This document shows, in pieces, positions 1 through 60,581 of a stretch of 60,581 nucleotides of DNA. Within the stretch, counting starts at the first letter, position 1, and every line of letters starts with the position of its first letter. A program made the position numbers and the translations under genes. Below the pieces are notes generated by a model. It had not been told where the DNA came from. It made no database searches and saw only the letters and a program-made list of their open reading frames with translations. The stretch is from a virus, in IMG/VR virus record IMGVR_UViG_3300008111_000077, positions 1 through 60,581 of that record; one strand, given 5' to 3'.

Positions 1-2310
1 AAAGTAATTACTTCTGTACCAACGGAAGGTGAGGTAACTACAAAAGAACTTGATAAATTAGTTTATGAGATTGCAGCTTCATACACAGGTAGTCACCATG
101 ATTACTCAAGATTGGCTGCGAGTGTTGCGATTTCTTCATACCACAAAGAAACTAATGAAAGTTTTTCACAAACAATGATGCAACTTTATGAAGATGGAAT
201 TATCAATGAAAAATTGATTGAAACTATTAAAGAATATGGTGAAGATACTATTGATGCGGCTATTAATCATGAAAATGATTATAACTTCGATTACTTTGCT
301 TGGAGATCATTACAAGAAATGTATTTGTTGAAAAGACCAAATGGTAAAGTAGTTGAAAGACCACAACATATGTATATGAGAGTTGCTCTTTGGGTTACTA
401 CCAATATGTCTGACGCATTTGAGTACTACAAATCATTATCAAATCAGTTGATTTCAAAGGCAACACCAATAATGATTAATGCTGGAACAAAAGTTCCACA
501 ATTAGCATCATGTGTACTTCACTATAACAACTCCGACTCAAGAAAAGGTTTATTAGATACATTAACAGATATTTCAACTTTCTCCTCTGATGCTGCTGGT
601 ATTGGATTATCTATGTCTAACATTAGAAGTAAAGAAAGTAGAATCTCAAGTTCAGGTGGATATGCTGGAGGTCTTTTAAAATATTTAAAAATTGTTAATG
701 AATCACTTAGATTCTTTAACCAACAAGGTCGTAGACCTGGTAGTGCCGCTATCTATCTTGAACCTTGGCACAAAGACATCTTTGATCTTTTAGACATCAA
801 GAAGAACACAGGTGCGGAAGAATTGAGAGCTCGTGATTTGTTTACCGCACTTTGGATTCCTGATAACTTCATGAGAGCGGTTAGAAATAACACTAGTTGG
901 TATTTGTTCTGTCCTAATGATATCACTAAGGCTGGTTTAAAACCTTTACAAGAATGTTTTGGTGATGAATATGAAGAGGTGTATGAAAAGGCAGTATCAA
1001 TGGGGTTAGGTAAAAAAGTAAAAGCTCAGGACATTTGGAGTAAAGTTGTTGAATCTCAAATCGAAACAGGAGTTCCTTATTTATGTTCTAAAGATAATGC
1101 TAATAGAAAAACTAACCACCAAAATATTGGGGTCATTAAACAATCTAATTTGTGTAATGAAATATATCAATATACTGATGAAGAAACTACAGCGATTTGT
1201 ACACTTTCATCGATGGTTTTAAAGAATTTTATTCAAGGGGGTAAATTTGATTTTGAACTTTTATTTAATGAGGTTAGAAAAGTTGTTAGATCACTTAATA
1301 AGGTAGTTGATATCAACAACTACTCAACTGAAAAAGGTAGAAAAGGTGGTTTGGAACAAAGAGCAATTGCAATTGGTACACAAGGTTTGGCTGATGTATT
1401 TTATTTAATGGATTATATCTTCACATCTAATGAAGCTAAGAAATTGAACAAGGACATTTTTGAAACAATCTATTATGCGGCAATCTATGAAAGTAATCAG
1501 TTGTGCATGAACGGTAAGTATAAACCTTATTCATTCTTCAACGGATCACCAATGTCTCAAGGAGTATTCCAATTTGATATGTGGGGATTAGACGAAACTC
1601 AACTTTCAGGAATGTGGGATTGGAACAAACTCAAGAATAGTGTTTCACAATATGGGGTTTGTAATTCATTATTCACGGCTCAAATGCCTGTGGCATCTTC
1701 AGCTAAAATTACAGGTTCATATGAAATGACAGAACCAGCACACTCTGCAATCTTTAATAGACGAGTTGTTGGTGGTGAAATCATGATAGTTAACAAATAT
1801 CTAATCAACGACTTTGAAAAGATAGGTATTTGGTGTGAAGATTTAAAAAATGAAATCATTATAAATGAAGGATCAATTCAAAATATTAACTTTAATAACT
1901 ATTTGGATTCTGAAGATAAAAACTACAATAAGAAAGTTAAACGAATTGAACATTTAATTCCTAAGTATAAAACTATTTGGGAGATCTCACAAAGAGAACT
2001 TATTGATATGGCTGCAGATAGAGCTCCATTTATTGATCAATCACAGTCAATGAACATCTATATGGCAAACCCAACCCTATCTAAGATTACATCATCACAT
2101 TTCCACTCTTGGGAAAAAGGATTAAAAACTTTATGTTATTATGTAAGAACTAAGGCAATATCAACAGGAGCTAAACATTTGGCGTTAGATATGTCTAAAC
2201 GTGAAAAACCTAAAGTAACTCCTGAACCACCAAAAGTTGACTATTCTCACCTAAACTTACCACCAAGACCTGAGAATTCTGATTTTGAATGTTTTGGATG
2301 TTCATCCTAA
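1..2310 (+). CDS. nrdA: Ribonucleoside-diphosphate reductase, large subunit (5' partial)
   Basis: Class I ribonucleotide reductase catalytic subunit, which reduces ribonucleotides to deoxyribonucleotides for phage DNA synthesis. The frame is open from the first base, so the true start lies upstream and the TTG at 112 is internal (LAASVAIS is a normal conserved segment). Seen: the active-site Cys codon at 511 (LASCVLHY), the N-x-C-x-E catalytic triad at 1147-1161 (NLCNE), the second active-site Cys at 1198 (TAICTLSS), the C-terminal YYVRT tyrosine pair, and a C-terminal CFGC pair (2290-2301) that shuttles electrons from thioredoxin or glutaredoxin. Both of those reductants are encoded near the right end of the window. 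The N-terminal part is not visible, so an ATP cone cannot be judged. It ends at a strong terminator. Confidence 0.95.
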   Translation, partial: KVITSVPTEGEVTTKELDKLVYEIAASYTGSHHDYSRLAASVAISSYHKETNESFSQTMMQLYEDGIINEKLIETIKEYGEDTIDAAINHENDYNFDYFAWRSLQEMYLLKRPNGKVVERPQHMYMRVALWVTTNMSDAFEYYKSLSNQLISKATPIMINAGTKVPQLASCVLHYNNSDSRKGLLDTLTDISTFSSDAAGIGLSMSNIRSKESRISSSGGYAGGLLKYLKIVNESLRFFNQQGRRPGSAAIYLEPWHKDIFDLLDIKKNTGAEELRARDLFTALWIPDNFMRAVRNNTSWYLFCPNDITKAGLKPLQECFGDEYEEVYEKAVSMGLGKKVKAQDIWSKVVESQIETGVPYLCSKDNANRKTNHQNIGVIKQSNLCNEIYQYTDEETTAICTLSSMVLKNFIQGGKFDFELLFNEVRKVVRSLNKVVDINNYSTEKGRKGGLEQRAIAIGTQGLADVFYLMDYIFTSNEAKKLNKDIFETIYYAAIYESNQLCMNGKYKPYSFFNGSPMSQGVFQFDMWGLDETQLSGMWDWNKLKNSVSQYGVCNSLFTAQMPVASSAKITGSYEMTEPAHSAIFNRRVVGGEIMIVNKYLINDFEKIGIWCEDLKNEIIINEGSIQNINFNNYLDSEDKNYNKKVKRIEHLIPKYKTIWEISQRELIDMAADRAPFIDQSQSMNIYMANPTLSKITSSHFHSWEKGLKTLCYYVRTKAISTGAKHLALDMSKREKPKVTPEPPKVDYSHLNLPPRPENSDFECFGCSS

Positions 2311-2317
2311 AATTAAG

Positions 2318-2347
2318 AATCACTACTTCGGTAGTGATTTTTTTTTA
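2318..2347 (+). terminator. Intrinsic terminator after nrdA
   Basis: A perfect nine-base-pair stem AATCACTAC/GTAGTGATT is capped by a TTCG tetraloop and followed by a run of T. It starts 8 bases after the nrdA stop and separates nucleotide metabolism from the virion genes. Confidence 0.92.
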
Positions 2348-2367
2348 CTTAAAAATTCTATAACTTA

Positions 2368-2374
2368 TATTTAT
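2368..2374 (+). promoter_or_regulatory. TATTTAT late-promoter-like motif, first virion operon
   Basis: TATTTAT sits 7 bases before the gp25-like start. If it acts as a -10 element, transcription would begin at or next to the ATG, giving a leaderless mRNA. The same motif precedes many virion and lysis genes here, in both orientations. Function is inferred from recurrence only. Confidence 0.5.
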
Positions 2375-2381
2375 ATGTGAT

Positions 2382-2840
2382 ATGGCAAATGGTATTACAT
2401 ACGGTATAGGGTTTCCCTTCGTTGATTCGTTTACAGGTAGATATTTGGATGTTACTGAAACTACCGAAGCTGAAATTAGAGGTAATCTAGTTCACTTACT
2501 TTTAACAAGAAAAGGAAGTAGATATTTTTTACCTGATTTTGGGACAAGATTATATGAATATATATTCGAACCACTTGATGGTCCTACGTTTTCAGATATT
2601 GAGGCGGAGATAAGGGACACCATTAGAACATTTATGCCAAACTTACAAGTTACAAATATTGTTGTTGAACCAGCATCTGCAGGACTTGAAGATAAAGGTT
2701 ATACGGTTAACCAATATGGTGAACGAGAATTTAAAGTTACAAACATTGCCAATTTAGAACACACGGCAAGAATCAAAATTGATTATAAAATCACTGATTC
2801 GGCATTTGAATCACAAGATTTTGTTATATTAAATATTTAA
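2382..2840 (+). CDS. 25: gp25-like baseplate wedge protein
   Basis: Baseplate wedge subunit of the GPW/gp25 family, which links the baseplate to the tail sheath and tube in contractile tails. The 152-residue length is typical. Recognisable family segments are the early LVHLLLTRKGSRYFLPDFGT stretch (about residues 35-55) and YEYIFEPLD, followed by an I-x-x-T-I-R-T helix. It is the first gene of the virion module and is followed after 6 bases by the gp6-like gene, the same pairing as in T4-like and simpler contractile systems. Family assignment is from sequence pattern; the role is established knowledge for the family. Confidence 0.9.
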   Translation: MANGITYGIGFPFVDSFTGRYLDVTETTEAEIRGNLVHLLLTRKGSRYFLPDFGTRLYEYIFEPLDGPTFSDIEAEIRDTIRTFMPNLQVTNIVVEPASAGLEDKGYTVNQYGEREFKVTNIANLEHTARIKIDYKITDSAFESQDFVILNI

Positions 2841-2846
2841 TGATAT

Positions 2847-4688
2847 ATGGCTGAAAAAAAGATATCCTATACGGTCCGAGATTTTCAAGGAGTAAGATCT
2901 GAGTTAATAAATTTCACAAGAACTTACTATCCTGATTTAGTTCAGAACTTTAATGATGCTGGGATTTTTTCAGTTATGTTGGATCTTAACGCCGCGGTAA
3001 CTGATAACTTGAATTATCAAATTGATAGAAGTATCCAAGAAACTGTATTACAATTTGCACAACAAAAGAATTCGGTTTATAATATTGCAAGAACTTATGG
3101 TCTTAAAGTACCTGGTCAAAGACCATCGGTTGCTTTAGTTGATTTCTCAATAACAGTTCCTGCTTTTGGTGATAGAGAAGACATAAGATATTGTGGAATC
3201 TTAAGAAGAGGATCTTTAGTTAATGGTGCTGGACAACCTTTTGAAACTGTCTATGACATTGATTTTGCATCACCAATTAATGCTGAAGGATCACCAAACA
3301 GATTAAAAATACCAAATTTTGATTCAAGTGGTAAATTGATAAATTACACCATTGTTAAAAGAGAAGTTGTTGTAAATGGAGTTACAAAAGTGTTCAAAAG
3401 AACAATTACCGCAAATGATGTAAAACCATATTTAGAGTTATTTCTCCCTGAAAAAAATATATTAGGAATTACAAGTGTGTTGTTGAAACCAGGAACACAA
3501 TATTCAACAGTACCAAATCCGCAAGATTTTTTAAGTTTGGGGCCTGAAAGATGGTTTGAGGTTGATGCATTAGTTCAAGATAGAGTTTTTGTTGAAGACC
3601 CAACTAAAGTTTCAGATCAACCAGGTATTAAAGTTGGAAGATACATCACAACCTCTAATAAATTTATTTCTGAATACACACCACAAGGTTTCTGTAAAAT
3701 GACTTTTGGTGGTGGTAACATTTCGGCCGAAGAACAACTAAGAGAATTCGCTAGAGATGGTAAAGGATTTGATTTAAGTAGATATACTAACAATTACGCT
3801 ATGGGTGCGGCTTTAACACCAAATACAACACTATTCGTTCAATACAGAATTGGGGGTGGATTAGCTAGTAATGTAGGTCTAAATACAATCAATCAAATTG
3901 GTACAGTTTCATTCGCAGTTAATGGACCTTCTGATTCTGTAAATAGAAGTGTTATTAATAGTCTTCAGTGTAATAACGTAACTGCCGCAATTGGTGGTGC
4001 TAATTTACCAACAACAGAAGATGTTAGAAATATGGTTTCATTTAACTTCGCAGCTCAGAACAGAGCAGTAACTGTTAATGATTATAATTCATTAATAAGA
4101 ACAATGCCGTCACAATATGGCGCACCAGCAAAAGTTGCAATCACTGAAGAAAATAATAAAATTAGAATCAAAATGTTGTCATACGACACTAATGGTAGTT
4201 TATCTAATGTTGTTTCAAATACTTTAAAACAAAACATCGCAAATTATTTATCTAACTTCAGAATGATCAATGATTATATTTCCGTTGAAGCGGCAGAAAC
4301 AATTGATTTGGCTGTTACTGTTGATGTTGTATTAGATAATAGTCAAAACCAAGGTGCAATTATTTCAAAAACAATTGAAATTGTTAGTAACTTCTTTAAT
4401 CCATTAGTTATACAGTTAGGTCAAAATGTAAACATATCTGAACTTAGAAGACTAATACAAGCAGAAAACGGTATAGTTAGTATTTCTGACATTTCATTCT
4501 TTAATCAAGTTGGAGGTCAATACTCTTCGGCACAAACATCTATGCCTTATTCGGATCCTGTAACAAGACAAATACAACCAACGGCAGATACTTTGTTTGC
4601 AACTCCAACACAAATCTATCAAATTCGATTCCCAAACAAAGATATTAATGTAAGAGTATTGAACTTGAAATCCGTTAATTTCTCATAG
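2847..4688 (+). CDS. 6: gp6/baseplate-J-like baseplate wedge protein
   Basis: 613-residue protein resembling T4 gp6, the wedge protein that forms the inner baseplate ring. The N-terminus (YTVRDFQGVRSELINF, YYPDLVQNFNDAG, LNYQIDRSIQE) is the characteristic start of this family: a helical region that packs in a trifurcation with neighbouring wedge proteins. The C-terminal half (VTVNDYNSLIRTMPSQYG, then NISELRRLIQAENGI near the end) matches the baseplate J-like core. Its place directly after gp25 supports the call. Confidence 0.85.
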   Translation: MAEKKISYTVRDFQGVRSELINFTRTYYPDLVQNFNDAGIFSVMLDLNAAVTDNLNYQIDRSIQETVLQFAQQKNSVYNIARTYGLKVPGQRPSVALVDFSITVPAFGDREDIRYCGILRRGSLVNGAGQPFETVYDIDFASPINAEGSPNRLKIPNFDSSGKLINYTIVKREVVVNGVTKVFKRTITANDVKPYLELFLPEKNILGITSVLLKPGTQYSTVPNPQDFLSLGPERWFEVDALVQDRVFVEDPTKVSDQPGIKVGRYITTSNKFISEYTPQGFCKMTFGGGNISAEEQLREFARDGKGFDLSRYTNNYAMGAALTPNTTLFVQYRIGGGLASNVGLNTINQIGTVSFAVNGPSDSVNRSVINSLQCNNVTAAIGGANLPTTEDVRNMVSFNFAAQNRAVTVNDYNSLIRTMPSQYGAPAKVAITEENNKIRIKMLSYDTNGSLSNVVSNTLKQNIANYLSNFRMINDYISVEAAETIDLAVTVDVVLDNSQNQGAIISKTIEIVSNFFNPLVIQLGQNVNISELRRLIQAENGIVSISDISFFNQVGGQYSSAQTSMPYSDPVTRQIQPTADTLFATPTQIYQIRFPNKDINVRVLNLKSVNFS

Positions 4689-4741
4689 GGATTTATTTTT
4701 TTTCAAAAGGGACTATTTTTCTATGAAAATAGGAAATAAAC

Positions 4742-4748
4742 TATTTAT
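4742..4748 (+). promoter_or_regulatory. TATTTAT late-promoter-like motif before the giant structural gene
   Basis: TATTTAT lies 18 bases upstream of the ATG at 4767, in a 78-base gap. A weak inverted repeat (CTATTTT/AAAATAG, 4713-4732) lies just before it but has no T-run, so it is not called a terminator. Confidence 0.4.
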
Positions 4749-4766
4749 GAAAAAACGATTTTTTTA

Positions 4767-7700
4767 ATGCCAAAATCATACAGAATAAGAACCGAAGTTG
4801 GTGTTGACAAGTACATCAATGTAAATTTAGAACAAGATTGGGAGTCTTTAGAAGTACTCTCACTGAAAATACTTGCAAATGATGTTTATACAAGAATGTG
4901 TGCTGATTACGGAGTTGTGGTTGGTAGAGTTTTTGTGAATAATGGTTTTGGTTTACCAAATGCAAGGGTTTCTGTTTTTATTCCCCTTGATGATGCGGAT
5001 GAACTAAATCCTGTAATTTCAGAATTATACCCATACAAAACTATCACAGATACTAATGAAGAAGGTTATAGATATAACTTACTTCCCAAGTTACCATCAT
5101 ACAGAGGTCACCAATCTACAGGATCATTCCCAAATGTGTCTGATGTATTAATGGATGACTCATACATTGAAGTCTACGATAAGTATTATAGATTTACTGT
5201 TAAAACTAATGAGAGTGGTGACTTTATGATTTTTGGTGTTCCTGTTGGAAACCAAACTATTGTTATGGATGTTGATCTTTCCGATATTGGATGTTTTTCA
5301 TTATCACCACAAGATTTAATTCAACAAGGATTAGCAACAGAGTCTCAAGTGAATGGATCTACATTCAAATCCTCAACAAATCTAAGAGAGTTACCACAAA
5401 TTAAAAATTTAGTTTTTGACGTTGACGTATCTCCTTTTTGGGGAGATCCTGATTTATGTCAAGTTGCGATAACACGAGTTGATTTTGATTTGACAAAATT
5501 AGCAAACATTAATATACAACCGACCTCAATTTTCATGGGGTCAATTATATCTACAACAGATGATGATGCATTAAAAGTAAGTTGTAAACCAAAAAACAAT
5601 ACAGGAAATCTTTGTGAAATAGTTTCAGGACCTGGCGAAATTTTGGCAATTAGACACACAATCAATTCTGACGATCAAGGATTACCAATACTTGAACAAT
5701 ATCAAATAGAAGAGGAAGGAAAAGTTATCGATCAAGATGGAACATACCTATTGAATGTTCCTATGAATTTGGATTACGTTTTTACAAATGAATTTGGTCA
5801 ACAAGTATTATCTGACGACCCATCAAAAGGTATCCCAACAAAAGGTAGATATAGATTTAAATTTAAATGGCAAAACGAACAAGGATTACAAGGGAGTTTT
5901 TTACGAGCCAATTTTTTAGTCCCTAATGTTAAAGAATATGGATGGACAAATTATACTGTAGATCCATTAACAAATAACACACCCTCAACATACCCTTATA
6001 ATTTAGGTGTTGGTGTTGTCACAGGATCTACAGTTGTTTTTGGGACGGCACAAGGATTGGCAGACCCAACAACAACCAATGTCCAATCTTATATAATATA
6101 CATAAATGGACAACCATATACAGGAACTCTAAACGCTATTGAAATAACACCAGGAGATCAACTTCAAATTGTTGCAAATCCTGTTGACCCCTCTCAACCA
6201 CAAGTTATAACATTTAAACAATACCCACAAGCTCTATTTGATCTTTACAGATCATATGCCTTTAGTACCGATTGGGATGATTATGTTAACAAACAAGAAG
6301 CAATCAATTGTGAAGATACCTTTTACGAATTCCAATACAATAAAGTCTATACAACGGCAATGTTCCTTGATAGATATAAAAACGGAATTGGAAGGGCAAA
6401 ACATTTAGGTATAAAAGAAATTGACAACAGAACTTGTAAATCAACTGTTAACACTTTTCCAGTAAATGATATAATAAGGAACTTTGATCCTATTTTTTTT
6501 GTTTTTAATGTACTTGTTAATATTTTGACATTCCCAATTTTGGTATTGTTATTTGTCGCCCACTTGATTGCGTTATTGTGGCCTGTATTGAAATACTTGT
6601 TATTATTCCTTGGACCATATATTGTATATCAGGGTGTTTCTGCGGGAATAGATTTAGTTTATTATATTACTAGTCTTGGTGATTTTGCACCATTAGGAGG
6701 ACCGGTAATTTCAATTGGTACTATTTTACAAATTATTGCTCAAGGGCTCAAAGTTATAATTCAAGTCGCAGCTGGTTTGGCGTTTACATATTTTTATACA
6801 AAATTCTTTCTTGATAATACCCAAAATGGTAAGATAGACAATTTCCCAAGAATTGGTCTACCTATGATTGCATATCCTGACTGTACAAGTTGTGATTGTG
6901 ATTGTGGAACAGCAACTTTGGATGATGACTTTGATGCAAATACTTTAGCACAAGAACAACAGGAAATTCAAAATAGTTTACAAGACCCCTCAAGCGGACT
7001 TGGGTTTGATGTAGTATTGACTCAAACAAATAGTGTAATTGCGCCTGTTAATTCTCCTGGATCATACGATGTTTCCCATCCTAATTTTGAAAACGATGAT
7101 AATGGAGACGACCCATTCCAATGTGGAAGTACGGGCGGATTCAAAAGTTTTGAGTCATTATTAGGACAAAACGATATTAGCACTGCGGTTGCTGTAAAGG
7201 CGGCCTTGGATTTCAAAAGAATAATTTCAGGTTATGATGTATTATCATCAACCGACCCAAATAAATTATATAGTAACGAACAATATTTGTTACATGCTCC
7301 TCAACCGTTTTTATGGTCTGCAAACAAACAAGGGGCTGGTATTGCAGATGAAAGGTATTTTGCTTACCCAACAACGGCAACTTTTCCACAACAATTAAAT
7401 CAATTCAATACAAGAGATAAATATTTTTCAGGTGTTAACCAAATCAAAACAACTGTAAACCCAATTTCAGGTTCAACACCATTTTTTGATCAAGTTGTTG
7501 TTGTTTTGATGAATTCAGGAACCGCAGCGTCAATTACACCTGGTGGTATTTGTTCTTTCCAAGATCCAAACTATATGGATTCAGGTTCTCAGTTTAGAAT
7601 GAGAAACCTTACGGGTGCAACACTGAATCAATTTGGTAACAATGCAATTACAGGTTTAACAACCACAGGTGTTACAACATATACTGTGAATTATGCAGAC

Positions 7701-10358
7701 CCATCTAACTCAAATGGAACATCAAGTTTACCGGCAATAATTTATATTGATCAACCACAAGTTAGTCAAGTTGCGGGAACTATAACACAAGAACAAAGTT
7801 TTTTACAATATCCGACAGATATAGAATATTTCCAATTGTTAACTGGTTTAACTGTAACAGACTTTGTAAACACTTCTTTAGGAACATCAGGATATTACAA
7901 AAGTGCTTATTTAGAACACAATGTACAATTTAATTATCCAATATGTAATGGAAATAATGTGCCTATTTGTCCTTCTTTTGGTCCATACACAATCCAAGAC
8001 GTTTTATACACTATGCCGAATTGGCAAAATTTTGAAGTTTGTATTTTTGTTCGAGGTGTTGACCCTCACACCGCACCTCAAACAATTTCTTACGACGTGT
8101 CTAAAATATTTGGTCATACTTCGTTCAATGGAAGTGTAGTGATCAGTGGTAGTTATTATTTGAATGTACCAATACAAAGTTCTACGGTATCTCAAAAACC
8201 TCAAACACACAATACAACAAATAACAATAATGTTAAATTGTATTTTCCATCTTATAATTTTACAATTACACCACCAAGTATCAACCCAAACAACTATAGC
8301 GGTTTTACATCAAATTTACCTTATTTTTATTTAAGTACTGATGACACACCATCATATACACCAACACCTGGATGGTTAAATGTATCAACACAAACACAAG
8401 GTTCTCCTTTTGTTTATGTTGACTCGAGTTCACAATATACTTTACCAAGAAACCAAGCAAATCCAACGACATATGTTGGGGGTGGTGCGTTTTTAGGATG
8501 GGTTGGTAACAATCCGTTTTCATCAAACATGTTGACTGATACCGCAATATCTGACGATAATCAAAAGAAACAATATTATAACACTAATGCGGGATATTTT
8601 CAACAACAATCTTCATGTGGAGGAAATGGTAATCTAAGTTCTTTATATTCTCCGGCATATTATAATCAATCTTTTTCACCTATAAATTTTGGAAATTCAC
8701 TTCTTATAATCATGAGAAGTGATAGGTTACCAACCTCAACAAGAGTTGAAAATGGAGCAAGTCCTACAACAGGATATGCTTTACATCAGAACAACAATTT
8801 TGCGGTTTATACTGTTAGTGGTGAATTAGAACCACCAACAATAACTGCAGGTGCTGACTTACCATCAGGTGATAGTTTTGATGAAACTGGACCAACTTCA
8901 GCTTTGACCTCTACTTTAACATGTGAAGGTATGGTTCCTTTAGAGTGTTATAGCGGTTCAGGAAATAATGTTGGTGTAATACCTGCAGGACAATGTTCTA
9001 TACCTGAAAACAGGATGATAAATGGATGTTACTGTCTTCTTAATAAAAAATATGTCAAAGAGTATGGTTCAGATGTGAGATTATTTTTAGAATGGAAAGT
9101 TAGATTTACCATGAACTTTGCTGCGTGTAGAGGAGTTTTTGCTCAAGTATTCCAAAACAATTGGATCAACGGAGTTCTTTATATGTTTAATTTTAACAAA
9201 AGACAAACATTCGGTGTTAATCCATTGATACCAAATTATGATTATTGTACTGATGTTATTGTATTTGACGACATTAATAATAGTTTTTTCTACAGATCAT
9301 CTCCTTGGAATAAAACCATCCAACAATTTATTGGTAAGAATAAACCACAAATTAATCCATTAATACCACAAAGATTGGCAACATTCCCAGGTTTTGGGTA
9401 TAATGATAGACAAATCCAATTTCCAACTACACTTACAGATTTAGGACCAAGAGACTTTTTTATAAATGAGATCTGTTGTGGGGCTGGTGAAAACGGGTTT
9501 GGATCCTATTATGCTGACCAATTAAAATCTACCTCATATCAAGATAACTCAGACATTATACAACTTGGGTTTTTATCAAGAATATTGAATGAAGGTGTAA
9601 GACAAAGAATATTACCAATAGGACAAGGTCAAAATAATACTGAGGGTAAAGGAATTGAACAATTCTTCAATAGCACAAGGGGAGGATACAGAATAGACGG
9701 AGATTGGGCACAAATGTTATCAATCAACTCGGAATGGAAGGTTTTACCATTTATAAGTGAAAACCTTACAGGACCAAATGCTAATGATTTTATTTTCTTT
9801 GGTGATAATTATTATCCTGCAACCCCTCCATCAGGGGCAAATGATATAAAACCTATTATGGGACTATTTTTCCAAACCCCTCTTGAAAATTTAAGATATA
9901 GAAAAATTGAATCACCAGGTATTGAAACGTATAACTTCAACCCATTAATTCAAAATTACTTTGGATATGGTAAATCACAAGTGGTTCCACATTACAAGTG
10001 GAGTTTAAAACAAAGTAACCCAAGTCAAAACATATTTGGAACTGAAGACAATAATTGGTATACAAATGTTGTTGGACAAGGTTTCTTTAAGAAAAAATAC
10101 CAAGATCTAGATTTTACAACTTTGGGTGAAAAGTATATTACAAGTACTACTAATTTAGGTTACATTTCAAACTATACATTAGCTGGTGTACCTGAACCAC
10201 TTATACCGCCATCAGTTGTCAATCAGGGACAACCTATTGGTAGCGCTAATCAAGCAGTAGTTGTCGGAGCACCTTACCATTTCTACTTTGGTTTGAACAA
10301 TGGTAAAACTGCTTTGAATAGATTCTATAAACTTTATGTAGCAACAACAGAAGAATGA
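4767..10358 (+). CDS. Giant virion structural protein with hydrophobic segment (1863 aa)
   Basis: Largest gene in the window; I do not recognise a named family. The N-terminal about 200 residues hold a beta-sandwich-like region (GRVFVNNGFGLPNARVSVF, then an ESGDFMIFGVPVGN turn) of the carboxypeptidase-regulatory/SdrB-like kind. Residues about 570-620 and 640-685 are strongly hydrophobic and would be called membrane helices. A Cys cluster DCTSCDCDCGT follows at about 705. The remainder is a long Asn/Thr/Gln-rich beta-type region. Its position between gp6 and other structural genes, and its TATTTAT motif, make it a baseplate or tail component. A tape-measure role is unlikely, because the protein is beta-rich rather than helical. 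It overlaps the next gene by 4 bases. Confidence 0.7.
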   Translation: MPKSYRIRTEVGVDKYINVNLEQDWESLEVLSLKILANDVYTRMCADYGVVVGRVFVNNGFGLPNARVSVFIPLDDADELNPVISELYPYKTITDTNEEGYRYNLLPKLPSYRGHQSTGSFPNVSDVLMDDSYIEVYDKYYRFTVKTNESGDFMIFGVPVGNQTIVMDVDLSDIGCFSLSPQDLIQQGLATESQVNGSTFKSSTNLRELPQIKNLVFDVDVSPFWGDPDLCQVAITRVDFDLTKLANINIQPTSIFMGSIISTTDDDALKVSCKPKNNTGNLCEIVSGPGEILAIRHTINSDDQGLPILEQYQIEEEGKVIDQDGTYLLNVPMNLDYVFTNEFGQQVLSDDPSKGIPTKGRYRFKFKWQNEQGLQGSFLRANFLVPNVKEYGWTNYTVDPLTNNTPSTYPYNLGVGVVTGSTVVFGTAQGLADPTTTNVQSYIIYINGQPYTGTLNAIEITPGDQLQIVANPVDPSQPQVITFKQYPQALFDLYRSYAFSTDWDDYVNKQEAINCEDTFYEFQYNKVYTTAMFLDRYKNGIGRAKHLGIKEIDNRTCKSTVNTFPVNDIIRNFDPIFFVFNVLVNILTFPILVLLFVAHLIALLWPVLKYLLLFLGPYIVYQGVSAGIDLVYYITSLGDFAPLGGPVISIGTILQIIAQGLKVIIQVAAGLAFTYFYTKFFLDNTQNGKIDNFPRIGLPMIAYPDCTSCDCDCGTATLDDDFDANTLAQEQQEIQNSLQDPSSGLGFDVVLTQTNSVIAPVNSPGSYDVSHPNFENDDNGDDPFQCGSTGGFKSFESLLGQNDISTAVAVKAALDFKRIISGYDVLSSTDPNKLYSNEQYLLHAPQPFLWSANKQGAGIADERYFAYPTTATFPQQLNQFNTRDKYFSGVNQIKTTVNPISGSTPFFDQVVVVLMNSGTAASITPGGICSFQDPNYMDSGSQFRMRNLTGATLNQFGNNAITGLTTTGVTTYTVNYADPSNSNGTSSLPAIIYIDQPQVSQVAGTITQEQSFLQYPTDIEYFQLLTGLTVTDFVNTSLGTSGYYKSAYLEHNVQFNYPICNGNNVPICPSFGPYTIQDVLYTMPNWQNFEVCIFVRGVDPHTAPQTISYDVSKIFGHTSFNGSVVISGSYYLNVPIQSSTVSQKPQTHNTTNNNNVKLYFPSYNFTITPPSINPNNYSGFTSNLPYFYLSTDDTPSYTPTPGWLNVSTQTQGSPFVYVDSSSQYTLPRNQANPTTYVGGGAFLGWVGNNPFSSNMLTDTAISDDNQKKQYYNTNAGYFQQQSSCGGNGNLSSLYSPAYYNQSFSPINFGNSLLIIMRSDRLPTSTRVENGASPTTGYALHQNNNFAVYTVSGELEPPTITAGADLPSGDSFDETGPTSALTSTLTCEGMVPLECYSGSGNNVGVIPAGQCSIPENRMINGCYCLLNKKYVKEYGSDVRLFLEWKVRFTMNFAACRGVFAQVFQNNWINGVLYMFNFNKRQTFGVNPLIPNYDYCTDVIVFDDINNSFFYRSSPWNKTIQQFIGKNKPQINPLIPQRLATFPGFGYNDRQIQFPTTLTDLGPRDFFINEICCGAGENGFGSYYADQLKSTSYQDNSDIIQLGFLSRILNEGVRQRILPIGQGQNNTEGKGIEQFFNSTRGGYRIDGDWAQMLSINSEWKVLPFISENLTGPNANDFIFFGDNYYPATPPSGANDIKPIMGLFFQTPLENLRYRKIESPGIETYNFNPLIQNYFGYGKSQVVPHYKWSLKQSNPSQNIFGTEDNNWYTNVVGQGFFKKKYQDLDFTTLGEKYITSTTNLGYISNYTLAGVPEPLIPPSVVNQGQPIGSANQAVVVGAPYHFYFGLNNGKTALNRFYKLYVATTEE

Positions 10359-12151
10359 TGACAGTAGATCCATCAACAAGAATAATAGAATCAACGCAGA
10401 GATATAAATCGGCACCAAAAGTTGATCAATTTATAAATGTACCGTTCGCTCAAACTTCAAAAGACTTAATCGAATATGATAGAAGTGTTGATTTGAGTTT
10501 GGCAACTGTTTTTGATGAAGAAAGACAAGCGTCCACAATATTCAGACCTGTTACCAAATTTACGGTTTTATTTGAAAACGCTTATACTGGGTCAACAAAA
10601 TATGTTCCATATAGAGATAATCTATATTATACAAATGAACTAAATAACGCTATTCTATATTACCCATCAGGAAATTTTGGACCAAACCCATCAACAGTCC
10701 AAACAGTTCAGTGGACAGGATTTCCACAATATTATGAATTCGATTTTATACGAACAGATAATGATGTAATTGGTTATACTCAACCACCAAATAATCATTT
10801 AGATTTTAAAAACGTAAGTGCAACAACTTACAATTGGAGTCACTATTTAAGTTATGCTTTTATAAATGATTATAATAAAAATTTATTTGCCGTTGAACCT
10901 AATTCTCAAATTAATTGGTCTTGGGTTGCTTCAGATGGTTTACCATACTATATAATGGTGGGTAACGATTTGAATGGGTTGAATATTACATTTAAGTGTC
11001 CTGTAGAACATGGTTTACAAGTAGGAGAGTTTGTTTTATTATCAACAAACTATAACGGAACTGAAATGTTTCAGGTATCAAGTTTGGGGGACACTGGAGA
11101 TGGATCGGACGCATTTATTTTCAACATTAAAAATATTGGTTATACAGGAACAACATTCCAAACAAATTCACAAGGGACTTTCAAAAGAGTTATAAATGCC
11201 GCAAATTCGGGAGATACTGTTAGTGAATATTATATAAGAAAACACAGAATATTAACAAATCAAGAATGTTCTGTCTTAGTAAATGCAGGGTTTGAAAGAA
11301 ATATTTATGGAGATAAAAGAAAATGTGAAATAAAAGTTTTAACACCAAATAACAAAGCTAGAGTGTCAACAAAAGAAGGTAATAGATCGTATACCCTTTC
11401 ATTTAATTGTGATGTTGATATACAACCATTGAGAGATAACCAAGGAAGACCCTTAAGTGAATTATTTTTTACGTCAATTTGGAGAGGTTATTTTGGATGG
11501 ACTAAAGATCTAAAACAAGGGTGGTACTTTAACACCTTCTTAGAGAATAAAAAACCTCAATCATGGTGGGATGACAATAATGTTAACTCAAATGTTATTG
11601 TTAATCAAAATAGTTATGTTTCATTGTTAGGATCAGGACCTTTCTTTTATAATGATTTTTTACAGTCTGGTGACACTATAGATGGTGATTATTGTGAGTG
11701 GAATAATTACGAACAATTAGAAAGAGTTATTTCTTTGTATCAACATAAAATAAAATATAACCCATTATGGTTCACACTTTATAATGATTTCTTACCCACA
11801 AATCAGCCAGGTTATTTTTATCAACCACACAGTGCAATACAAATTGCGGCATTTTCAGATTACATTGAAGAGGGTGATTCATCAAATGTTGTTGGTATTC
11901 CTGATTATGCTTATTACTCAACTATGGCGGCATTATTTAGATGGAGAGATAAATATCCTTATGGTTTTATTGATACTGACGGTATTGGTGTTGATTATCC
12001 GTTCTTAAATAATGCTCATTATCCTTATAAAAATACAATTTTTAGAATTACTCCTGAATTATATAATATACCAAATGATTATGCAATTTCAGGTTCGGTT
12101 CCATTGAACATAACAACAATAGCAGAACCAACTACAGATGAATGCGAATAG
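10355..12151 (+). CDS. Virion structural protein (unknown, 598 aa)
   Basis: 598 residues starting at an ATGATG that overlaps the stop of the previous gene, which suggests translational coupling. The composition is typical of phage baseplate or tail proteins: rich in Tyr, Asn, Phe and Thr, with no signal peptide or membrane helix. The N-terminus (KVDQFINVPFAQTSKDL) resembles the start of the next gene (LEQFVNIPINMQWDF) and the INVNLEQDW segment of the giant protein before it, so these three may share an N-terminal assembly element. The function is inferred from context. Confidence 0.65.
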   Translation: MMTVDPSTRIIESTQRYKSAPKVDQFINVPFAQTSKDLIEYDRSVDLSLATVFDEERQASTIFRPVTKFTVLFENAYTGSTKYVPYRDNLYYTNELNNAILYYPSGNFGPNPSTVQTVQWTGFPQYYEFDFIRTDNDVIGYTQPPNNHLDFKNVSATTYNWSHYLSYAFINDYNKNLFAVEPNSQINWSWVASDGLPYYIMVGNDLNGLNITFKCPVEHGLQVGEFVLLSTNYNGTEMFQVSSLGDTGDGSDAFIFNIKNIGYTGTTFQTNSQGTFKRVINAANSGDTVSEYYIRKHRILTNQECSVLVNAGFERNIYGDKRKCEIKVLTPNNKARVSTKEGNRSYTLSFNCDVDIQPLRDNQGRPLSELFFTSIWRGYFGWTKDLKQGWYFNTFLENKKPQSWWDDNNVNSNVIVNQNSYVSLLGSGPFFYNDFLQSGDTIDGDYCEWNNYEQLERVISLYQHKIKYNPLWFTLYNDFLPTNQPGYFYQPHSAIQIAAFSDYIEEGDSSNVVGIPDYAYYSTMAALFRWRDKYPYGFIDTDGIGVDYPFLNNAHYPYKNTIFRITPELYNIPNDYAISGSVPLNITTIAEPTTDECE

Positions 12152-12941
12152 AATAAAAATTTTAAAAACCGAACTTGAACAATTTGTTAATATACCAATT
12201 AACATGCAATGGGATTTTATGGGTAAAGATGATGCGATTGATGAATACGAAGTGAGTGTAATTGATCAAGTTATAGGACCTGCGGCGGATTTTGAAATTG
12301 CAAGGTTTCCACATAATATATTTCAGAATCAAGATACAGCAATTAATTATGAATTTTATTTTTATGATGATTCACAACCAATAACAGCAAACACTGTTGG
12401 TAACTGGAATATTTCATATTTAAATAACGGATTCACCGCGGAAGAAATTTACTACTATTCAAAACCGTTTACTAAATCGTTTTTTAAGTTGGATTTTTAT
12501 GATACTGCAGATGAAAGAGATCAACAAATCTATCTATCTGTAATTTTACCTGTTCAACAAGGATTAACACAAACAGTTGTTATATCTCCTTTAGTCCCAC
12601 CAGTTGAAATTAAAAAACCAAAAATGGTTTTAGATTATTTAGGTGATAAAGAAGGATTTTTTATTTATTGGTTAAGAAGTAGAGATTTTATAGATGTCGA
12701 TACTTTTTATGTGACTGCAAAATTTTTTGATGCTAGGTTAGGTTTTTTTAAACAAATGACCAATACAAGACAAGATTTAATAACACCAACCAAATTTACT
12801 TTTAATAATGCAGACTATTTCTATTATAGATATAGTTTGAATTACGCAACTAAAACTTACGAGGTATTCTCCACTTCAACAAACTTAAGAGTTGGGGACG
12901 GATTATCACCGATAAAATGGTATGAATATGTTAATCCATAA
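12138..12941 (+). CDS. Virion structural protein (unknown, 267 aa)
   Basis: 267 residues, overlapping the upstream gene by 14 bases. The N-terminal KTELEQFVNIPINMQWDFMG echoes the FINVPFAQTSKDLIEYD start of the upstream protein. The rest is aromatic-rich and predicted to be mostly beta, with a central VSPLVPP-type linker region. It is a member of the 4767-14116 transcription unit, whose products all look like structural tail or baseplate parts. No family is recognised. Confidence 0.6.
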   Translation: MNANRIKILKTELEQFVNIPINMQWDFMGKDDAIDEYEVSVIDQVIGPAADFEIARFPHNIFQNQDTAINYEFYFYDDSQPITANTVGNWNISYLNNGFTAEEIYYYSKPFTKSFFKLDFYDTADERDQQIYLSVILPVQQGLTQTVVISPLVPPVEIKKPKMVLDYLGDKEGFFIYWLRSRDFIDVDTFYVTAKFFDARLGFFKQMTNTRQDLITPTKFTFNNADYFYYRYSLNYATKTYEVFSTSTNLRVGDGLSPIKWYEYVNP

Positions 12942-14116
12942 TGGAATTACAACAATATAATTTCATAATTTCTCCTGAAAACATCAAGAGTGATTTAGTA
13001 TTTGTTCCTTATACAGGGGAGACAGATATAACGACAATCATAGACCCTTGTTGTTTAACAGCATTTACATTTAGTGCAGTAACAACAGGGACAACAGGTG
13101 TTTATTTACCAATGGAATATGTGTTATCAGGAAATACAGGTGGTACATCATTTTTAACGGGATTAACGGTTAATTTAATGTTTACAGAATCTACTGTGGA
13201 CATTGGGTATTACACGCCAACGGACGGTTTAATTTTACAACTTGACGTTTTAAATAATTTTATTGTAACAGCAAATACAATAAATCCTTACACTTTCACA
13301 TTTTATAATACTTCAGATTTAGAGTTAATAAAATTCTTACAATTAGTTACTTATACTTTAGATTGGGGTGATGGATCAGCACCACAAGCAGTCTTAGGTA
13401 TTTCACCAATAACACATACATATCCTGTTAGTCAAACATCTTATACAATAACACTTACGGCAAACTCACCATGGGGTATTTCAAAAGTTCAAAAAGATAT
13501 TATTGTACCTTACACAAATGCAACAATACCAAATCCAAACGGATCAATAACGTTTTATCCTGCGGGAGGTAGTTGGTCGGCAACACCTATAAGTTATGAT
13601 TATATTTTTACAGGTGACTCAAACACAAACATAATTGATTATTATTCCTACAATTATACATCAGTTCCATTTCCAATAACAGGTTTAACCTTATCTTCTG
13701 TTAACGACTTAGCACAATTTGGACCTAAAACAAATTTATATGATGGTAAATTTAAATTAGGAGTTCAGGTTACAGGAACAACAGGGGCTATTGGAACATT
13801 TTGGGGACCTGATCCGAGTAATTCTTATACAGCATATACCATAAATGGTATGACTTATTTGGACTACGAAGATTATACCATTTATGTTACAGATTCTTAT
13901 GGTTTAGTTCCTGGTGATATTGTTTTAACGGCATTAACAAAAAATGAGGCTTTATTAAATGTTATAGATCAACCTGAAATCATTACTAATGTTTTTGTTG
14001 AGAGAGGTAAATACACACCATTGGAAAATATACAAAGAATTGGGGAAGTTGATAATGTAGGAGACTTAGAAAAATACGGATACAAATATTTCAACATTGA
14101 AAAAGTATCAACATAA
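12941..14116 (+). CDS. Virion structural protein with PKD-like domain
   Basis: 391 residues, start coupled to the previous stop by TAATG. Residues about 140-190 carry a PKD-type immunoglobulin-like fold, with the LDWGDGSAP signature followed by ITHTYPVSQTSYTITLTA. PKD and other Ig-like domains are common on surface-exposed phage structural proteins, where they bind weakly to carbohydrates or stabilise the particle. The C-terminus (ENIQRIGEVDNVGDLEKYGY) is a short, non-Ig tail. It is the last gene before a TATTTAT motif. Confidence 0.65.
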   Translation: MELQQYNFIISPENIKSDLVFVPYTGETDITTIIDPCCLTAFTFSAVTTGTTGVYLPMEYVLSGNTGGTSFLTGLTVNLMFTESTVDIGYYTPTDGLILQLDVLNNFIVTANTINPYTFTFYNTSDLELIKFLQLVTYTLDWGDGSAPQAVLGISPITHTYPVSQTSYTITLTANSPWGISKVQKDIIVPYTNATIPNPNGSITFYPAGGSWSATPISYDYIFTGDSNTNIIDYYSYNYTSVPFPITGLTLSSVNDLAQFGPKTNLYDGKFKLGVQVTGTTGAIGTFWGPDPSNSYTAYTINGMTYLDYEDYTIYVTDSYGLVPGDIVLTALTKNEALLNVIDQPEIITNVFVERGKYTPLENIQRIGEVDNVGDLEKYGYKYFNIEKVST

Positions 14117-14117
14117 C

Positions 14118-14124
14118 TATTTAT
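14118..14124 (+). promoter_or_regulatory. TATTTAT late-promoter-like motif
   Basis: TATTTATA begins 2 bases after the stop of the PKD protein and ends 19 bases before the ATG at 14144. The spacer is an almost pure A/G tract. Confidence 0.4.
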
Positions 14125-14143
14125 AAAAAAAAAGAAAAAACAA

Positions 14144-15049
14144 ATGGCTACAGGTAATTACGGAACTATTAGACCAGCGGATGTCAGTCCTGAAGACGTG
14201 GAAATCGTTATGGTTTATACACCATCAAGAGATGACACACAAAACTTCATTTTAACAACATTAAATGCTCAAGATGTCTTAAGACCATACTTCAATAATA
14301 ATGCAACAGGAGGAAATACTGTTGAAGTTTTAGGTGGGTTGTATAGTTTAAAACTACCTGCCGATCAGTTCACAAGTTTGGGAATTTATACTTTAATGAT
14401 TAGACCCGCACAAATTAGAACGACTATCACAGATTGTGGTGTTTTATCTGCTCTACCAAATGTTAAAGGAATAGTAATTGATTTGAATAATGTACCAACA
14501 GAATATAGAAATAAATTTGTTAATCAAGGACTTGTAGGATTTAGAGTGGAATATTTGAATCCCGATGGAACAAAAATTCCTAACTTCTTTAGAATAATAA
14601 CATCTTCATTCTACTGTGAACCAGTCATTCAAAACTTAACTAACACAATTCAAAAATCTATTAGATATAGATATGTTGAAGGTGCAACAAATCTTTTATT
14701 TTGTACACTTTCACCATCTTCATCACCAACAAACAAACCAAGTGCAACTCCGTATATCGGACAACCTAACCAAAGTATTATAATAAGTAATACTTACTTC
14801 AATCCAATATCAACAGAGATTGAAATAGTAGATCAAGATATTTCAACTTTAGCGATAGCACTTTACGGTAACCAAACTAAATCTATTGAGGACGGTATTT
14901 ACACTATTTACGACGCTGACAATAACATCTACCAACAATACAACTTGTATGAAATTAAAGATCAGTTTAATACTCTTCTTTATGAAGTTAGACAAAATCG
15001 TAATGAAAATATCGATTTCTCTAAAGCTTTTAATAATATTGTTGCTTAA
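14144..15049 (+). CDS. Virion structural protein (unknown, 301 aa)
   Basis: 301 residues, soluble, with no recognised domain. The start follows an A-rich tract and has no Shine-Dalgarno, as usual in Bacteroidetes systems. The body includes a SPSSSPTNKPSATP low-complexity linker at about 190-205, then a C-terminal region (ALYGNQTKSIEDGIYTIYD). It is coupled by TAATG to the following gene, whose product looks like a baseplate protein. Probably a wedge or connector component, inferred from position. Confidence 0.6.
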   Translation: MATGNYGTIRPADVSPEDVEIVMVYTPSRDDTQNFILTTLNAQDVLRPYFNNNATGGNTVEVLGGLYSLKLPADQFTSLGIYTLMIRPAQIRTTITDCGVLSALPNVKGIVIDLNNVPTEYRNKFVNQGLVGFRVEYLNPDGTKIPNFFRIITSSFYCEPVIQNLTNTIQKSIRYRYVEGATNLLFCTLSPSSSPTNKPSATPYIGQPNQSIIISNTYFNPISTEIEIVDQDISTLAIALYGNQTKSIEDGIYTIYDADNNIYQQYNLYEIKDQFNTLLYEVRQNRNENIDFSKAFNNIVA

Positions 15050-18036
15050 TGGCCACACAGAAGTTTACTTGTCCACCTCAAAGTAGTGCCGCCAATGAAT
15101 TCTCAAATAATTTGGTTGGAGTTCAGTTAGTCACTGGAGGAGGGTTAACGCAAGCAAATTTTAACTTCACAACAAACATATCCGAAAAACAGAATAGAAC
15201 GTTTAATATTGGTACGTTTTCAGATCCAATAAATCTTGAGAGTATAAATATTGATAATAATATTGAAGCCGCTGAGATTTTAGCTAACAACTATAGAGTT
15301 TACCCAAATTATGATTTATCTCAAGTAACAAACTTTACCCAATATGGTTCTTTAGTAAAAAGATTTTCAGTTTCAATAACTAAGATAATCAACTTTTATC
15401 CTGCAGGATTAGAGGTTTCACCAAATACAAATAAGTTTATAACTCAAGAAACGGCATTTAATATAACTTACGATGCGGTAGAGGACGACACAACTTTCGA
15501 AGTTTCAGTATCATCTATTAGAAATCCATTTGACATAGATTACACCGTTAATGCTGAAACTAATATGTTGTTTAATGAGATGGAAGTTTCACCTCTGAGG
15601 AATATGAAATTGGAGTATAAAAAATACGCCTTAGTTGTCAACGGCAATGAATATCCTGTAAATTATTTGTACCCTACGACAAGTAATTCATCTACATTAA
15701 AATTAATTGTTGATGGAAACCCATTCAACGGGAATTCAATATCTTACGATTATATTGTTATAAGACCAAATAACTATGAAGTTAATAAAGTATTTAATCT
15801 GAAGTTTGATCCTGTTGAGAATTTTTTATTAAATAGAAATATTAATCCTCCATATACCGCAACTTTTACAGTACCAAGAGAACAAGAAGATGGAACATTT
15901 AAGATAACAACAGAACTTGCCACATTCCCAAAATCAGGACTTTGGAACTTAGATATTGAATCACAAACATTTGATAACTACCTAACACAAATTAACGATT
16001 TTGCAATAAATCTTGATTCATATAACACGAATTTAGTTTCAAGATTTTTAACGACAGGTGCTCTGAAAGAGTTTGATACACCTGATCATAAATTTGAAAA
16101 ACTTTTACAGATTTATGGTAGAAGTTTTGACGAAACTAAAGCATTCATTTCGGCGTTAGGTAATATTAATAGTGTTCACTATACTGTTAAAAATGATATA
16201 CCGTCACAACTTTTGAAAAATTTGGCACAAACATTAGGTTGGGTAACAAACTTTTCACCTATATCGAATGAAGAATTGTTACAGGCAGTTTTTACAACAC
16301 AACCAAATACTTTTCCTGGTTTACAAATAGGACCAACGCCTGAGGAAATTAATTATCAATTTTACAGAAACTTAATTATAAATTCTGCGTGGTTATTTAA
16401 ATCAAAAGGAACAAGAAAATCTATTGAGTGTCTCTTGAGGATGGTTGGAGCTCCTGAGGCTTTAATTGATTTTAACGAACACATTTATGTTGCTGATCAA
16501 AGAATTAACATGAGTGAGTTTAATAAACAGTACTTACAATTATCGGGAGGAACTTTCCTACAAGAATATCCTGTATTAGAAACTAACAACACATACTCAA
16601 TACAAGGTATTCAGTACACTGGTTTTACAACAACATTTGCAAATGCAACAGTTTTAACTACAAGAGAAGATTATCCTGTTGATGAATTTGGATGTCCTAA
16701 AATGCCAACACCAACGGAGGAATACTTTTTTCAAATTGGAGGAGGATGGTTCGAATCAACACCTCAACACAGGATGCCAGAATTTGTAATCCCAACAAAT
16801 CAAGTATTCATAGGCGATAATCCTAATTTCCAAACTCAACTTTTACCTTTCAACTATGGAGAGGAATATCTACAACTGTACAGACATTTCCCATATATGA
16901 ATTTGGGGTATAAGATTAGAAAAGTCCAAGATAATAAGAAAAGTTGGAGTGATACCTCACCAACACAACGAGTAAGTTCAGATGGTGGATTTAATGCTTA
17001 TTATGAAGTCGGTGAAGAATGTTTAACATTGAATGTAAAAAATGTTGACATTATGATGAATCCCGCACAAGGTTTGGTTTATGATGTTTGGACAATGTCT
17101 AGACAATATAATTACCCAATACCTGAACAAGGTTTATTCTACACTCCTGACACACCTTGTAGTGTACCAAATCCTTACCCAAGATATGGTGGAATAGATT
17201 GGACAACAATTATCCCAAAACCAAAACAAAAAACTTTCTTTGAATTTGCTCAAACATTTTGGAGAAATATGGTTAACACTAGAAACCGACAATTTATTAC
17301 CGATGGTAAAACTGGAGGTTACCCAACACTACAATCAATATATTGGAAATACTTAGAATCTCAGACACAAGCAGGAATACCAAATGATAATTTTACATAC
17401 CAAACTATGATAGATTATATTAATGGTATGGGTGACTATTGGATTAGAATGGTTGAACAAATGGTCCCTGCAACTACAATATGGAACACAGGAGTTAGAT
17501 TAGAAAATTCAATATTTCATAGACAAAAATTTGTATGGAGAAGACAAGAAGGCTGTAAAATCGTTCCTGTTCCTTGTAAACCTTGTTCTTTGGCAACACA
17601 ATTATTTGTATACGATTGCCCTGTACAACAAGTGGTTTGTGGACTTTATCCTTGGAATAGTGACCCTACAATAACATCTATGGGTGCAGTCTTGAATGAT
17701 ACTTTAGATACTTTTTATAGCCAAAATTCATTAAACCCAACCGATTGTTTACAGAATTCAATTGTAACAACTTGGAATGTAGATTTGAGGGTAAATGGAT
17801 TTGTATTGGTAATATCACCTTTCTACACAGGTATTGGACCATTCAATATCCCAACTAATTCAGAATGGGTTGACGCTTTGAGTAGTACATTAAATAATTT
17901 ACTAACCTCAGGGTATAGTTATAATATTGATGAGGATAACGAACAAATAACAGTCTTTAACAATAATTGTCAACCTAATTTTGATGACTTTCAAATAAAC
18001 ATAGGACTTGAGTTCGAAATATATTGTAACGAATAA
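15049..18036 (+). CDS. Baseplate/tail-tip structural protein, P2 gpI-like central region (995 aa)
   Basis: 995 residues. The central part (about 310-480) has helices of the type seen in phage tail protein I and related baseplate proteins: HKFEKLLQIYGRSFDETKAF, then NLAQTLGWV and a WLFKSKGTRKSIECLLRMVG segment. T4 gp7 and its analogues combine such a region with wedge contacts. The last about 100 residues (DALSSTLNNLL to the terminal LEFEIYCNE) form a small domain that recurs at the C-terminus of the next protein. The KIVPVPCKPC Cys cluster precedes it. The start overlaps the upstream stop by one base. Confidence 0.65.
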   Translation: MATQKFTCPPQSSAANEFSNNLVGVQLVTGGGLTQANFNFTTNISEKQNRTFNIGTFSDPINLESINIDNNIEAAEILANNYRVYPNYDLSQVTNFTQYGSLVKRFSVSITKIINFYPAGLEVSPNTNKFITQETAFNITYDAVEDDTTFEVSVSSIRNPFDIDYTVNAETNMLFNEMEVSPLRNMKLEYKKYALVVNGNEYPVNYLYPTTSNSSTLKLIVDGNPFNGNSISYDYIVIRPNNYEVNKVFNLKFDPVENFLLNRNINPPYTATFTVPREQEDGTFKITTELATFPKSGLWNLDIESQTFDNYLTQINDFAINLDSYNTNLVSRFLTTGALKEFDTPDHKFEKLLQIYGRSFDETKAFISALGNINSVHYTVKNDIPSQLLKNLAQTLGWVTNFSPISNEELLQAVFTTQPNTFPGLQIGPTPEEINYQFYRNLIINSAWLFKSKGTRKSIECLLRMVGAPEALIDFNEHIYVADQRINMSEFNKQYLQLSGGTFLQEYPVLETNNTYSIQGIQYTGFTTTFANATVLTTREDYPVDEFGCPKMPTPTEEYFFQIGGGWFESTPQHRMPEFVIPTNQVFIGDNPNFQTQLLPFNYGEEYLQLYRHFPYMNLGYKIRKVQDNKKSWSDTSPTQRVSSDGGFNAYYEVGEECLTLNVKNVDIMMNPAQGLVYDVWTMSRQYNYPIPEQGLFYTPDTPCSVPNPYPRYGGIDWTTIIPKPKQKTFFEFAQTFWRNMVNTRNRQFITDGKTGGYPTLQSIYWKYLESQTQAGIPNDNFTYQTMIDYINGMGDYWIRMVEQMVPATTIWNTGVRLENSIFHRQKFVWRRQEGCKIVPVPCKPCSLATQLFVYDCPVQQVVCGLYPWNSDPTITSMGAVLNDTLDTFYSQNSLNPTDCLQNSIVTTWNVDLRVNGFVLVISPFYTGIGPFNIPTNSEWVDALSSTLNNLLTSGYSYNIDEDNEQITVFNNNCQPNFDDFQINIGLEFEIYCNE

Positions 18037-20234
18037 TGAGTATTTTAATTTATAATTATAGTGTAACGGGGGATTGTAGTAATACAGGTAGCGGTGCGGT
18101 TTCGTTTGATATAACTGGAAGTACACCAACAGTATCTCCTTTTAGTATTTCAGATGCAACAGGTCAAGGATTATTACCACTTTCTGCAGCAACAAATACA
18201 TACTCAGTAACTGGCCTTACAGGAGGCACATATTATGCTCAACTTACAGATTCTAGTACAGAAAAAGAAGTTTTAAACATTTATATTTCAACAGGCACTA
18301 CAGCAACTATTGATTCGTCCAATACCACTTGTGGACAGAATAATGGAACCATAACAGGTTTCACGTCTGGCGTCTATGGACTTGTTTCTTTTAATTTATA
18401 TGATATAAGTAATAATTTAATTTCAGGTGTAACAACATCTAATTCTTATTATGAATTCACATCTCTTTCGGCCGGTACATATTACATTGTTGCAAACGAT
18501 GGTGGTGGATGTACAGGAATAACCGCATCTGTAATATTAAATCCTTCATCAGGTTTAACATATGGTGCATATGTTGTTGATGATGCTAGTTGTTTAGGTT
18601 CAGGTAGTGGTAAAATTTTCTTAACAGGGTTAACACCACCATTGTCGGCATACACAATAACTTGGAGTCCTAACGCTTTAGGGCAAACAGGATCAACAAT
18701 AACAGGACTAACATCTGGATCTTATGTTGCTACTGTTACTAATTCAGTAGGATGTACGTTAAGTCAGTCATTTACTGTAAACACTATTCCGCCATTAACA
18801 TCAGGTGGTTTTATTGTGGTATCACAACCTTCTTGTTTTGCCAATGATGGTGAAGTGGAGTTTATTGTTGTTGGTGGTACTGCACCATATTTTTTTAGTG
18901 GATCATCAGGTCAAGTTGAAATAACATTTGATACTTCCGTAACTTTTACGGGACTATCTTCAGGATTATACTCATTTTTTGTGACAGATTCAGGTTTATG
19001 TACAATTTATGATTCTGTAAGTTTAATAACACCAAACTCTTTTAGTACTGTTGCAGTAACAACAACTAACTCAACTTGTTCTGTAAATGATGGTAGTATT
19101 AATGTTTTAGTTGATGGAGGACTTAGTACTGCAACCAACTTACAAATTTCGGTATCTGGAACAACAGGTATAAGTCAAATAGGATTGTTTGGTAGTTCTA
19201 ATGAAACATTTAATGGTCTCGGAAGTGGAACATATATAGTAACAGTTGTATCTGCAGGTTGTACCTATACCGCATCAACAGTAATAAATTCTGTTAGTTT
19301 ATATAGTGCAACTACTGAAGTAACCGGAACTACATGTGGATTGAATAATGGGATTCTTGTTGTAAGTGCGTCAACAGGAGGAACTTTCCCATACACATAT
19401 TCATTAACAGGACCAAGTTACAACCCAAACACTACTACAAGCCAGTTCAACACGTTTACTAATTTAGCTAACGGAAATTACGTGTTAACAATACAAGATA
19501 CCTCATCACCACCTTGTATACAAACATATGCGGTTAATATACCATATAGTCAAAGTGTAAACTTTAATCTATATCCAAACCAACCTGTAAATGGTAATGA
19601 CGGATCTATAACTGCGTTTATCACAAGTGGTGAACCACCTTTCACTTTAACTTGGAGTGGAGGAACTATAGGACTTCAAACAGGAAGTACTGTTACAGGT
19701 CTTACTTCAGGTCCTTACAGTCTAACTGTAACTGATGCTAGTGGTTGTACACTAACAAAATACGCAACATTAACAGGTACTAAAAAATACACTAATTATT
19801 TATACTATAATGTTTGTGATAATACATTTACAGATAGTGGGTTAGTAACTAAAAGAACTATACGAGCAATGTATTTAGAAGGGTTCAATGACTTAACTAG
19901 TGGTGATACAAACTGTATTATAAATTCTGCAACTTTTACGATTGGTGCTGAAGTTGGTGGACAATCAGCAGAAACTATATTTTATACATCTTCTGGTTCT
20001 ACAGATTACCCAAATGATATACTATGGGCAGACGCAATATCGACAATACTTAACGACTTTGTTGGAATATCAGATGTTACTATAGACCTACCTTCAAATA
20101 GAATTATCATAAAAACAAACTGCGAAGAAATCACTAAAAACTGTGGTCCACAAACAATAAATCCATTACAAGATACTGAAATAAAAGTCAACTTATTGAT
20201 TGACTATGACATATCTTGTGTAAGTTGTAGTTAA
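18036..20234 (+). CDS. Virion adhesin with about seven SprB-type repeats
   Basis: 732 residues built from about seven tandem units of roughly 70-85 residues (to about residue 575). Each runs from a TC-x-x-N(D/N)G(S/T)I start through GGxxPYTxxW to LxSGxYxVTVTDxxGC. This is the SprB repeat pattern of Bacteroidetes gliding-motility adhesins. Examples of the ends are SGSYVATVTNSVGC, SGLYSFFVTDSGLC and SGPYSLTVTDASGC. After a short linker (KKYTNYLYYN), a C-terminal domain (WADAISTILNDF, then KVNLLIDYDISC) matches the end of the upstream protein. I infer a surface fibre or tip protein that contacts the host. It starts at a TAATG coupling. Confidence 0.8.
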   Translation: MSILIYNYSVTGDCSNTGSGAVSFDITGSTPTVSPFSISDATGQGLLPLSAATNTYSVTGLTGGTYYAQLTDSSTEKEVLNIYISTGTTATIDSSNTTCGQNNGTITGFTSGVYGLVSFNLYDISNNLISGVTTSNSYYEFTSLSAGTYYIVANDGGGCTGITASVILNPSSGLTYGAYVVDDASCLGSGSGKIFLTGLTPPLSAYTITWSPNALGQTGSTITGLTSGSYVATVTNSVGCTLSQSFTVNTIPPLTSGGFIVVSQPSCFANDGEVEFIVVGGTAPYFFSGSSGQVEITFDTSVTFTGLSSGLYSFFVTDSGLCTIYDSVSLITPNSFSTVAVTTTNSTCSVNDGSINVLVDGGLSTATNLQISVSGTTGISQIGLFGSSNETFNGLGSGTYIVTVVSAGCTYTASTVINSVSLYSATTEVTGTTCGLNNGILVVSASTGGTFPYTYSLTGPSYNPNTTTSQFNTFTNLANGNYVLTIQDTSSPPCIQTYAVNIPYSQSVNFNLYPNQPVNGNDGSITAFITSGEPPFTLTWSGGTIGLQTGSTVTGLTSGPYSLTVTDASGCTLTKYATLTGTKKYTNYLYYNVCDNTFTDSGLVTKRTIRAMYLEGFNDLTSGDTNCIINSATFTIGAEVGGQSAETIFYTSSGSTDYPNDILWADAISTILNDFVGISDVTIDLPSNRIIIKTNCEEITKNCGPQTINPLQDTEIKVNLLIDYDISCVSCS

Positions 20235-20531
20235 ATGCCCTCACAAGTTACAATAGTATCGGCAATAGGTATTACACCACCATTTAGTGGAACCGCTTGT
20301 GATGTCTATGGAAATCAATGTTCATATATAGGAAGTGGAACAACTTTTCCAATAACATTTACATTACCATCACAATTCAATACGGCTCCATCATTACAAT
20401 TAACATTACAAGATTCAATTGGATGTTTAGTGTCTGAAATAATTTATTGTTCAACCGAAGGATTACCAAAACAATTCCAAAATTTACAATATTACTTTTT
20501 TATGGATGGAACTCAGTTTAATTTTCAGTAA
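20235..20531 (+). CDS. Small virion-type protein, paralogue of the 30939 gene
   Basis: 98 residues, starting immediately after the adhesin stop (TAAATG). The N-terminus MPSQVTIVSAIGITPPF and the later spaced Cys pattern (CDVYGNQCSYI, then LQDSIGCLVSE) align along most of their length with the 73-residue minus-strand product at 30939-31160 (MPTQITITGLSGSSPF, CDTGYTTCIYI, SVDSNNCLVEE). The function is unknown. It is likely a small structural or fibre-associated subunit, judging from both contexts. Confidence 0.65.
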   Translation: MPSQVTIVSAIGITPPFSGTACDVYGNQCSYIGSGTTFPITFTLPSQFNTAPSLQLTLQDSIGCLVSEIIYCSTEGLPKQFQNLQYYFFMDGTQFNFQ

Positions 20532-20537
20532 CCAAAA

Positions 20538-20544
20538 TATTTAT
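20538..20544 (+). promoter_or_regulatory. TATTTAT late-promoter-like motif before the collagen-like fibre
   Basis: TATTTAT ends 8 bases before the ATG at 20553, a near-leaderless arrangement like that at 2368. Confidence 0.45.
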
Positions 20545-20552
20545 TATACGAT

Positions 20553-20849
20553 ATGGCATTATTAACGGATCAAATACAAGCTACTGGAGTTTCTCTAACA
20601 GACTTAATTCACATAGTAATAACTGGTGATACTTCTCAAAATCCTGCGGGATCATCTTTTAAAGCATCAATTTCTCAACTTGTTAGTTTAATTAGTGGTT
20701 CTACAGGAACAAACGGTACATCAGGAACTAATGGAAGTAGTGGTACAAATGGAACTAACGGTACATCAGGAACTAATGGGTCTAGCGGTACTAATGGGTC
20801 TAGCGGTACTAATGGAACAAACGGTACTTCAGGAAACAAATGGATCTAG
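20553..20849 (+). CDS. Collagen-like tail fibre, N-terminal fragment (frame broken)
   Basis: 98-residue open frame. It has an N-terminal domain (MALLTDQIQATGVSLTDLIH), typical of phage fibre attachment segments, followed by GTNGTSGTNGSSG collagen-like Gly-X-Y repeats. The frame ends abruptly as GNKWI-stop, because one extra A lies in the run at 20834-20836 relative to the repeat unit. Removing one base joins it to the downstream frame at 20836, where the Gly-X-Y repeat continues. I read it as the N-terminal part of one long fibre gene, 20553-23300. The cause could be a sequencing or assembly error, a real inactivating or phase-variable indel, or +1 recoding. Confidence 0.75.
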   Translation: MALLTDQIQATGVSLTDLIHIVITGDTSQNPAGSSFKASISQLVSLISGSTGTNGTSGTNGSSGTNGTNGTSGTNGSSGTNGSSGTNGTNGTSGNKWI

Positions 20850-20883
20850 CGGTACAAATGGAACTAATGGTACAAGCGGTCTA
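20698..20883 (+). repeat. Collagen-like GTNGTSG/GTNGSSG coding repeat
   Basis: Degenerate tandem repeat of 9-18 base units (ggtactaatgggtctagc and variants) encoding Gly-x-x triplets. Such repeats form trimeric collagen-like stalks in phage fibres and are prone to slippage. The single-base frame break lies inside it. Confidence 0.85.
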
Positions 20884-23007
20884 AGTGGTATTGGGTTATT
20901 TTTACCATTATCAGGGGGCACGGTTACGGGTAATACAATATTTAATGCCGGTTTAAGTGCGATAACAATATCGGCAACAACCTATCAAAACTTACCAAGT
21001 GATGTGATAATTATTGACTCAACACAGATTCAATCAGGATTTACAGGTGGAGTCTTGTTCCAAAGTTCAGCAAGTACGGTAAGTCAAACTACTGGATTTA
21101 CTTGGGATAATGTAAATAAAAGGTTGGGAATTGGGACTAACACCCCTCTCTATGACTTAGACGTTTATGGGTCTATCTATCAAAAAACCGGAGAATTATT
21201 AATTACATCCACAAGTGGTGTTAATAAAGAAGGTCCATTTATAGCATCAGACGGCGGAACTAACAGAACCATTCAATTAGGAATTTCAGACAATTCAACT
21301 GTACCTGTCGGCATTGATATGTTTGTAACTAACAATACATTCCCGCCAAGTTACATGAACTTTAGAGTAAACGATGCTGATCTAGTTAGGATGTCTGGTA
21401 GTTCTGTTATAATTAGCGGTCTTACATATACAAGTGGTATAACCTCTACATCTAAAATAACATTTCCACAGCTGACAATTAATAGTTCATACACCATGAC
21501 TGATAATGATTTTATGATTGATGTTACAGGAGGAACATTCAACGTACAATTACTATCTGCCGTAGGAAGACAAGGAAGAATAGTTGTTATTAAAAATAAT
21601 GGTGGAGGTGCAGTTACGGTAGTTCCTTATGGTAGTGAAACTATAGATCTAGCACCATTTGTTATTTTAGGTGAAACAAACTCATTACAATTAGTAAGTA
21701 ATGGTAGTTTTTGGGTTGCAATGTCTTATAATATCTCAACAGTAAACTCATCAACAGGTGTTTTTGAATTTAGTGGTTTGACAAAGGCAAGTAATACCAC
21801 ATTTAATGTTGCCCCTGTTAAAGGTTGGATAGTTGATGATACAACTAATCCTTTAAGTCCCCAACTTTTATTTGTTTATTTTACTGGAGGAACGTATACT
21901 GATAGTTTTGTAACAACGGCTTTTGAGACATTTGTTTATTTAACAAGTGGTGCAACAATTGGACAACAATCAACACCACTAACTGAACAACAAAGAAGAC
22001 AAAATATATTTTTAGGTAAAATAGGACACCCTGAAAAAGTTTCAATTAACTTAGTGTTTTCACAACCTGATTTTGTTTTATCACCATTATCTCAACTTCG
22101 TGATATGTTTGTACCTATTAATTTAATTAATGGGGGTGTATATCCATCAGCCAACGGAGCAAACTTAAAATTCAACACAAGTGCCGGGTTTATATATGGA
22201 TTAGGTATTAATTTTGCATCGAATACATTGAACCCAAATGCATTATCGATATCAGGAACAAGCCCTTGTACATTCCAATATAGAACACAAACAGGAGGAA
22301 CGGTTACAAATGTTACAGATATTGACCCACTTAACTATGATGTTGGGGGTGTTATAACTCCAATCACAGGTACTAAAGCCACAAACCAAAGAATTTACCT
22401 ATTGCAAAATGGACAATTTAGAATTCAATATGGTCAAACCGAATATAACACTTTAGTACAGGCGATAGAAGCATTACAAACAGAAACATTCACAATATTC
22501 CCCAATTTTGTAAATAATGCCGTTCTTATTGGTATATTAACGGTGTTAAGTACCGCAACGGATTTGACCGATACAACTAAAGCAAGATTCTTTTTTGCGT
22601 CTAAGTTTGGTGAAACTGTAGGTGCTACGGGGGGTGTGTCAACAACAAACCTACAACAAGCTTATAATAACTCAGTACAACCTGAAATAACAACCAACTC
22701 AACTTTAGGTGCGTTCTCAATCAAAAATGGTACGGGTAATCCTGATGCCACCACAAATTTATTTGAAGGAATTAATTCTGCAAATACTTTAACATCGGTA
22801 ATCACTGCAAGAGGTACTATCACAGGGTCTAGTATTACTACAAATGGTGCTGTGACGGGAGCTACCGTAATTGGTGATGTTATATCGGGTAACACAGTGT
22901 CGGCCTCAACACTTAACCTTGCAGGATCACAAATAAATACTGCTTGGACATCTTATGTACCTGTTTTGACCGCAAGTGTAACTAATCCTGTAATTCATGT
23001 TTTGTGA
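20836..23007 (+). CDS. Collagen-like tail fibre, central fragment
   Basis: Continuation of the fibre in the +1 frame: the last collagen-like triplets (TNGSSGTNGTNGTSGLSG) and then the LPLSGGTVTGNTIF motif common in phage fibres. Next comes the GIGTNTPLYDLDVYGS head-fibre motif, and beta-rich segments follow to the end. Reading upstream of 20836 in this frame gives an implausible Gln/Glu-rich translation, so the frame starts being real only at 20836. It ends at AWTSYVPVLTASVTNPVIHVL-stop, an abrupt end, because this fibre type normally runs on to an FVRGN segment that is found in the next frame. Confidence 0.75.
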   Translation, partial: TNGSSGTNGTNGTSGLSGIGLFLPLSGGTVTGNTIFNAGLSAITISATTYQNLPSDVIIIDSTQIQSGFTGGVLFQSSASTVSQTTGFTWDNVNKRLGIGTNTPLYDLDVYGSIYQKTGELLITSTSGVNKEGPFIASDGGTNRTIQLGISDNSTVPVGIDMFVTNNTFPPSYMNFRVNDADLVRMSGSSVIISGLTYTSGITSTSKITFPQLTINSSYTMTDNDFMIDVTGGTFNVQLLSAVGRQGRIVVIKNNGGGAVTVVPYGSETIDLAPFVILGETNSLQLVSNGSFWVAMSYNISTVNSSTGVFEFSGLTKASNTTFNVAPVKGWIVDDTTNPLSPQLLFVYFTGGTYTDSFVTTAFETFVYLTSGATIGQQSTPLTEQQRRQNIFLGKIGHPEKVSINLVFSQPDFVLSPLSQLRDMFVPINLINGGVYPSANGANLKFNTSAGFIYGLGINFASNTLNPNALSISGTSPCTFQYRTQTGGTVTNVTDIDPLNYDVGGVITPITGTKATNQRIYLLQNGQFRIQYGQTEYNTLVQAIEALQTETFTIFPNFVNNAVLIGILTVLSTATDLTDTTKARFFFASKFGETVGATGGVSTTNLQQAYNNSVQPEITTNSTLGAFSIKNGTGNPDATTNLFEGINSANTLTSVITARGTITGSSITTNGAVTGATVIGDVISGNTVSASTLNLAGSQINTAWTSYVPVLTASVTNPVIHVL

Positions 23008-23300
23008 GAGGAAATATTGTAATGGGATCAACAACAACATTTGGTGCAGGAGAATGGTATGTGTCAGTACCATTTACCGCGGCTCATGCTGATGCAATAT
23101 TATTAAATGCTGACATATTAGATAATGGGACCGCTTGGTATAATGCATTTATAGCGGGTGCAAGAGCAGGATTTAATACCAAAGCGGCAATACAATATCA
23201 AAATACAGGAGGAACTACAGATAGTGTTTCACCAAGTACCCCATTTACTTGGACAACTGGTGATAGATTTTTATGGAATGGAAGTTATGAAATCGCATAG
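23004..23300 (+). CDS. Collagen-like tail fibre, C-terminal fragment
   Basis: 98 codons in a third frame: (CF)VRGNIVMGSTTTFGAGEWYVSVPF and so on to FLWNGSYEIA. This is a typical receptor-binding end domain that follows an AWTSY segment in phage fibres. The GTG at 23004 is probably not a true start; upstream codons in this frame read CF before VRGN until a TAA at 22983. A shift between 22983 and 23005, perhaps with a small deletion, separates it from the central fragment. No fibre chaperone domain is visible. Confidence 0.65.
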   Translation: MRGNIVMGSTTTFGAGEWYVSVPFTAAHADAILLNADILDNGTAWYNAFIAGARAGFNTKAAIQYQNTGGTTDSVSPSTPFTWTTGDRFLWNGSYEIA

Positions 23301-23354
23301 ACTTTAAAATTCAAAATTAATTCACTTTACCTTATTTTAATTTAATTTTCCTAT

Positions 23355-24335
23355 ATGGAAAATATGTTATTTGTTTCAGCACAACCCGATGTCCCCTACT
23401 TTATATGGCAAATAAAATTGTATGTTCATAATTTTATTGAAAAAGGAATCAACCCAAATCAAATACATGTTGTTTTAGGGTTAGTCAATAATGTAAACAC
23501 ACCATCTAAAGAATCAGAACAACTTAAAGAGTTAGGGGTTAATGTGCATTACTTTGTTGATCAAAGATCTAAAAAACATTATATACCAAGTATTAAACCA
23601 TACCTCATCTCAAAGTGGATACAGTCAAATCCTGATTATGGAAAATTATTTTTCCTTCATGATGCTGACATTATTTTTAAAGAATTACCGAGTTTTGATC
23701 GGTTGTTAAAAGATGAGGTTAGTTATTTATCTGATACAATAGGATACATTGGATATAACTATATTATGGATTGTTGTGAAAGATATGAACAACAACACCC
23801 CAATTCAGATAAAGGACAACTTATAAGTGAAATGGCAGATGTAATTGGTGTTGACGTTGAGACAATCAAAATTAATCAAGAAAATTCTGGTGGAGGACAA
23901 TACCTAATCAAAAATACAAATTGTGAGTTATGGGATAAAATCTATAGAGACTCAACTACTATGTATGACAAGATGTTGGATTATCAAAAAAGATTCCCGA
24001 TAAATCCAGGTCAAATACAATTTTGGACTGCTGAGATGTGGTCATTATTATGGAATTTATGGTTGTATAATATTGAAACTAAAGTTACAGAAGATCTTGA
24101 TTTTTCTTGGGCAACGGATACCATAGAAACTTATGAAAAAAAACCAATACTTCATATGGCTGGTGTGACTGATAACCTAAGAGCTACAAAATTCTACAAA
24201 GGTGATTACATTAATATAAACCCAATTTCTAAGTTGAGAGAAAACCCTAATCATTTTGATTACATAGATAAAGATAGTTCGACAATAAAATATATCGATA
24301 ATATGAAATCTTATATTCAAAAATACAACATATGA
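23355..24335 (+). CDS. Putative glycosyltransferase (GT-A-like)
   Basis: 326 residues, soluble. A DxD-type motif sits in FFLHDADIIF (about residues 100-109), the usual metal/nucleotide-sugar site of GT-A enzymes. Downstream are a Gly-rich NSGGGQYLI segment and an ILHMAGV segment that could complete the active site. The family is not certain. It lies between the collagen-like fibre and proteins with Thr/Pro-rich linkers, so a plausible job is glycosylating virion proteins; host-surface modification is also possible. No TATTTAT motif is seen directly upstream. Confidence 0.55.
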   Translation: MENMLFVSAQPDVPYFIWQIKLYVHNFIEKGINPNQIHVVLGLVNNVNTPSKESEQLKELGVNVHYFVDQRSKKHYIPSIKPYLISKWIQSNPDYGKLFFLHDADIIFKELPSFDRLLKDEVSYLSDTIGYIGYNYIMDCCERYEQQHPNSDKGQLISEMADVIGVDVETIKINQENSGGGQYLIKNTNCELWDKIYRDSTTMYDKMLDYQKRFPINPGQIQFWTAEMWSLLWNLWLYNIETKVTEDLDFSWATDTIETYEKKPILHMAGVTDNLRATKFYKGDYININPISKLRENPNHFDYIDKDSSTIKYIDNMKSYIQKYNI

Positions 24336-24336
24336 T

Positions 24337-24343
24337 TATTTAT
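24337..24343 (+). promoter_or_regulatory. TATTTAT late-promoter-like motif
   Basis: TATTTAT starts 2 bases after the glycosyltransferase stop and ends 9 bases before the ATG at 24353. Confidence 0.45.
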
Positions 24344-24352
24344 TGTTAATAG

Positions 24353-26431
24353 ATGGTAGAAAATTGTTATATATTATATTCTTGCGACGGAAGTTACGAA
24401 CCGATCATTTCAAACTTTAGTGGGTTGAGCGCTTATTCGGCATCATACATCTCTGTAAATTCGATAGATTCAGTAACAATAGAGGAGACTTGTTTTTATG
24501 TGTTAAGTTTAGGTGTGATAGACTGTACCATAACAAACGAAATAACAATTTCAACAGGGATAACATGCAATTGTCAATGTTATTGTTATTTTATAAGATC
24601 TGTGGTTCAAACAACTGATGTTACATATGTTAATTGTAATGATGAAATTATTGTCGATACTATCCAAGAAGGATTAACTTATAATATTTGTAGTAAAGTT
24701 TATCCACAGTTTGATAATCAAGTACAAATCCCAATTAAATTAACTGACATTTGTGTTGATAACCAATGTCCACCAACAATCCCAACTGTAAAACCAACAA
24801 ACGAATGTGATGTTATTACTATATTCCCTATGGGAGTTACTTGTATAACACAACAACCTTCATCAGAAAGAAATTTTGACGGGGCGGTTGAATTAGTTGT
24901 AACAGGAGGAACGCCACCTTATACTATATTTTGGGAAGTTGGAAGTTTTGCGCCAGCACTTACTAATCTTGGTGTTGGAGAATACTCAGCATCTGTTACG
25001 GATTATTATGGTGATTTCTCAGCATTTACAACTTGTGTTTTAACTGCTGAAACTATAAATTATTCAGGTATGTGTTTTGTATTAACAGGTGTAGTAGAGG
25101 ATCAGTTAGTATACATTAATTCAGAAGTAAAAGGGTTTAAAAATACCAAACCATACTTTGAAATACAATATGGTGTAAATCTTTTGGGTTACGTTTTTTG
25201 GGACCCAAGTTCGTCGAATAAATGGTTTTTTTGTCAAACATTAGATTGTCAATTATCACCATATAATACACTTATATTACCTGATGGATTATATCCTACA
25301 GGAACAACAGGTGATTGGCAAGTTGTTTCAGACACACCGTATTTAATTGTTGAATCAACAATTGGTAATTGTTCGCCACCAACAATACCTAAAGAACAGT
25401 TTCCTCTTTGTGCAACAATAGTTTTAAGATCGACAAAACCTGGTTCTGCAACAATCACATCACAGGTCCAACTTGACCCAAGTGTCGAAATAAATGGAGA
25501 ACCTAGTTGGTCATCATCAACAGATCAATATGTTGTATATTGGAATAGCGGATCAACACCTGCTCAGTGGGTTATGACAGGGTTTACTAACCCATCAACA
25601 TTGGTTTCAAATAATGATCCTTCATATCCGCCTGTAAGTAATTGGCAGGTTTATGGTTCACCTGAAGTTTATAGTGTTGATATTACACAAGGTGAATGTT
25701 CAGAATCATACATTGTATTAGCGTCTGCAATTGTAAATGATGCTCTATGTGGAGACAATGGTAATATTACCGTAAGTGCTTCGGGAGGAGATGCACCATA
25801 TCAATATTCAATAGACGGAGGAATATCATATCAACCATCACCAATATTTAGTAATGTTTTACCAGGAACTTACAGTGTATTTGTAAAAGACGTAAACACA
25901 ACAATAGGTTCGTTTGGACCAGTGGTAGTTAATAACATACCAACCACCATTTATAATGTAACAATGAATGTAAATTACAATAATAATACTTTTACGTTAA
26001 CCGCACCATCGTTACCTGTTGGAGCTACCTTAACAGTGGACGTGGTTATGTCATCAGTATTCAATTATTACCCACAAAGTTTAAGTCCAATACCTACATA
26101 TAATAATTTTACAACTATTAATGGTGTAGGTCTTATGACAAACATTAATACGACAGCTAATACATATCCTTTAGGTGGACCTTGTAGTGTTCCTGGACCA
26201 TTGAATAATACTCAAATTAGTAATACGTATTTAAACACAATAACATTAACAAGCGGTCAAGTTGTTACAGGTAGTACTACAAATAGTATTATTAATGCTC
26301 CTGTTACATCTTGCTCAAATGCTTTAGGGTATTATACACTATCCATAGCTAATGCAATGATAAACAACTGTCAATGTTGTGATGCGAATCTAATTAATAC
26401 GGTTCCACCAGCACCACAATCAGTTTTATAA
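24353..26431 (+). CDS. Cys-rich virion adhesin with SprB-like repeats
   Basis: 692 residues. The N-terminal about 150 residues are Cys-rich (CNCQCYCYF; CVDNQCPP). Two clear SprB-like units follow: VELVVTGGTPPYTIFW to VGEYSASVTDYYG (about 175-225) and ALCGDNGNITVSASGGDAPY to PGTYSVFVKDVN (about 465-515). The C-terminal part contains repeated Asn/Thr-rich strands and ends with CQCCDANL. It is probably a host-contacting structural protein, related in design to the 18036 adhesin. The function is inferred from domains and context. Confidence 0.7.
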   Translation: MVENCYILYSCDGSYEPIISNFSGLSAYSASYISVNSIDSVTIEETCFYVLSLGVIDCTITNEITISTGITCNCQCYCYFIRSVVQTTDVTYVNCNDEIIVDTIQEGLTYNICSKVYPQFDNQVQIPIKLTDICVDNQCPPTIPTVKPTNECDVITIFPMGVTCITQQPSSERNFDGAVELVVTGGTPPYTIFWEVGSFAPALTNLGVGEYSASVTDYYGDFSAFTTCVLTAETINYSGMCFVLTGVVEDQLVYINSEVKGFKNTKPYFEIQYGVNLLGYVFWDPSSSNKWFFCQTLDCQLSPYNTLILPDGLYPTGTTGDWQVVSDTPYLIVESTIGNCSPPTIPKEQFPLCATIVLRSTKPGSATITSQVQLDPSVEINGEPSWSSSTDQYVVYWNSGSTPAQWVMTGFTNPSTLVSNNDPSYPPVSNWQVYGSPEVYSVDITQGECSESYIVLASAIVNDALCGDNGNITVSASGGDAPYQYSIDGGISYQPSPIFSNVLPGTYSVFVKDVNTTIGSFGPVVVNNIPTTIYNVTMNVNYNNNTFTLTAPSLPVGATLTVDVVMSSVFNYYPQSLSPIPTYNNFTTINGVGLMTNINTTANTYPLGGPCSVPGPLNNTQISNTYLNTITLTSGQVVTGSTTNSIINAPVTSCSNALGYYTLSIANAMINNCQCCDANLINTVPPAPQSVL

Positions 26432-26445
26432 ATTGAATATAAGAA

Positions 26446-26452
26446 TATTTAC
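26446..26452 (+). promoter_or_regulatory. TATTTAC variant of the late motif
   Basis: TATTTAC, one base different from the recurrent TATTTAT, ends 5 bases before the ATG at 26458. It is weaker support than the exact copies. Confidence 0.3.
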
Positions 26453-26457
26453 AATAA

Positions 26458-28962
26458 ATGGCTTACATAATTAAAAATACATCTGGTTTAGTTAACACTC
26501 GTGTAACGGATACAGGTAGACAAAAAATGTCTGAAGGTAATTTTAATATCTTGTACTTTGCAGTAGGGGATAGTGAAGTTTCATACAATGAATTACCATC
26601 AACATACAATCAGGCTAATACTGTTGTATTAGAGCCACAGTTCAATGCGCAGAATAGTTCAGGTGTTCCTGAGTCAAATAGACAGTACATCAAATATCCA
26701 TATTTAGTTGATGAGGGACAAACAAACATATATGGTATTCCTTTTATGGATTCAGGTATTGAATCTGTTTATAATAGAGCAGCCATGAGAGGATTTTTCA
26801 CAGGAAATACAACAGCGTCTACTATAGATTGGAAAGCATTAGTTAACAACACATATGTTATCACACCAAATTATGTAGTTAATATGTCTACGTTGAACGG
26901 AACAAATCAAATAAGTGTACAAAGAATGGACTGTAACGTTCAAAATAATAATACACCTAATGTTGGAGATTTTATAACAATATATTACGATGGAAGGGCA
27001 GAAACTGATTGTTCTTGTACTAATTTCCCTACACCAACACCTACACCTTCATTGTATAGTACACCAACACCTACACCAACACCAACAGGTACAAATTCAA
27101 TACCATGTGCTTCACCAACACCAACACCTTCACCAACGCATACACCATGTTTAACACCAACACCAAGTGCTCAATGTCCCGTACCACCACCACCTGATTG
27201 TTTGAAAGATGTGGTAAGTTGTTTTTCAATTTTAACTTATAGAATTGTTGAAGTTTGTGGTGATGTTTTAACGTTAGATAGAGAGACACCTGATTTTACA
27301 AATTTATCTATTGATTGTTGGGCGAGAACATTAATTTATCCACCACAGATGGTTCCTTTGTATGATAGTTTTACACCTGAACCACATTGGAGTAAAAGTG
27401 TGATTGACTTCGAATCGGTTTGTGATACTGATCAGTTTGATGTTAAAATATGGAATATGAACATTCCTTGGACTGAGAGTCCTGCTGGTTTAGCGTCGGC
27501 TCAATTTCAAGACTATACAAAATTTGGTTCTATTAATTATATAGGACAAAAAGAATATTTTGGATACACTTCATCTGATGGTCAAACATCTACGGACGAT
27601 GTGTATTACTACAATTCTTTTGGTGAAAAAATTGTAGTTACACCTGAAGAACAAAAAACTATAGCAATTATACACTATACTAACCAAACCATTGATTTCT
27701 TCTATGGTGAAAAATTTGCATTAGAACCATACGACACTCAAAACCCTGAGAACACCCAAGGTCAAGCAAGAAATTTCAAGTTACATATGCCAACAATAAT
27801 GTGGCATAAAAATCCTGAATGTTGTTTTGGACAAACGTTTTGGGTTGATCCTCCTGGATTTGACAATCAAAATTTATTTCAAGTTCAATATACTAAATCT
27901 AAGATTTCACAACAAATGAATCAACCTGGACTTAGGTATTATAATCTTTGGGATACATTTGCACAACCTAATGGTCAACCAAGTAGAGTAGGTAAAGTTT
28001 ACCCCGATTCAAAACTAATTGTTATTGACGACGAAGAATTGGTGGCCGCTCTATCATATAAATCAAATAGAAACTGGACATTACCGGCACCACAAGTGTC
28101 TTTAATAACACCAAACACGTGTGGAACTTCAAATACTACAGGTGTTTTGACAGGAGGAGGAGAAACACTTTGGGTGACTTATAGATTATCAAATTCAAAC
28201 ACATTTACAAATTCATTACATAGTAATTACTACACAAGTGTCGTTGGAACTGAAAATGTCTGTTCACCTGAAACACCAAAGAATGTTGCAATTAGATTTG
28301 GTGGAGATTTCCCATGTTTAGTACAACCTGGATTCTCACCAACAACTACAACCACAACATTTAATCCTGTAACCACATCAACAACTACAATTAATCCACC
28401 ATATACAACAACTACAACAACTCAGTGTCCTGTATGTACTGTTCCTGCTGGATTCTACGCACAACAGTTCCAAGTATTGGCTCAAAAAACATTATCGGGA
28501 GTAAGACCTGATCCGGCACAATGGAGGTTAATTGATTTTACAAGTCAAATTGAACAATACTTCATTAATGGTTATGTAACGCAAGAATCTTTAACTGCAA
28601 CTACTTTTGTTGTGACTGCAGAAAATTATGGAAGTGCACCTATATACAATCTAAACAATTACATAAGTTTAGTTCCTAATGGTGCTACAGGACAACAATT
28701 AAATTTTGGTGATGAATACTATTTCTACGGTAATTTAGAAACCGACATTCAAGCAACATTGTATGAGATGAAATATAAAATTAACTTAAGTGATAATGAA
28801 TTCTTACTCTCTCAAAACCCAACTTGGACCCAAGGAACACCATCTTATGTTACAGAAATCGCTCTTTTAGATGAAAATAAAGATGTTTTAGTTATGTCTA
28901 AAATGCAATCACCTATCTTAAGACAAGGAATTCAACAGTACGTTATCAAATTAGATTTCTAA
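26458..28962 (+). CDS. Large virion protein with Pro/Thr linkers (834 aa)
   Basis: The N-terminus (GLVNTRVTDTGRQKMSEGNF, then YFAVGDSEVSY) resembles the particle-attachment domain of phage tail-collar fibre proteins. A TPTPTPSLYSTPTPTPTPTG linker and further CPxP repeats follow at about 190-245. A large central domain comes next, then a second linker of Thr runs (about 625-655), and a C-terminal domain that may close the fibre. Such linkers are potential O-glycosylation sites and act as flexible spacers between domains. It is likely a long fibre or whisker component. Exact identity is unknown. Confidence 0.65.
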   Translation: MAYIIKNTSGLVNTRVTDTGRQKMSEGNFNILYFAVGDSEVSYNELPSTYNQANTVVLEPQFNAQNSSGVPESNRQYIKYPYLVDEGQTNIYGIPFMDSGIESVYNRAAMRGFFTGNTTASTIDWKALVNNTYVITPNYVVNMSTLNGTNQISVQRMDCNVQNNNTPNVGDFITIYYDGRAETDCSCTNFPTPTPTPSLYSTPTPTPTPTGTNSIPCASPTPTPSPTHTPCLTPTPSAQCPVPPPPDCLKDVVSCFSILTYRIVEVCGDVLTLDRETPDFTNLSIDCWARTLIYPPQMVPLYDSFTPEPHWSKSVIDFESVCDTDQFDVKIWNMNIPWTESPAGLASAQFQDYTKFGSINYIGQKEYFGYTSSDGQTSTDDVYYYNSFGEKIVVTPEEQKTIAIIHYTNQTIDFFYGEKFALEPYDTQNPENTQGQARNFKLHMPTIMWHKNPECCFGQTFWVDPPGFDNQNLFQVQYTKSKISQQMNQPGLRYYNLWDTFAQPNGQPSRVGKVYPDSKLIVIDDEELVAALSYKSNRNWTLPAPQVSLITPNTCGTSNTTGVLTGGGETLWVTYRLSNSNTFTNSLHSNYYTSVVGTENVCSPETPKNVAIRFGGDFPCLVQPGFSPTTTTTTFNPVTTSTTTINPPYTTTTTTQCPVCTVPAGFYAQQFQVLAQKTLSGVRPDPAQWRLIDFTSQIEQYFINGYVTQESLTATTFVVTAENYGSAPIYNLNNYISLVPNGATGQQLNFGDEYYFYGNLETDIQATLYEMKYKINLSDNEFLLSQNPTWTQGTPSYVTEIALLDENKDVLVMSKMQSPILRQGIQQYVIKLDF

Positions 28963-29016
28963 TAAAACTACAATTTTTATCTTCATAGTTTATAATATAA
29001 ATAAAATAATAGTTTT

Positions 29017-29625
29017 ATGGCAAAAAATTTAAAAAACTCCCCCAAAGTTTTGGGTCTTGATATTTCCACAAAAACCATAGGGTGGGCATTGTTTGATATT
29101 AAAACACAAGAATTACTTGAATTAACTCACATCTCACCAAGACCAAAAATGGAAAAAGATGAGGATGATAAATTAAAAGAATTATTGTTGAAATCAGAAA
29201 TATTTGCCGAAAAACTTAAACAATATAAAGATTTAGGAATTGTTAGAATTATCATAGAAGAACCACTTTTGAATTCTAATAACATTTATACAATACAAAC
29301 ACTATTAAGATTTAATAGTTTTGTGTTTAAAGAAATCTATAATATAATGGGAATTGTTCCTGAATTTATTTCAACTTACAACTCAAGAAAATTTGCATTC
29401 CCAGATTTAGTTCAAGAAAACGATAAGAAAAAATTTGTATTATTTGGTGGATTACCAAAAGACGTGGATAAGAAAATGATCATTTGGGAAAAAGTTGCAA
29501 AAAGAGAACCCCAAATTACATGGCATTATACAAAAAACAATACATTAAAGAAAGAAAATTTTGATCAAACAGACGCCTATACTTGTGTTTTAGGATTTAT
29601 GAGATCAAAAGAAATTTGGAAATAA
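29017..29625 (+). CDS. RuvC-like Holliday junction resolvase
   Basis: 202 residues with the RNase H fold of RuvC-type resolvases: VLGLDISTKTIGWALFD at the N-terminus supplies the first catalytic Asp, IIIEEPLL (about residues 88-95) the central Glu, and FDQTDAYTCVLGF near the C-terminus the last Asp pair. It would cut branched recombination intermediates before packaging. The start lies downstream of TATAATATAAATA, without the TATTTAT late motif. A bidirectional-looking hairpin follows it. T4 uses endonuclease VII for this job, so this is a non-homologous replacement. Confidence 0.85.
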   Translation: MAKNLKNSPKVLGLDISTKTIGWALFDIKTQELLELTHISPRPKMEKDEDDKLKELLLKSEIFAEKLKQYKDLGIVRIIIEEPLLNSNNIYTIQTLLRFNSFVFKEIYNIMGIVPEFISTYNSRKFAFPDLVQENDKKKFVLFGGLPKDVDKKMIIWEKVAKREPQITWHYTKNNTLKKENFDQTDAYTCVLGFMRSKEIWK

Positions 29626-29650
29626 TATCTTTTATATAACCGATAATTTG

Positions 29651-29682
29651 AAATATCGTCTTTTTAGACGATATTTTTTTTT
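29651..29682 (+). terminator. Intrinsic terminator after the RuvC-like gene
   Basis: Stem AAATATCGTC/GACGATATTT with a six-base loop and a long T-run after it on the + strand. It lies between converging genes. On the minus strand the U-run is short, so it mainly stops the + strand transcript. Confidence 0.88.
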
Positions 29683-29683
29683 A

Positions 29684-30937
29684 TTAACAAATTGCGCCTG
29701 TATCTGTAGCGGTAAAGTTAGGTGAAGTTGACGTTGGAATTGTAATTGAACAAACGTAAACGGATGTATAACCGTTTAATCCACCTGTAGATACTGTTCC
29801 ATCACACTCGTAGTAGTCATATTTAACAAAACTTGGACTATTATTCTCAACGTACCATCTTGTAAGGATACAAGGAGGTAAAGTTGTAGTTGTGGTTGTA
29901 GTACTTGTTGATGTTGTGGTCGTAGTTGGTTGTATATTAGAAAAACAAGCTAAACAAGAACCATCAACTCTTGAACCTATTTCAGTTAATAATACAACTG
30001 TGTCAACCCCACTTATGTTTTCAAACAAACCTTCAAATGTAACACAAGTTTGTTGACCGTTAATTTCTGCAAAATATACGTAATTTTCTAAAGGAGTATT
30101 TCCTGAAATTAAAACTAAATCTGAAGTATAATAATCTACACCATTGAAACAATCACTAAATCTTTTACTATTAGCACATTGAATTACTTCAGTAAACGTA
30201 TTGAATATAACTTCGCCTGAAAAATTACAAGGATAGTTAATAGTTGTTGTGGTAGTCGTTGTTGGTGCTATTGTGGTTGTAGTTGTGGTATATGTGACCG
30301 CAATAGCCGTAATTGACTTTCCACTACAAGGATTAGGAAGTACTGTTGTCGTAGTAGTCGTTGTGGGGGCTGCTGTAGTTGTTGTAGTTGTTGTAGGAAC
30401 TAAACAATCAAAAATGGCGCTAAAATCAAATGTAGCACATGGATCCACAGTTGTGGTTGTTGTTACACAAATTCCGGTATACGCTACCGTGTCGTCAAAA
30501 TCAGGACAATCTGATGTGCTTCCAAAAGGACCAAACTGATCACATGGGTCACCTAAGTTTTGTGCTAAACACCATCTTGTTTCACCTGTTGAATAAAACA
30601 TGAAATATCCGGTGGTTTGACCTGTAAAATAAGATTCACCATCGTAAATTCCTGCTAACTGATAAGTGTCATCATAATTAGTGTCGTTTTCAACACAAAA
30701 AAACTGAGGACAAGTACAACCTGAACTACCAATAATTGTACCTGAACCATCTATATCATATACATCTATACCATCTGAATAGTATGATAGTAATGCTGGA
30801 CTACTACATATTGAGTCTAAATAAACAATGTCACCTACAGTTAAACCACTACCATAAAGAGTAAAACTCAAAGTAGATCCACAGGAACTGTTAGGGTCTG
30901 AGGCGGATGAAAATAAACCTAAATTATTACAAGACAT
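29684..30937 (-). CDS. Cys-rich virion-type protein with poly-Thr linkers (417 aa)
   Basis: Minus-strand gene. Small Cys-rich domains are separated by mucin-like linkers (VPTTTTTTTAAPTTTTTTT; QPTTTTTSTSTTTTTTT). An SCGSTLSFTLYG segment and a WCLAQNLGDPC-type segment are seen in the first half, and a RWYVENNSPSFVKYDYYEC domain at the C-terminus. The same linker type occurs in the 26458 protein. I infer a surface decoration or fibre protein. It starts 1 base after the upstream gene's stop (TAATATG), so the two are a minus-strand operon. Confidence 0.65.
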   Translation of the reverse strand: MSCNNLGLFSSASDPNSSCGSTLSFTLYGSGLTVGDIVYLDSICSSPALLSYYSDGIDVYDIDGSGTIIGSSGCTCPQFFCVENDTNYDDTYQLAGIYDGESYFTGQTTGYFMFYSTGETRWCLAQNLGDPCDQFGPFGSTSDCPDFDDTVAYTGICVTTTTTVDPCATFDFSAIFDCLVPTTTTTTTAAPTTTTTTTVLPNPCSGKSITAIAVTYTTTTTTIAPTTTTTTTINYPCNFSGEVIFNTFTEVIQCANSKRFSDCFNGVDYYTSDLVLISGNTPLENYVYFAEINGQQTCVTFEGLFENISGVDTVVLLTEIGSRVDGSCLACFSNIQPTTTTTSTSTTTTTTTLPPCILTRWYVENNSPSFVKYDYYECDGTVSTGGLNGYTSVYVCSITIPTSTSPNFTATDTGAIC

Positions 30938-30938
30938 A

Positions 30939-31160
30939 TTATATCAACAAATTTTCTTCAACCAAACAATTATTACTATCAACTGATTTTACACCTACCG
31001 AACCCATACCTTCTAAAATATACGGAAGATCAAAAACATATGGGATTTGACCCGATGTTATTGTATCTATGTAAATACAAGTTGTGTAACCTGTATCACA
31101 TGTGTAAATGTCAAAAGGTGAAGAACCGCTTAAACCAGTAATTGTAATTTGTGTTGGCAT
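30939..31160 (-). CDS. Small virion-type protein, paralogue of the 20235 gene
   Basis: 73 residues: MPTQITITGLSGSSPFDIYT with a CDTGYTTCIYI middle and SVDSNNCLVEE end. It lines up with the 98-residue product at 20235 but is shorter at the C-terminus. It is first in the minus-strand operon and has the TATTTAT motif 7 bases upstream, in the gene's own orientation. Function is unknown. Confidence 0.65.
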   Translation of the reverse strand: MPTQITITGLSGSSPFDIYTCDTGYTTCIYIDTITSGQIPYVFDLPYILEGMGSVGVKSVDSNNCLVEENLLI

Positions 31161-31167
31161 ATCAACA

Positions 31168-31174
31168 ATAAATA
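31168..31174 (-). promoter_or_regulatory. TATTTAT late-promoter-like motif on the minus strand
   Basis: Read on the minus strand, TATTTAT ends 7 bases before the ATG at 31160, the same spacing as at 2368. Because the motif flips with the gene, it is more likely a directional signal than simple AT-richness. Confidence 0.5.
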
Positions 31175-31222
31175 TAAAAGAACATGAAAGTTTGTGTAGT
31201 TGATGTATTGAAAGTTTATGAT

Positions 31223-31231
31223 TATATTATA
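31223..31231 (+). promoter_or_regulatory. TATATTATA box before the replication genes
   Basis: TATATTATA ends 4 bases before the primase start. Near-identical boxes precede the next genes: ATATTATA at 31868-31875, 5 bases before 31881, and TATATTATA at 32836-32844, 8 bases before 32853. They may be a middle-promoter class. A GGAG between the box and the ATG at 31236 is too close to be an ordinary ribosome binding site. Confidence 0.35.
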
Positions 31232-31235
31232 GGAG

Positions 31236-31853
31236 ATGGAAGAAAATGAAGCGTTAGTTGAGTTATTGGAGGAAGTTCTTGGTGATCACGGACTTCATTA
31301 CCCCAATCGGGGACAAATTTCCTTCAACTGCCCCGTATGTGATGACGGTAGAAATAAACATAATATGGAGGTCAATTACATAGATAATGTCTATAAGTGT
31401 TGGTCCTGCGGTGATAGTGAGGGTACGCACGGAGCATTAGGTATCACAGACGAGATGATAGAAAAGTTTGGTATTGGATTTTGTGATAAAGGGGATCATG
31501 CTGGTCGAATTGTAATCCCATCATACAATACAAAAGGTGAGTTGAATTATTATATTGCGAGAAGTTGGAACCCAATGTCTCGTGCTAAATATAAAAATCC
31601 TGAAGCCGAAAAAGACAAAATTATATTTTGGGAAAATCTAATTGATTGGAACAAAGACATTTATTTGGTGGAAGGTGCGTTCGATGGGTTATTCGTAGAT
31701 AACCCAATTCCAATGTTAGGTAAACACATGTCAGAACTTTTGTTTGAGACGATATACAAAAAGGCAAAGGCTGATATAATTATTTGTTTAGATGCTGATG
31801 CTTGGGAAAACGCAGTTAAACTATACCACGAATTACATGGTGGTGAATTATAA
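31236..31853 (+). CDS. Short DNA primase (CHC2 zinc finger plus TOPRIM)
   Basis: 205 residues. The N-terminal zinc-binding domain has CPVC (about 32-35) and CWSC (about 56-59). The RSW and KYKNPEAEKDKIIFW region is followed by the TOPRIM motifs: Glu in IYLVEGAFDGLF and the DxD in IICLDADAWENA. Primases of this kind are usually well over 300 residues. Here the linker between CHC2 and the GITDEMIEKFGIGF segment is almost absent, and the protein stops soon after the TOPRIM. It may be a minimal enzyme or an internally deleted one; the frame is intact. Confidence 0.75.
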   Translation: MEENEALVELLEEVLGDHGLHYPNRGQISFNCPVCDDGRNKHNMEVNYIDNVYKCWSCGDSEGTHGALGITDEMIEKFGIGFCDKGDHAGRIVIPSYNTKGELNYYIARSWNPMSRAKYKNPEAEKDKIIFWENLIDWNKDIYLVEGAFDGLFVDNPIPMLGKHMSELLFETIYKKAKADIIICLDADAWENAVKLYHELHGGEL

Positions 31854-31880
31854 AGAAGAATACTATCATATTATAAGATA

Positions 31881-32744
31881 ATGGATTTAAAAAAAATTGC
31901 ACAAGAAATTAGGGACATCATTTCTGAAAGACAAAAAGAGTTCCAACTTACCTTTGAAGAGGAAAGTCACAAATATACAATGTTGGATAAAGATGGAAAT
32001 TTAAAATCAGATTTTCCATCGGTATCTAAAGTTATGAAAATATTTTATGACGACTTTCCAACGGAACAAGCGGCGTATAACAAAGCCGGTGGTGATCCTG
32101 ATGAGGCCGAAAGATTAATGGAAGAGTGGGCGGAAGCCGGTAGAAAATCAACAAACTTGGGATCTCGTTGTCACTTCTTTTTGGAAGAACATACACTAAA
32201 AGAATTTGGAGTTGAGAAAATTGTACGACAACCAATATTTGATTGTGATGCAGAACAGATCATTAAGAGTGATACTATGATTATGGCTGGTAAGCATTAC
32301 ATAGAACTTCTTAAAGAAAGAGGATGTATATTAATTGATACAGAAATGGTTTTAGGTCATCCTGACTTAGGTTATACAGGACAACCCGATAAGGTGTGGT
32401 TAGTCATTGGAACAAACGGGAATCTTGGTATTTTAATAACGGATTGGAAATCTAACAAACCAAAGAATTTTGCGGTTACCCGTTATACTAAAAAAATGAA
32501 ACAACCATTTGAAGACTTACCTGATAATGCTTTAGGTCACTACAATACCCAGTTACCTTTTTATGGTAAGTTACTTTTGAAAATGTTAGAAGGAACTAAA
32601 TATGAAAACATACAACTATTAGGTTGTATTATCGTTTTGATTACTGAAGAAAGAGAGTACCATGAGTACCGAGTATCCAAAAAAACGATGAATACTATTT
32701 TAGAAATGGACATGAAACAATATTTGACTAAAATTAATAAATAA
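31881..32744 (+). CDS. PD-(D/E)XK nuclease, RecB/Cas4-like exonuclease
   Basis: 287 residues with the nuclease signature: a conserved Gly-His-Pro-Asp region (LGHPDLGYTGQPDKVWLV, about 155-172), the catalytic ITDWKSNKPKN (Asp-x-Lys), and the downstream QLPFYGKLL (Q-x-x-x-Y). An N-terminal SVSKVMKIFYDDFP region is typical of phage members of this superfamily. No iron-sulfur Cys cluster is evident. It probably trims DNA ends in recombination or replication, next to the primase and the gp46/47 pair. Confidence 0.8.
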   Translation: MDLKKIAQEIRDIISERQKEFQLTFEEESHKYTMLDKDGNLKSDFPSVSKVMKIFYDDFPTEQAAYNKAGGDPDEAERLMEEWAEAGRKSTNLGSRCHFFLEEHTLKEFGVEKIVRQPIFDCDAEQIIKSDTMIMAGKHYIELLKERGCILIDTEMVLGHPDLGYTGQPDKVWLVIGTNGNLGILITDWKSNKPKNFAVTRYTKKMKQPFEDLPDNALGHYNTQLPFYGKLLLKMLEGTKYENIQLLGCIIVLITEEREYHEYRVSKKTMNTILEMDMKQYLTKINK

Positions 32745-32757
32745 ACTATTATTGAGT

Positions 32758-32850
32758 ATGACACTAACAATAACACCTACTTGGGTAACAACAACTAGTT
32801 GGGACCAATTATTACCTATTAAAGTAAAAATAAACTATATTATAAAATAA
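32758..32850 (+). CDS. Possible 30-residue peptide
   Basis: ATG at 32758 opens a 30-codon frame (MTLTITPTWVTTTSWDQLLP and on to KINYIIK) that ends 2 bases before the next start. Its placement fits an operon, but the DNA also contains the TATATTATA box of the next gene, so it could be non-coding. No homology is recognised. Confidence 0.3.
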   Translation: MTLTITPTWVTTTSWDQLLPIKVKINYIIK

Positions 32851-32852
32851 AA

Positions 32853-33068
32853 ATGGACGATATTATTAAACCAAAGATTGATCTTAGACAACAACAGACA
32901 ATCAAATGTGAAAAATGCGAGTCAAAGTTCTTCAAAGAAGTAACAATGCTTAAGAAAGTACCTAAATTATTAACAGGAAGTCACGAAGACACAATTGTAC
33001 CATTCCCAACTTATATGTGTAATGAGTGTGGTCACGTAAACGAAGACTTTGAATTATTCATAGACTAA
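32853..33068 (+). CDS. Zinc-ribbon protein (71 aa)
   Basis: 71 residues with two CxxC knuckles: KCEKCESKFF (about residues 19-28) and MCNECGHVNE (about 55-64), a classic four-Cys zinc ribbon. Between them lies a short basic segment. Such small phage zinc ribbons are often regulatory or DNA-binding, but the role here is unknown. Its stop is coupled by TAATG to the next small gene. Confidence 0.75.
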   Translation: MDDIIKPKIDLRQQQTIKCEKCESKFFKEVTMLKKVPKLLTGSHEDTIVPFPTYMCNECGHVNEDFELFID

Positions 33069-33214
33069 TGGAAATAGGTAAAATGACTATCAGTGAAGCA
33101 GAACCATACTTAGAAAGTATTGCAATGCTTTATGGATTAAACTTGGGTAAAGTTAAACACTTCAAATTTGCAAGAATGATTTTGGCAACCCTTTATTGTA
33201 GAGAAAACGCATGA
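33068..33214 (+). CDS. Small protein of 48 residues
   Basis: Coupled to the zinc-ribbon stop by TAATG and overlapping the next gene by ATGA. The product (MEIGKMTISEAEPYLESIAM and on to LATLYCRENA) has a plausible amphipathic helical pattern and a single Cys. Both junctions are typical of this genome's operons, which supports translation. Function is unknown. Confidence 0.6.
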   Translation: MEIGKMTISEAEPYLESIAMLYGLNLGKVKHFKFARMILATLYCRENA

Positions 33215-33453
33215 CATACAAAGAATTTTACTATTGGTTAGATGGTTATTTGACCAATAAGCTTGAAAGTGAAAAACTAAATATCGCACCTATAATTGAA
33301 AAGATGGGTCAAGTAAAAGAGGAAAGAACTAAAAGCGATTTATTACCTTTCCAACACATACCAGTACCGATTAATCCATTCCCCGTCCAAGATGATCCCT
33401 ACAGACCACCATACGAAGTATATTGCGGAGACAAAACACAATTGAATGATTAA
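33211..33453 (+). CDS. Small protein of unknown function (80 aa)
   Basis: 80 residues. It begins MTYKEFYYWLDGYLTNKL, a helical segment seen in small phage proteins, and ends in a Pro-rich tail (HIPVPINPFPVQDDPYRPP) next to a lone Cys. It overlaps both neighbours (ATGA upstream, 8 bases with the gp47-like gene downstream). It lies in the recombination operon; no function can be assigned. Confidence 0.6.
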   Translation: MTYKEFYYWLDGYLTNKLESEKLNIAPIIEKMGQVKEERTKSDLLPFQHIPVPINPFPVQDDPYRPPYEVYCGDKTQLND

Positions 33454-34225
33454 GAAACTTATACACTTTTCAGACTTACATATCCGTCTTTTTAAAGACC
33501 ACGATTTGTATAAATCAATTTTGGAAACTGCCATTGAACAATGGAAAGAGTTGAAGCCAGAACGCATCGTGTTCACGGGTGATTTAGTTCATTCTAAAAA
33601 CCAAATGACACCTGAACTTATTGAGATGGTTAGATGGTTATTAACAGAATGTTCTTCTGTTGCTAAAACAATTATTATTCCAGGTAACCACGACTTCTTG
33701 GTTAATAACACAGAAAGATTGGATGCTCTTTCACCTATCATTAATTCACTGAATAGTGAAAACATCGTCTATTACAAAGACAGAGGAGTTTATGAAGACG
33801 AAAACATCAGTTGGTGTGTGTATTCACAATATCAAGGTAATATTCCGCCTGAAATTACTGAAGCGAAAGGTAAAAGAATTGGATTATTTCACGGACCAAT
33901 TCAGGGAATGAAAACAGATCTTGGGTTTGACTTTGGTGAGGAGGCATATGACGTTGAAAAGTTCGATGGGTTAGAAACCGTGTTATGTGGAGACATTCAC
34001 AAAAGACAAGAATTCAAATTCAAAACCGGTAAAGGTTATATGATTGGGAGTCCAATCCAACAAAATATTGGTGAGAGTATTGGACGACACGGTTATGGGA
34101 TCTACAATGTTGAAAGTCAAGAATATTCTTATGTGGATCTACCAAACCCAAAACCATTTCTAAAGTTCTCTATAAAATCATTTGAAGATATTGAAAATGG
34201 AACCGAAAAACTCCAAAATATTTAG
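33446..34225 (+). CDS. 47: gp47/SbcD-like recombination endonuclease subunit
   Basis: Metallophosphoesterase nuclease of the Mre11/SbcD/T4 gp47 family, partner of the SbcC-like ATPase encoded at 35602. All metal-ligand motifs are visible: HFSDLHIR, FTGDLVHSK, IIPGNHDF, GLFHGPIQG, CGDIHKRQ. At 259 residues it is shorter than T4 gp47, with most of the C-terminal capping region missing, although all catalytic motifs are present. It would process DNA ends for recombination-dependent replication. Confidence 0.88.
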   Translation: MIKKLIHFSDLHIRLFKDHDLYKSILETAIEQWKELKPERIVFTGDLVHSKNQMTPELIEMVRWLLTECSSVAKTIIIPGNHDFLVNNTERLDALSPIINSLNSENIVYYKDRGVYEDENISWCVYSQYQGNIPPEITEAKGKRIGLFHGPIQGMKTDLGFDFGEEAYDVEKFDGLETVLCGDIHKRQEFKFKTGKGYMIGSPIQQNIGESIGRHGYGIYNVESQEYSYVDLPNPKPFLKFSIKSFEDIENGTEKLQNI

Positions 34226-34916
34226 TAAGGAAATGATGCAGGCGGTGTCTGCATTTTGTGAATCCAAAGAAATTAAGGATGTGGATAATTTCATTTACCT
34301 TTGTTTTAAACAAGGATTTGATATCAGAAAATATGGTCTTTTGGAAAAAACACTTAATGAAGGTGAAAAAGACTTAAAAACGGGTGAAGTTCAGGAAAAA
34401 CGAGTGGAAATAGAGGTAATAAAAGAAATACGGGTGGAAGTTCCTGTCGAAGTTATTAAAGAAGTTGAGGTTATTAAAGAGGTTGAAAAGATTGTTGAAA
34501 TACCTATTGAGGTAATCAAGGAAGTTGAGAAAATAATCCACACCTCTGATGATACTCAAGTAAATGAACTGTTGTCAAAAATAGAACAGTTAAACGGAGA
34601 AATTTCGATTAAAACTACCGAAATTGGCAGAATTAGAGAAGAATTTTCCATTAAAACGGAAGAAATGGAAAATATTTTCCAAAATAAAATGTCTGAAAAG
34701 GATGAAGATTTAGACGAACTTAGACAAAAGTTAGACATTCTCGTAACAAATGATAAGACAAAAATGTTACAAGAAACACTCCAAAACTTAAGAAGTGAGT
34801 TACAACAAAAAAACGAACAAATAAGAGAATTGGAAAAAATAAACCGAGAACTTCTTAACGGTAATCAAAATCAAGCTTACCTTTTGAGGGGATCAAATTT
34901 AAATAGACGAGTATGA
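34197..34916 (+). CDS. Coiled-coil protein with VEVIKEV repeats
   Basis: About 239 residues from the ATG at 34197 (MEPKNSKIFSKEMMQAV), chosen over an ATG 15 bases upstream because the NSKIFSKEMMQA start fits a conserved phage N-terminus. A small globular region (to about 55) precedes repeats of the VEVPVEVIKEVEVIKEVEK type (about 75-115). After them comes a long coiled coil rich in Glu, Lys and Gln. It overlaps the gp47 gene by 29 bases. A similar VEVP repeat occurs in the 39567 membrane protein. Function is unknown. Confidence 0.6.
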   Translation: MEPKNSKIFSKEMMQAVSAFCESKEIKDVDNFIYLCFKQGFDIRKYGLLEKTLNEGEKDLKTGEVQEKRVEIEVIKEIRVEVPVEVIKEVEVIKEVEKIVEIPIEVIKEVEKIIHTSDDTQVNELLSKIEQLNGEISIKTTEIGRIREEFSIKTEEMENIFQNKMSEKDEDLDELRQKLDILVTNDKTKMLQETLQNLRSELQQKNEQIRELEKINRELLNGNQNQAYLLRGSNLNRRV

Positions 34917-35269
34917 TAATTTTAATGTGGATGATTGCGGCCTATGGGATGACCAATATTTTGGTTTACGGATCAATCTTCAACGGATTAAGAAATTGGA
35001 TCCATAATAACGCACAACCTAATGTTGGATTGACTATTTTTAGACCAGTATTTGAATTCATTTCAAACTTAATAAAATGTGTACTTTGCACATCAACATG
35101 GGTAGGATTCTTTTTATCGTTAACATTGTTTGCACCTTGGCATGAAATAATTGGACTTAATAAATATATTTCTATATTTTTTGATGGAATGTTATCGGCA
35201 GGTGCCGTATGGGCGATTAATAGTGTAATCGAATGGTTTGAAGAAAATAGACCAAATAATAATAATTAA
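34913..35269 (+). CDS. Membrane protein, DUF1360-like
   Basis: 118 residues with three or four hydrophobic segments. The CVLCTSTWVGFFLSL segment matches the CxxC-plus-W/G hallmark of small DUF1360-type membrane proteins. It overlaps the upstream gene by ATGA, placing it oddly inside a recombination operon. The role is not known. Confidence 0.55.
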   Translation: MIILMWMIAAYGMTNILVYGSIFNGLRNWIHNNAQPNVGLTIFRPVFEFISNLIKCVLCTSTWVGFFLSLTLFAPWHEIIGLNKYISIFFDGMLSAGAVWAINSVIEWFEENRPNNNN

Positions 35270-35281
35270 CTAAAAGTAAAA

Positions 35282-35599
35282 ATGGGAAAAGCGGCAAAAG
35301 AACACAGAAAGAAAGTTGCAAAACGAAATGCAAAAATTAAACAAGAAAAGGCTGGCATGCAAAAAGCTTTTGATATGTTACTACAACAACAATTGGAAAA
35401 ATTGAAAAATGATGAAATGACTGCAATGGTGGGAGATCAAGAAGTTAAAATGGAATTAGTTGAAGATAAAATAGTTGACCATGCATTCAAGTTCACTCCT
35501 AATGAAGAGGAGTCTGCAAAAATCAACAAAGAATTTGAACCTGAATATGATAGTGCGGGATATACAATCGAAGATAGAGAGTTACCAACAGAAGAATAA
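35282..35599 (+). CDS. Small charged protein of unknown function
   Basis: 105 residues. The N-terminus is strongly basic (MGKAAKEHRKKVAKRNAKIK), suggesting nucleic-acid contact, while the C-terminal half is acidic (EEESAKINKEFEPEYDS). It lies 2 bases before the SbcC-like gene. I do not recognise the family. Confidence 0.6.
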   Translation: MGKAAKEHRKKVAKRNAKIKQEKAGMQKAFDMLLQQQLEKLKNDEMTAMVGDQEVKMELVEDKIVDHAFKFTPNEEESAKINKEFEPEYDSAGYTIEDRELPTEE

Positions 35600-35601
35600 A
35601 A

Positions 35602-37974
35602 ATGGATCTTTTTAATCCGCCAAAATTATTTAACTACAATATTATGATAAAAGACTTGGACTTTTCTACGTTTGAAAACCCAATTATACAAGTTGTTTGG
35701 GAAGATTTACCAGAAAACTTCACACAGGATAAACTCAAAAGTGTAAAACATTACTTCTCAAAAAAGTATAACACAACGAATGTAAATGTGTTAACAAAGG
35801 CAAAAAACGTTGAAACCGAAACGATGCAAAGTATTGATGTTTCGGTAAATATTAACGATGCTCAGTACCAACTTGAACTAATCACAAACTATCTAAAGTC
35901 AAAAGGGCACGAAGATAAAAGTGAGGATATATTAGCTATTAATAGAATGGTTGAGAATAGAATGTCTGGGGACGAAGAAAACCAAGCTCAATTTAAAAAG
36001 TGGTATATTCGAAACATTGAGTTCTCAAACTTTTTATCATATGGAGAAAATCAAAGATTAGACTTTGATAAGTTAAATGGGATTGTGGTGGTTGAGTCTG
36101 ATCCACCAAACTTTGGGGGGAAAACGGTTCTTACCGTTGACCTCCTAATGTTTTTATTCTTTAATGAAACGACAAAAACAACCAAAGCCGAGGAGATCTT
36201 CAACCGATTTTCAAATAAAGACAAAGTTCACGTTAAAGGTGAAATTACAATTGATGGTGAAGATTATGTTATTATAAGAAACATTGAAAGAAAGTTATCT
36301 AAGAAAGGTGATTGGAACGTTAAAACAGAATTGGACTTCTTCAAAAAATTATCGGACGGTACCTTATTAAATTTTACTGGTGAACAAAGAAGAGAAACAG
36401 AAGCCTTCATTAAGAATTCAATTGGAACCAAAGAGGACTTCTTAATGACAATTCTAACAACAGGATCAAATCTTGAAGAGTTGTTAGAGTCAAAACCAAC
36501 GGCAAGAGGCCAGGTTTTGTCACGTTTTATGGGACTTGAGTTTTTGAAAAGAAAAGAAGAAGTTGCAAAAGAAATCTACTCCGAGTTTTCAAAACAAAAA
36601 ATTTCCAACATTTATTCATCAGAGCAATTAAAGACTGATATTGAAACGTATCAAAACTCAATTTCTGAATTACAAAATCAAATTAAGGAAAGTAAATTAA
36701 AATTGGTTGAGACTGATGAAGCGATAACAAAAGGTAAAACATATCGTGATGATATGTTAAAGAAAAAACACACAAACATTGATCAAGAATTGAGTTTGTT
36801 AAACCCTGAAAAAACCAAAGATGAAATTAAAGAAATTGAACGTGAGAAATCGGGATATCTTGCAAAAATATCCGAAATCAAAGTTGTTGAACCTTCTAAA
36901 TTCTATGAAGAAGAAATCCATGACAAGGTTAAAGAAGAGATCAACATTCTTTACAAAGAGATCGTTAAAGTTGATACAGAAATTGCGTCAATTAACAAAT
37001 TAAAATCTTCAGTTGAAGGTGGAATCAAATGTGAACACTGTGGAATTGAGTTGATGAATGCTGCTATTACAAATGCCAAAATTGCCGAATTAGATGGATT
37101 TATCGTGCAAAAAACCACAAAAACAACACTTATGACGGATTTATCCGACAAAGAAAAAAGTTTTGTACAACTCAAAAAAGAGTTTGACGAATATGAAAAA
37201 AACAAGTTGGTTAAAGAAAAGTATGAGATTTCTGTTGAAAGTTGTGACCTTAAGATTGGGTCGTTAAGTGATAAGATCAAAAGATGGGAGGAAATTCAAG
37301 ATAAAATCCAAGAAAATCAAAAAATCGAAGCTCAGTTAATAAAGGCCGACGTGAGATTAGATGAGTTGGAAAATCAAAGAAGAACGATTAATAATTCAAT
37401 CACAACAAACGAGGGATCAATTAAATCTATTGAGGAAAAGATTGATATTAACCAAAAGAAAATTGTTACAATTAAAGAGGAAGAAGAAAAAGAAAAGATA
37501 TATAAGATCTACTTGGAACTTTATGGTAAGAACGGTATATCAAAAATAATTATGAAAACAATGATGCCATTAATCAATTCTGAATTACAAAGATTGATGG
37601 AAGACTCATGTTATTTCAAATTGGAAATTCGTATTAATGAAAAGAATGAGGTTGAATTTATTATGACTGATAATGCAACTGGTGTTGAGAAATTAATGAC
37701 TTCAGGTTCAGGTTTTGAAAAAACAATTTCTTCATTAGCTTTGAGATCAGTTCTTACTAAGATTGCAAGTTTACCCAAACCAAATCTTGTTGTTCTTGAT
37801 GAGGTGTTTGGAAAAATTGCTAATGACAACTTAGAGATGGTTTATGAATTCTTCACAAAAATTAAAGATTATTTTGAAAAGATCTTTGTAATAAGTCACA
37901 ACTCAATAGTATCAACTTGGGGTGATCATGTTGTAAAAATTAAGAAAGAAAACAATTTGTCAAAAGTTTTATAG
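35602..37974 (+). CDS. 46: gp46/SbcC-like recombination ATPase
   Basis: 790-residue SMC-type ATPase, the partner of the gp47-like nuclease. Residues 1-about 130 form an extra N-terminal region. The P-loop segment is SDPPNFGGKTVL (about 165-176), lacking the first Gly of a standard Walker A. Then come a coiled coil, a KCEHCG zinc hook (about 475), and a second coiled coil. The C-terminal ATPase half carries the signature SGSGFEKTISSLALRSVL and Walker B LVVLDEVF (about 730), then a switch His in ISHNS. It tethers and unwinds ends for the nuclease. Confidence 0.88.
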   Translation: MDLFNPPKLFNYNIMIKDLDFSTFENPIIQVVWEDLPENFTQDKLKSVKHYFSKKYNTTNVNVLTKAKNVETETMQSIDVSVNINDAQYQLELITNYLKSKGHEDKSEDILAINRMVENRMSGDEENQAQFKKWYIRNIEFSNFLSYGENQRLDFDKLNGIVVVESDPPNFGGKTVLTVDLLMFLFFNETTKTTKAEEIFNRFSNKDKVHVKGEITIDGEDYVIIRNIERKLSKKGDWNVKTELDFFKKLSDGTLLNFTGEQRRETEAFIKNSIGTKEDFLMTILTTGSNLEELLESKPTARGQVLSRFMGLEFLKRKEEVAKEIYSEFSKQKISNIYSSEQLKTDIETYQNSISELQNQIKESKLKLVETDEAITKGKTYRDDMLKKKHTNIDQELSLLNPEKTKDEIKEIEREKSGYLAKISEIKVVEPSKFYEEEIHDKVKEEINILYKEIVKVDTEIASINKLKSSVEGGIKCEHCGIELMNAAITNAKIAELDGFIVQKTTKTTLMTDLSDKEKSFVQLKKEFDEYEKNKLVKEKYEISVESCDLKIGSLSDKIKRWEEIQDKIQENQKIEAQLIKADVRLDELENQRRTINNSITTNEGSIKSIEEKIDINQKKIVTIKEEEEKEKIYKIYLELYGKNGISKIIMKTMMPLINSELQRLMEDSCYFKLEIRINEKNEVEFIMTDNATGVEKLMTSGSGFEKTISSLALRSVLTKIASLPKPNLVVLDEVFGKIANDNLEMVYEFFTKIKDYFEKIFVISHNSIVSTWGDHVVKIKKENNLSKVL

Positions 37975-38004
37975 AATTTTTAAAACTAATTAGAATTTTA
38001 TCAG

Positions 38005-38012
38005 TATATTTG
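38005..38012 (+). promoter_or_regulatory. Bacteroidetes-type -7 box TATATTTG
   Basis: TATATTTG fits the Bacteroidetes TAnnTTTG element and lies 21 bases before the ATG at 38034, leaving a short leader. The expected -33 TTG is not clear, so this is a moderate call. It would drive the 38034 and sigma-factor genes. Confidence 0.5.
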
Positions 38013-38033
38013 TAGAACAATTAAAACACACAA

Positions 38034-38558
38034 ATGAACTACTTACTTTTTGTATATTATAATTCTGAAGTAGAAAATTCAGAAGAAAAAACACAAGAAA
38101 TCGGAACACAACTTGCAGAACATATGACTAGTGGTCAGGTTAAATTTATGTATGGAGATCGACATGCAATCTTCCATTTTGGATGTAAAAGTGATTTTAA
38201 AGATGTTGCTGATGTAGTATTCTTTATTTCCGAAGAAATACCGGGATTTGAATATCTTTTAACAAAAAAAGGTAGAGACCACAGTTCAAACTTTGATGAA
38301 GACAACCTTGAGCACTTAATGTCGTTAAAGAACACCACACCGAAGAAACATAAACCAGCGGCACCAAAATTAAGAACAAAAAATCTTGGTGATGGTGAAA
38401 CGTTTTTGGATATTGCAGATCTTATTTTAAATCTAAAAAGAAAAGAAGTTTGTAATATGACTTTGGACGAACTATTAGATAAAATTAGTACTCAAGGTAT
38501 GAATTCATTATCTGAAGTTGAAAAACAAAAGTTAGACGAATACTCAAAATCACTTTAA
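38034..38558 (+). CDS. Unknown protein with Bacteroidetes-type C-terminal helix motif
   Basis: 174 residues. The N-terminal about 85 residues form an alpha/beta domain (LLFVYYNSEVENSE, YGDRHAIFHFGC). A basic linker (KKHKPAAPKLRTK) follows. The C-terminal segment LDELLDKISTQGMNSLSEVE resembles the short helical tail (LDKI-x3-G-x2-SL) attached to several Bacteroidetes proteins. It shares a promoter and a 9-base gap with the sigma factor, suggesting a regulatory link, but function is unknown. Confidence 0.6.
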   Translation: MNYLLFVYYNSEVENSEEKTQEIGTQLAEHMTSGQVKFMYGDRHAIFHFGCKSDFKDVADVVFFISEEIPGFEYLLTKKGRDHSSNFDEDNLEHLMSLKNTTPKKHKPAAPKLRTKNLGDGETFLDIADLILNLKRKEVCNMTLDELLDKISTQGMNSLSEVEKQKLDEYSKSL

Positions 38559-38567
38559 CAAACATAT

Positions 38568-39368
38568 ATGAAAGACAAAAACACAGGGGCACCTATCAAT
38601 CAGGATGAGATTTATCACTACCTTAAAGATATTAGAAAAATTAAGGTAATGACTGCAGAACGCGAACGTCATTTAGCCACACGAATGAAGTCGAATGATC
38701 TTACCTTGATTGAAAAACAACAAATTGAGGAAGAACTTTTAACAGGAAACCTACGTTTTGTAATAACAGTTGCAAAACAATATCAAAATCAAGGTTTAGA
38801 TTTGTCAGATCTTATTGCAGAAGGTAATTTTGGTTTGATGAAAGCAATCAAGAACTTTGATTGGAATAAAGACTTACGTTTTATATCTTATGCTGTTTGG
38901 TGGGTTAAACAATCCATAATCCAATCTTTGAACGATAATTCGAGAACGATCCGTCTACCGGTAAACGTTGTCCAAGACTTACAAAAGGCTAAAAAGGAAT
39001 TAGAGCAAACAGGAAAAAAACTTGACGACAAGTTCCAAACTTTACCATCTATCATAGATTTGGATATGAATATCAATGAAGACGGTGATACTTTGATTGA
39101 TATGATTGAGAATAAAGACGCTGTAGCACCTGACGCTAGTTTTCACACAAAAGACATATTAAAAGATAAGTTAATGAGACTTTTAGATGTTTTGGATGAA
39201 AGAGAAAAAGTCATTGTAGGTGATTACTTTGGTTTAACAGGAACACCAAGAACATTGGAAGATATTGGATCTGACTTTGGTTTAACAAAAGAACGTGTTC
39301 GTCAAATTAAAGAAAAAGCTCTTCGTAGACTTAGAAATGATTCTTCCGAATTATTTGATTATTTATAG
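38568..39368 (+). CDS. Sigma-70 family factor, Bacteroidetes RpoD-like
   Basis: 266 residues. Region 1.2 is YHYLKDIRKIKVMTAERERH. Region 2 is full: NLRFVITVAKQYQNQGLDL, DLIAEGNFGLMKAI, then the -10-reading FISYAVWWVKQSIIQSL. Region 3 is shortened. Region 4 has the helix-turn-helix TLEDIGSDFGLTKERVRQIK. It is clearly of the primary-sigma type found in Bacteroidetes, unlike the divergent T4 gp55. It would redirect host RNA polymerase, possibly to the TATTTAT class of promoters. A structured RNA follows its stop directly. Confidence 0.9.
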   Translation: MKDKNTGAPINQDEIYHYLKDIRKIKVMTAERERHLATRMKSNDLTLIEKQQIEEELLTGNLRFVITVAKQYQNQGLDLSDLIAEGNFGLMKAIKNFDWNKDLRFISYAVWWVKQSIIQSLNDNSRTIRLPVNVVQDLQKAKKELEQTGKKLDDKFQTLPSIIDLDMNINEDGDTLIDMIENKDAVAPDASFHTKDILKDKLMRLLDVLDEREKVIVGDYFGLTGTPRTLEDIGSDFGLTKERVRQIKEKALRRLRNDSSELFDYL

Positions 39369-39498
39369 AATGGGTTGAACCGAGATTACCCATACAACTC
39401 GGCAGAAGGTGCCTGAAGTCACCAGGGTGAAACTCCCCAATTCTATCTATACGGTAGAATGAAATTACACTCCCCCACTGGTACCGGTGGGGGTTTTA
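39369..39498 (+). ncRNA. Structured RNA candidate with H-type pseudoknot
   Basis: No ORF. Complementary segments interleave: ATGGGT (39370-39375) with ACCCAT (39388-39393), and CCGAG (39380-39384) with CTCGG (39398-39402). These form either an H-type pseudoknot or a pair of exclusive hairpins. Then come GGTG/CACC (39408-39423), a GGG/CCC hairpin near 39425-39437, ATTCTAT/GTAGAAT (39440-39460), and a terminator. It begins right after the sigma-factor stop, so it could be a 3'UTR-derived RNA or a control element. No known riboswitch is matched. Confidence 0.55.
39472..39498 (+). terminator. Strong intrinsic terminator
   Basis: CCCCCAC/GTGGGGG stem with further pairing inside, followed by TTTTATTGTTTTAT. 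It ends the sigma-factor/RNA transcript and isolates it from the lysis operon. Confidence 0.93.
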
Positions 39499-39542
39499 TT
39501 GTTTTATAGGGTTTATAATTATCAATCATTTGATTATTTTGA

Positions 39543-39549
39543 TATTTAT
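39543..39549 (+). promoter_or_regulatory. TATTTAT late-promoter-like motif before the lysis operon
   Basis: TATTTAT ends 17 bases before the ATG at 39567 and is the only such motif between the strong terminator and the lysis genes. Confidence 0.45.
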
Positions 39550-39566
39550 CAAATAAAACAAATTAA

Positions 39567-40790
39567 ATGAATAAAAAATTTTTACCCTGGTTTTTATTGT
39601 TTTGTGCTTTAGGATTGTCAGGGACTGCCGCTTATTATAGTGTTATAGGTTTATCAATAATTTTCTCAGCTGTTGCAATTCCTGTTATTATAATGGGATC
39701 GTTTTTAGAAATATCTAAACTTGCAATTGCAACCTATCTACACGACAAATGGAAAGAAACTTACGGAGTTTTGAAGATCTATCTTACAATGGCCCTTGTA
39801 GTTCTTTCAATTCTAACTTCTGTTGGTATCTACGGGTTACTTTCAACAGGATTCCAAAAAAATATTGCGGGTCTTGAAATTAACAATAAAGTAATTGAAA
39901 ATATTGAAGTTAAAAAAACTCGATTCGAAGAAATCAAAACTGACTATCAAAAAGAGAAAAGTGTTTTGGACAAAGATATCACCAATTTAAGAAACGCCCT
40001 CTCAACTAACACAACTACCCAATCAATAGATAGAACGACGGGACAGGTCATTACAAGAGCAAATGGAGGTAATAGAAAGGCTTTTGAGACTCAGTTAAAA
40101 GTTGCTCAAGAGAATAGAGATGGAATATCAAAGAAAATTGAATCCCTTAATGATAGTATTACTAGATTAGATTTAGAAATATTAGATCTTGCTTCCACAG
40201 AAATTGAATCAGGTGAGTTAGGTGCAATCAAGTATTTAAGTGAGATTACAGGTTGGGATGTTAAAAAAACTGCTAACTTTTTTATTCTAACTCTGATATT
40301 TGTGTTTGATCCTTTAGCAATTGCTTTAGTTATTTCTACAAACCAAGCATTTAAAATTTATAGAAGAAAAGATGAGGAAGAAGATAAAGTTGAAGATGAG
40401 TATCCTTTTTATGATGAGGTAGAAATACCTGAAAGTTATTTTGCAAATCATACCCCCCAAGTCACCCCCCAAGTCACCCCCCAAGTCGAACCTGAAATTG
40501 TTGAAAGAATTGTTGAAGTTCCTGTTGAAATTATTAAGGAAGTTGAAAAAATTGTTGAGGTTCCTGTGGAAGTTGTAAGAGAGGTTCCTGTTGATAGATT
40601 GGTTGAGGTTGTAAGAGAAGTTCCTGTTGAAGTGGTAAAAGAAATTGAGGTTCCTGTCGAGGTCCCCTTCAAATATTACGTAAACGATAATGGTCAAATA
40701 TTTGATGATCAGGGAAATGAAGTTGAAGAAAGATTGTTTAATAAAAAGTTAGAAGAGATTGAGAAGAGGGTTTTAAAATATCAAAAATAA
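39567..40790 (+). CDS. Membrane protein with coiled coil and VEVP repeats
   Basis: 407 residues. Three N-terminal membrane helices (about 5-25, 30-55, 68-92) are followed by a coiled coil (about 95-220), a fourth helix (about 232-258), then a polar tail. The tail contains three TPQV units encoded by 12-base DNA repeats (40452-40486), then VEVPVEIIKEVEKIVEVPVE-type repeats (about 310-370). It precedes the amidase, so it may help membrane permeabilisation or superinfection exclusion; both are guesses. Confidence 0.65.
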   Translation: MNKKFLPWFLLFCALGLSGTAAYYSVIGLSIIFSAVAIPVIIMGSFLEISKLAIATYLHDKWKETYGVLKIYLTMALVVLSILTSVGIYGLLSTGFQKNIAGLEINNKVIENIEVKKTRFEEIKTDYQKEKSVLDKDITNLRNALSTNTTTQSIDRTTGQVITRANGGNRKAFETQLKVAQENRDGISKKIESLNDSITRLDLEILDLASTEIESGELGAIKYLSEITGWDVKKTANFFILTLIFVFDPLAIALVISTNQAFKIYRRKDEEEDKVEDEYPFYDEVEIPESYFANHTPQVTPQVTPQVEPEIVERIVEVPVEIIKEVEKIVEVPVEVVREVPVDRLVEVVREVPVEVVKEIEVPVEVPFKYYVNDNGQIFDDQGNEVEERLFNKKLEEIEKRVLKYQK

Positions 40791-40793
40791 TAT

Positions 40794-41387
40794 ATGGAAA
40801 TAATTGAAAATTTAATCCAAACAAACTTTAAAAAAGAAGACAAAAAAAATCAAATAGTTCTTTGTCACACATCAAGAACACTTTTTGATTATATGGTCTC
40901 AATAAAATTTAGATTTGGTGGAAAACCTATCAGATTACCTCATTACATTATTAGTAGAGACGGTAGGATTTTGCAGTTATTAGATGAAGAATTAAATGGT
41001 TATTTTACTAATAATGATCGAATAAATTCCAAATCAATTGTGGTTTGTTTGGAAAACTTAGGATGGTTAGAAAAAGAACCTTTAAAACACCATCACATTA
41101 ATTGGATTGGTAATATTTATAAAGAGAAAGTTTTTGATCGTAAGTGGAGAGATTATTTTTTTTGGCACCCATACACCGACATACAAGTTGAAAAAACTGC
41201 AGAGTTGTGTTTAGAGTTGACAAAAAAACATAAAATTGAAAAAAACTTTATTGGACACAACACAAAGGTAAAAGGTGTTGAGTCTTTTATGGGTATCATT
41301 ACGAGATCAAACTTTGATGAATTTGCAACGGATCTAAGTCCGGCATTTGATTTTGAAAAATTTAATAAATTGTTGAATGATGAGTAA
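40794..41387 (+). CDS. N-acetylmuramoyl-L-alanine amidase (endolysin)
   Basis: 197 residues resembling amidase_2/PGRP-type endolysins that cut the stem peptide from muramic acid. Zinc-ligand positions look present: His in VLCHTSRT, His in HYIISRDGRILQLL (the usual H-Y-x-I-x-x-D-G signature), and His in FIGHNTKVKG. A VVCLENLGWL segment matches the active-site region. No signal peptide, so release would need a holin. It is followed by spanin-like genes, giving a lysis cassette. Confidence 0.85.
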   Translation: MEIIENLIQTNFKKEDKKNQIVLCHTSRTLFDYMVSIKFRFGGKPIRLPHYIISRDGRILQLLDEELNGYFTNNDRINSKSIVVCLENLGWLEKEPLKHHHINWIGNIYKEKVFDRKWRDYFFWHPYTDIQVEKTAELCLELTKKHKIEKNFIGHNTKVKGVESFMGIITRSNFDEFATDLSPAFDFEKFNKLLNDE

Positions 41388-41970
41388 CTACGATGAAATA
41401 AAAAATTTGATTAGAGCATCAAGAAATGCCTTTAATACAAATTTAAATGAAGATGCCCAACGTATTAAAAAACAGTATGGGTTATTAACAGAACAACCTG
41501 TTGAGAAGGAAGAAGAAGTTGTTAAAGATGAAAACCAATCTTTCCAAAAAGAAAAAAAGGATTCTGATGAAATCGGAACTCAAAGAGATAAACAAAAGGC
41601 TTTTAGAATATTGGCCAATATTATCGTTCTTCATGGAAAAACTAAGGCCGATCTACAATTGACTACAGATGAAAAAAACGCATTTACCTCAAGTGTTGAT
41701 GAGTTTAGAACTGATGTTGCCGAATTAGTTGAATTTGGCAGACTTAATGTTTTCCCAAGTAACGTTGAATGGTCGGGTAAAATTTTAGAAAATGATATTG
41801 AATTTTTCTATACAATAAACGAACCAAATGGTATCTACATTAATGGTCAAATGATAAAAATAGATCAAGATTATTTGGAAACAATTAATAAGTTACAAGC
41901 TTATTATGAGAAATTTAAAAATAAATGGAGTAAAATTGTCGCAACAAGACAAGAAGATGTTGAAAAATGA
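41377..41970 (+). CDS. Unknown protein with possible leader peptide
   Basis: 197 residues; ATGs at 41377 and 41380 are both possible, and it overlaps the amidase gene by 11 bases. The N-terminus (NLIRASRNAFNTNLNEDAQR, then YGLLTEQPVEKE) has an LTE tripeptide at about residue 38 and a charged linker to about 70. The rest is a compact alpha/beta-type domain. No family is recognised. It lies in the lysis operon but could be a virion protein. Confidence 0.6.
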   Translation: MMSNYDEIKNLIRASRNAFNTNLNEDAQRIKKQYGLLTEQPVEKEEEVVKDENQSFQKEKKDSDEIGTQRDKQKAFRILANIIVLHGKTKADLQLTTDEKNAFTSSVDEFRTDVAELVEFGRLNVFPSNVEWSGKILENDIEFFYTINEPNGIYINGQMIKIDQDYLETINKLQAYYEKFKNKWSKIVATRQEDVEK

Positions 41971-42320
41971 AAGAGTTCTTAATTAAAAATTGGAAAAATA
42001 TTGTTCTTGGTTTATTGGGGGTGATTTTTGTTTATTTGTTGGTTCGAGTTTTTACACCAACTCCTGATATGTCAGAACTTAACAAATATAAGTTAGAACA
42101 AATAGACAAACACATCAACGAGATGAAAAACCTCCAAAAAAGTTTGAGTGACTCAATACAATCTTACCAACACAAAATTGATGAGATTGACGATAAAATT
42201 TCACATATAAAAATTGAGAAAAAAGAGGTAAATAATTTTTACACTCAAAAAAGAGAAGAGATAAAAAACGCAGACAAGAAACAAATTGATAGTCTGTTAA
42301 GAAGTAGATATAATTTTTAA
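41967..42320 (+). CDS. Putative inner-membrane spanin (Rz-like)
   Basis: 117 residues: one N-terminal membrane helix (IVLGLLGVIFVYLLVRVF, about 12-29) with a short cytoplasmic start, followed by a long periplasmic coiled coil to the C-terminus. This is the architecture of inner-membrane spanins, which with an outer partner fuse the envelope during lysis. It overlaps the previous gene by ATGA and precedes a signal-peptide coiled-coil protein. Call from architecture and context only. Confidence 0.55.
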   Translation: MKEFLIKNWKNIVLGLLGVIFVYLLVRVFTPTPDMSELNKYKLEQIDKHINEMKNLQKSLSDSIQSYQHKIDEIDDKISHIKIEKKEVNNFYTQKREEIKNADKKQIDSLLRSRYNF

Positions 42321-42321
42321 C

Positions 42322-42738
42322 ATGAAAAAACTAATATTTTTAATTTCATTTGTGTTTGTTAGTTTCATATCCGAAGCACAAGTAAAAAAACCTGTCGACA
42401 CAACCCAAATGTGTATTCCTTACGATGTAGCACAAAAAATGTTATTAGAACTTAATGATTACGACAGATTGAAAGAATTATCAAAACTAGATAAAAAAGA
42501 AATCACCGAACTTAATAATAAAATAAATCTTTTAGAAAAAACAAATAATACTTGGCAAGTTAAAGATTCTTTAAGTGGTCAGATAATTTTACAAACAGAA
42601 GAAAAGGTAAAAATTTATAAAGAAGAAAATGAGAATTTAAACAAAGAATTGAAGAGACTTAAAACAAAAAATACACTATTTAATATTATATCAGGAGCTA
42701 TTATTGCTCCATTAACATATATCGCAGTTTTTAAATAA
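42322..42738 (+). CDS. Secreted coiled-coil protein, spanin partner candidate
   Basis: 138 residues. A clear signal peptide MKKLIFLISFVFVSFISEAQ, ending like Bacteroidetes secreted proteins (SEAQ), precedes a coiled coil (about 45-112) and a C-terminal hydrophobic helix (NIISGAIIAPLTYIAVF). No lipobox Cys follows the signal, so it is not a classical outer-membrane spanin lipoprotein. With the preceding Rz-like gene it may form the envelope-disrupting step, or it may be a holin-associated protein. Confidence 0.5.
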   Translation: MKKLIFLISFVFVSFISEAQVKKPVDTTQMCIPYDVAQKMLLELNDYDRLKELSKLDKKEITELNNKINLLEKTNNTWQVKDSLSGQIILQTEEKVKIYKEENENLNKELKRLKTKNTLFNIISGAIIAPLTYIAVFK

Positions 42739-42983
42739 TGGCCCTTACATCCTCAGATAAAAAAGAAATTGAAGTAATGATTAGAAAAGAGATCAAAGAT
42801 TTCTTCAATTCTAACACTGCTAAACAATTTGAGGATAAGTTGATTGATAAAATCTCCAAAGAAATGCAAAAAGGAGGTCTTAAAAAAGACGTTAAAGAAA
42901 TCGTCATAAAATCATTCCAAGAATACTTTCAGACCATGTATCAGCAAAGATATTATTGGGAGTCAAAATTTAGAAGTGTGTGA
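42738..42983 (+). CDS. Small conserved-looking helical protein
   Basis: 81 residues, TAATG-coupled. It begins MALTSSDKKEIEVMIRKEIK and ends QTMYQQRYYWESKFRSV, a largely helical, charged chain with an aromatic tail. Proteins of this size and tail occur next to head or tail genes in T4-like marine phages, from general memory rather than a search. It overlaps the next gene by 4 bases. Confidence 0.6.
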   Translation: MALTSSDKKEIEVMIRKEIKDFFNSNTAKQFEDKLIDKISKEMQKGGLKKDVKEIVIKSFQEYFQTMYQQRYYWESKFRSV

Positions 42984-43753
42984 TGGAAGATATTTTTAAC
43001 AAAATAAAGGAAAAGGTTAGTTATGGATTGGCAGATAATGCTGATGCAAAATATGATACATTGAAAGCATTAAACAAAGCTTCATCAGAATTATCTGAAG
43101 AAAAACATTTTACCGATTTTTTGAAAGATAAAGAAGACTTGATGAAAGTTTATTTGTTGGTTAAAAACAAAAAATTGTCAAACAATCAAATAAAGAAAAA
43201 AATAAAAGAATATTTGAAAGATCCTGAGGAAATAACAAAATTCCTTGAATCGGTTTTAAATTCCAACAAGTCAAAAAAGAAAGAAGAATCTAAAGAGGCG
43301 ATGGGAGCGGCATCCGCTGGTGGATACTCAATGCCATTATTCTCAACGACTAAAGGTGATATAGTTAAAGGTGTTAAGACTGTCAGAGAACAAGCCGAAT
43401 ATGACTTAAGTATTGAGGATGGTGATGGAGAAGTAACGAAAGCCGAAACAAAAGAAGCAACAAGTGTATCATCAAGTGGACAATATAATCAACCCTCAAT
43501 TTGGGCAAAATCCATGAAGAAAAAAGATTTCAGAGGATATTCTAAGTCACAAATTCCTGGAGGAAAGTTTGTCCAAGTTAAGAAAAAATGTAAAAAATTC
43601 CCTTATTGTAATCAGGGGGATATAAAGGCATTGAAAATATTCGAAAACGAATCAGTGCAGAACGCAATAGACAGTGTCTCGAGTAGCTACGGGATTGATA
43701 AAAACTATATTTCAGAAATTGTCTTTCAGGAAATCAGACAAAGACAAAAGTAA
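42980..43753 (+). CDS. Putative virion protein (257 aa)
   Basis: 257 residues. A helical, charged N-terminal half to about 105 is followed by low-complexity segments KEAMGAASAGGYSMPLF and KEATSVSSSGQYNQPSIWAK, a Ser/Gly/Tyr/Pro pattern common in T4-like phage structural proteins. Then come a Cys pair (KKCKKFPYCNQGD) and a helical end (NYISEIVFQEIRQRQK). Likely a structural or internal protein; not identified further. It is last in the lysis-proximal operon. Confidence 0.55.
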   Translation: MMEDIFNKIKEKVSYGLADNADAKYDTLKALNKASSELSEEKHFTDFLKDKEDLMKVYLLVKNKKLSNNQIKKKIKEYLKDPEEITKFLESVLNSNKSKKKEESKEAMGAASAGGYSMPLFSTTKGDIVKGVKTVREQAEYDLSIEDGDGEVTKAETKEATSVSSSGQYNQPSIWAKSMKKKDFRGYSKSQIPGGKFVQVKKKCKKFPYCNQGDIKALKIFENESVQNAIDSVSSSYGIDKNYISEIVFQEIRQRQK

Positions 43754-43756
43754 AGA

Positions 43757-43763
43757 TATTTAT
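43757..43763 (+). promoter_or_regulatory. TATTTAT late-promoter-like motif
   Basis: TATTTAT begins 4 bases after the preceding stop and ends 14 bases before the ATG at 43778. Confidence 0.45.
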
Positions 43764-43777
43764 AAAGAAAAATAATT

Positions 43778-45337
43778 ATGAACACAAGACAATATATTAA
43801 CTCAAGATTTGAAAAAATTATATCAGAAAACATTAATGAGAAAGCAGATGCTATCTTACAAAGATTGAATTATGATGAGGAGGCACCATTCAATCCTGCT
43901 GGTAAATCATTTGACTATGTACAAGAAGGTATGAAAGAAACTTGTGAACAATGTGGGTCTGAAATGAATGAAGGTGAATGTTCAGAATGTGGTTACCAAA
44001 ATGAAGAGATTATGGAACTTGGCGGCATGGATGACGGACACCCGAAATATGGAAAGATGAATTTTTCAAAACTTTCAAGAAAAGAAATTGAAAAAATTAT
44101 GAAAGATATGGACAATATGGAAGATGACGATGAAGAAGAATTCGTAGATTATGATGATATAGATTATGGTGATATGGATGATGATGAAGAAGAATATTAT
44201 CCTGAACTGAGAATACCTCATGACATGCCATCATACAAAACTAAATATAGACATAGTGATGATGAAGACGATGAATGGGAAGAAGTAGATTTAGACACAG
44301 AAACTGATTGGGATCAATTAGAAGAAGATGAATGTACTGAGTGTGGTGATATGTATGAAATTGAACTTGATGAAAAATTATATGGAAACCAAACAAAACT
44401 TGACAAAAACAAAAACGGTAGAATAGATAGAGAGGATTTCAAAATGTTAAGAAAACAACAAGATGAGGAAGAAACTCTTTACGAAGTTGAATTTGAAAAA
44501 GATGAGTTTAAAGAAGAAAGTAAACCTGACTTTTTAGATTTAGACAAAGATGGTAATAAAAAAGAATCTATGAAGTCTGCAGCTAAAAGTAAAAAAATGA
44601 AAGGAAAGGTTACTGAGTCTTTAATTTTTACTGAAAATGAGTTGATTTCACTTATTGAAAAAACAGTAAATGAAGAAAAAAAATTCAAAATGAGCGAGCC
44701 TAAAGGTTATCAAGAGTACGAAAAAGCACACAGAAAAGATAAGAAAGAAAATGAAGATTATTTAAAGATGGTTGCTAAAAAAATGACTGATTACTTGAAA
44801 GGTATGTCTGACAAAGAGTCTAAATACGAAATGAAAGAAACACAAAAATTCCCAACTGAAAATGGTGGTAAAAGAAAAAAATATACTCCATCTGAAGCTG
44901 TTGATGAATACATTGATGCATTCTCTTATCCTGGACAAACTAATTTAGTTTATGATGAGATCAAACCTAATGATGAAAGAATTGAAAAATATCTGAAAGG
45001 TGACAGTACTACAGGAAATGCACAAGTTGATAAAGACGGAAAGGCTTTAGGTAATGTTGTACCAAGTGAAGTTGGTGAGAAATTCTTCAAAAACTATAAA
45101 GATAATCTTTATGGTCAAGAACAACAACAGGCTTCTTATAAGAGACAAACCCAACCTGTTGATCAGGCTGGTGAGGTAACTGAAAGAGGTTCTTTAAAAT
45201 CTAAGAAAGGTAAAAAAACCGCACAAAGTGTTTTGAATAAAGTTGAGGAATCTGTTAATCAAAAAGAAAAACAAAAATTAACAGAAGAATTCCAAAGAAT
45301 TCAAAATCTAATGGGCTATAACCAAAAGACTCAATAA
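43778..45337 (+). CDS. Acidic scaffold-like protein with zinc ribbon and EF-hand-like loops
   Basis: 519 residues. Leader-like N-terminus (RQYINSRFEKIISENINEKA); zinc ribbon CEQCGSEMNEGECSECG (about 56-72); a very acidic segment (about 105-185) sharing 141 identical DNA bases with the 54910 gene; CTEC (about 187); EF-hand-like KLDKNKNGRIDREDF (about 207-221) and FLDLDKDGNKKE (about 250). The C-terminal half is Lys/Glu-rich and ends KLTEEFQRIQNLMGYN. Ca-loop proteins like this are found among prohead-core components in T4-like phages, so a scaffold or internal-head role is a reasonable inference. Confidence 0.6.
   Translation: MNTRQYINSRFEKIISENINEKADAILQRLNYDEEAPFNPAGKSFDYVQEGMKETCEQCGSEMNEGECSECGYQNEEIMELGGMDDGHPKYGKMNFSKLSRKEIEKIMKDMDNMEDDDEEEFVDYDDIDYGDMDDDEEEYYPELRIPHDMPSYKTKYRHSDDEDDEWEEVDLDTETDWDQLEEDECTECGDMYEIELDEKLYGNQTKLDKNKNGRIDREDFKMLRKQQDEEETLYEVEFEKDEFKEESKPDFLDLDKDGNKKESMKSAAKSKKMKGKVTESLIFTENELISLIEKTVNEEKKFKMSEPKGYQEYEKAHRKDKKENEDYLKMVAKKMTDYLKGMSDKESKYEMKETQKFPTENGGKRKKYTPSEAVDEYIDAFSYPGQTNLVYDEIKPNDERIEKYLKGDSTTGNAQVDKDGKALGNVVPSEVGEKFFKNYKDNLYGQEQQQASYKRQTQPVDQAGEVTERGSLKSKKGKKTAQSVLNKVEESVNQKEKQKLTEEFQRIQNLMGYNQKTQ
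44125..44265 (+). repeat. Duplicated acidic coding segment, copy A (141 bp)
   Basis: Identical base for base to 54999-55151, apart from a 12-base expansion (GATGATATGGAT) in that copy. It encodes EEEFVDYDDIDYGDMDD and PELRIPHDMPSYKTKYRHSD. Identity at third codon positions points to recent duplication or gene conversion. Confidence 0.92.
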
Positions 45338-45384
45338 TTTACATTACTTAGTCTTATCCTATAATTTTTTCATAGTTTTTTACT

Positions 45385-45852
45385 ATGGATAATTTTCTAA
45401 ATTACATTACAAAAAATCTTGACCCTGAAGAGGTGGACATCTGGTTCAGGGTCAATAATATAATTCCTGAAAAAATGGAATTGTATTATGACCTGTCTTA
45501 TAGTCTATTCTTGTTAATCAAAAATACATATCTTGGAGATGAATCTGATAATGGTGAAACCACAGTAAAGATGAATGACACCGACAACAAAAAACACTTC
45601 AACTGGTGTTGGAAAAAAATCATAGATAACTTTGAAAGAGAAAGTATTTCATTTGACATGGAAGGAGATCACTACGAGTATTTTTTTACACTATTCAATG
45701 AGATATATTACAGACAAAGCAAAGAAGCAATTAGAAATTCAATAGATGTATTTTTCAATGATCTTTTCAATAGAGAAAAGGCATTCACACAAGTCGATCT
45801 TGATTTAATCTTTAATATATACAAAACACTAGATAAAAATCTTAAGGTTTAA
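45385..45852 (+). CDS. Unknown protein (155 aa)
   Basis: 155 residues, mostly helical and acidic, with many aromatic residues (HFNWCWKKIIDNFE; DHYEYFFTLFNEIYYR). No signal or membrane segment. The start follows TATAATTTTTTCATAG without the late motif. It has a 63-base gap to the H1-like gene. Not recognised. Confidence 0.55.
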   Translation: MDNFLNYITKNLDPEEVDIWFRVNNIIPEKMELYYDLSYSLFLLIKNTYLGDESDNGETTVKMNDTDNKKHFNWCWKKIIDNFERESISFDMEGDHYEYFFTLFNEIYYRQSKEAIRNSIDVFFNDLFNREKAFTQVDLDLIFNIYKTLDKNLKV

Positions 45853-45915
45853 ACTTTACAATAGTTTATTTAGAACCTAATTTATGTGTAATAAACAATA
45901 ATTTTTTAATTTCAA

Positions 45916-46086
45916 ATGGAAACTTTAGAAAAAATTAAAGAGCTTACTGAGCAACTAAGTGTTGACGTTAACAAATTCTTTAGCGGAAACAAAAGTGCTG
46001 GTACAAGAGCTAGAAAAACCTCACAAGATTTAAAGGCACTTTTACAACAATTAAGAGGTGAAATTTTAGAGGAGAAAAAAAAGTAA
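45916..46086 (+). CDS. Histone H1-like (Hc1-type) DNA-binding protein, 56 aa
   Basis: A 56-residue gene: METLEKIKELTEQLSVDVNK followed by FFSGNKSAGTRARKTSQDLK and ALLQQLRGEILEEKKK. The KFF-x-GNK-x-AGTRxRK-x-x-x-DLK pattern is the signature of the short Bacteroidetes Hc1/histone-H1-like proteins, which are basic and bind DNA. In the phage it could condense DNA or affect transcription. It ends 1 base before the next ATG. Recognised from the family pattern, not by search. Confidence 0.8.
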   Translation: METLEKIKELTEQLSVDVNKFFSGNKSAGTRARKTSQDLKALLQQLRGEILEEKKK

Positions 46087-46087
46087 T

Positions 46088-46282
46088 ATGAGGGAATTGG
46101 ATATTTTGTGTCTTTTTATTTTTGTATTATCAATAATATTTGTTACTAATCAAATATTTAAGATTTCTGCTGAAATATTAAGTGAAAATCCTCAGAAGAT
46201 AATTTATCGAGGATTTGAAAAAATATCCAATTACTTCTTTGTATCCTACTTAATAACTTATATTTTAATCAAATTTTTTTAA
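46088..46282 (+). CDS. Small two-helix membrane protein
   Basis: 64 residues: hydrophobic helix ILCLFIFVLSIIFVT at the N-terminus, a polar middle, and a second helix FFVSYLITYILIKFF at the end. The shape would fit a holin or antiholin, but it is not in the lysis cassette and the call is only by shape. It lies directly after the H1-like gene. Confidence 0.55.
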   Translation: MRELDILCLFIFVLSIIFVTNQIFKISAEILSENPQKIIYRGFEKISNYFFVSYLITYILIKFF

Positions 46283-46286
46283 AAAA

Positions 46287-46715
46287 ATGTATAACGAATT
46301 AAAAGACATATTTCAATTTTTAGTGTCAGTTAGAAAATTGAAAACATACTTGACAATAGATATTGAATTTCCTGCTAATTGGAAAATACCTAAAAAATAT
46401 GTGATAGAAGATAAGATTGTTGAGAACGAAAAATTAAATGATAATTTTAGATTTTTTTCATTTGTTACTGAATTTAACGAAGTAGAAATGAACCAAACAG
46501 TTTCTAATATAAAGAAAATAATTTCTTACAATAAAGAAATCGAAATGAAAGAGAAATTGTTGAAACAAAAAATAGACGAATTAAAACGAATTTTTGAAAA
46601 AGAAAACTTAGACAATTTACAGTCATTAAAATTTGATATTTTAGAAGAAAAATTAGATGATGGAGAAGAAATCGTTGACACGAGAGGAACAAATGGTGGA
46701 TTGGTTGAACAGTGA
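46287..46715 (+). CDS. Unknown coiled-coil protein (142 aa)
   Basis: 142 residues. A beta-type N-terminal half (YLTIDIEFPANWKIPKKYV; FRFFSFVTEFNEVEM) is followed by a Lys/Glu-rich coiled coil and an acidic Gly tail. The next gene starts inside its 3' end in another frame. Function is unknown. Confidence 0.55.
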   Translation: MYNELKDIFQFLVSVRKLKTYLTIDIEFPANWKIPKKYVIEDKIVENEKLNDNFRFFSFVTEFNEVEMNQTVSNIKKIISYNKEIEMKEKLLKQKIDELKRIFEKENLDNLQSLKFDILEEKLDDGEEIVDTRGTNGGLVEQ

Positions 46716-46860
46716 AATTGAAAAAGATAAAATCGAATTAGATAAAGAAAAAAAAGATCTAATAAATTCATTAAAATCAATAAAAAAAGAAGAAGTTTTA
46801 CCAAAACAAGAAAAACTTAGTTTATGGAAGAAAATAAAGAAAGTGTTATTGGGGTCTTAG
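46693..46860 (+). CDS. Small charged protein with cationic C-terminal helix
   Basis: 55 residues from the ATG at 46693 (MVDWLNSEIEKDKIELDKEK), preferred over an ATG at 46657 that would give a larger overlap and an unconvincing N-terminus. It ends LSLWKKIKKVLLGS, a cationic amphipathic tail. The next gene overlaps it by 37 bases in another frame and ends with a similar SWIRKVLSSF tail. Confidence 0.5.
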   Translation: MVDWLNSEIEKDKIELDKEKKDLINSLKSIKKEEVLPKQEKLSLWKKIKKVLLGS

Positions 46861-47141
46861 AAAAACTGGCATTAGTCACTGATGGATTGCAAAATATTTT
46901 TCCTGATGGTAAAGTCATTTGTGTTTATGAATTAAATGACGAGGACTTCAAACAAGTACAAGAAAATTTTCGAAAAATAGATCACTCACACAAAAGATTT
47001 TCTATTGATATTTCAGGAATTGAACACGTATTTATTCACGAAAATTTTGAAAGATCTGAAATTAAAGAAGAAGTCAAAATAGAAGAACCAAAAAAACAAA
47101 GTTGGATTAGAAAAGTACTATCTAGTTTTAAAAGTAGTTGA
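46824..47141 (+). CDS. Unknown protein with cationic tail (105 aa)
   Basis: 105 residues. An alpha/beta N-terminal region (ENKESVIGVLEKLALVTDGL; DGKVICVYELND) is followed by a charged linker and the KKQSWIRKVLSSFKSS tail. It belongs to a chain of three overlapping frames (46287, 46693, 46824). A terminator follows at 47152. Confidence 0.55.
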   Translation: MEENKESVIGVLEKLALVTDGLQNIFPDGKVICVYELNDEDFKQVQENFRKIDHSHKRFSIDISGIEHVFIHENFERSEIKEEVKIEEPKKQSWIRKVLSSFKSS

Positions 47142-47756
47142 TCTCCTATATAGGGATTGTTTACTAATCCCTTTTTCAGATAAAATATCATACAAGTATT
47201 TTTTTTGTGCTTTGGAGGATTCAGAAACTATAATACAATCAATTCTTTGTTGAGAAATTAAAAATTCATTAAGGTTATCTAAAAATCTTTTTGATTCGTT
47301 TTCATCCTTCAATGAAAACAATTTAACATCATCATCATTTTGTAAAACAACCTTATTATTCAATCTTGAAATTAACTTTATTGAATTTTTTGGTAAGTAG
47401 TTTTTGATAAAAACATCCATAGTTATTTTTGTCTTTTTATCAACGTCGTAAATCTTTTCAGGTATTTTATATTTTACAACTTTAAGTATCTTATAGTCAG
47501 GATCATCCAAATCTACCAAAACCTGCCTACCCATCTCATCCCTAACAAACATCTTATCAAAGTTATTATCCTTCTTTTCAAGAATAGACAATTCATAATC
47601 ACAAGGTTTTGCATTTTCAACCTTAGTTTCAAAAATGACAGATTGATTTTCCTCAATTAATTTATCGAAGAAAAGATTAGCCCTTTCTTTAGTTTTAAAT
47701 TTGTTGATTATTTTTTTTCTTTCTTTATTTTTAAAGACAACAACTAAGTAGTTCAT
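47118..47756 (-). CDS. Unknown minus-strand protein (212 aa)
   Basis: 212 residues, begins MNYLVVVFKNKERKKIINKF; soluble, charged, with alternating beta and helix segments. It has 27 bases of antisense overlap between its 3' end and the end of the 46824 gene. It is divergent from DnaJ with a 29-base gap, so the two share a promoter region (AATAATAATATTTTC). No family is recognised. Confidence 0.6.
   Translation of the reverse strand: MNYLVVVFKNKERKKIINKFKTKERANLFFDKLIEENQSVIFETKVENAKPCDYELSILEKKDNNFDKMFVRDEMGRQVLVDLDDPDYKILKVVKYKIPEKIYDVDKKTKITMDVFIKNYLPKNSIKLISRLNNKVVLQNDDDVKLFSLKDENESKRFLDNLNEFLISQQRIDCIIVSESSKAQKKYLYDILSEKGISKQSLYRRSTTFKTR
47152..47176 (+). terminator. Intrinsic terminator inside an antisense gene
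   Basis: AGGGATT/AATCCCT stem with a seven-base loop and TTTT on the + strand. It ends the 45385-47141 group. It lies within the 3' coding end of the minus-strand gene at 47118-47756. Confidence 0.75.
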
Positions 47757-47785
47757 AAATTAATAATAATATTTTCTTTTTATAA

Positions 47786-48703
47786 ATGAATAATGAAAAT
47801 TTTTACCAAGTTTTGGGGGTCCAAGAAAATGCGACTCAAGATGAAATAAAGAAGGCATACCGTAATTTGGCGAAAGAGAATCACCCTGATACAGGTGGTG
47901 ATGAAGATAAGTTTAAAAAGATTTCGGTTGCTTACGATGTTTTAAGTGATGAATCTAAAAGAAGAGAATACGATACCAAAAGAAAAAATCCATTTGGTAA
48001 TTATGATAACTATGAAGATATGTTCTCTAATATGTTTGGTGGTAGAAAACCAAGACAAACCGTACACACTACAAACATTACAGTGAATGTTGGTGTTTTA
48101 GATTCATATAGGGCAAATAAACATTCTCTTTCATATAGAAGACAAACAATGTGCGAACCATGTTCAGGCACTGGCGGCGATAAAAAAACTTGTGGGACTT
48201 GTAACGGTTCAGGTGTTGTAGTTAGACAAGTTGGATCAGGATTTTTTGTTCAAGTAGTACAGATGGCTTGTGATGGATGTGGAGGAATTGGAAGTATAAC
48301 CATTAACCCATGTTTTATGTGTAGTGGAAGTGGATCAAAACCTGAAATAAAAAACTTGGACATATCTCTACCTCATGGAATAGATAATGGTCAGTTTTTA
48401 AGATTACAAGGAATGGGAGATTTTAAAAATGGAAACTATGGAGATCTTGTTGTTAGAGTTGATTTGAAACCACAGGATGGATTTGATAAGGTGGGTAATC
48501 ATTTGGTATATAATGTTTTTATGACACTTGATGAACTTAAACAAGGAAGTTTTAATGTCCCACATCCCGATGGTATGATGAATGTTAAGATGCCCAAAAA
48601 AGTTGATACATCACTACCATTGAGAGTCAAAGCAAAAGGATTTAGATTAGATACTGTTGGTGATTTGATGATCAACCAATATGTGAGATTTGATAGGGAT
48701 TAA
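47786..48703 (+). CDS. dnaJ: DnaJ-type co-chaperone
   Basis: 305 residues, a complete class A J-protein. J domain at 3-68 ([20 protein letters not shown], then the HPD of NHPDTGGD that triggers DnaK ATP hydrolysis). The Gly/Phe linker is very short. Zinc region at about 121-190 has four CxxC-type repeats ([33 protein letters not shown]). The C-terminal substrate-binding domains follow. Phage J-proteins help hijack host DnaK for capsid folding or replication. No chaperone partner is seen in the window. Confidence 0.92.
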
Positions 48704-48861
48704 AATAAAGATATAACATCTTTGACAAACGATACGATACCGTATATACCAAAAAAGAAAAATATCCCACCACCAATTAGAACAAATCTTTGAGTGTTCT
48801 GTACTTGTTTACTTTCTTCACAAGTTCTACATTTTACTTCTGTTGCTTTTTTCTCTTCCAT
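48700..48861 (-). CDS. 53-residue membrane protein with CxxC
   Basis: Minus-strand frame from ATG 48861 to stop 48700: [20 protein letters not shown], then a Gly/Phe-rich membrane helix ([19 protein letters not shown]) and a short tail. The CxxC at about 11-14 could bind zinc. It overlaps the DnaJ stop by 4 bases tail to tail. It fills an otherwise empty 160-base gap and has a sensible composition, so I judge it real. Confidence 0.6.
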
Positions 48862-48868
48862 AAATTAA

Positions 48869-49375
48869 TTATAACACAATGGTTTTAATATGAAAATAGT
48901 TTTCCAACATTACTTTCTTTTGTTGGGGTTTGTTTTTGTTGAAGAATCTAAGATAATTACCATCAAATGAATAAGTACTTGTTGGAATGACATAAACCCT
49001 GTCAGTAGACTTTTCAATTATAAATTCTAAATAATCAAAAACTTCTTCATCTTCATTGTCCTCATCTCTATAAACAAACTTTAACCTATCACCCAATGAA
49101 TGATCAGCAAATGATCTAATAATTTTTGGATATTTTAATTCTATAACTTGTGATAAAATGTCGTTAGGGACCGCAACTCTTTCGTGTGTTGAAGTATCAG
49201 AGTCAATAGAATCTAAAATTGATTGTCTTATGAAATCAAAATCTTTATTACCCTTTCTATCTATTGATTGATGACTTGAAGCATAGAATGAATTACCTCT
49301 TGGACTGATATATAATAAATCTTCCCTGTCGGCTTGCTCGGCAATAATTGATCTTAGAGTTTGAAGCATTTTCAT
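48869..49375 (-). CDS. Unknown late protein with leader-like N-terminus (168 aa)
   Basis: The frame opens upstream to 49582, but the ATG at 49375 is preferred: it gives MKMLQTLRSIIAEQADREDL, does not run into the methyltransferase gene, and has TATTTAT 6 bases upstream. The start resembles T4 internal head proteins (short basic helix, then an IAE tripeptide at about residue 11-13). The body is alpha/beta with an acidic DEDNEDEEVFDYLEF segment. Function is unknown; packaging in the capsid is a hypothesis. Confidence 0.6.
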   Translation of the reverse strand: MKMLQTLRSIIAEQADREDLLYISPRGNSFYASSHQSIDRKGNKDFDFIRQSILDSIDSDTSTHERVAVPNDILSQVIELKYPKIIRSFADHSLGDRLKFVYRDEDNEDEEVFDYLEFIIEKSTDRVYVIPTSTYSFDGNYLRFFNKNKPQQKKVMLENYFHIKTIVL

Positions 49376-49381
49376 ACTAGA

Positions 49382-49388
49382 ATAAATA
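49382..49388 (-). promoter_or_regulatory. TATTTAT late-promoter-like motif on the minus strand
   Basis: On the minus strand TATTTAT ends 6 bases before the ATG at 49375; this placement decides that start over the longer frame. Confidence 0.5.
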
Positions 49389-49408
49389 TTTGAAAAATAA
49401 AAATACAA

Positions 49409-49439
49409 TTGATTAGTCATCTTGTTTTTACTATCTTTA
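49409..49439 (+). promoter_or_regulatory. Bacteroidetes-type promoter TTG-N20-TATCTTTA
   Basis: TTG at 49409, a 20-base spacer, and TATCTTTA at 49432-49439, a one-mismatch TAnnTTTG box. The ATG of the methyltransferase is 4 bases downstream, the same distance as at the SAP gene (54594), so the mRNA may be leaderless. Confidence 0.55.
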
Positions 49440-49443
49440 TTAC

Positions 49444-50283
49444 ATGTTAAGTTATATCGGAGGTAAGAGTAAAATTGGTAAATGGATTGTTCCATTCTAC
49501 GACAAAAACATGGAGGTCTATTTAGAGACTTTCGGAGGAATGTTTTGGTGTTTCTATAATATGGATCTAAAACAATTCCCAAATCTAAATAAAGTTGTTT
49601 ATAACGACTTTAACCCACTAAATTATAATCTATTCAAATGCGTCCAAAACCCAAACGAGTTGTTAAGGGCGATAAATTCAATTGATTGTCAAAAACAAGG
49701 CGTGGATCTTACACCTGAAATATACAAACAACAATTTATCAGCTTTCAGGCTGAAGTTTTTAATGAAGGTTTCAGCGTAGAACCTGGCGATTATGAAGTT
49801 GCCGCTAAGTATGTCTATATTCTAACACAAGTTTTTAGTGGATCAAAACCTGAGACATCTAACTTCATTGACCTTAAAGGGAAATACAAATCAAAATATC
49901 TTACATTTAGAGATAAGTTATCTAAACCTGATTGGTTGGATCACTTTTTAAAAATTACTGATGTTGAAAACATGGATTTCGCAGATGTAATCAATAAGTA
50001 TGACTCACCATCAACTTACATTTATTTGGACCCACCGTATTGGAAAACGGAAAATTACTACTCCAACCACGACTTTGATCGTCAAGATCATGAACGTTTG
50101 GCTAATGTTTTACACGGGGTTCAAGGTAAGTTTTCTTTATCTTACTATGACTTTGAATTACTTCACGAATGGTTTCCCGAAGACCAATACACTTGGGTTA
50201 AAAAAGAGTTTGCTAAAGCTGCGGCTGCTAAGAAAGGTGAGAAACAAAATATGGGGGAAGAATTATTGATAATGAATTATTAA
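49444..50283 (+). CDS. Dam-type DNA adenine N6-methyltransferase
   Basis: 279 residues of the D12 class. The N-terminal SAM-binding motif is YIGGKSKIGKWI, followed by LETFGGMFWCF; the catalytic motif is IYLDPPYWKTENYY (about 196-209). The start MLSYIGGKSK matches the canonical family start. It would methylate adenine in a short target, protecting phage DNA from host restriction or marking it. No cognate nuclease gene lies nearby, so it is an orphan. Expressed from a host-type promoter. Confidence 0.92.
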   Translation: MLSYIGGKSKIGKWIVPFYDKNMEVYLETFGGMFWCFYNMDLKQFPNLNKVVYNDFNPLNYNLFKCVQNPNELLRAINSIDCQKQGVDLTPEIYKQQFISFQAEVFNEGFSVEPGDYEVAAKYVYILTQVFSGSKPETSNFIDLKGKYKSKYLTFRDKLSKPDWLDHFLKITDVENMDFADVINKYDSPSTYIYLDPPYWKTENYYSNHDFDRQDHERLANVLHGVQGKFSLSYYDFELLHEWFPEDQYTWVKKEFAKAAAAKKGEKQNMGEELLIMNY

Positions 50284-50301
50284 TTTTTTACTGTTTACAA
50301 A

Positions 50302-50308
50302 TATTTAT
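50302..50308 (+). promoter_or_regulatory. TATTTAT late-promoter-like motif
   Basis: TATTTAT ends 15 bases before the ATG at 50324; an A-rich spacer follows, as at 14118 and 54889. Confidence 0.45.
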
Positions 50309-50323
50309 TAAATAAAAAATATT

Positions 50324-51706
50324 ATGTCACTTAGGTTCACCAATCTATTAAGAGATCTTATTGTTGAAAGTTCAAGATTTCAAGTATTATTCGATAAGTT
50401 CGTAAAACCAAAAGAAAGAGGTCAAAGAGGTATTATGCCTTTTGAAACTTTATTTGCACTTATCGCCGCTGACCCAACTACAAAGGTCCCTGACGGTATG
50501 GATATCGATAATGTTAAACCTGAACAGATGGAGAAGGTTAAAATTGGGAAATACGCTCAATGGTTACTAAAAAACTTTGTCACTCCTAAATTACCTGCTG
50601 ATCACCCTTTAATGGTTTCAGATCCACAATCAGGTCAATATAAAGCGGCTTTAAAGGCATTCCAAGATCTTTTTATGGAAGACTTATATAAGGTTACAAC
50701 AAACCTCCAAAAGTTTGAAAGATTTAAAAATAGATTACCTCAAGAGTATAGAGATATTAACAAACTAACTCCTGAGACTTTATTTGATCAAGTTAAAGAT
50801 TTCAGTTTAGAAAAAACCAAAGCGACTGCCGCTGAGAAAAAAGAAGCATCAACAACATATGCTCACCCTGGTGCTGACATCGTTTATAGAGGTCAAGATT
50901 GGACAGTTGCTAAAATATCAGACAAAGGTCCATTAGGTAAAGAAGCCGCATGTTTCTATGGTGGATCTCATAATGAAGGTAGAAGAGGAGAAACTACTTG
51001 GTGTACATCTTCACCTGGACTTTCTTGGTTTGATCGTTATATTGGTAAAGGACCATTGTATGTTGTAATTCCAAACAAACCAACATCATTTAAATCTTAC
51101 GGTAAAGAAGTTGGAGATGTTTCAGGTTTACCGGCAAACAGATACCAATTCCACTTCCCTGATAATCAGTATATGGATGCGGATGACAGACCAATCAATT
51201 TGATTGAATTCTTAAACACAAATGAAGAAGGACTAAAACAATTCTTCAAACCTGAGTTCATGAAGTCATTAGCCGGAGATAAAGGTGAAAAAGTTGTGAT
51301 TGATTATCCAGGTGATTCGGCATCAAAATTCATTGCACTTTATGGTTTTGACGAATTCTTTGCCACTCTTCCTCAGTCATTGAAAAGACTTACATTCAAA
51401 AACACATCAAGAGACAAAATTTCATTGAATATTCCAAACGACATTGGAAGGTTCAAACAGTTGAACGCAATCAACTTTGTTGGATGTGTTGCAACTATAC
51501 CTGAAGCAATTTGTCAATTACAAAATTTACAATATTTATCTTTAGTTAATAACCCAGACCTTCAAAAATTACCTGAATGTGTTGGGGATATGCAAAACCT
51601 TATGGTACTAAACCTTGGAGGATCCGATCCTAAGAAAGTTCTACCTGAATCTGTATTCAGAAGAGCTGAAACAGACGAAGACTTCAACTTATTTACACAC
51701 TCTTAA
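50324..51706 (+). CDS. Leader-bearing protein with WCT motif and leucine-rich repeats (460 aa)
   Basis: Three regions: a leader-like N-terminus (SLRFTNLLRDLIVESSRF, with an IVE tripeptide); a middle domain (about 180-300) containing TTWCTSSPGLSWF and GKGPLYVVIPN; and a C-terminal set of leucine-rich repeats (about 340-450: LPQSLKRLTFKN, IPNDIGRFKQLNAINF, IPEAICQLQNLQYLSL, LPECVGDMQNLMVLNL). The WCT-x-n-GxLYVxI pattern recurs in phage proteins of unknown activity; I cannot assign an enzyme. LRRs usually bind proteins. It could be an injected effector. Confidence 0.65.
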   Translation: MSLRFTNLLRDLIVESSRFQVLFDKFVKPKERGQRGIMPFETLFALIAADPTTKVPDGMDIDNVKPEQMEKVKIGKYAQWLLKNFVTPKLPADHPLMVSDPQSGQYKAALKAFQDLFMEDLYKVTTNLQKFERFKNRLPQEYRDINKLTPETLFDQVKDFSLEKTKATAAEKKEASTTYAHPGADIVYRGQDWTVAKISDKGPLGKEAACFYGGSHNEGRRGETTWCTSSPGLSWFDRYIGKGPLYVVIPNKPTSFKSYGKEVGDVSGLPANRYQFHFPDNQYMDADDRPINLIEFLNTNEEGLKQFFKPEFMKSLAGDKGEKVVIDYPGDSASKFIALYGFDEFFATLPQSLKRLTFKNTSRDKISLNIPNDIGRFKQLNAINFVGCVATIPEAICQLQNLQYLSLVNNPDLQKLPECVGDMQNLMVLNLGGSDPKKVLPESVFRRAETDEDFNLFTHS

Positions 51707-51708
51707 AA

Positions 51709-52398
51709 ATGAATAGAAGATTAATAATTAATGAAGAAGAAAAAAGAAGAATTTTAAATCTTCATGAAAGTAGAAGATCTAAAGAATTAGGTTTTTTATT
51801 TGAAGACGATAATGCAAACAATGAAGTACTGCTTCAAGGTACGGATAAGGATTATGATTATAAAAAAGTGGGAGATAAATATTATTTCAAGTTAAAGGAT
51901 AACCCTACAAGTGTCGCGGCTAAAGGATACAAAACACAAGGAAAATTTGTAGATTGGACAGAAGCGACTAATCAAAAAGCTATAGATAAAATTTCACAAC
52001 TACCTACATTATCAACAGTAGCACAATTTCAGGGACCTGGTGAAGTTGACGGAAGTGATGAGACATTTGACGCACCACAAACCGCATCTACAACGGCGCA
52101 AACACCTACAGTGGCGTCAACAACATCTACAACCGCAGCAACACCCACAAACGCAACTACAACTACAAACGCAACAACACCAGCACCTACGTCAAAAAAC
52201 CCTGATGTTTTAGCAGACTTAAAAACTGCATCACAAATCAGACAAGAATTTAGACAAGGTAATAGAGATAAAAACAAAGCGATGAGACAATACAATCAAA
52301 TGGTTAATAAATATAACAAATTAAAAAGTAAAATGAGTCCACAAGATAATTCGGCTTATCTACAAGCAATTGGCCAATTGAAACAACAAATAGGATAA
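51709..52398 (+). CDS. Leader-bearing Thr/Ala-linker protein (229 aa)
   Basis: 229 residues. N-terminal leader MNRRLIINEEEKRRILNLHE has an INE tripeptide and a basic helix. A small domain follows (DYDYKKVGDKYYFKLKDNP, about 45-65), then a Ser/Thr/Ala-rich linker (about 120-165: TTAQTPTVASTTSTTAATPT) and a basic helical tail (QIRQEFRQGNRDKNKAMRQY). It starts 2 bases after the LRR gene. A linker between a small domain and a basic end suggests a DNA- or capsid-associated protein. Confidence 0.55.
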   Translation: MNRRLIINEEEKRRILNLHESRRSKELGFLFEDDNANNEVLLQGTDKDYDYKKVGDKYYFKLKDNPTSVAAKGYKTQGKFVDWTEATNQKAIDKISQLPTLSTVAQFQGPGEVDGSDETFDAPQTASTTAQTPTVASTTSTTAATPTNATTTTNATTPAPTSKNPDVLADLKTASQIRQEFRQGNRDKNKAMRQYNQMVNKYNKLKSKMSPQDNSAYLQAIGQLKQQIG

Positions 52399-52418
52399 TA
52401 AATAAATTACATTCTTTT

Positions 52419-52452
52419 AAAACCCCCCCTTCTTTTGATCGGGGGTTTTTTA
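52419..52452 (+). terminator. Intrinsic terminator
   Basis: AAAACCCCC/GGGGGTTTT stem around an eleven- to twelve-base loop, followed by TTTATT. It ends the 50324-52398 unit. Confidence 0.85.
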
Positions 52453-52462
52453 TTTAACAAAG

Positions 52463-52469
52463 TATTTAT
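52463..52469 (+). promoter_or_regulatory. TATTTAT late-promoter-like motif before the MKIII cluster
   Basis: TATTTAT lies between a terminator and the ATG at 52475, ending 5 bases before it, so its use as a new transcript start is likely. Confidence 0.5.
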
Positions 52470-52474
52470 CTTAT

Positions 52475-52849
52475 ATGAAAATCATCATAACAGAAGAACA
52501 GTATAATCTAATCAACGAAACCTATAGAAGAGATCGTTTTGATGCTGAGTACGCTGATGAATATCCAAAGTATAAGAAGTTGTTTTTAAAGACAATATCT
52601 AAAGATGTCAAAGGTTGGGGTGAATGGCCAGGATCAATTTATCTGATGACTGAAAACGGAGACCCTTTATTTGTATATAGAATACCATCAAAAACCGTAT
52701 ATTATGATTATTCAATAGATAAAGAGATGGAAGAATATATTCCTTATCACATTGTTTCGAGACACTTGAAAAACGCAGTTTACGATTACTTCAAAGGACT
52801 TTTTCCTGATGTTGAAATAAAAGAGGTAAGTGGGGCTAATATTGTATAG
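52475..52849 (+). CDS. MKIIITE-leader protein 1 (124 aa)
   Basis: First of four consecutive genes that begin with almost the same peptide, here MKIIITEEQYNLINETYRRD. The mature part ends with FVYRIPSKTVYYDYSIDKEM and a YDYFKGLFPDVEIKEV tail, a pattern shared with protein 3 of the cluster. No membrane or signal segment. I infer a small internal or capsid-targeted protein; the function of the body is unknown. Confidence 0.65.
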   Translation: MKIIITEEQYNLINETYRRDRFDAEYADEYPKYKKLFLKTISKDVKGWGEWPGSIYLMTENGDPLFVYRIPSKTVYYDYSIDKEMEEYIPYHIVSRHLKNAVYDYFKGLFPDVEIKEVSGANIV

Positions 52850-52851
52850 TT

Positions 52852-53409
52852 ATGAAAATAATAATATCTAATAATCAATATAGTCTTTTGAAGGAAGTGC
52901 ATGTTGCTATTAAAAACATTGAGGGTCTTAAAAAGTATTGGAGAAACCAACAAAAAAAAGGTCAACAAATTAGATTTAATAAAGAAGATTTAGATTTTTG
53001 GGGTATTACAACTAGACAGGAAAAATATTATGCTCAAACAGCATTTCAAGAATTAGTTGGAGATGAGGTTTTTACTGAAAAAGTTATTAAAAAGTTAATC
53101 GGAAAAACATTTTCAACGAAAGACTTTGATGATAGAATCACTGGTGGATATGATTTCGAGTGGGTGATTGATAATATGGAATATAGAGATTATGATTTTT
53201 ATTTATATGGAAAAACATTACCGGGAGGAACTGTTACTCTTATGGATGGTAGACACATATCTTTAAGTGAAGGAATAAATCATGAAGATTTAGGTTGGGA
53301 AATACAAGAAGAAATTAAAGATGTTGTCCAAGACTGTATGGATGAAATAATTTTACCTGTCACAGGATATGAAGTGATAGTACCATATTTAATTATATCT
53401 GAAGAATGA
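52852..53409 (+). CDS. MKIII-leader protein 2 (185 aa)
   Basis: 185 residues starting MKIIISNNQYSLLKEVHVAI, the most divergent leader of the four (ISN in place of ITE). The body holds NKEDLDFWGITTRQEKYY and an acidic C-terminal domain (DLGWEIQEEIKDVVQDCMDE). It starts 2 bases after the previous stop and overlaps the next gene by ATGA. Unknown function. Confidence 0.65.
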   Translation: MKIIISNNQYSLLKEVHVAIKNIEGLKKYWRNQQKKGQQIRFNKEDLDFWGITTRQEKYYAQTAFQELVGDEVFTEKVIKKLIGKTFSTKDFDDRITGGYDFEWVIDNMEYRDYDFYLYGKTLPGGTVTLMDGRHISLSEGINHEDLGWEIQEEIKDVVQDCMDEIILPVTGYEVIVPYLIISEE

Positions 53410-53732
53410 AAATAATAATTACAGAATCACAGAAAGAAAAACTAATGAATGATTTTATGAAATCACTCGTAGATGATACCTTAGATGAAAACAAACCTTC
53501 TTATGTTGATTATTATATTGTTATTTGGGATAAAACTGCTGTTTGGAACATTGATAACGAGCCGTTTATTGAATATGATAAATCTGATGGTAGATTGTGG
53601 ATATCAAAAAAATATTTAAACAACTTAGAATCTTGGTTCCCAATCAAAAAAGAAAAAGTGTTAGATATGATTAAAAACTCTTTTGAAAATAAATTTAATG
53701 TTGATGTAAAATATATCAAAGCGGAGTCATGA
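53406..53732 (+). CDS. MKIIITE-leader protein 3 (108 aa)
   Basis: 108 residues, MKIIITESQKEKLMNDFMKS. The first 21 bases (ATG to ACAGAA) are identical to those of protein 4. The body runs WDKTAVWNIDNEPFIEYDKS to FENKFNVDVKYIKAES, an arrangement (short strand pair, aromatic segment, helix, VDVKxI end) paralogous to protein 1. ATGA overlaps on both sides. Unknown function. Confidence 0.65.
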   Translation: MKIIITESQKEKLMNDFMKSLVDDTLDENKPSYVDYYIVIWDKTAVWNIDNEPFIEYDKSDGRLWISKKYLNNLESWFPIKKEKVLDMIKNSFENKFNVDVKYIKAES

Positions 53733-54316
53733 AAATAATAATTACAGAAAAACAATATAATAAGTTAACTGAAGATAAACTTCAGAAACTTTGTTATACA
53801 GTATGGAACCAACAAAAAAAGAGAGGTGAAGAACCTTATATTGATGATATAATATACGACATTACAGATATTAGAAAAAACACAAATGAAGACTTTCAAA
53901 TCATTAGACCCATTTGGTATAGATACAACGGTGGATTTAATAACTTATTTGAAAAACTTAAAAATGAAATTGACGAAAAAATATTTGACCTTACAAGTGA
54001 TTGGGGTAATCTTGATACAAGAGTAGAAGTTATTGAAGTAAGTCAGTTTGGTAGATTAGGTGAAGATTTTGGAGTAGATATATTTGTAAATGTAGATCCA
54101 AATGGAACCATGGATTTCCAAATGTATGAAGAAGGAACCGATAACGAAATTCAAGTTAACGATACGATTGAGGCGGCTTATTTTGAAGCTCAATCCAATT
54201 ATGAAGGAAGTGATCTTCTTGGTTATTTAAGAGGGGAAGTTTATGACCTTTTTTATAAAAAGTTAGAAAAATACGGAATTCCAATTGACGTGGATGTTGA
54301 TCTAAAAGAATTTTAA
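53729..54316 (+). CDS. MKIIITE-leader protein 4 (195 aa)
   Basis: 195 residues, MKIIITEKQYNKLTEDKLQK. The body contains VWNQQKKRGEEPYIDDIIYD, similar to the KKYWRNQQKKGQQI region of protein 2, and a C-terminal acidic alpha/beta part (EDFGVDIFVNVDPNG; GIPIDVDVDLKEF). Ends 5 bases before the next TATTTAT motif. Unknown function. Confidence 0.65.
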   Translation: MKIIITEKQYNKLTEDKLQKLCYTVWNQQKKRGEEPYIDDIIYDITDIRKNTNEDFQIIRPIWYRYNGGFNNLFEKLKNEIDEKIFDLTSDWGNLDTRVEVIEVSQFGRLGEDFGVDIFVNVDPNGTMDFQMYEEGTDNEIQVNDTIEAAYFEAQSNYEGSDLLGYLRGEVYDLFYKKLEKYGIPIDVDVDLKEF

Positions 54317-54321
54317 ATATA

Positions 54322-54328
54322 TATTTAT
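54322..54328 (+). promoter_or_regulatory. TATTTAT late-promoter-like motif
   Basis: TATTTAT ends 7 bases before the ATG at 54336, again near-leaderless spacing. Confidence 0.45.
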
Positions 54329-54335
54329 TATCACT

Positions 54336-54572
54336 ATGGGACCAATCGAAAAAAAAATCTTAGAATTATCTAAAACAGAAGGACTTTCTGAAGAAACAAA
54401 ACTTGCTTTGACTATAATTAAAAATCAAGTTAAAGAAGATGAAAAACGAATTGTTAATGAAGCATATCAAAAAGGTTACCACGATAAAGAAATGAGCCGT
54501 AGACCCACTTGGAACTACTTTGAAAGTAAGTACAAATCATTCTTTACAAATTTCAGAGTTGGTGAATTGTAA
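54336..54572 (+). CDS. Small helical protein (78 aa)
   Basis: 78 residues, MGPIEKKILELSKTEGLSEE then KEDEKRIVNEAYQKGYHDKE, a charged helical chain with an aromatic end (YFESKYKSFFTNF). Not recognised. The -33 of the next gene's promoter lies inside its 3' end. Confidence 0.55.
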   Translation: MGPIEKKILELSKTEGLSEETKLALTIIKNQVKEDEKRIVNEAYQKGYHDKEMSRRPTWNYFESKYKSFFTNFRVGEL

Positions 54573-54589
54573 AATTTTTCGTATCTTTG
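54559..54589 (+). promoter_or_regulatory. Bacteroidetes-type promoter TTG-N20-TATCTTTG
   Basis: TTG at 54559-54561, 20-base spacer, TATCTTTG at 54582-54589: an exact match to the Bacteroidetes TTG/TAnnTTTG pattern. The ATG is 4 bases downstream, predicting a leaderless transcript. Confidence 0.7.
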
Positions 54590-54593
54590 TGGT

Positions 54594-54878
54594 ATGGAAG
54601 ACTTAAACAAACTCGAATTACCCGAAATCAAAACTCTTTGTAAACAATACGGAATCGGGACCGTAGGTGATAAAAAAACCCTAATTAAAAAACTCAAATA
54701 TTTCTTGGACCCTATTGAGGATGTGTTAAATACACACCCTGGTAGAAAACTACCAAAAGATAAAAAAATTGTTGGTGCTAAAGTAACCAAACAAGAAGAA
54801 ATTAATAATGTGTTAAAAAAGAAGGGTCAATTTTTATATTATTCTTTGGGTTATCATTATTATATGGTGACAGAATAA
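54594..54878 (+). CDS. SAP-domain protein (94 aa)
   Basis: 94 residues. An N-terminal SAP motif (LNKLELPEIKTLCKQYGIG, then GDKKTLIKKLKYFL; about 4-41) is the helix-extended loop-helix that binds AT-rich DNA in many nucleic-acid enzymes and regulators. The rest (about 42-94) is a small domain with basic helix KKGQFLYYSLGYHY. It may be a DNA-binding regulator. Driven by a host-type promoter on its own start codon. Confidence 0.7.
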   Translation: MEDLNKLELPEIKTLCKQYGIGTVGDKKTLIKKLKYFLDPIEDVLNTHPGRKLPKDKKIVGAKVTKQEEINNVLKKKGQFLYYSLGYHYYMVTE

Positions 54879-54888
54879 AAAAACTAGA

Positions 54889-54895
54889 TATTTAT
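54889..54895 (+). promoter_or_regulatory. TATTTAT late-promoter-like motif
   Basis: TATTTAT ends 14 bases before the ATG at 54910 and starts 10 bases after the SAP gene stop. Confidence 0.45.
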
Positions 54896-54909
54896 TAAAT
54901 AAAATTGGT

Positions 54910-55368
54910 ATGAAAAAACAAATACTTGAAGAGCTTAATGATATTAAGTATCTTTTTAATTACAATAGAGGTAAAATTATTTCAGAACAGGAACAATTTG
55001 ACGATGAAGAAGAATTCGTAGATTATGATGATATAGATTATGGTGATATGGATGATGATATGGATGATGATGAAGAAGAATATTATCCTGAACTGAGAAT
55101 ACCTCATGACATGCCATCATACAAAACTAAATATAGACATAGTGATGATGATATGGAATTGGACGAAGAAATGGATCTTCCTGTAATGTTACCAGGTACA
55201 AAAGAAAAAGAAAGAACTAAGGTAACACCTGGAACTAAACCGAGAACAAAACCTAATACTCCATATAGCCCAAAACCAGGACCAAAACCGGATCCTAAGG
55301 CTAGAAATAGAAAAGATGAGATACCTGATTGGTTAACCTTTGATGAACTTGGAATTGATTTCGAATAA
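54910..55368 (+). CDS. Acidic leader-bearing protein with duplicated segment (152 aa)
   Basis: 152 residues: leader-like MKKQILEELNDIKYLFNYNR with ILE and ISE tripeptides, an acidic segment (about 30-80) shared with the 43778 protein, and a Lys/Pro/Thr-rich C-terminal half (KVTPGTKPRTKPNTPYSPKP). It ends with WLTFDELGIDFE. Two late genes 11 kb apart share identical DNA over the acidic part, so one probably donated it. A linker-like, charge-alternating protein; function is unknown. Confidence 0.6.
   Translation: MKKQILEELNDIKYLFNYNRGKIISEQEQFDDEEEFVDYDDIDYGDMDDDMDDDEEEYYPELRIPHDMPSYKTKYRHSDDDMELDEEMDLPVMLPGTKEKERTKVTPGTKPRTKPNTPYSPKPGPKPDPKARNRKDEIPDWLTFDELGIDFE
54999..55151 (+). repeat. Duplicated acidic coding segment, copy B (153 bp)
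   Basis: The same sequence as 44125-44265, with an extra GATGATATGGAT, a local expansion of a DDMD unit. All other bases match. Confidence 0.92.
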
Positions 55369-55369
55369 T

Positions 55370-56605
55370 ATGAAAGATTTAAGAAAAAAATTATACACTG
55401 AAGGTTTGCCAAAATCTGAATTTGTTAGACTTATGGAAGCCCCAATTGACTACGAAGGTCCTGAAAGAATGGCTGGAGATGTTGAGGGAAAAATCACCGG
55501 TAAAAAAACCCCCTACCATAATTTTCCTGCTATCCCTAATATGGATAAAGACTTTGTTGAATTAATATCTTCCAAGAGATTCAAAGACTCAGTTGACAAA
55601 GTTAGAATGGCTATGGGTGATACAAGAATTATACAAGGTCAAAATGCTTTAATGCAGTTAATGGGAACTGTTGGTCAAGCGATGCAAAGACTTGTTATGA
55701 TTCAGTCACAAAACAAAAAACAACTTGAAGATTTGGCTATTGAACTTGTAAAAAAAGAAATGGGTATTCCTGAAGGGGCAATGCAGTTCAAGGCTGAACT
55801 AATGACACAACCTATGGGTGCCGCAGAAGGGATGAAAGATGAAGCCGAAATGCCAAGTGAAGAAGAAATTGAAGAGTTTATGGGTGACGTTGAAAACTTC
55901 AACTTAGAAAGAGCTAAAAGAAGATTTATTAACTCATTAATTCAAGGAGCGGCTTTCAAAGGAGGTCACATGTATAATCTTGTAAGAAATGAAATCAATG
56001 ATATCAACCCACAATTAATGAACCTTTATGCTGTTACCCAATCTTTGATGGAACATGCTTATTGGATCTTTCCTGATATGGAAGGAATGGCAGGTGGTGG
56101 CGGTGGTCAAATGGGTCAGTCAGAATATGATGATGAGACAGATCCACCAACAGTAAAAGCTAGAGCTGTTACATTCCCACTTCTTGTACACGAGTTAGTT
56201 AAAGGTGTTTATGAGGTATTTGGAACTCATGGTTTACCTGATGACCCAAAACAAAGAGAAATGGTATTAAATGCTGAAGATTCACTTCCTGCTGAGATTT
56301 GGGACTCTCGTTTAGGACCAATTTTTTGGGAGAAGTTCGTTTCAACTTACCCTATGGAATTGTTCGATGATGATATGAAACATATCCAACATTATTTATT
56401 CATGCGTTTTTCAGCTTTAAACGCAGAAGAATTTATGAGTTTAGCTAAAAAGATCCTAAGTGGGGATCCAAAAGGACAACAAATAATTCAAAGAATGGTT
56501 GATGATATCGTTAAAGATTTAAAAGACAGAGAATATAAAGATGCCATGGGTGATGATGATGACGAAGACTACGGCGATGTTGATCTAAGTGATTTGGGAC
56601 TTTAA
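55370..56605 (+). CDS. Probable structural protein (411 aa)
   Basis: The frame extends to an ATG at 55340, but ATG 55370 is preferred: it follows the previous stop directly (TAATATG) and gives MKDLRKKLYTEGLPKSEFVR, a leader-like start with an LME at about residue 23-25. The body is helix-rich with Met-rich stretches (MGTVGQAMQRLVM), a Gly-rich loop (GMAGGGGGQMGQ), and an acidic DDDDEDYGDVDLSDLGL end. Family is unknown; virion or scaffold role is inferred from leader and operon. Confidence 0.6.
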   Translation: MKDLRKKLYTEGLPKSEFVRLMEAPIDYEGPERMAGDVEGKITGKKTPYHNFPAIPNMDKDFVELISSKRFKDSVDKVRMAMGDTRIIQGQNALMQLMGTVGQAMQRLVMIQSQNKKQLEDLAIELVKKEMGIPEGAMQFKAELMTQPMGAAEGMKDEAEMPSEEEIEEFMGDVENFNLERAKRRFINSLIQGAAFKGGHMYNLVRNEINDINPQLMNLYAVTQSLMEHAYWIFPDMEGMAGGGGGQMGQSEYDDETDPPTVKARAVTFPLLVHELVKGVYEVFGTHGLPDDPKQREMVLNAEDSLPAEIWDSRLGPIFWEKFVSTYPMELFDDDMKHIQHYLFMRFSALNAEEFMSLAKKILSGDPKGQQIIQRMVDDIVKDLKDREYKDAMGDDDDEDYGDVDLSDLGL

Positions 56606-56620
56606 TAAGTCCCATTTCTT
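56596..56620 (+). terminator. Intrinsic terminator overlapping a stop codon
   Basis: GGGACTT/AAGTCCC stem with a TAAT loop, then ATTTCTTTTTT. The TAA stop of the 55370 gene forms part of the loop region. Confidence 0.82.
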
Positions 56621-56655
56621 TTTTATAAGGAATTTTTTTCCTATAATTATTAAAA

Positions 56656-56961
56656 ATGTTAGGTATGAAAAATATTGATTGTGAGATATACATTAAACAA
56701 CTAATTTCCTTTTTTGAAAATAATCCTGGTGACTTAATGCAACTTATAGGAAACGTTCAAAAAGAAGACTTTTATTTGAAATTAAGAGAAAAATCAGAAA
56801 ACAATGTTGATGAAGGATTAGATCATGTTTTATCTAGACAACAAATGATTGACATTGTCTTGGAATTAAAGATTCCTGAACTATTTGAAAAACCAAACCC
56901 TAAGGCTGTTGTTGAAGGGTATGTCCAAAAAACAAAGTGGGGAAAAATTATTTTAAATTAA
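56656..56961 (+). CDS. Unknown protein (101 aa)
   Basis: 101 residues (ATG at 56656; the ATG at 56665 is an equally possible start). Helical, with MQLIGNVQKEDFYLKLREKS and DHVLSRQQMIDIVLELKI segments. No signal or membrane region. It sits between a terminator and a host-type promoter, so it is probably a single-gene unit. Confidence 0.55.
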   Translation: MLGMKNIDCEIYIKQLISFFENNPGDLMQLIGNVQKEDFYLKLREKSENNVDEGLDHVLSRQQMIDIVLELKIPELFEKPNPKAVVEGYVQKTKWGKIILN

Positions 56962-56963
56962 AG

Positions 56964-56993
56964 TTGGTATTTATTAAAAAATTATTATCTTTG
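56964..56993 (+). promoter_or_regulatory. Bacteroidetes-type promoter TTG-N19-TATCTTTG
   Basis: TTG at 56964-56966, 19-base spacer, exact TATCTTTG at 56986-56993. Predicted start near 57000, about 20 bases before the ATG at 57017. Part of the spacer happens to read TATTTAT. Confidence 0.75.
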
Positions 56994-57016
56994 TAGAGTG
57001 ATAAACGAGAAACAAA

Positions 57017-57133
57017 ATGAAAACTATAGAAGTAACGATACAAGAAATCTGGCAGGCAACTAGACCTATCGTGCAAAAAAGTAAGAAATCATATACTCGT
57101 AAAGTCAAACACAAAAACAAAGAAAATAATTAA
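57017..57133 (+). CDS. 38-residue basic peptide
   Basis: 38 residues: MKTIEVTIQEIWQATRPIVQ followed by KSKKSYTRKVKHKNKENN, a strongly basic C-terminal half. It is placed under a near-consensus promoter and ends 2 bases before the DUF932-like gene. Possibly a small regulator or a leader cistron for the next gene. Confidence 0.6.
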   Translation: MKTIEVTIQEIWQATRPIVQKSKKSYTRKVKHKNKENN

Positions 57134-57135
57134 CT

Positions 57136-57894
57136 ATGATATACACACCAGAACTAATCAAATCAATTGCACCGGCAGTATTCGCCACATCACCATCTTC
57201 TAAAATGACGAACAAGTATGAGTTCGTACCAACTAATGAAGTAATGGAGATTTTTGACCGAGAAGGTTGGAAACTGTCATCTGTAAAACAAACAGGTAGA
57301 GGTATCCATTCAATGCACGAATTAAAATACAGAAACAGTGAATTACCAAAAGTTGGTGACACAGTTGTTGAAGCAATCGTTAGAAACTCTCACGATGGAA
57401 CTGCAACATTCTCTATGGGAGCAGGACTTTTCCGATTGGTATGTTCAAATGGACTTACAGTTCCTACGTCAGTAGCGGAGAAATTCTCAATTCGACACAA
57501 TCACTTTTCATTCGACGATGTTCGAGGTTTAGCTGAGGACTTCTCTAAGAAACTCCCAAGAATCGAAGAGTCAGTTACTCGAATGATGGAAAAGGAGTTA
57601 ACTGAAAAAGAAAAACTCCGTTTAATCAAAGAAGCGGTTAAGATCCGTTGGGCGGTTGGAAATGGACCTGAATCTATTGACATTACAGACATCCTAACAC
57701 CGTTTCGACCTGAGGATGAGGGAAGTGATCTTTGGACAGTATTTAATGTGATACAAGAGAAAATGACTCGAGGTGGATTCACTTACAAAAGTCCAAGAGG
57801 AAGACAAACAACACTTCGTGGAATCAAAAGCATCCAAGCCACGAATCGTTTAAACACTAAACTTTGGGAAGCCGCTGAACTATTATTAGTATAA
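57136..57894 (+). CDS. DUF932-like phage/plasmid protein
   Basis: 252 residues. Middle segment FSMGAGLFRLVCSNGLTVP and the following RHNHFSFDDVRGLAEDFSKK are the hallmark of DUF932 (LGT-type phage/plasmid proteins), usually of unknown function and often linked to DNA metabolism. The N-terminus contains KYEFVPTNEVMEIFDREGW. It is in an operon with the 57017 peptide and ends at a strong terminator. Confidence 0.85.
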   Translation: MIYTPELIKSIAPAVFATSPSSKMTNKYEFVPTNEVMEIFDREGWKLSSVKQTGRGIHSMHELKYRNSELPKVGDTVVEAIVRNSHDGTATFSMGAGLFRLVCSNGLTVPTSVAEKFSIRHNHFSFDDVRGLAEDFSKKLPRIEESVTRMMEKELTEKEKLRLIKEAVKIRWAVGNGPESIDITDILTPFRPEDEGSDLWTVFNVIQEKMTRGGFTYKSPRGRQTTLRGIKSIQATNRLNTKLWEAAELLLV

Positions 57895-57904
57895 AAAAAG
57901 AAAA

Positions 57905-57926
57905 GGGGGTCAGTGACCCCCATTTT
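57905..57926 (+). terminator. Intrinsic terminator after the DUF932-like gene
   Basis: GGGGGTC/GACCCCC stem with an AGT loop followed by ATTTT; an A-run lies upstream. The T-run is short but the stem is very stable. Confidence 0.8.
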
Positions 57927-57931
57927 GTATT

Positions 57932-58276
57932 ATGGAAAAATTCAAACACGAAAAAAGACTTTTAGATTTCCTCATAGAGGAAAATAAAATATTGTATTCA
58001 ACAATCCAACTAACGGGTTTTATTGAACTAACACCTGAAAGTTTACTTGAAAAACCAAGATTTGAGAATTATTTATTGGACGGTATGCAATATACTGATG
58101 GGGTTTCATATTCTGATGGAATATTTATTTATGATAACAATATTTACATATATTTATCTAAAACTGACCCATTAGTCTCTTCATTTTCTTGTAAGATATA
58201 TTATCCTATAAATAGAAAAAAAGACGTTGAGTTCTTTATATTAAACCTAAAAAAATTAAAAAAAGATGGAAATTAG
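57932..58276 (+). CDS. Unknown protein (114 aa)
   Basis: 114 residues, ATG 6 bases after a terminator. N-terminal helix (EKFKHEKRLLDFLIEENK), then a beta-rich, Tyr/Asp-rich domain (DGMQYTDGVSYSDGIFIYDN) and a basic C-terminus. The thioredoxin gene overlaps its end by 11 bases. Unknown function. Confidence 0.55.
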   Translation: MEKFKHEKRLLDFLIEENKILYSTIQLTGFIELTPESLLEKPRFENYLLDGMQYTDGVSYSDGIFIYDNNIYIYLSKTDPLVSSFSCKIYYPINRKKDVEFFILNLKKLKKDGN

Positions 58277-58580
58277 TAGTGTTGAATTACAACAAAAAAT
58301 AAATGCTGGTGAAAAACTTGTGGTTGAGTTTTGGGCTGAGTGGTGTGGACCATGTAAAATGATGAAACCAATTTTTGAAAGAGTTGCATCTTCAAACGAA
58401 AGTGAAGTCCAAATGTATACACTTAATATTGATAATAACAGAGAAGTCGCTTTAAGCCTTGGTATCAGAAGTATACCAACTGTAAAGATGTTTAATTCTG
58501 GTGAAGTGGTTGAGACAAAAGTGGGTATGATGAATGAAGGACAGATAAAAGAAATGGTAAGTGAATTGATCAATGGATAA
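58266..58580 (+). CDS. Thioredoxin
   Basis: 104 residues, canonical thioredoxin fold: active site WAEWCGPCKM (about 24-33), cis-Pro in SIPTVKMF, and a VVEFW strand before the active site. It can reduce the CFGC pair of ribonucleotide reductase and supports dNTP synthesis. Overlaps glutaredoxin by 8 bases, so the two are expressed together. Confidence 0.92.
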   Translation: MEISSVELQQKINAGEKLVVEFWAEWCGPCKMMKPIFERVASSNESEVQMYTLNIDNNREVALSLGIRSIPTVKMFNSGEVVETKVGMMNEGQIKEMVSELING

Positions 58581-58860
58581 AATTGCAGTTGTGTTCACAA
58601 TGAAGAGTTGTCCTCATTGTCACACATTTAAAAAAATGTTAGAAGAGGCTGACATTGACTTTATCGATAGAGATATTGATGAATATGAAGAAGAATACGA
58701 TATGTTTGTTGAAGTTACAGGAAATGATTTTGTACCGGCATTCATGTTAATTGAGAATCCCGAAAGTGAAACTCCTACATCAAATTTATATGCTCCTGAT
58801 CGAGATTTTGAGGATATAGATGAAGGACTAAAAATAATTAAAGAATTTTACGAAAGATAA
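58573..58860 (+). CDS. Glutaredoxin-like protein
   Basis: 95 residues with the CPHC active site in TMKSCPHCHTFKKML (about 9-23) and a VPAFMLI segment holding the cis-Pro. A helix-rich, acidic C-terminus. Alternative electron donor to ribonucleotide reductase. The overlap with thioredoxin and the strong terminator after it define a small redox operon. Confidence 0.85.
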   Translation: MDKIAVVFTMKSCPHCHTFKKMLEEADIDFIDRDIDEYEEEYDMFVEVTGNDFVPAFMLIENPESETPTSNLYAPDRDFEDIDEGLKIIKEFYER

Positions 58861-58890
58861 AAAAACCCCTCAATCGAGGGGTTTTCTTTT
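58861..58890. terminator. Bidirectional terminator between convergent genes
   Basis: AAAACCCCTC/GAGGGGTTTT with an AATC loop, flanked by A-runs and T-runs on both sides, so it works for both the redox operon and the minus-strand gene ending at 58889. Confidence 0.9.
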
Positions 58891-59584
58891 ATATCAATAT
58901 TATGTCTTTTAGTCTATCTTGAATCAAGTATGGTTTGTCCAATGTCTGATCAGTGATATCTTTTGTAAAGTCGTAGTTAGACAGCCTTTCTTTGAATTCA
59001 GTAAGATCCATATCAAAACAATCTAAAACAAGACTTTCAATAGTTTTCTTTGGTATTTGAGAATCACAAATCACTTTAATTCTATAATCTTCATCTTCAT
59101 TTAAATCACTTGAGTAATGAAAATATAATTTATCAATACCCAACAAAGAATACATTTGATTGAAGATATAATGTGAGTAATATAATATTCCTCTACCACA
59201 ACCTAAACTATGCCCATAAGGAAACTCTGATGAAATGTTTATTTCTGAAATGGGGTCTAATTCCTTAACGTACAAAGATTTATTAACTGTGATCCATGCT
59301 CTTGGAAAATCTGTGATTTCTTGTTCGTACTTAATGATATCAATAATGTTAAGACTTTCTTTATTGAGTGATTTAAATAATTCCTTGTTTGATTCTATAA
59401 ATTCTATTTTAAGTTCGTTAAGGTTTAGAACATTACTACTTATAGTTTGACCGTTAACAACCACAAAGTTTTCACAATCTGTTACTTGAATTATTGTATT
59501 TTCTGATTTGTTGAATTTTGACAGGATGTAGTCTGCAAATAGATTTACAAAATACCGTCTTGTGTTTTTTTCTAATTTTCTCAT
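58889..59584 (-). CDS. Unknown minus-strand protein (231 aa)
   Basis: 231 residues. N-terminal YFVNLFADYILSKFN, then ENFVVVNGQTISSNVLNL and a Gly-rich PYGHSLGCGRGILYYSHY (about 125-142). The NGQT-S-N element and the Gly-rich stretch faintly recall S-adenosylmethionine synthetases, but the expected catalytic motifs are not evident, so I leave it unassigned. It is one of two minus-strand genes at the right end. Confidence 0.55.
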   Translation of the reverse strand: MRKLEKNTRRYFVNLFADYILSKFNKSENTIIQVTDCENFVVVNGQTISSNVLNLNELKIEFIESNKELFKSLNKESLNIIDIIKYEQEITDFPRAWITVNKSLYVKELDPISEINISSEFPYGHSLGCGRGILYYSHYIFNQMYSLLGIDKLYFHYSSDLNEDEDYRIKVICDSQIPKKTIESLVLDCFDMDLTEFKERLSNYDFTKDITDQTLDKPYLIQDRLKDIILI

Positions 59585-59634
59585 ATTCTTGGTTTTGTAT
59601 AATGAATATGAGAATTAAATGAAACTATAAAGAG

Positions 59635-60581
59635 TTAAATATAATCTAAAAACATTTCGTTTATGTTTCTTCTTGTTCTGTCCCAATCAGGATATTCAGG
59701 GATTCTAATATCAATACATTCTACATCATCATTAGAAATCATATTATTTATAAGTTCCGTATATCCACCAAAATATTCTAAAAATGAATCACTCCAAGTT
59801 CCGCCTTTATTATTTTCTAAAAATGTTGTTATATTTCCAATAAAGTCTCTGATTTTAATATATTGGTCGTATTTAGTTTTTTCACCGACCTTTCTTGGAA
59901 TCTCATCAATACGACCCTCGAAGTATTCATTAAGACCATTATAAACAGCTTCATAAACTTCATCTTCATATGCTGTATTTTCAGAGCTGTAATAAACACT
60001 TCTCAATTCTTGACCAATTTCTTGTAAATCTTTTTTGAAAAGTTCGTTTGATGCGTCACTATCTTTTAATAGGTCGTTTAAATCTTCAGGTCTTATTCTA
60101 AAATATCCTTCTGTCCCTTGTATTTCAGATAAATGTTCAAAAAAGTCTGAATCATAATCTTCTAATGAAAGTTCTTGATTTCCAATTTTTTTATAAATAA
60201 CATCTTTAAGATGTGCTAAATTAGAATCATCTAAAACATCTACTGTATCGTGTGGTGACATACTAGAATCATAATACCAATCGTGACCTAAACCTTCTTC
60301 ACTTAAAATTAGTTTTGCAACATATCTAGGGCCACTATCACTTCTTCTACTACCACTACAAAAATATTCACTTAACTCTTCACTATCTCTTAATTTTAGA
60401 TAAAAACCACCATTTCTAATTTCAACATCAGTTATTAGATTGTTAATTATAAAATAAACTGTGTCTTCGTAGTTGTCTTCTAAACCTTTTAAAAGTAATA
60501 TATTTTTTAATTCTTCGGGTGCGTCTTCATAACTAAGATTACCTAAAACACCATTTTCATCTAAAAAATTAATTAGTTCAC
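59635..60581 (-). CDS. Acidic minus-strand protein, 5' partial (at least 314 aa)
   Basis: The minus-strand frame is open from the stop at 59635 to the window edge at 60581 without a stop codon. The ATG at 60261 (MSPHDTVDVLDDS) is therefore internal and the true start is off the right edge. Visible upstream residues include LEDNYEDTVYFIINNL, EELSEYFCSGSRRSDSGPRY and EEGLGHDWYYDSS. A very acidic protein with the end YPDWDRTRRNINEMFLDYI. No family is recognised. Fifty bases separate it from the upstream end of the 58889 gene. Confidence 0.65.
   Translation of the reverse strand, partial: ELINFLDENGVLGNLSYEDAPEELKNILLLKGLEDNYEDTVYFIINNLITDVEIRNGGFYLKLRDSEELSEYFCSGSRRSDSGPRYVAKLILSEEGLGHDWYYDSSMSPHDTVDVLDDSNLAHLKDVIYKKIGNQELSLEDYDSDFFEHLSEIQGTEGYFRIRPEDLNDLLKDSDASNELFKKDLQEIGQELRSVYYSSENTAYEDEVYEAVYNGLNEYFEGRIDEIPRKVGEKTKYDQYIKIRDFIGNITTFLENNKGGTWSDSFLEYFGGYTELINNMISNDDVECIDIRIPEYPDWDRTRRNINEMFLDYI

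Follow-up and report, generated by a model that had tools for sequence, protein, structure and literature searches.

Putative capsid-targeting leaders ending in (I/L/V)xE on unrelated proteins of T4-type huge phages

Introduction

Do the (I/L)xE tripeptides that recur near the starts of neighbouring proteins in this viral DNA mark leaders that are removed when the phage head is assembled? The window, by which we mean the whole stretch of 60,581 nucleotides analysed (IMG/VR record IMGVR_UViG_3300008111_000077), is a piece of the genome of a huge phage of the T4 type. In phage T4 the internal proteins IPI–III and Alt are substrates of gp21 that carry a capsid-targeting sequence. A preliminary description of the window had named ten leaders of this kind, and all ten are in frame where it placed them; a further one, at 52852, was overlooked.

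Excess of the motif at N-termini

In the window we counted [LIVMF][LIV]xE in ORFs of at least 110 aa, the motif being required to end at residues 7–36. With first-ATG starts it is found in 16/48 ORFs, compared with 49/503 interior segments of 30 residues (p = 2.8e-5), which is more than chance would give. ORF starts that favoured Shine–Dalgarno-like sites (SD-based starts) gave 12/46 (p = 2.5e-3). Such starts truncate true N-termini, and first-ATG starts were therefore used for the N-terminal and TATTTAT tests.

The comparison was extended to other phages using first-ATG starts and the same interior baseline, in which about 12% of segments hold the motif (10% in the window). The excess is pronounced in G001 (80/237 ORFs against 257/2140 interior segments; p = 3.6e-16) and G002 (82/249 against 266/2276; p = 1.6e-16), and is also seen in G003 (39/129), G020 (69/264), the isolate immuto (Flavobacterium phage vB_FspM_immuto; 35/142), S-PM2 (25/127) and T4 (29/160). 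It is weak or absent in G005 (19/115; p = 0.08) and in HTVC008M (23/144; p = 0.14), which bears an S77 protease, as does Mel-JY01 (33/190; p = 0.036). No excess was found in phages lacking an S77 match, namely phiKZ (first 160 kb; 18/144), crAss001 (10/79) and phi14:2 (9/75). The counts from SD-based starts were 69/232 for G001, 62/244 for G002, 28/122 for G003, 50/252 for G020, 33/137 for immuto and 30/158 for T4. As a separate observation, two Mel-JY01 proteins resembled ADP-ribosyltransferases by eye and had no Pfam match at 0.01.

Applied to single genes, the motif rule is weak. In T4 it picks 44 ORFs of at least 60 aa; we take these to include the internal proteins, Alt, gp22, gp68 and gp24, and most of the 44 are not known to be head proteins.

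Predicted cut sites in the window

Up to 14 orthologues were compared for each leader gene. Genes lie on the + strand unless stated, and an arrow marks the predicted cut. The gene at 41377–41970 has a leader of 38–39 aa ending YGLLTE↓Q (41377–41493), placed by orthologue comparison; YG(L/I)(L/I)xE or YGILSE is kept in most orthologues that reach that far. The 519-aa protein encoded at 43778–45337 begins with MNTRQYINSRFEKIISE↓N (43778–43828), judged from homologue starts, and KI(I/L)xE is kept in the ten homologues inspected there. A T1-like leader recurs inside the protein, SLIFTENELISLIEKTVNE↓E (44618–44674), where homologues have ILFTETDLIDFIEKIVNE and ILFTETDLIDLIEKLVKE. A search of the phage collection with this protein gave no match; it is possibly a core or multi-site protein.

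On the − strand, the gene at 48869–49375 has the leader MKMLQTLRSIIAE↓Q (49337–49375), assigned from homologue starts. Its homologues, whose bodies are 26–35% identical, have differing starts that end YLFE, YLLE and VLSE. The leucine-rich-repeat protein (50324–51706) carries MSLRFTNLLRDLIVE↓S (50324–50368), with I13 and E15 invariant across the 22 sequences aligned. In its predicted structure (mean pLDDT 79) residues 1–13 fall below 50 and the repeats are C-terminal; the model matches solved structures through the repeats only and not through the central domain.

The next five genes were assigned with leader HMMs. A type T3 leader, MNRRLIINEEEKRRILNLHESRRSKELGFLFE↓D (51709–51804), opens the gene at 51709–52398, the homologues of which have leaders ending FLFE, LINE and YLLE. 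Four type T2 leaders follow: MKIIITEEQYNLINE↓T (52475–52519) on the gene at 52475–52849, MKIIISNNQYSLLKE↓V (52852–52896) on the overlooked gene at 52852–53409, MKIIITE↓S (53406–53426) on the gene at 53406–53732, where ITE is the sole site, and MKIIITEKQYNKLTE↓D (53729–53773) on the gene at 53729–54316. MKIIITE had been read as a general cut site, which we reject: in 52475 the first tripeptide is not conserved among orthologues (ITE becomes VTQ, ITK or ITQ), but residues 13–15 consistently complete an L(I/L)xE or LIxE, so that the cut is likely to fall after residue 15. Orthologues of 52852 have ISN or ISD at the first site and a conserved second (L/I)KE. Those of 53729 keep both sites, the second reading KLTK in one, and here the cut may equally well fall after the ITE that ends at residue 7.

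The acidic protein encoded at 54910–55368 has an HMM-assigned type T7 leader, MKKQILEELNDIKYLFNYNRGKIISE↓Q (54910–54987), and shares an acidic module with the 43778 protein. ILEE had been proposed as its site; homologues have (K/R)(I/V)ISE↓Q, and KIISE↓Q at residue 26, which fits the orthologues better, is the better candidate. Lastly, a conserved 411-aa protein is encoded at 55370–56605, its start being the ATG at 55370, and homologue alignment gives the predicted propeptide MKDLRKKLYTEGLPKSEFVRLME↓APIDYEGPERM (55370–55438). Across 37 distinct homologues P1 is glutamate in 37/37 and P3 is L, I or V in 37/37, with variable sequence upstream; the switch from variable to conserved falls at LxE↓A, and E23 is the first invariant residue. 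The predicted structure is poor (pLDDT 52.5). For the 55340 protein the phage collection yielded weak matches only, to two uncultured phages of 0.63–0.64 Mb.

Leader types and their bodies

The T1 leader has the consensus MKK(I/V)IRLTESDLxRIVKRVIxE (in sequence form, MKKIIRLTESDLTRIVKRVINE) and occurs in 129 proteins, whose bodies fall into 104 unrelated families; T2 is found on 33 body families. Conservation of T1 stops exactly after xE, with E22 in 94/104 and I, L or V at P3 in 102/104. Columns 13–22 are conserved though they were not used for selection, and from column 23 the sequence is body-like. In some of the ten leaders that lack E22 the helix is longer and the glutamate lies further along; among T2 proteins, 53406 and some others lack the second (I/L)xE. 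The 12-residue start of T1 was met in at least 120 stretches of viral contigs compared with one of genome_contigs.

Leaders also appear to be exchanged at the predicted cut. One body occurs behind two leaders with the same junction bond, VINE↓NQEEVDRILDKIS and FLIE↓NQEVVDRILDKIS, and the junction LLNE↓SGIR is found in both a T5 and a T2 protein.

A wider search with profiles built from such N-termini, as the preliminary description had advised, was productive. Eight leader HMMs, with hand-selected seeds that came largely from the window, G001 and G002, found 42 tagged proteins in G001, 59 in G002 and 23 in G020, with no matches in eight other phages and eight reversed-decoy matches overall. 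Most tagged proteins have no Pfam match; the bodies include enzymes and regulators, among them a sigma factor, lysozymes, a DHH–SET protein and a pterin dehydratase. Searches of the phage collection by tblastn with short consensus peptides gave no match, the queries perhaps being too short for such a search, and a codon-level pattern covering T1 from end to end, which was too strict, also matched nothing. Four short leader sequences were not found in a full-text literature search, beyond whose reach most subscription journals lie.

The TATTTAT motif

All of the leader genes had been said to carry, or to lie in operons behind, a late TATTTAT motif. This holds loosely, with the motif just upstream of five of them: 14 nt before 43778 (43757–43763), 6 nt before the start of the − strand gene at 49375 (49382–49388, − strand), 15 nt before 50324 (50302–50308), 5 nt before 52475 (52463–52469) and 14 nt before 54910 (54889–54895). 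The total in the window, by comparison, is at the chance level (43 against 39 ± 6). SD-based starts had made the motif seem missing before the leader genes of the window (0/13).

In G001 and G002 TATTTAT is the top enriched 7-mer upstream of genes, in a ranking made on SD-based starts. With six phages pooled it is commoner before motif-bearing genes (140/349) than before others (189/796); it is not commoner in G003 (10/42 against 21/96), nor in G005 (6/21 against 24/100), which lies outside the pool. TATTTAT may be a late promoter.

Prohead protease and major capsid protein

A genome lacking any prohead protease had been put forward as evidence against the capsid-targeting reading. Neither an S77 protease (including PF03420) nor gp23 was found in the window, and several relatives also lack both; we read these as fragments. 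S77 is present in relatives that have the head genes: among 18 leader-bearing contigs longer than 200 kb, 15 have gp23 and the same 15 have S77 over the cut-off, and the three without S77 are also without gp23. The co-occurrence of S77 and leaders is not independent of having a T4-type head. The G001 protease matches S77 at 8.5e-23 and S80 weakly (0.0034, below its cut-off). It lies in a block with gp23, a T4-type portal and terminase, and with Ribosomal_S21 on the opposite strand. Alignment with T4 shows that the gp23 propeptide ends LINE↓A in G001, G002, G005 and G020, and gp23 would be cut at this bond.

S77 was found in six of nine named phages, including RM378, which was left out of the motif count. 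LR745206, a record not selected for leaders, has a weak S77-like match below the cut-off. The isolate immuto, whose host is Flavobacterium sp. LMO8, has S77 and gp23 and none of the T1–T7 types; a literature search found no paper on its virion.

Proposed mechanism and alternative explanations

The concentration of the motif at N-termini, the many bodies per leader, the end of conservation at xE, the exchange of leaders, the S77 protease and the LINE↓A end of the gp23 propeptide together lend strong support to a leader and cut-site system. Judged from sequence comparison, we consider it very probable that the leaders are propeptides of the T4 capsid-targeting kind, belonging to a T4-type head and removed by the prohead protease. 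A tagged protein would be made late in infection; its leader of 7–39 aa, in many cases made up of a short hydrophobic beginning and an amphipathic helix, would dock it into the prohead core; and the gp21-type S77 protease would cut after the terminal (I/L/V)xE. The leader would then be lost and the mature body retained in the head with the DNA. More speculatively, many bodies may be injected and act in the host immediately, and the roles of the injected bodies belong to this more speculative part of the proposal.

The alternative with most in its favour, which we nevertheless think improbable, is that the prohead protease does cut the leaders and that the proteins bearing them serve in the core or scaffold, where they are digested or retained in the head, with no delivery to the host. 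The available text of one paper describes the T4 core proteins gp22, gp67 and gp68 as cut to short fragments (PMC5694885). The acidic 43778 protein with its internal T1-like site, the 54910 protein with the same acidic module and the conserved 55370 protein, a candidate core part, would suit such a role, and these three may be core or head parts rather than injected effectors. Against a scaffold role for the set stand the 42 and 59 typed proteins of G001 and G002, with mostly unrelated bodies that include enzymes and regulators. The leader and cut-site system of the preliminary description is strongly supported, with the cuts in 52475 and 54910 moved, and its picture of proteins packaged for injection may not extend to 43778, 54910 and 55370.

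That the leaders stay uncleaved and direct their proteins to some other compartment (phage nucleus, membrane site or host complex) seems to us quite unlikely. Such a tag would likewise be a short helical element common to unrelated proteins, but conservation ends exactly after (I/L/V)xE, as at the gp23 and 55370 boundaries, differing leaders are swapped at that same bond, and phiKZ, crAss001 and phi14:2 show no excess. Still less credible is a cassette of recombining or regulatory DNA, in which a promoter and the first few codons travel together and do nothing as protein. Typed-leader genes do often have TATTTAT no more than 8 nt from the start (43/140 against 81/968), and codon choice is somewhat more uniform in leaders than in bodies (at 12/12 T1 positions tested, with Arg6 as AGA in 94/104). 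However, synonymous codons vary at most conserved residues (four each for Thr8 and Leu7), on which ground we reject a purely DNA-level cassette; moreover, leader types with differing DNA have the terminal xE in common, and orthologues retain xE while other residues vary. Coincidence in acidic, hydrophobic N-termini has practically nothing left to recommend it, since a motif as common as this one in interior segments still shows its excess in G001 and G002 and none in three controls, and T1 stands on 104 body families; chance is refuted for the group overall, while individual genes may still be false positives.

The capsid-targeting reading has wider consequences. Short standard tags on dozens of unrelated proteins suggest, at the level of predicted proteins, a large head-loaded toolkit delivered with the DNA. 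The chances are about even that these phages carry more predicted leader-tagged, virion-delivered proteins than any others known, approximately 40–60 or more different ones per genome, with a small interchangeable leader code and, in some phages, a sigma factor that would redirect host RNA polymerase during DNA entry. If the capsid-targeting reading is right, a simple sequence rule would list candidate injected proteins of many uncultured huge phages, anonymous genes would become a list of first-strike factors against Bacteroidetes, which these phages probably infect, and new packaging tags would be on offer.

Comparison with known systems

Huge phages of freshwater Bacteroidetes that encode bS21 have been described (Chen et al., 2022; PMC9723584), and G001 resembles them in having Ribosomal_S21; the available text of that paper mentions no N-terminal leaders or packaged proteins. 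Like phiKZ and SPN3US, the phages considered here are giants with many head-loaded proteins trimmed, here by prediction, after xE. In the S80 systems, as far as the available text reports, several SPN3US propeptides exceed 100 residues with the motif AxE and phiKZ uses SxE (PMC5694885), whereas the present leaders have 7–39 aa with mostly I, L or V at P3 and the G001 protease matches S77. In the first 160 kb of phiKZ itself, (I/L)xE is not in excess at N-termini.

The T-even ip genes, which are reported to encode injected anti-restriction proteins, likewise form a repertoire without homology beyond the leader (PMC12373910; PMC3012670, available text); T4 has three internal proteins, and for related phages at least ten have been reported (PMC12373910). 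Unlike these, the bodies here include the sigma factor, lysozymes, DHH–SET protein and pterin dehydratase.

The closest parallel is the T4 capsid-targeting sequence, also a short N-terminal propeptide that ends (L/I)xE and is shared by unrelated bodies. In T4 Alt the cuts fall at ITE-6 and LTE-619 (PMC5694885, available text). As in T4, an S77 prohead protease is encoded in the relatives, whose gp20, gp23 and terminase are of T4 type. The differences are that there are several leader types, some of them longer (up to 39 aa), with tens of tagged proteins per genome, and that T1–T7 are unrelated in sequence to the T4 leader, with no HMM match in T4. The leaders would therefore function like the T4 leader, and descent from it is not implied. 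The kind of mechanism is already known; what is new is the leader sequences and the scale.

Leader sequences and the predicted cleavage boundary

A DNA pattern for residues 1–12 of leader T1 (MKKVIRLTESDLxRIVKRVIxE) had at least 120 matching stretches among viral contigs and, across the 257 billion bases of genome_contigs, a single one; the pattern for leader T2 (MKIIITExQYxxLLxE) also matched at least 120 stretches. Among the matches listed, T1 precedes 129 distinct proteins of at least 70 amino acids (109 loci) in 104 body families defined by BLASTP at 1e-3, and T2 precedes 98 proteins in 33 families. Residues 13–22 of T1 had no part in selecting these proteins, and over the 104 representatives Glu occupies position 22 in 94 and Ile, Leu or Val position 20 in 102. 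Conservation thus runs through Glu22 and entropy climbs to body level from residue 23, which places the boundary, as read from the alignment, at (I/L/V)-x-E, the cut motif of the T4 prohead. Past residue 10 the T2 columns are less sharp, with Leu or Ile at residue 13 in 30/33 and Glu at residue 15 in just 13/33.

Leaders are also exchanged. One body is joined at the same bond (bar, putative cut) to T1, as ...VINE|NQEEVDRILDKIS, and to T2, as ...FLIE|NQEVVDRILDKIS. A DHH-like protein starts with T5 in the related contig G001 and with T2 in G002, both reading ...LLNE|SGIR, and homologues of the body at 49375 (minus strand; 26–35% identity) have four different starts. In one clustering, which includes some chained or weak links, 8 of 213 body families (58 with two or more members) carried more than one typed leader. 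Exchange at the bond with the start of the body kept argues, at the level of sequence, for functional equivalence of the leaders.

Models were built for eight recurring leaders, with hand-picked seeds that came largely from G001, G002 and the window. The leaders are T1, T2, T3 ((F/L)IISEEEKRRILNLH, then usually LxE), T4t (MNxLLNEIxxIRxMMxLLxE), T5 (MKELIRHILKE), T5b (MNLQENIRRVLRE), T6 (RFKQLLESKLGNVKPLIxE) and T7 (EELNDIKYLFNYNRGxIISE). A profile search of the kind proposed in the preliminary description found dozens more leaders in relatives. At 7 bits or more, starting within 15 residues of the N-terminus, the 14 sequences scanned gave 42 in G001, 59 in G002, 16 in G003, five in G005, six in the window, 23 in G020 (not a seed source, though picked for its T1 match) and none in eight other phages, among them T4 and the Flavobacterium phage immuto. 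The background over all 14 was 18 matches deeper inside proteins and eight in reversed proteins. Typed genes are clustered: adjacent pairs number 21, 33 and 8 in G001, G002 and G020, against shuffled expectations of 5.9, 10.7 and 1.5. Immuto (NC_055915) repeats N-termini of its own, one MENFDLKKFLVENKLT-like in four genes (1803, 103806, 117631, 118632) and MKKQILSEQFxRMQxLAGIITE in two (25061, 111675).

Conservation in orthologues

All ten leaders named in the preliminary description are in frame, and an eleventh lies at 52852. The site within MKIIITE given in the preliminary description is the sole candidate at 53406, where this first site alone is present, and is the less likely one at 52475, where relatives (MKIIVTQHQLDLINE, MKLIITKDQLSLINE, MKFLITQEQFDLLNE) vary freely in the first tripeptide and retain the second (I/L)xE. 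Orthologues of 52852 follow the latter pattern; most of those of 53729 retain both sites. Ile13 and Glu15 of 50324 are invariant in 22 sequences, and KI(I/L)xE of 43778 is retained in the 10 homologues read. The 55370 family was gathered by the word APIDYEG, hence P1, P3 and the upstream part alone count as a test; in 37 distinct sequences P1 is always Glu and P3 always Leu, Ile or Val, P2 and the upstream part vary, and APIDYEGPERM follows. The predicted propeptide of the capsid protein gp23 in G001, G002, G005 and G020 ends LINE|A, aligned near FLTE|A of T4, where T4 gp23 is cut.

Two different tagged genes share an acidic segment (DEEEFVDYDD...KYRHSDD; 44129–44263 and 55003–55149), identical in DNA bar a 12-nt insertion; recent gene conversion and an assembly effect are candidate readings.

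Excess of the motif at N-termini

Chance was assessed by counting [LIVMF][LIV]xE ending at residues 7–36 in ORFs of at least 110 amino acids with first-ATG starts, against 30-residue windows of the same proteins from residue 45 onward. The window gave 16/48 ORFs versus 49/503 interior windows, G001 80/237 versus 257/2140 (p=3.6e-16) and G002 82/249 versus 266/2276 (p=1.6e-16); effects were smaller in a previous count whose gene starts were chosen less well. Further counts were 39/129 (G003), 69/264 (G020), 35/142 (immuto), 25/127 (S-PM2, p=7e-4), 29/160 (T4, p=0.015), 33/190 (Mel-JY01, p=0.036), 19/115 (G005, p=0.08) and 23/144 (HTVC008M, p=0.14). Three phages without a match to S77, the gp21-type prohead protease family, had no excess: phiKZ (first 160 kb, 18/144), crAss001 (10/79) and phi14:2 (9/75). 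The rule is valid for groups of genes and not for single genes, because in T4 it picks 44 ORFs (at least 60 amino acids, residues 6–36), presumably only some of them known gp21 substrates.

Protease and late motif

The 60,581-base window, a virus record, encodes the T4-type baseplate proteins gp25 and gp6, a sigma factor and a ribonucleotide reductase. Matches to its proteins lie on IMG/VR contigs as long as 292 kb. The gp21-like protease, for which the preliminary description suggested a search, was missing from the window when searched for as S77 and was found in relatives. S77 occurs in 5/12 and gp23 in 6/12 related records searched. In G001 (272,576 bases) one block comprises S77 (PF03420, 8.5e-23), gp23, a T4-type portal and terminase, with the gene for ribosomal protein S21 on the other strand, an arrangement shared with the bS21 huge phages, whose predicted hosts are freshwater Bacteroidetes in the available text of PMC9723584. 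Among the T1/T2 pattern matches listed (80 of at least 120 stretches for each pattern), 15 of the 18 leader-bearing contigs longer than 200 kb that were searched have S77 over the cut-off, and these 15 also have gp23; G002, also among the listed leader-bearing contigs, has both. The remaining three (G026, G028, G029) have neither and so resemble fragments that lack the head block. Since S77 and gp23 travel together, this co-occurrence is necessary, not independent, evidence. A 268,739-base contig, G024, has S77 and gp23 in two copies each, separated by about 200 kb, which may reflect a second head module or chimeric assembly.

TATTTAT, which both the preliminary description and we infer to be a late promoter, is the top-ranked upstream 7-mer in G001 (63 versus 7.7 expected) and G002 (59 versus 6.8), a ranking based on the older, poorer start choice. 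When the window, G001, G002, G003, G020 and immuto are pooled, 140/349 motif-bearing genes have it 40 nt or less from the start, versus 189/796 others (p=4e-8), with no difference in G003 (10/42 versus 21/96) or, outside the pool, G005 (6/21 versus 24/100). For typed leaders in G001, G002, G003 and G020 the figures are 84/140 versus 229/968. At gene starts of these four contigs the distance between TATTTAT and the ATG falls into two classes, about 4–5 and 13–17 nt. The near class (at most 8 nt) precedes 43/140 typed-leader genes versus 81/968 others and, if TATTTAT is a promoter, would yield leaderless or nearly leaderless mRNAs.

Tagged bodies

Most tagged bodies lack a Pfam match. The 137 T1 and T2 representatives matched 38 families at E of 0.01 or less (22 of the 25 listed in a single member), and 98 tagged proteins from G001 and G002 matched 16 at 0.001. 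One T2 leader precedes a sigma-70-like factor (L389:4246-4809, plus strand; region 2, 2.6e-11; region 4, 3.3e-17), a candidate virion-delivered sigma factor that is nearly identical by eye to one at L298:6783-7346 (minus strand). Other bodies include lysozymes (loci L272 and L340), a protein with a SET match and a sub-threshold DHH match (L388) and a pterin-4a-carbinolamine dehydratase with a T5b-type leader (G002:239298-239705), whose solved relatives align from residues 11–24 on, around MNE at residue 18. The leucine-rich-repeat protein reported earlier, 50324–51706, has a C-terminal leucine-rich repeat, beside which a conserved central domain (residues ~180–320, ACFYGG...WCTSSPG) gave no Pfam or solved-structure match.

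Comparison with T4 internal proteins

According to the available text of PMC5694885, a capsid-targeting sequence brings T4 internal proteins into the prohead core and is then cleaved off by gp21, and Alt is processed at ITE-6 and LTE-619. The accessible parts of PMC12373910 and PMC3012670 describe T-even internal proteins as injected and having the leader alone in common, with IP1-3 blocking restriction enzymes. We judge it very likely, from sequence comparison, that the present leaders are removed capsid-targeting leaders. Delivery of most bodies to the host is less certain, and some probably belong to the core or the head. In their geometry, modularity and cut motif, and in the protease, the leaders agree with the T4 scheme; they differ from those of T4 in sequence and are several-fold more numerous.
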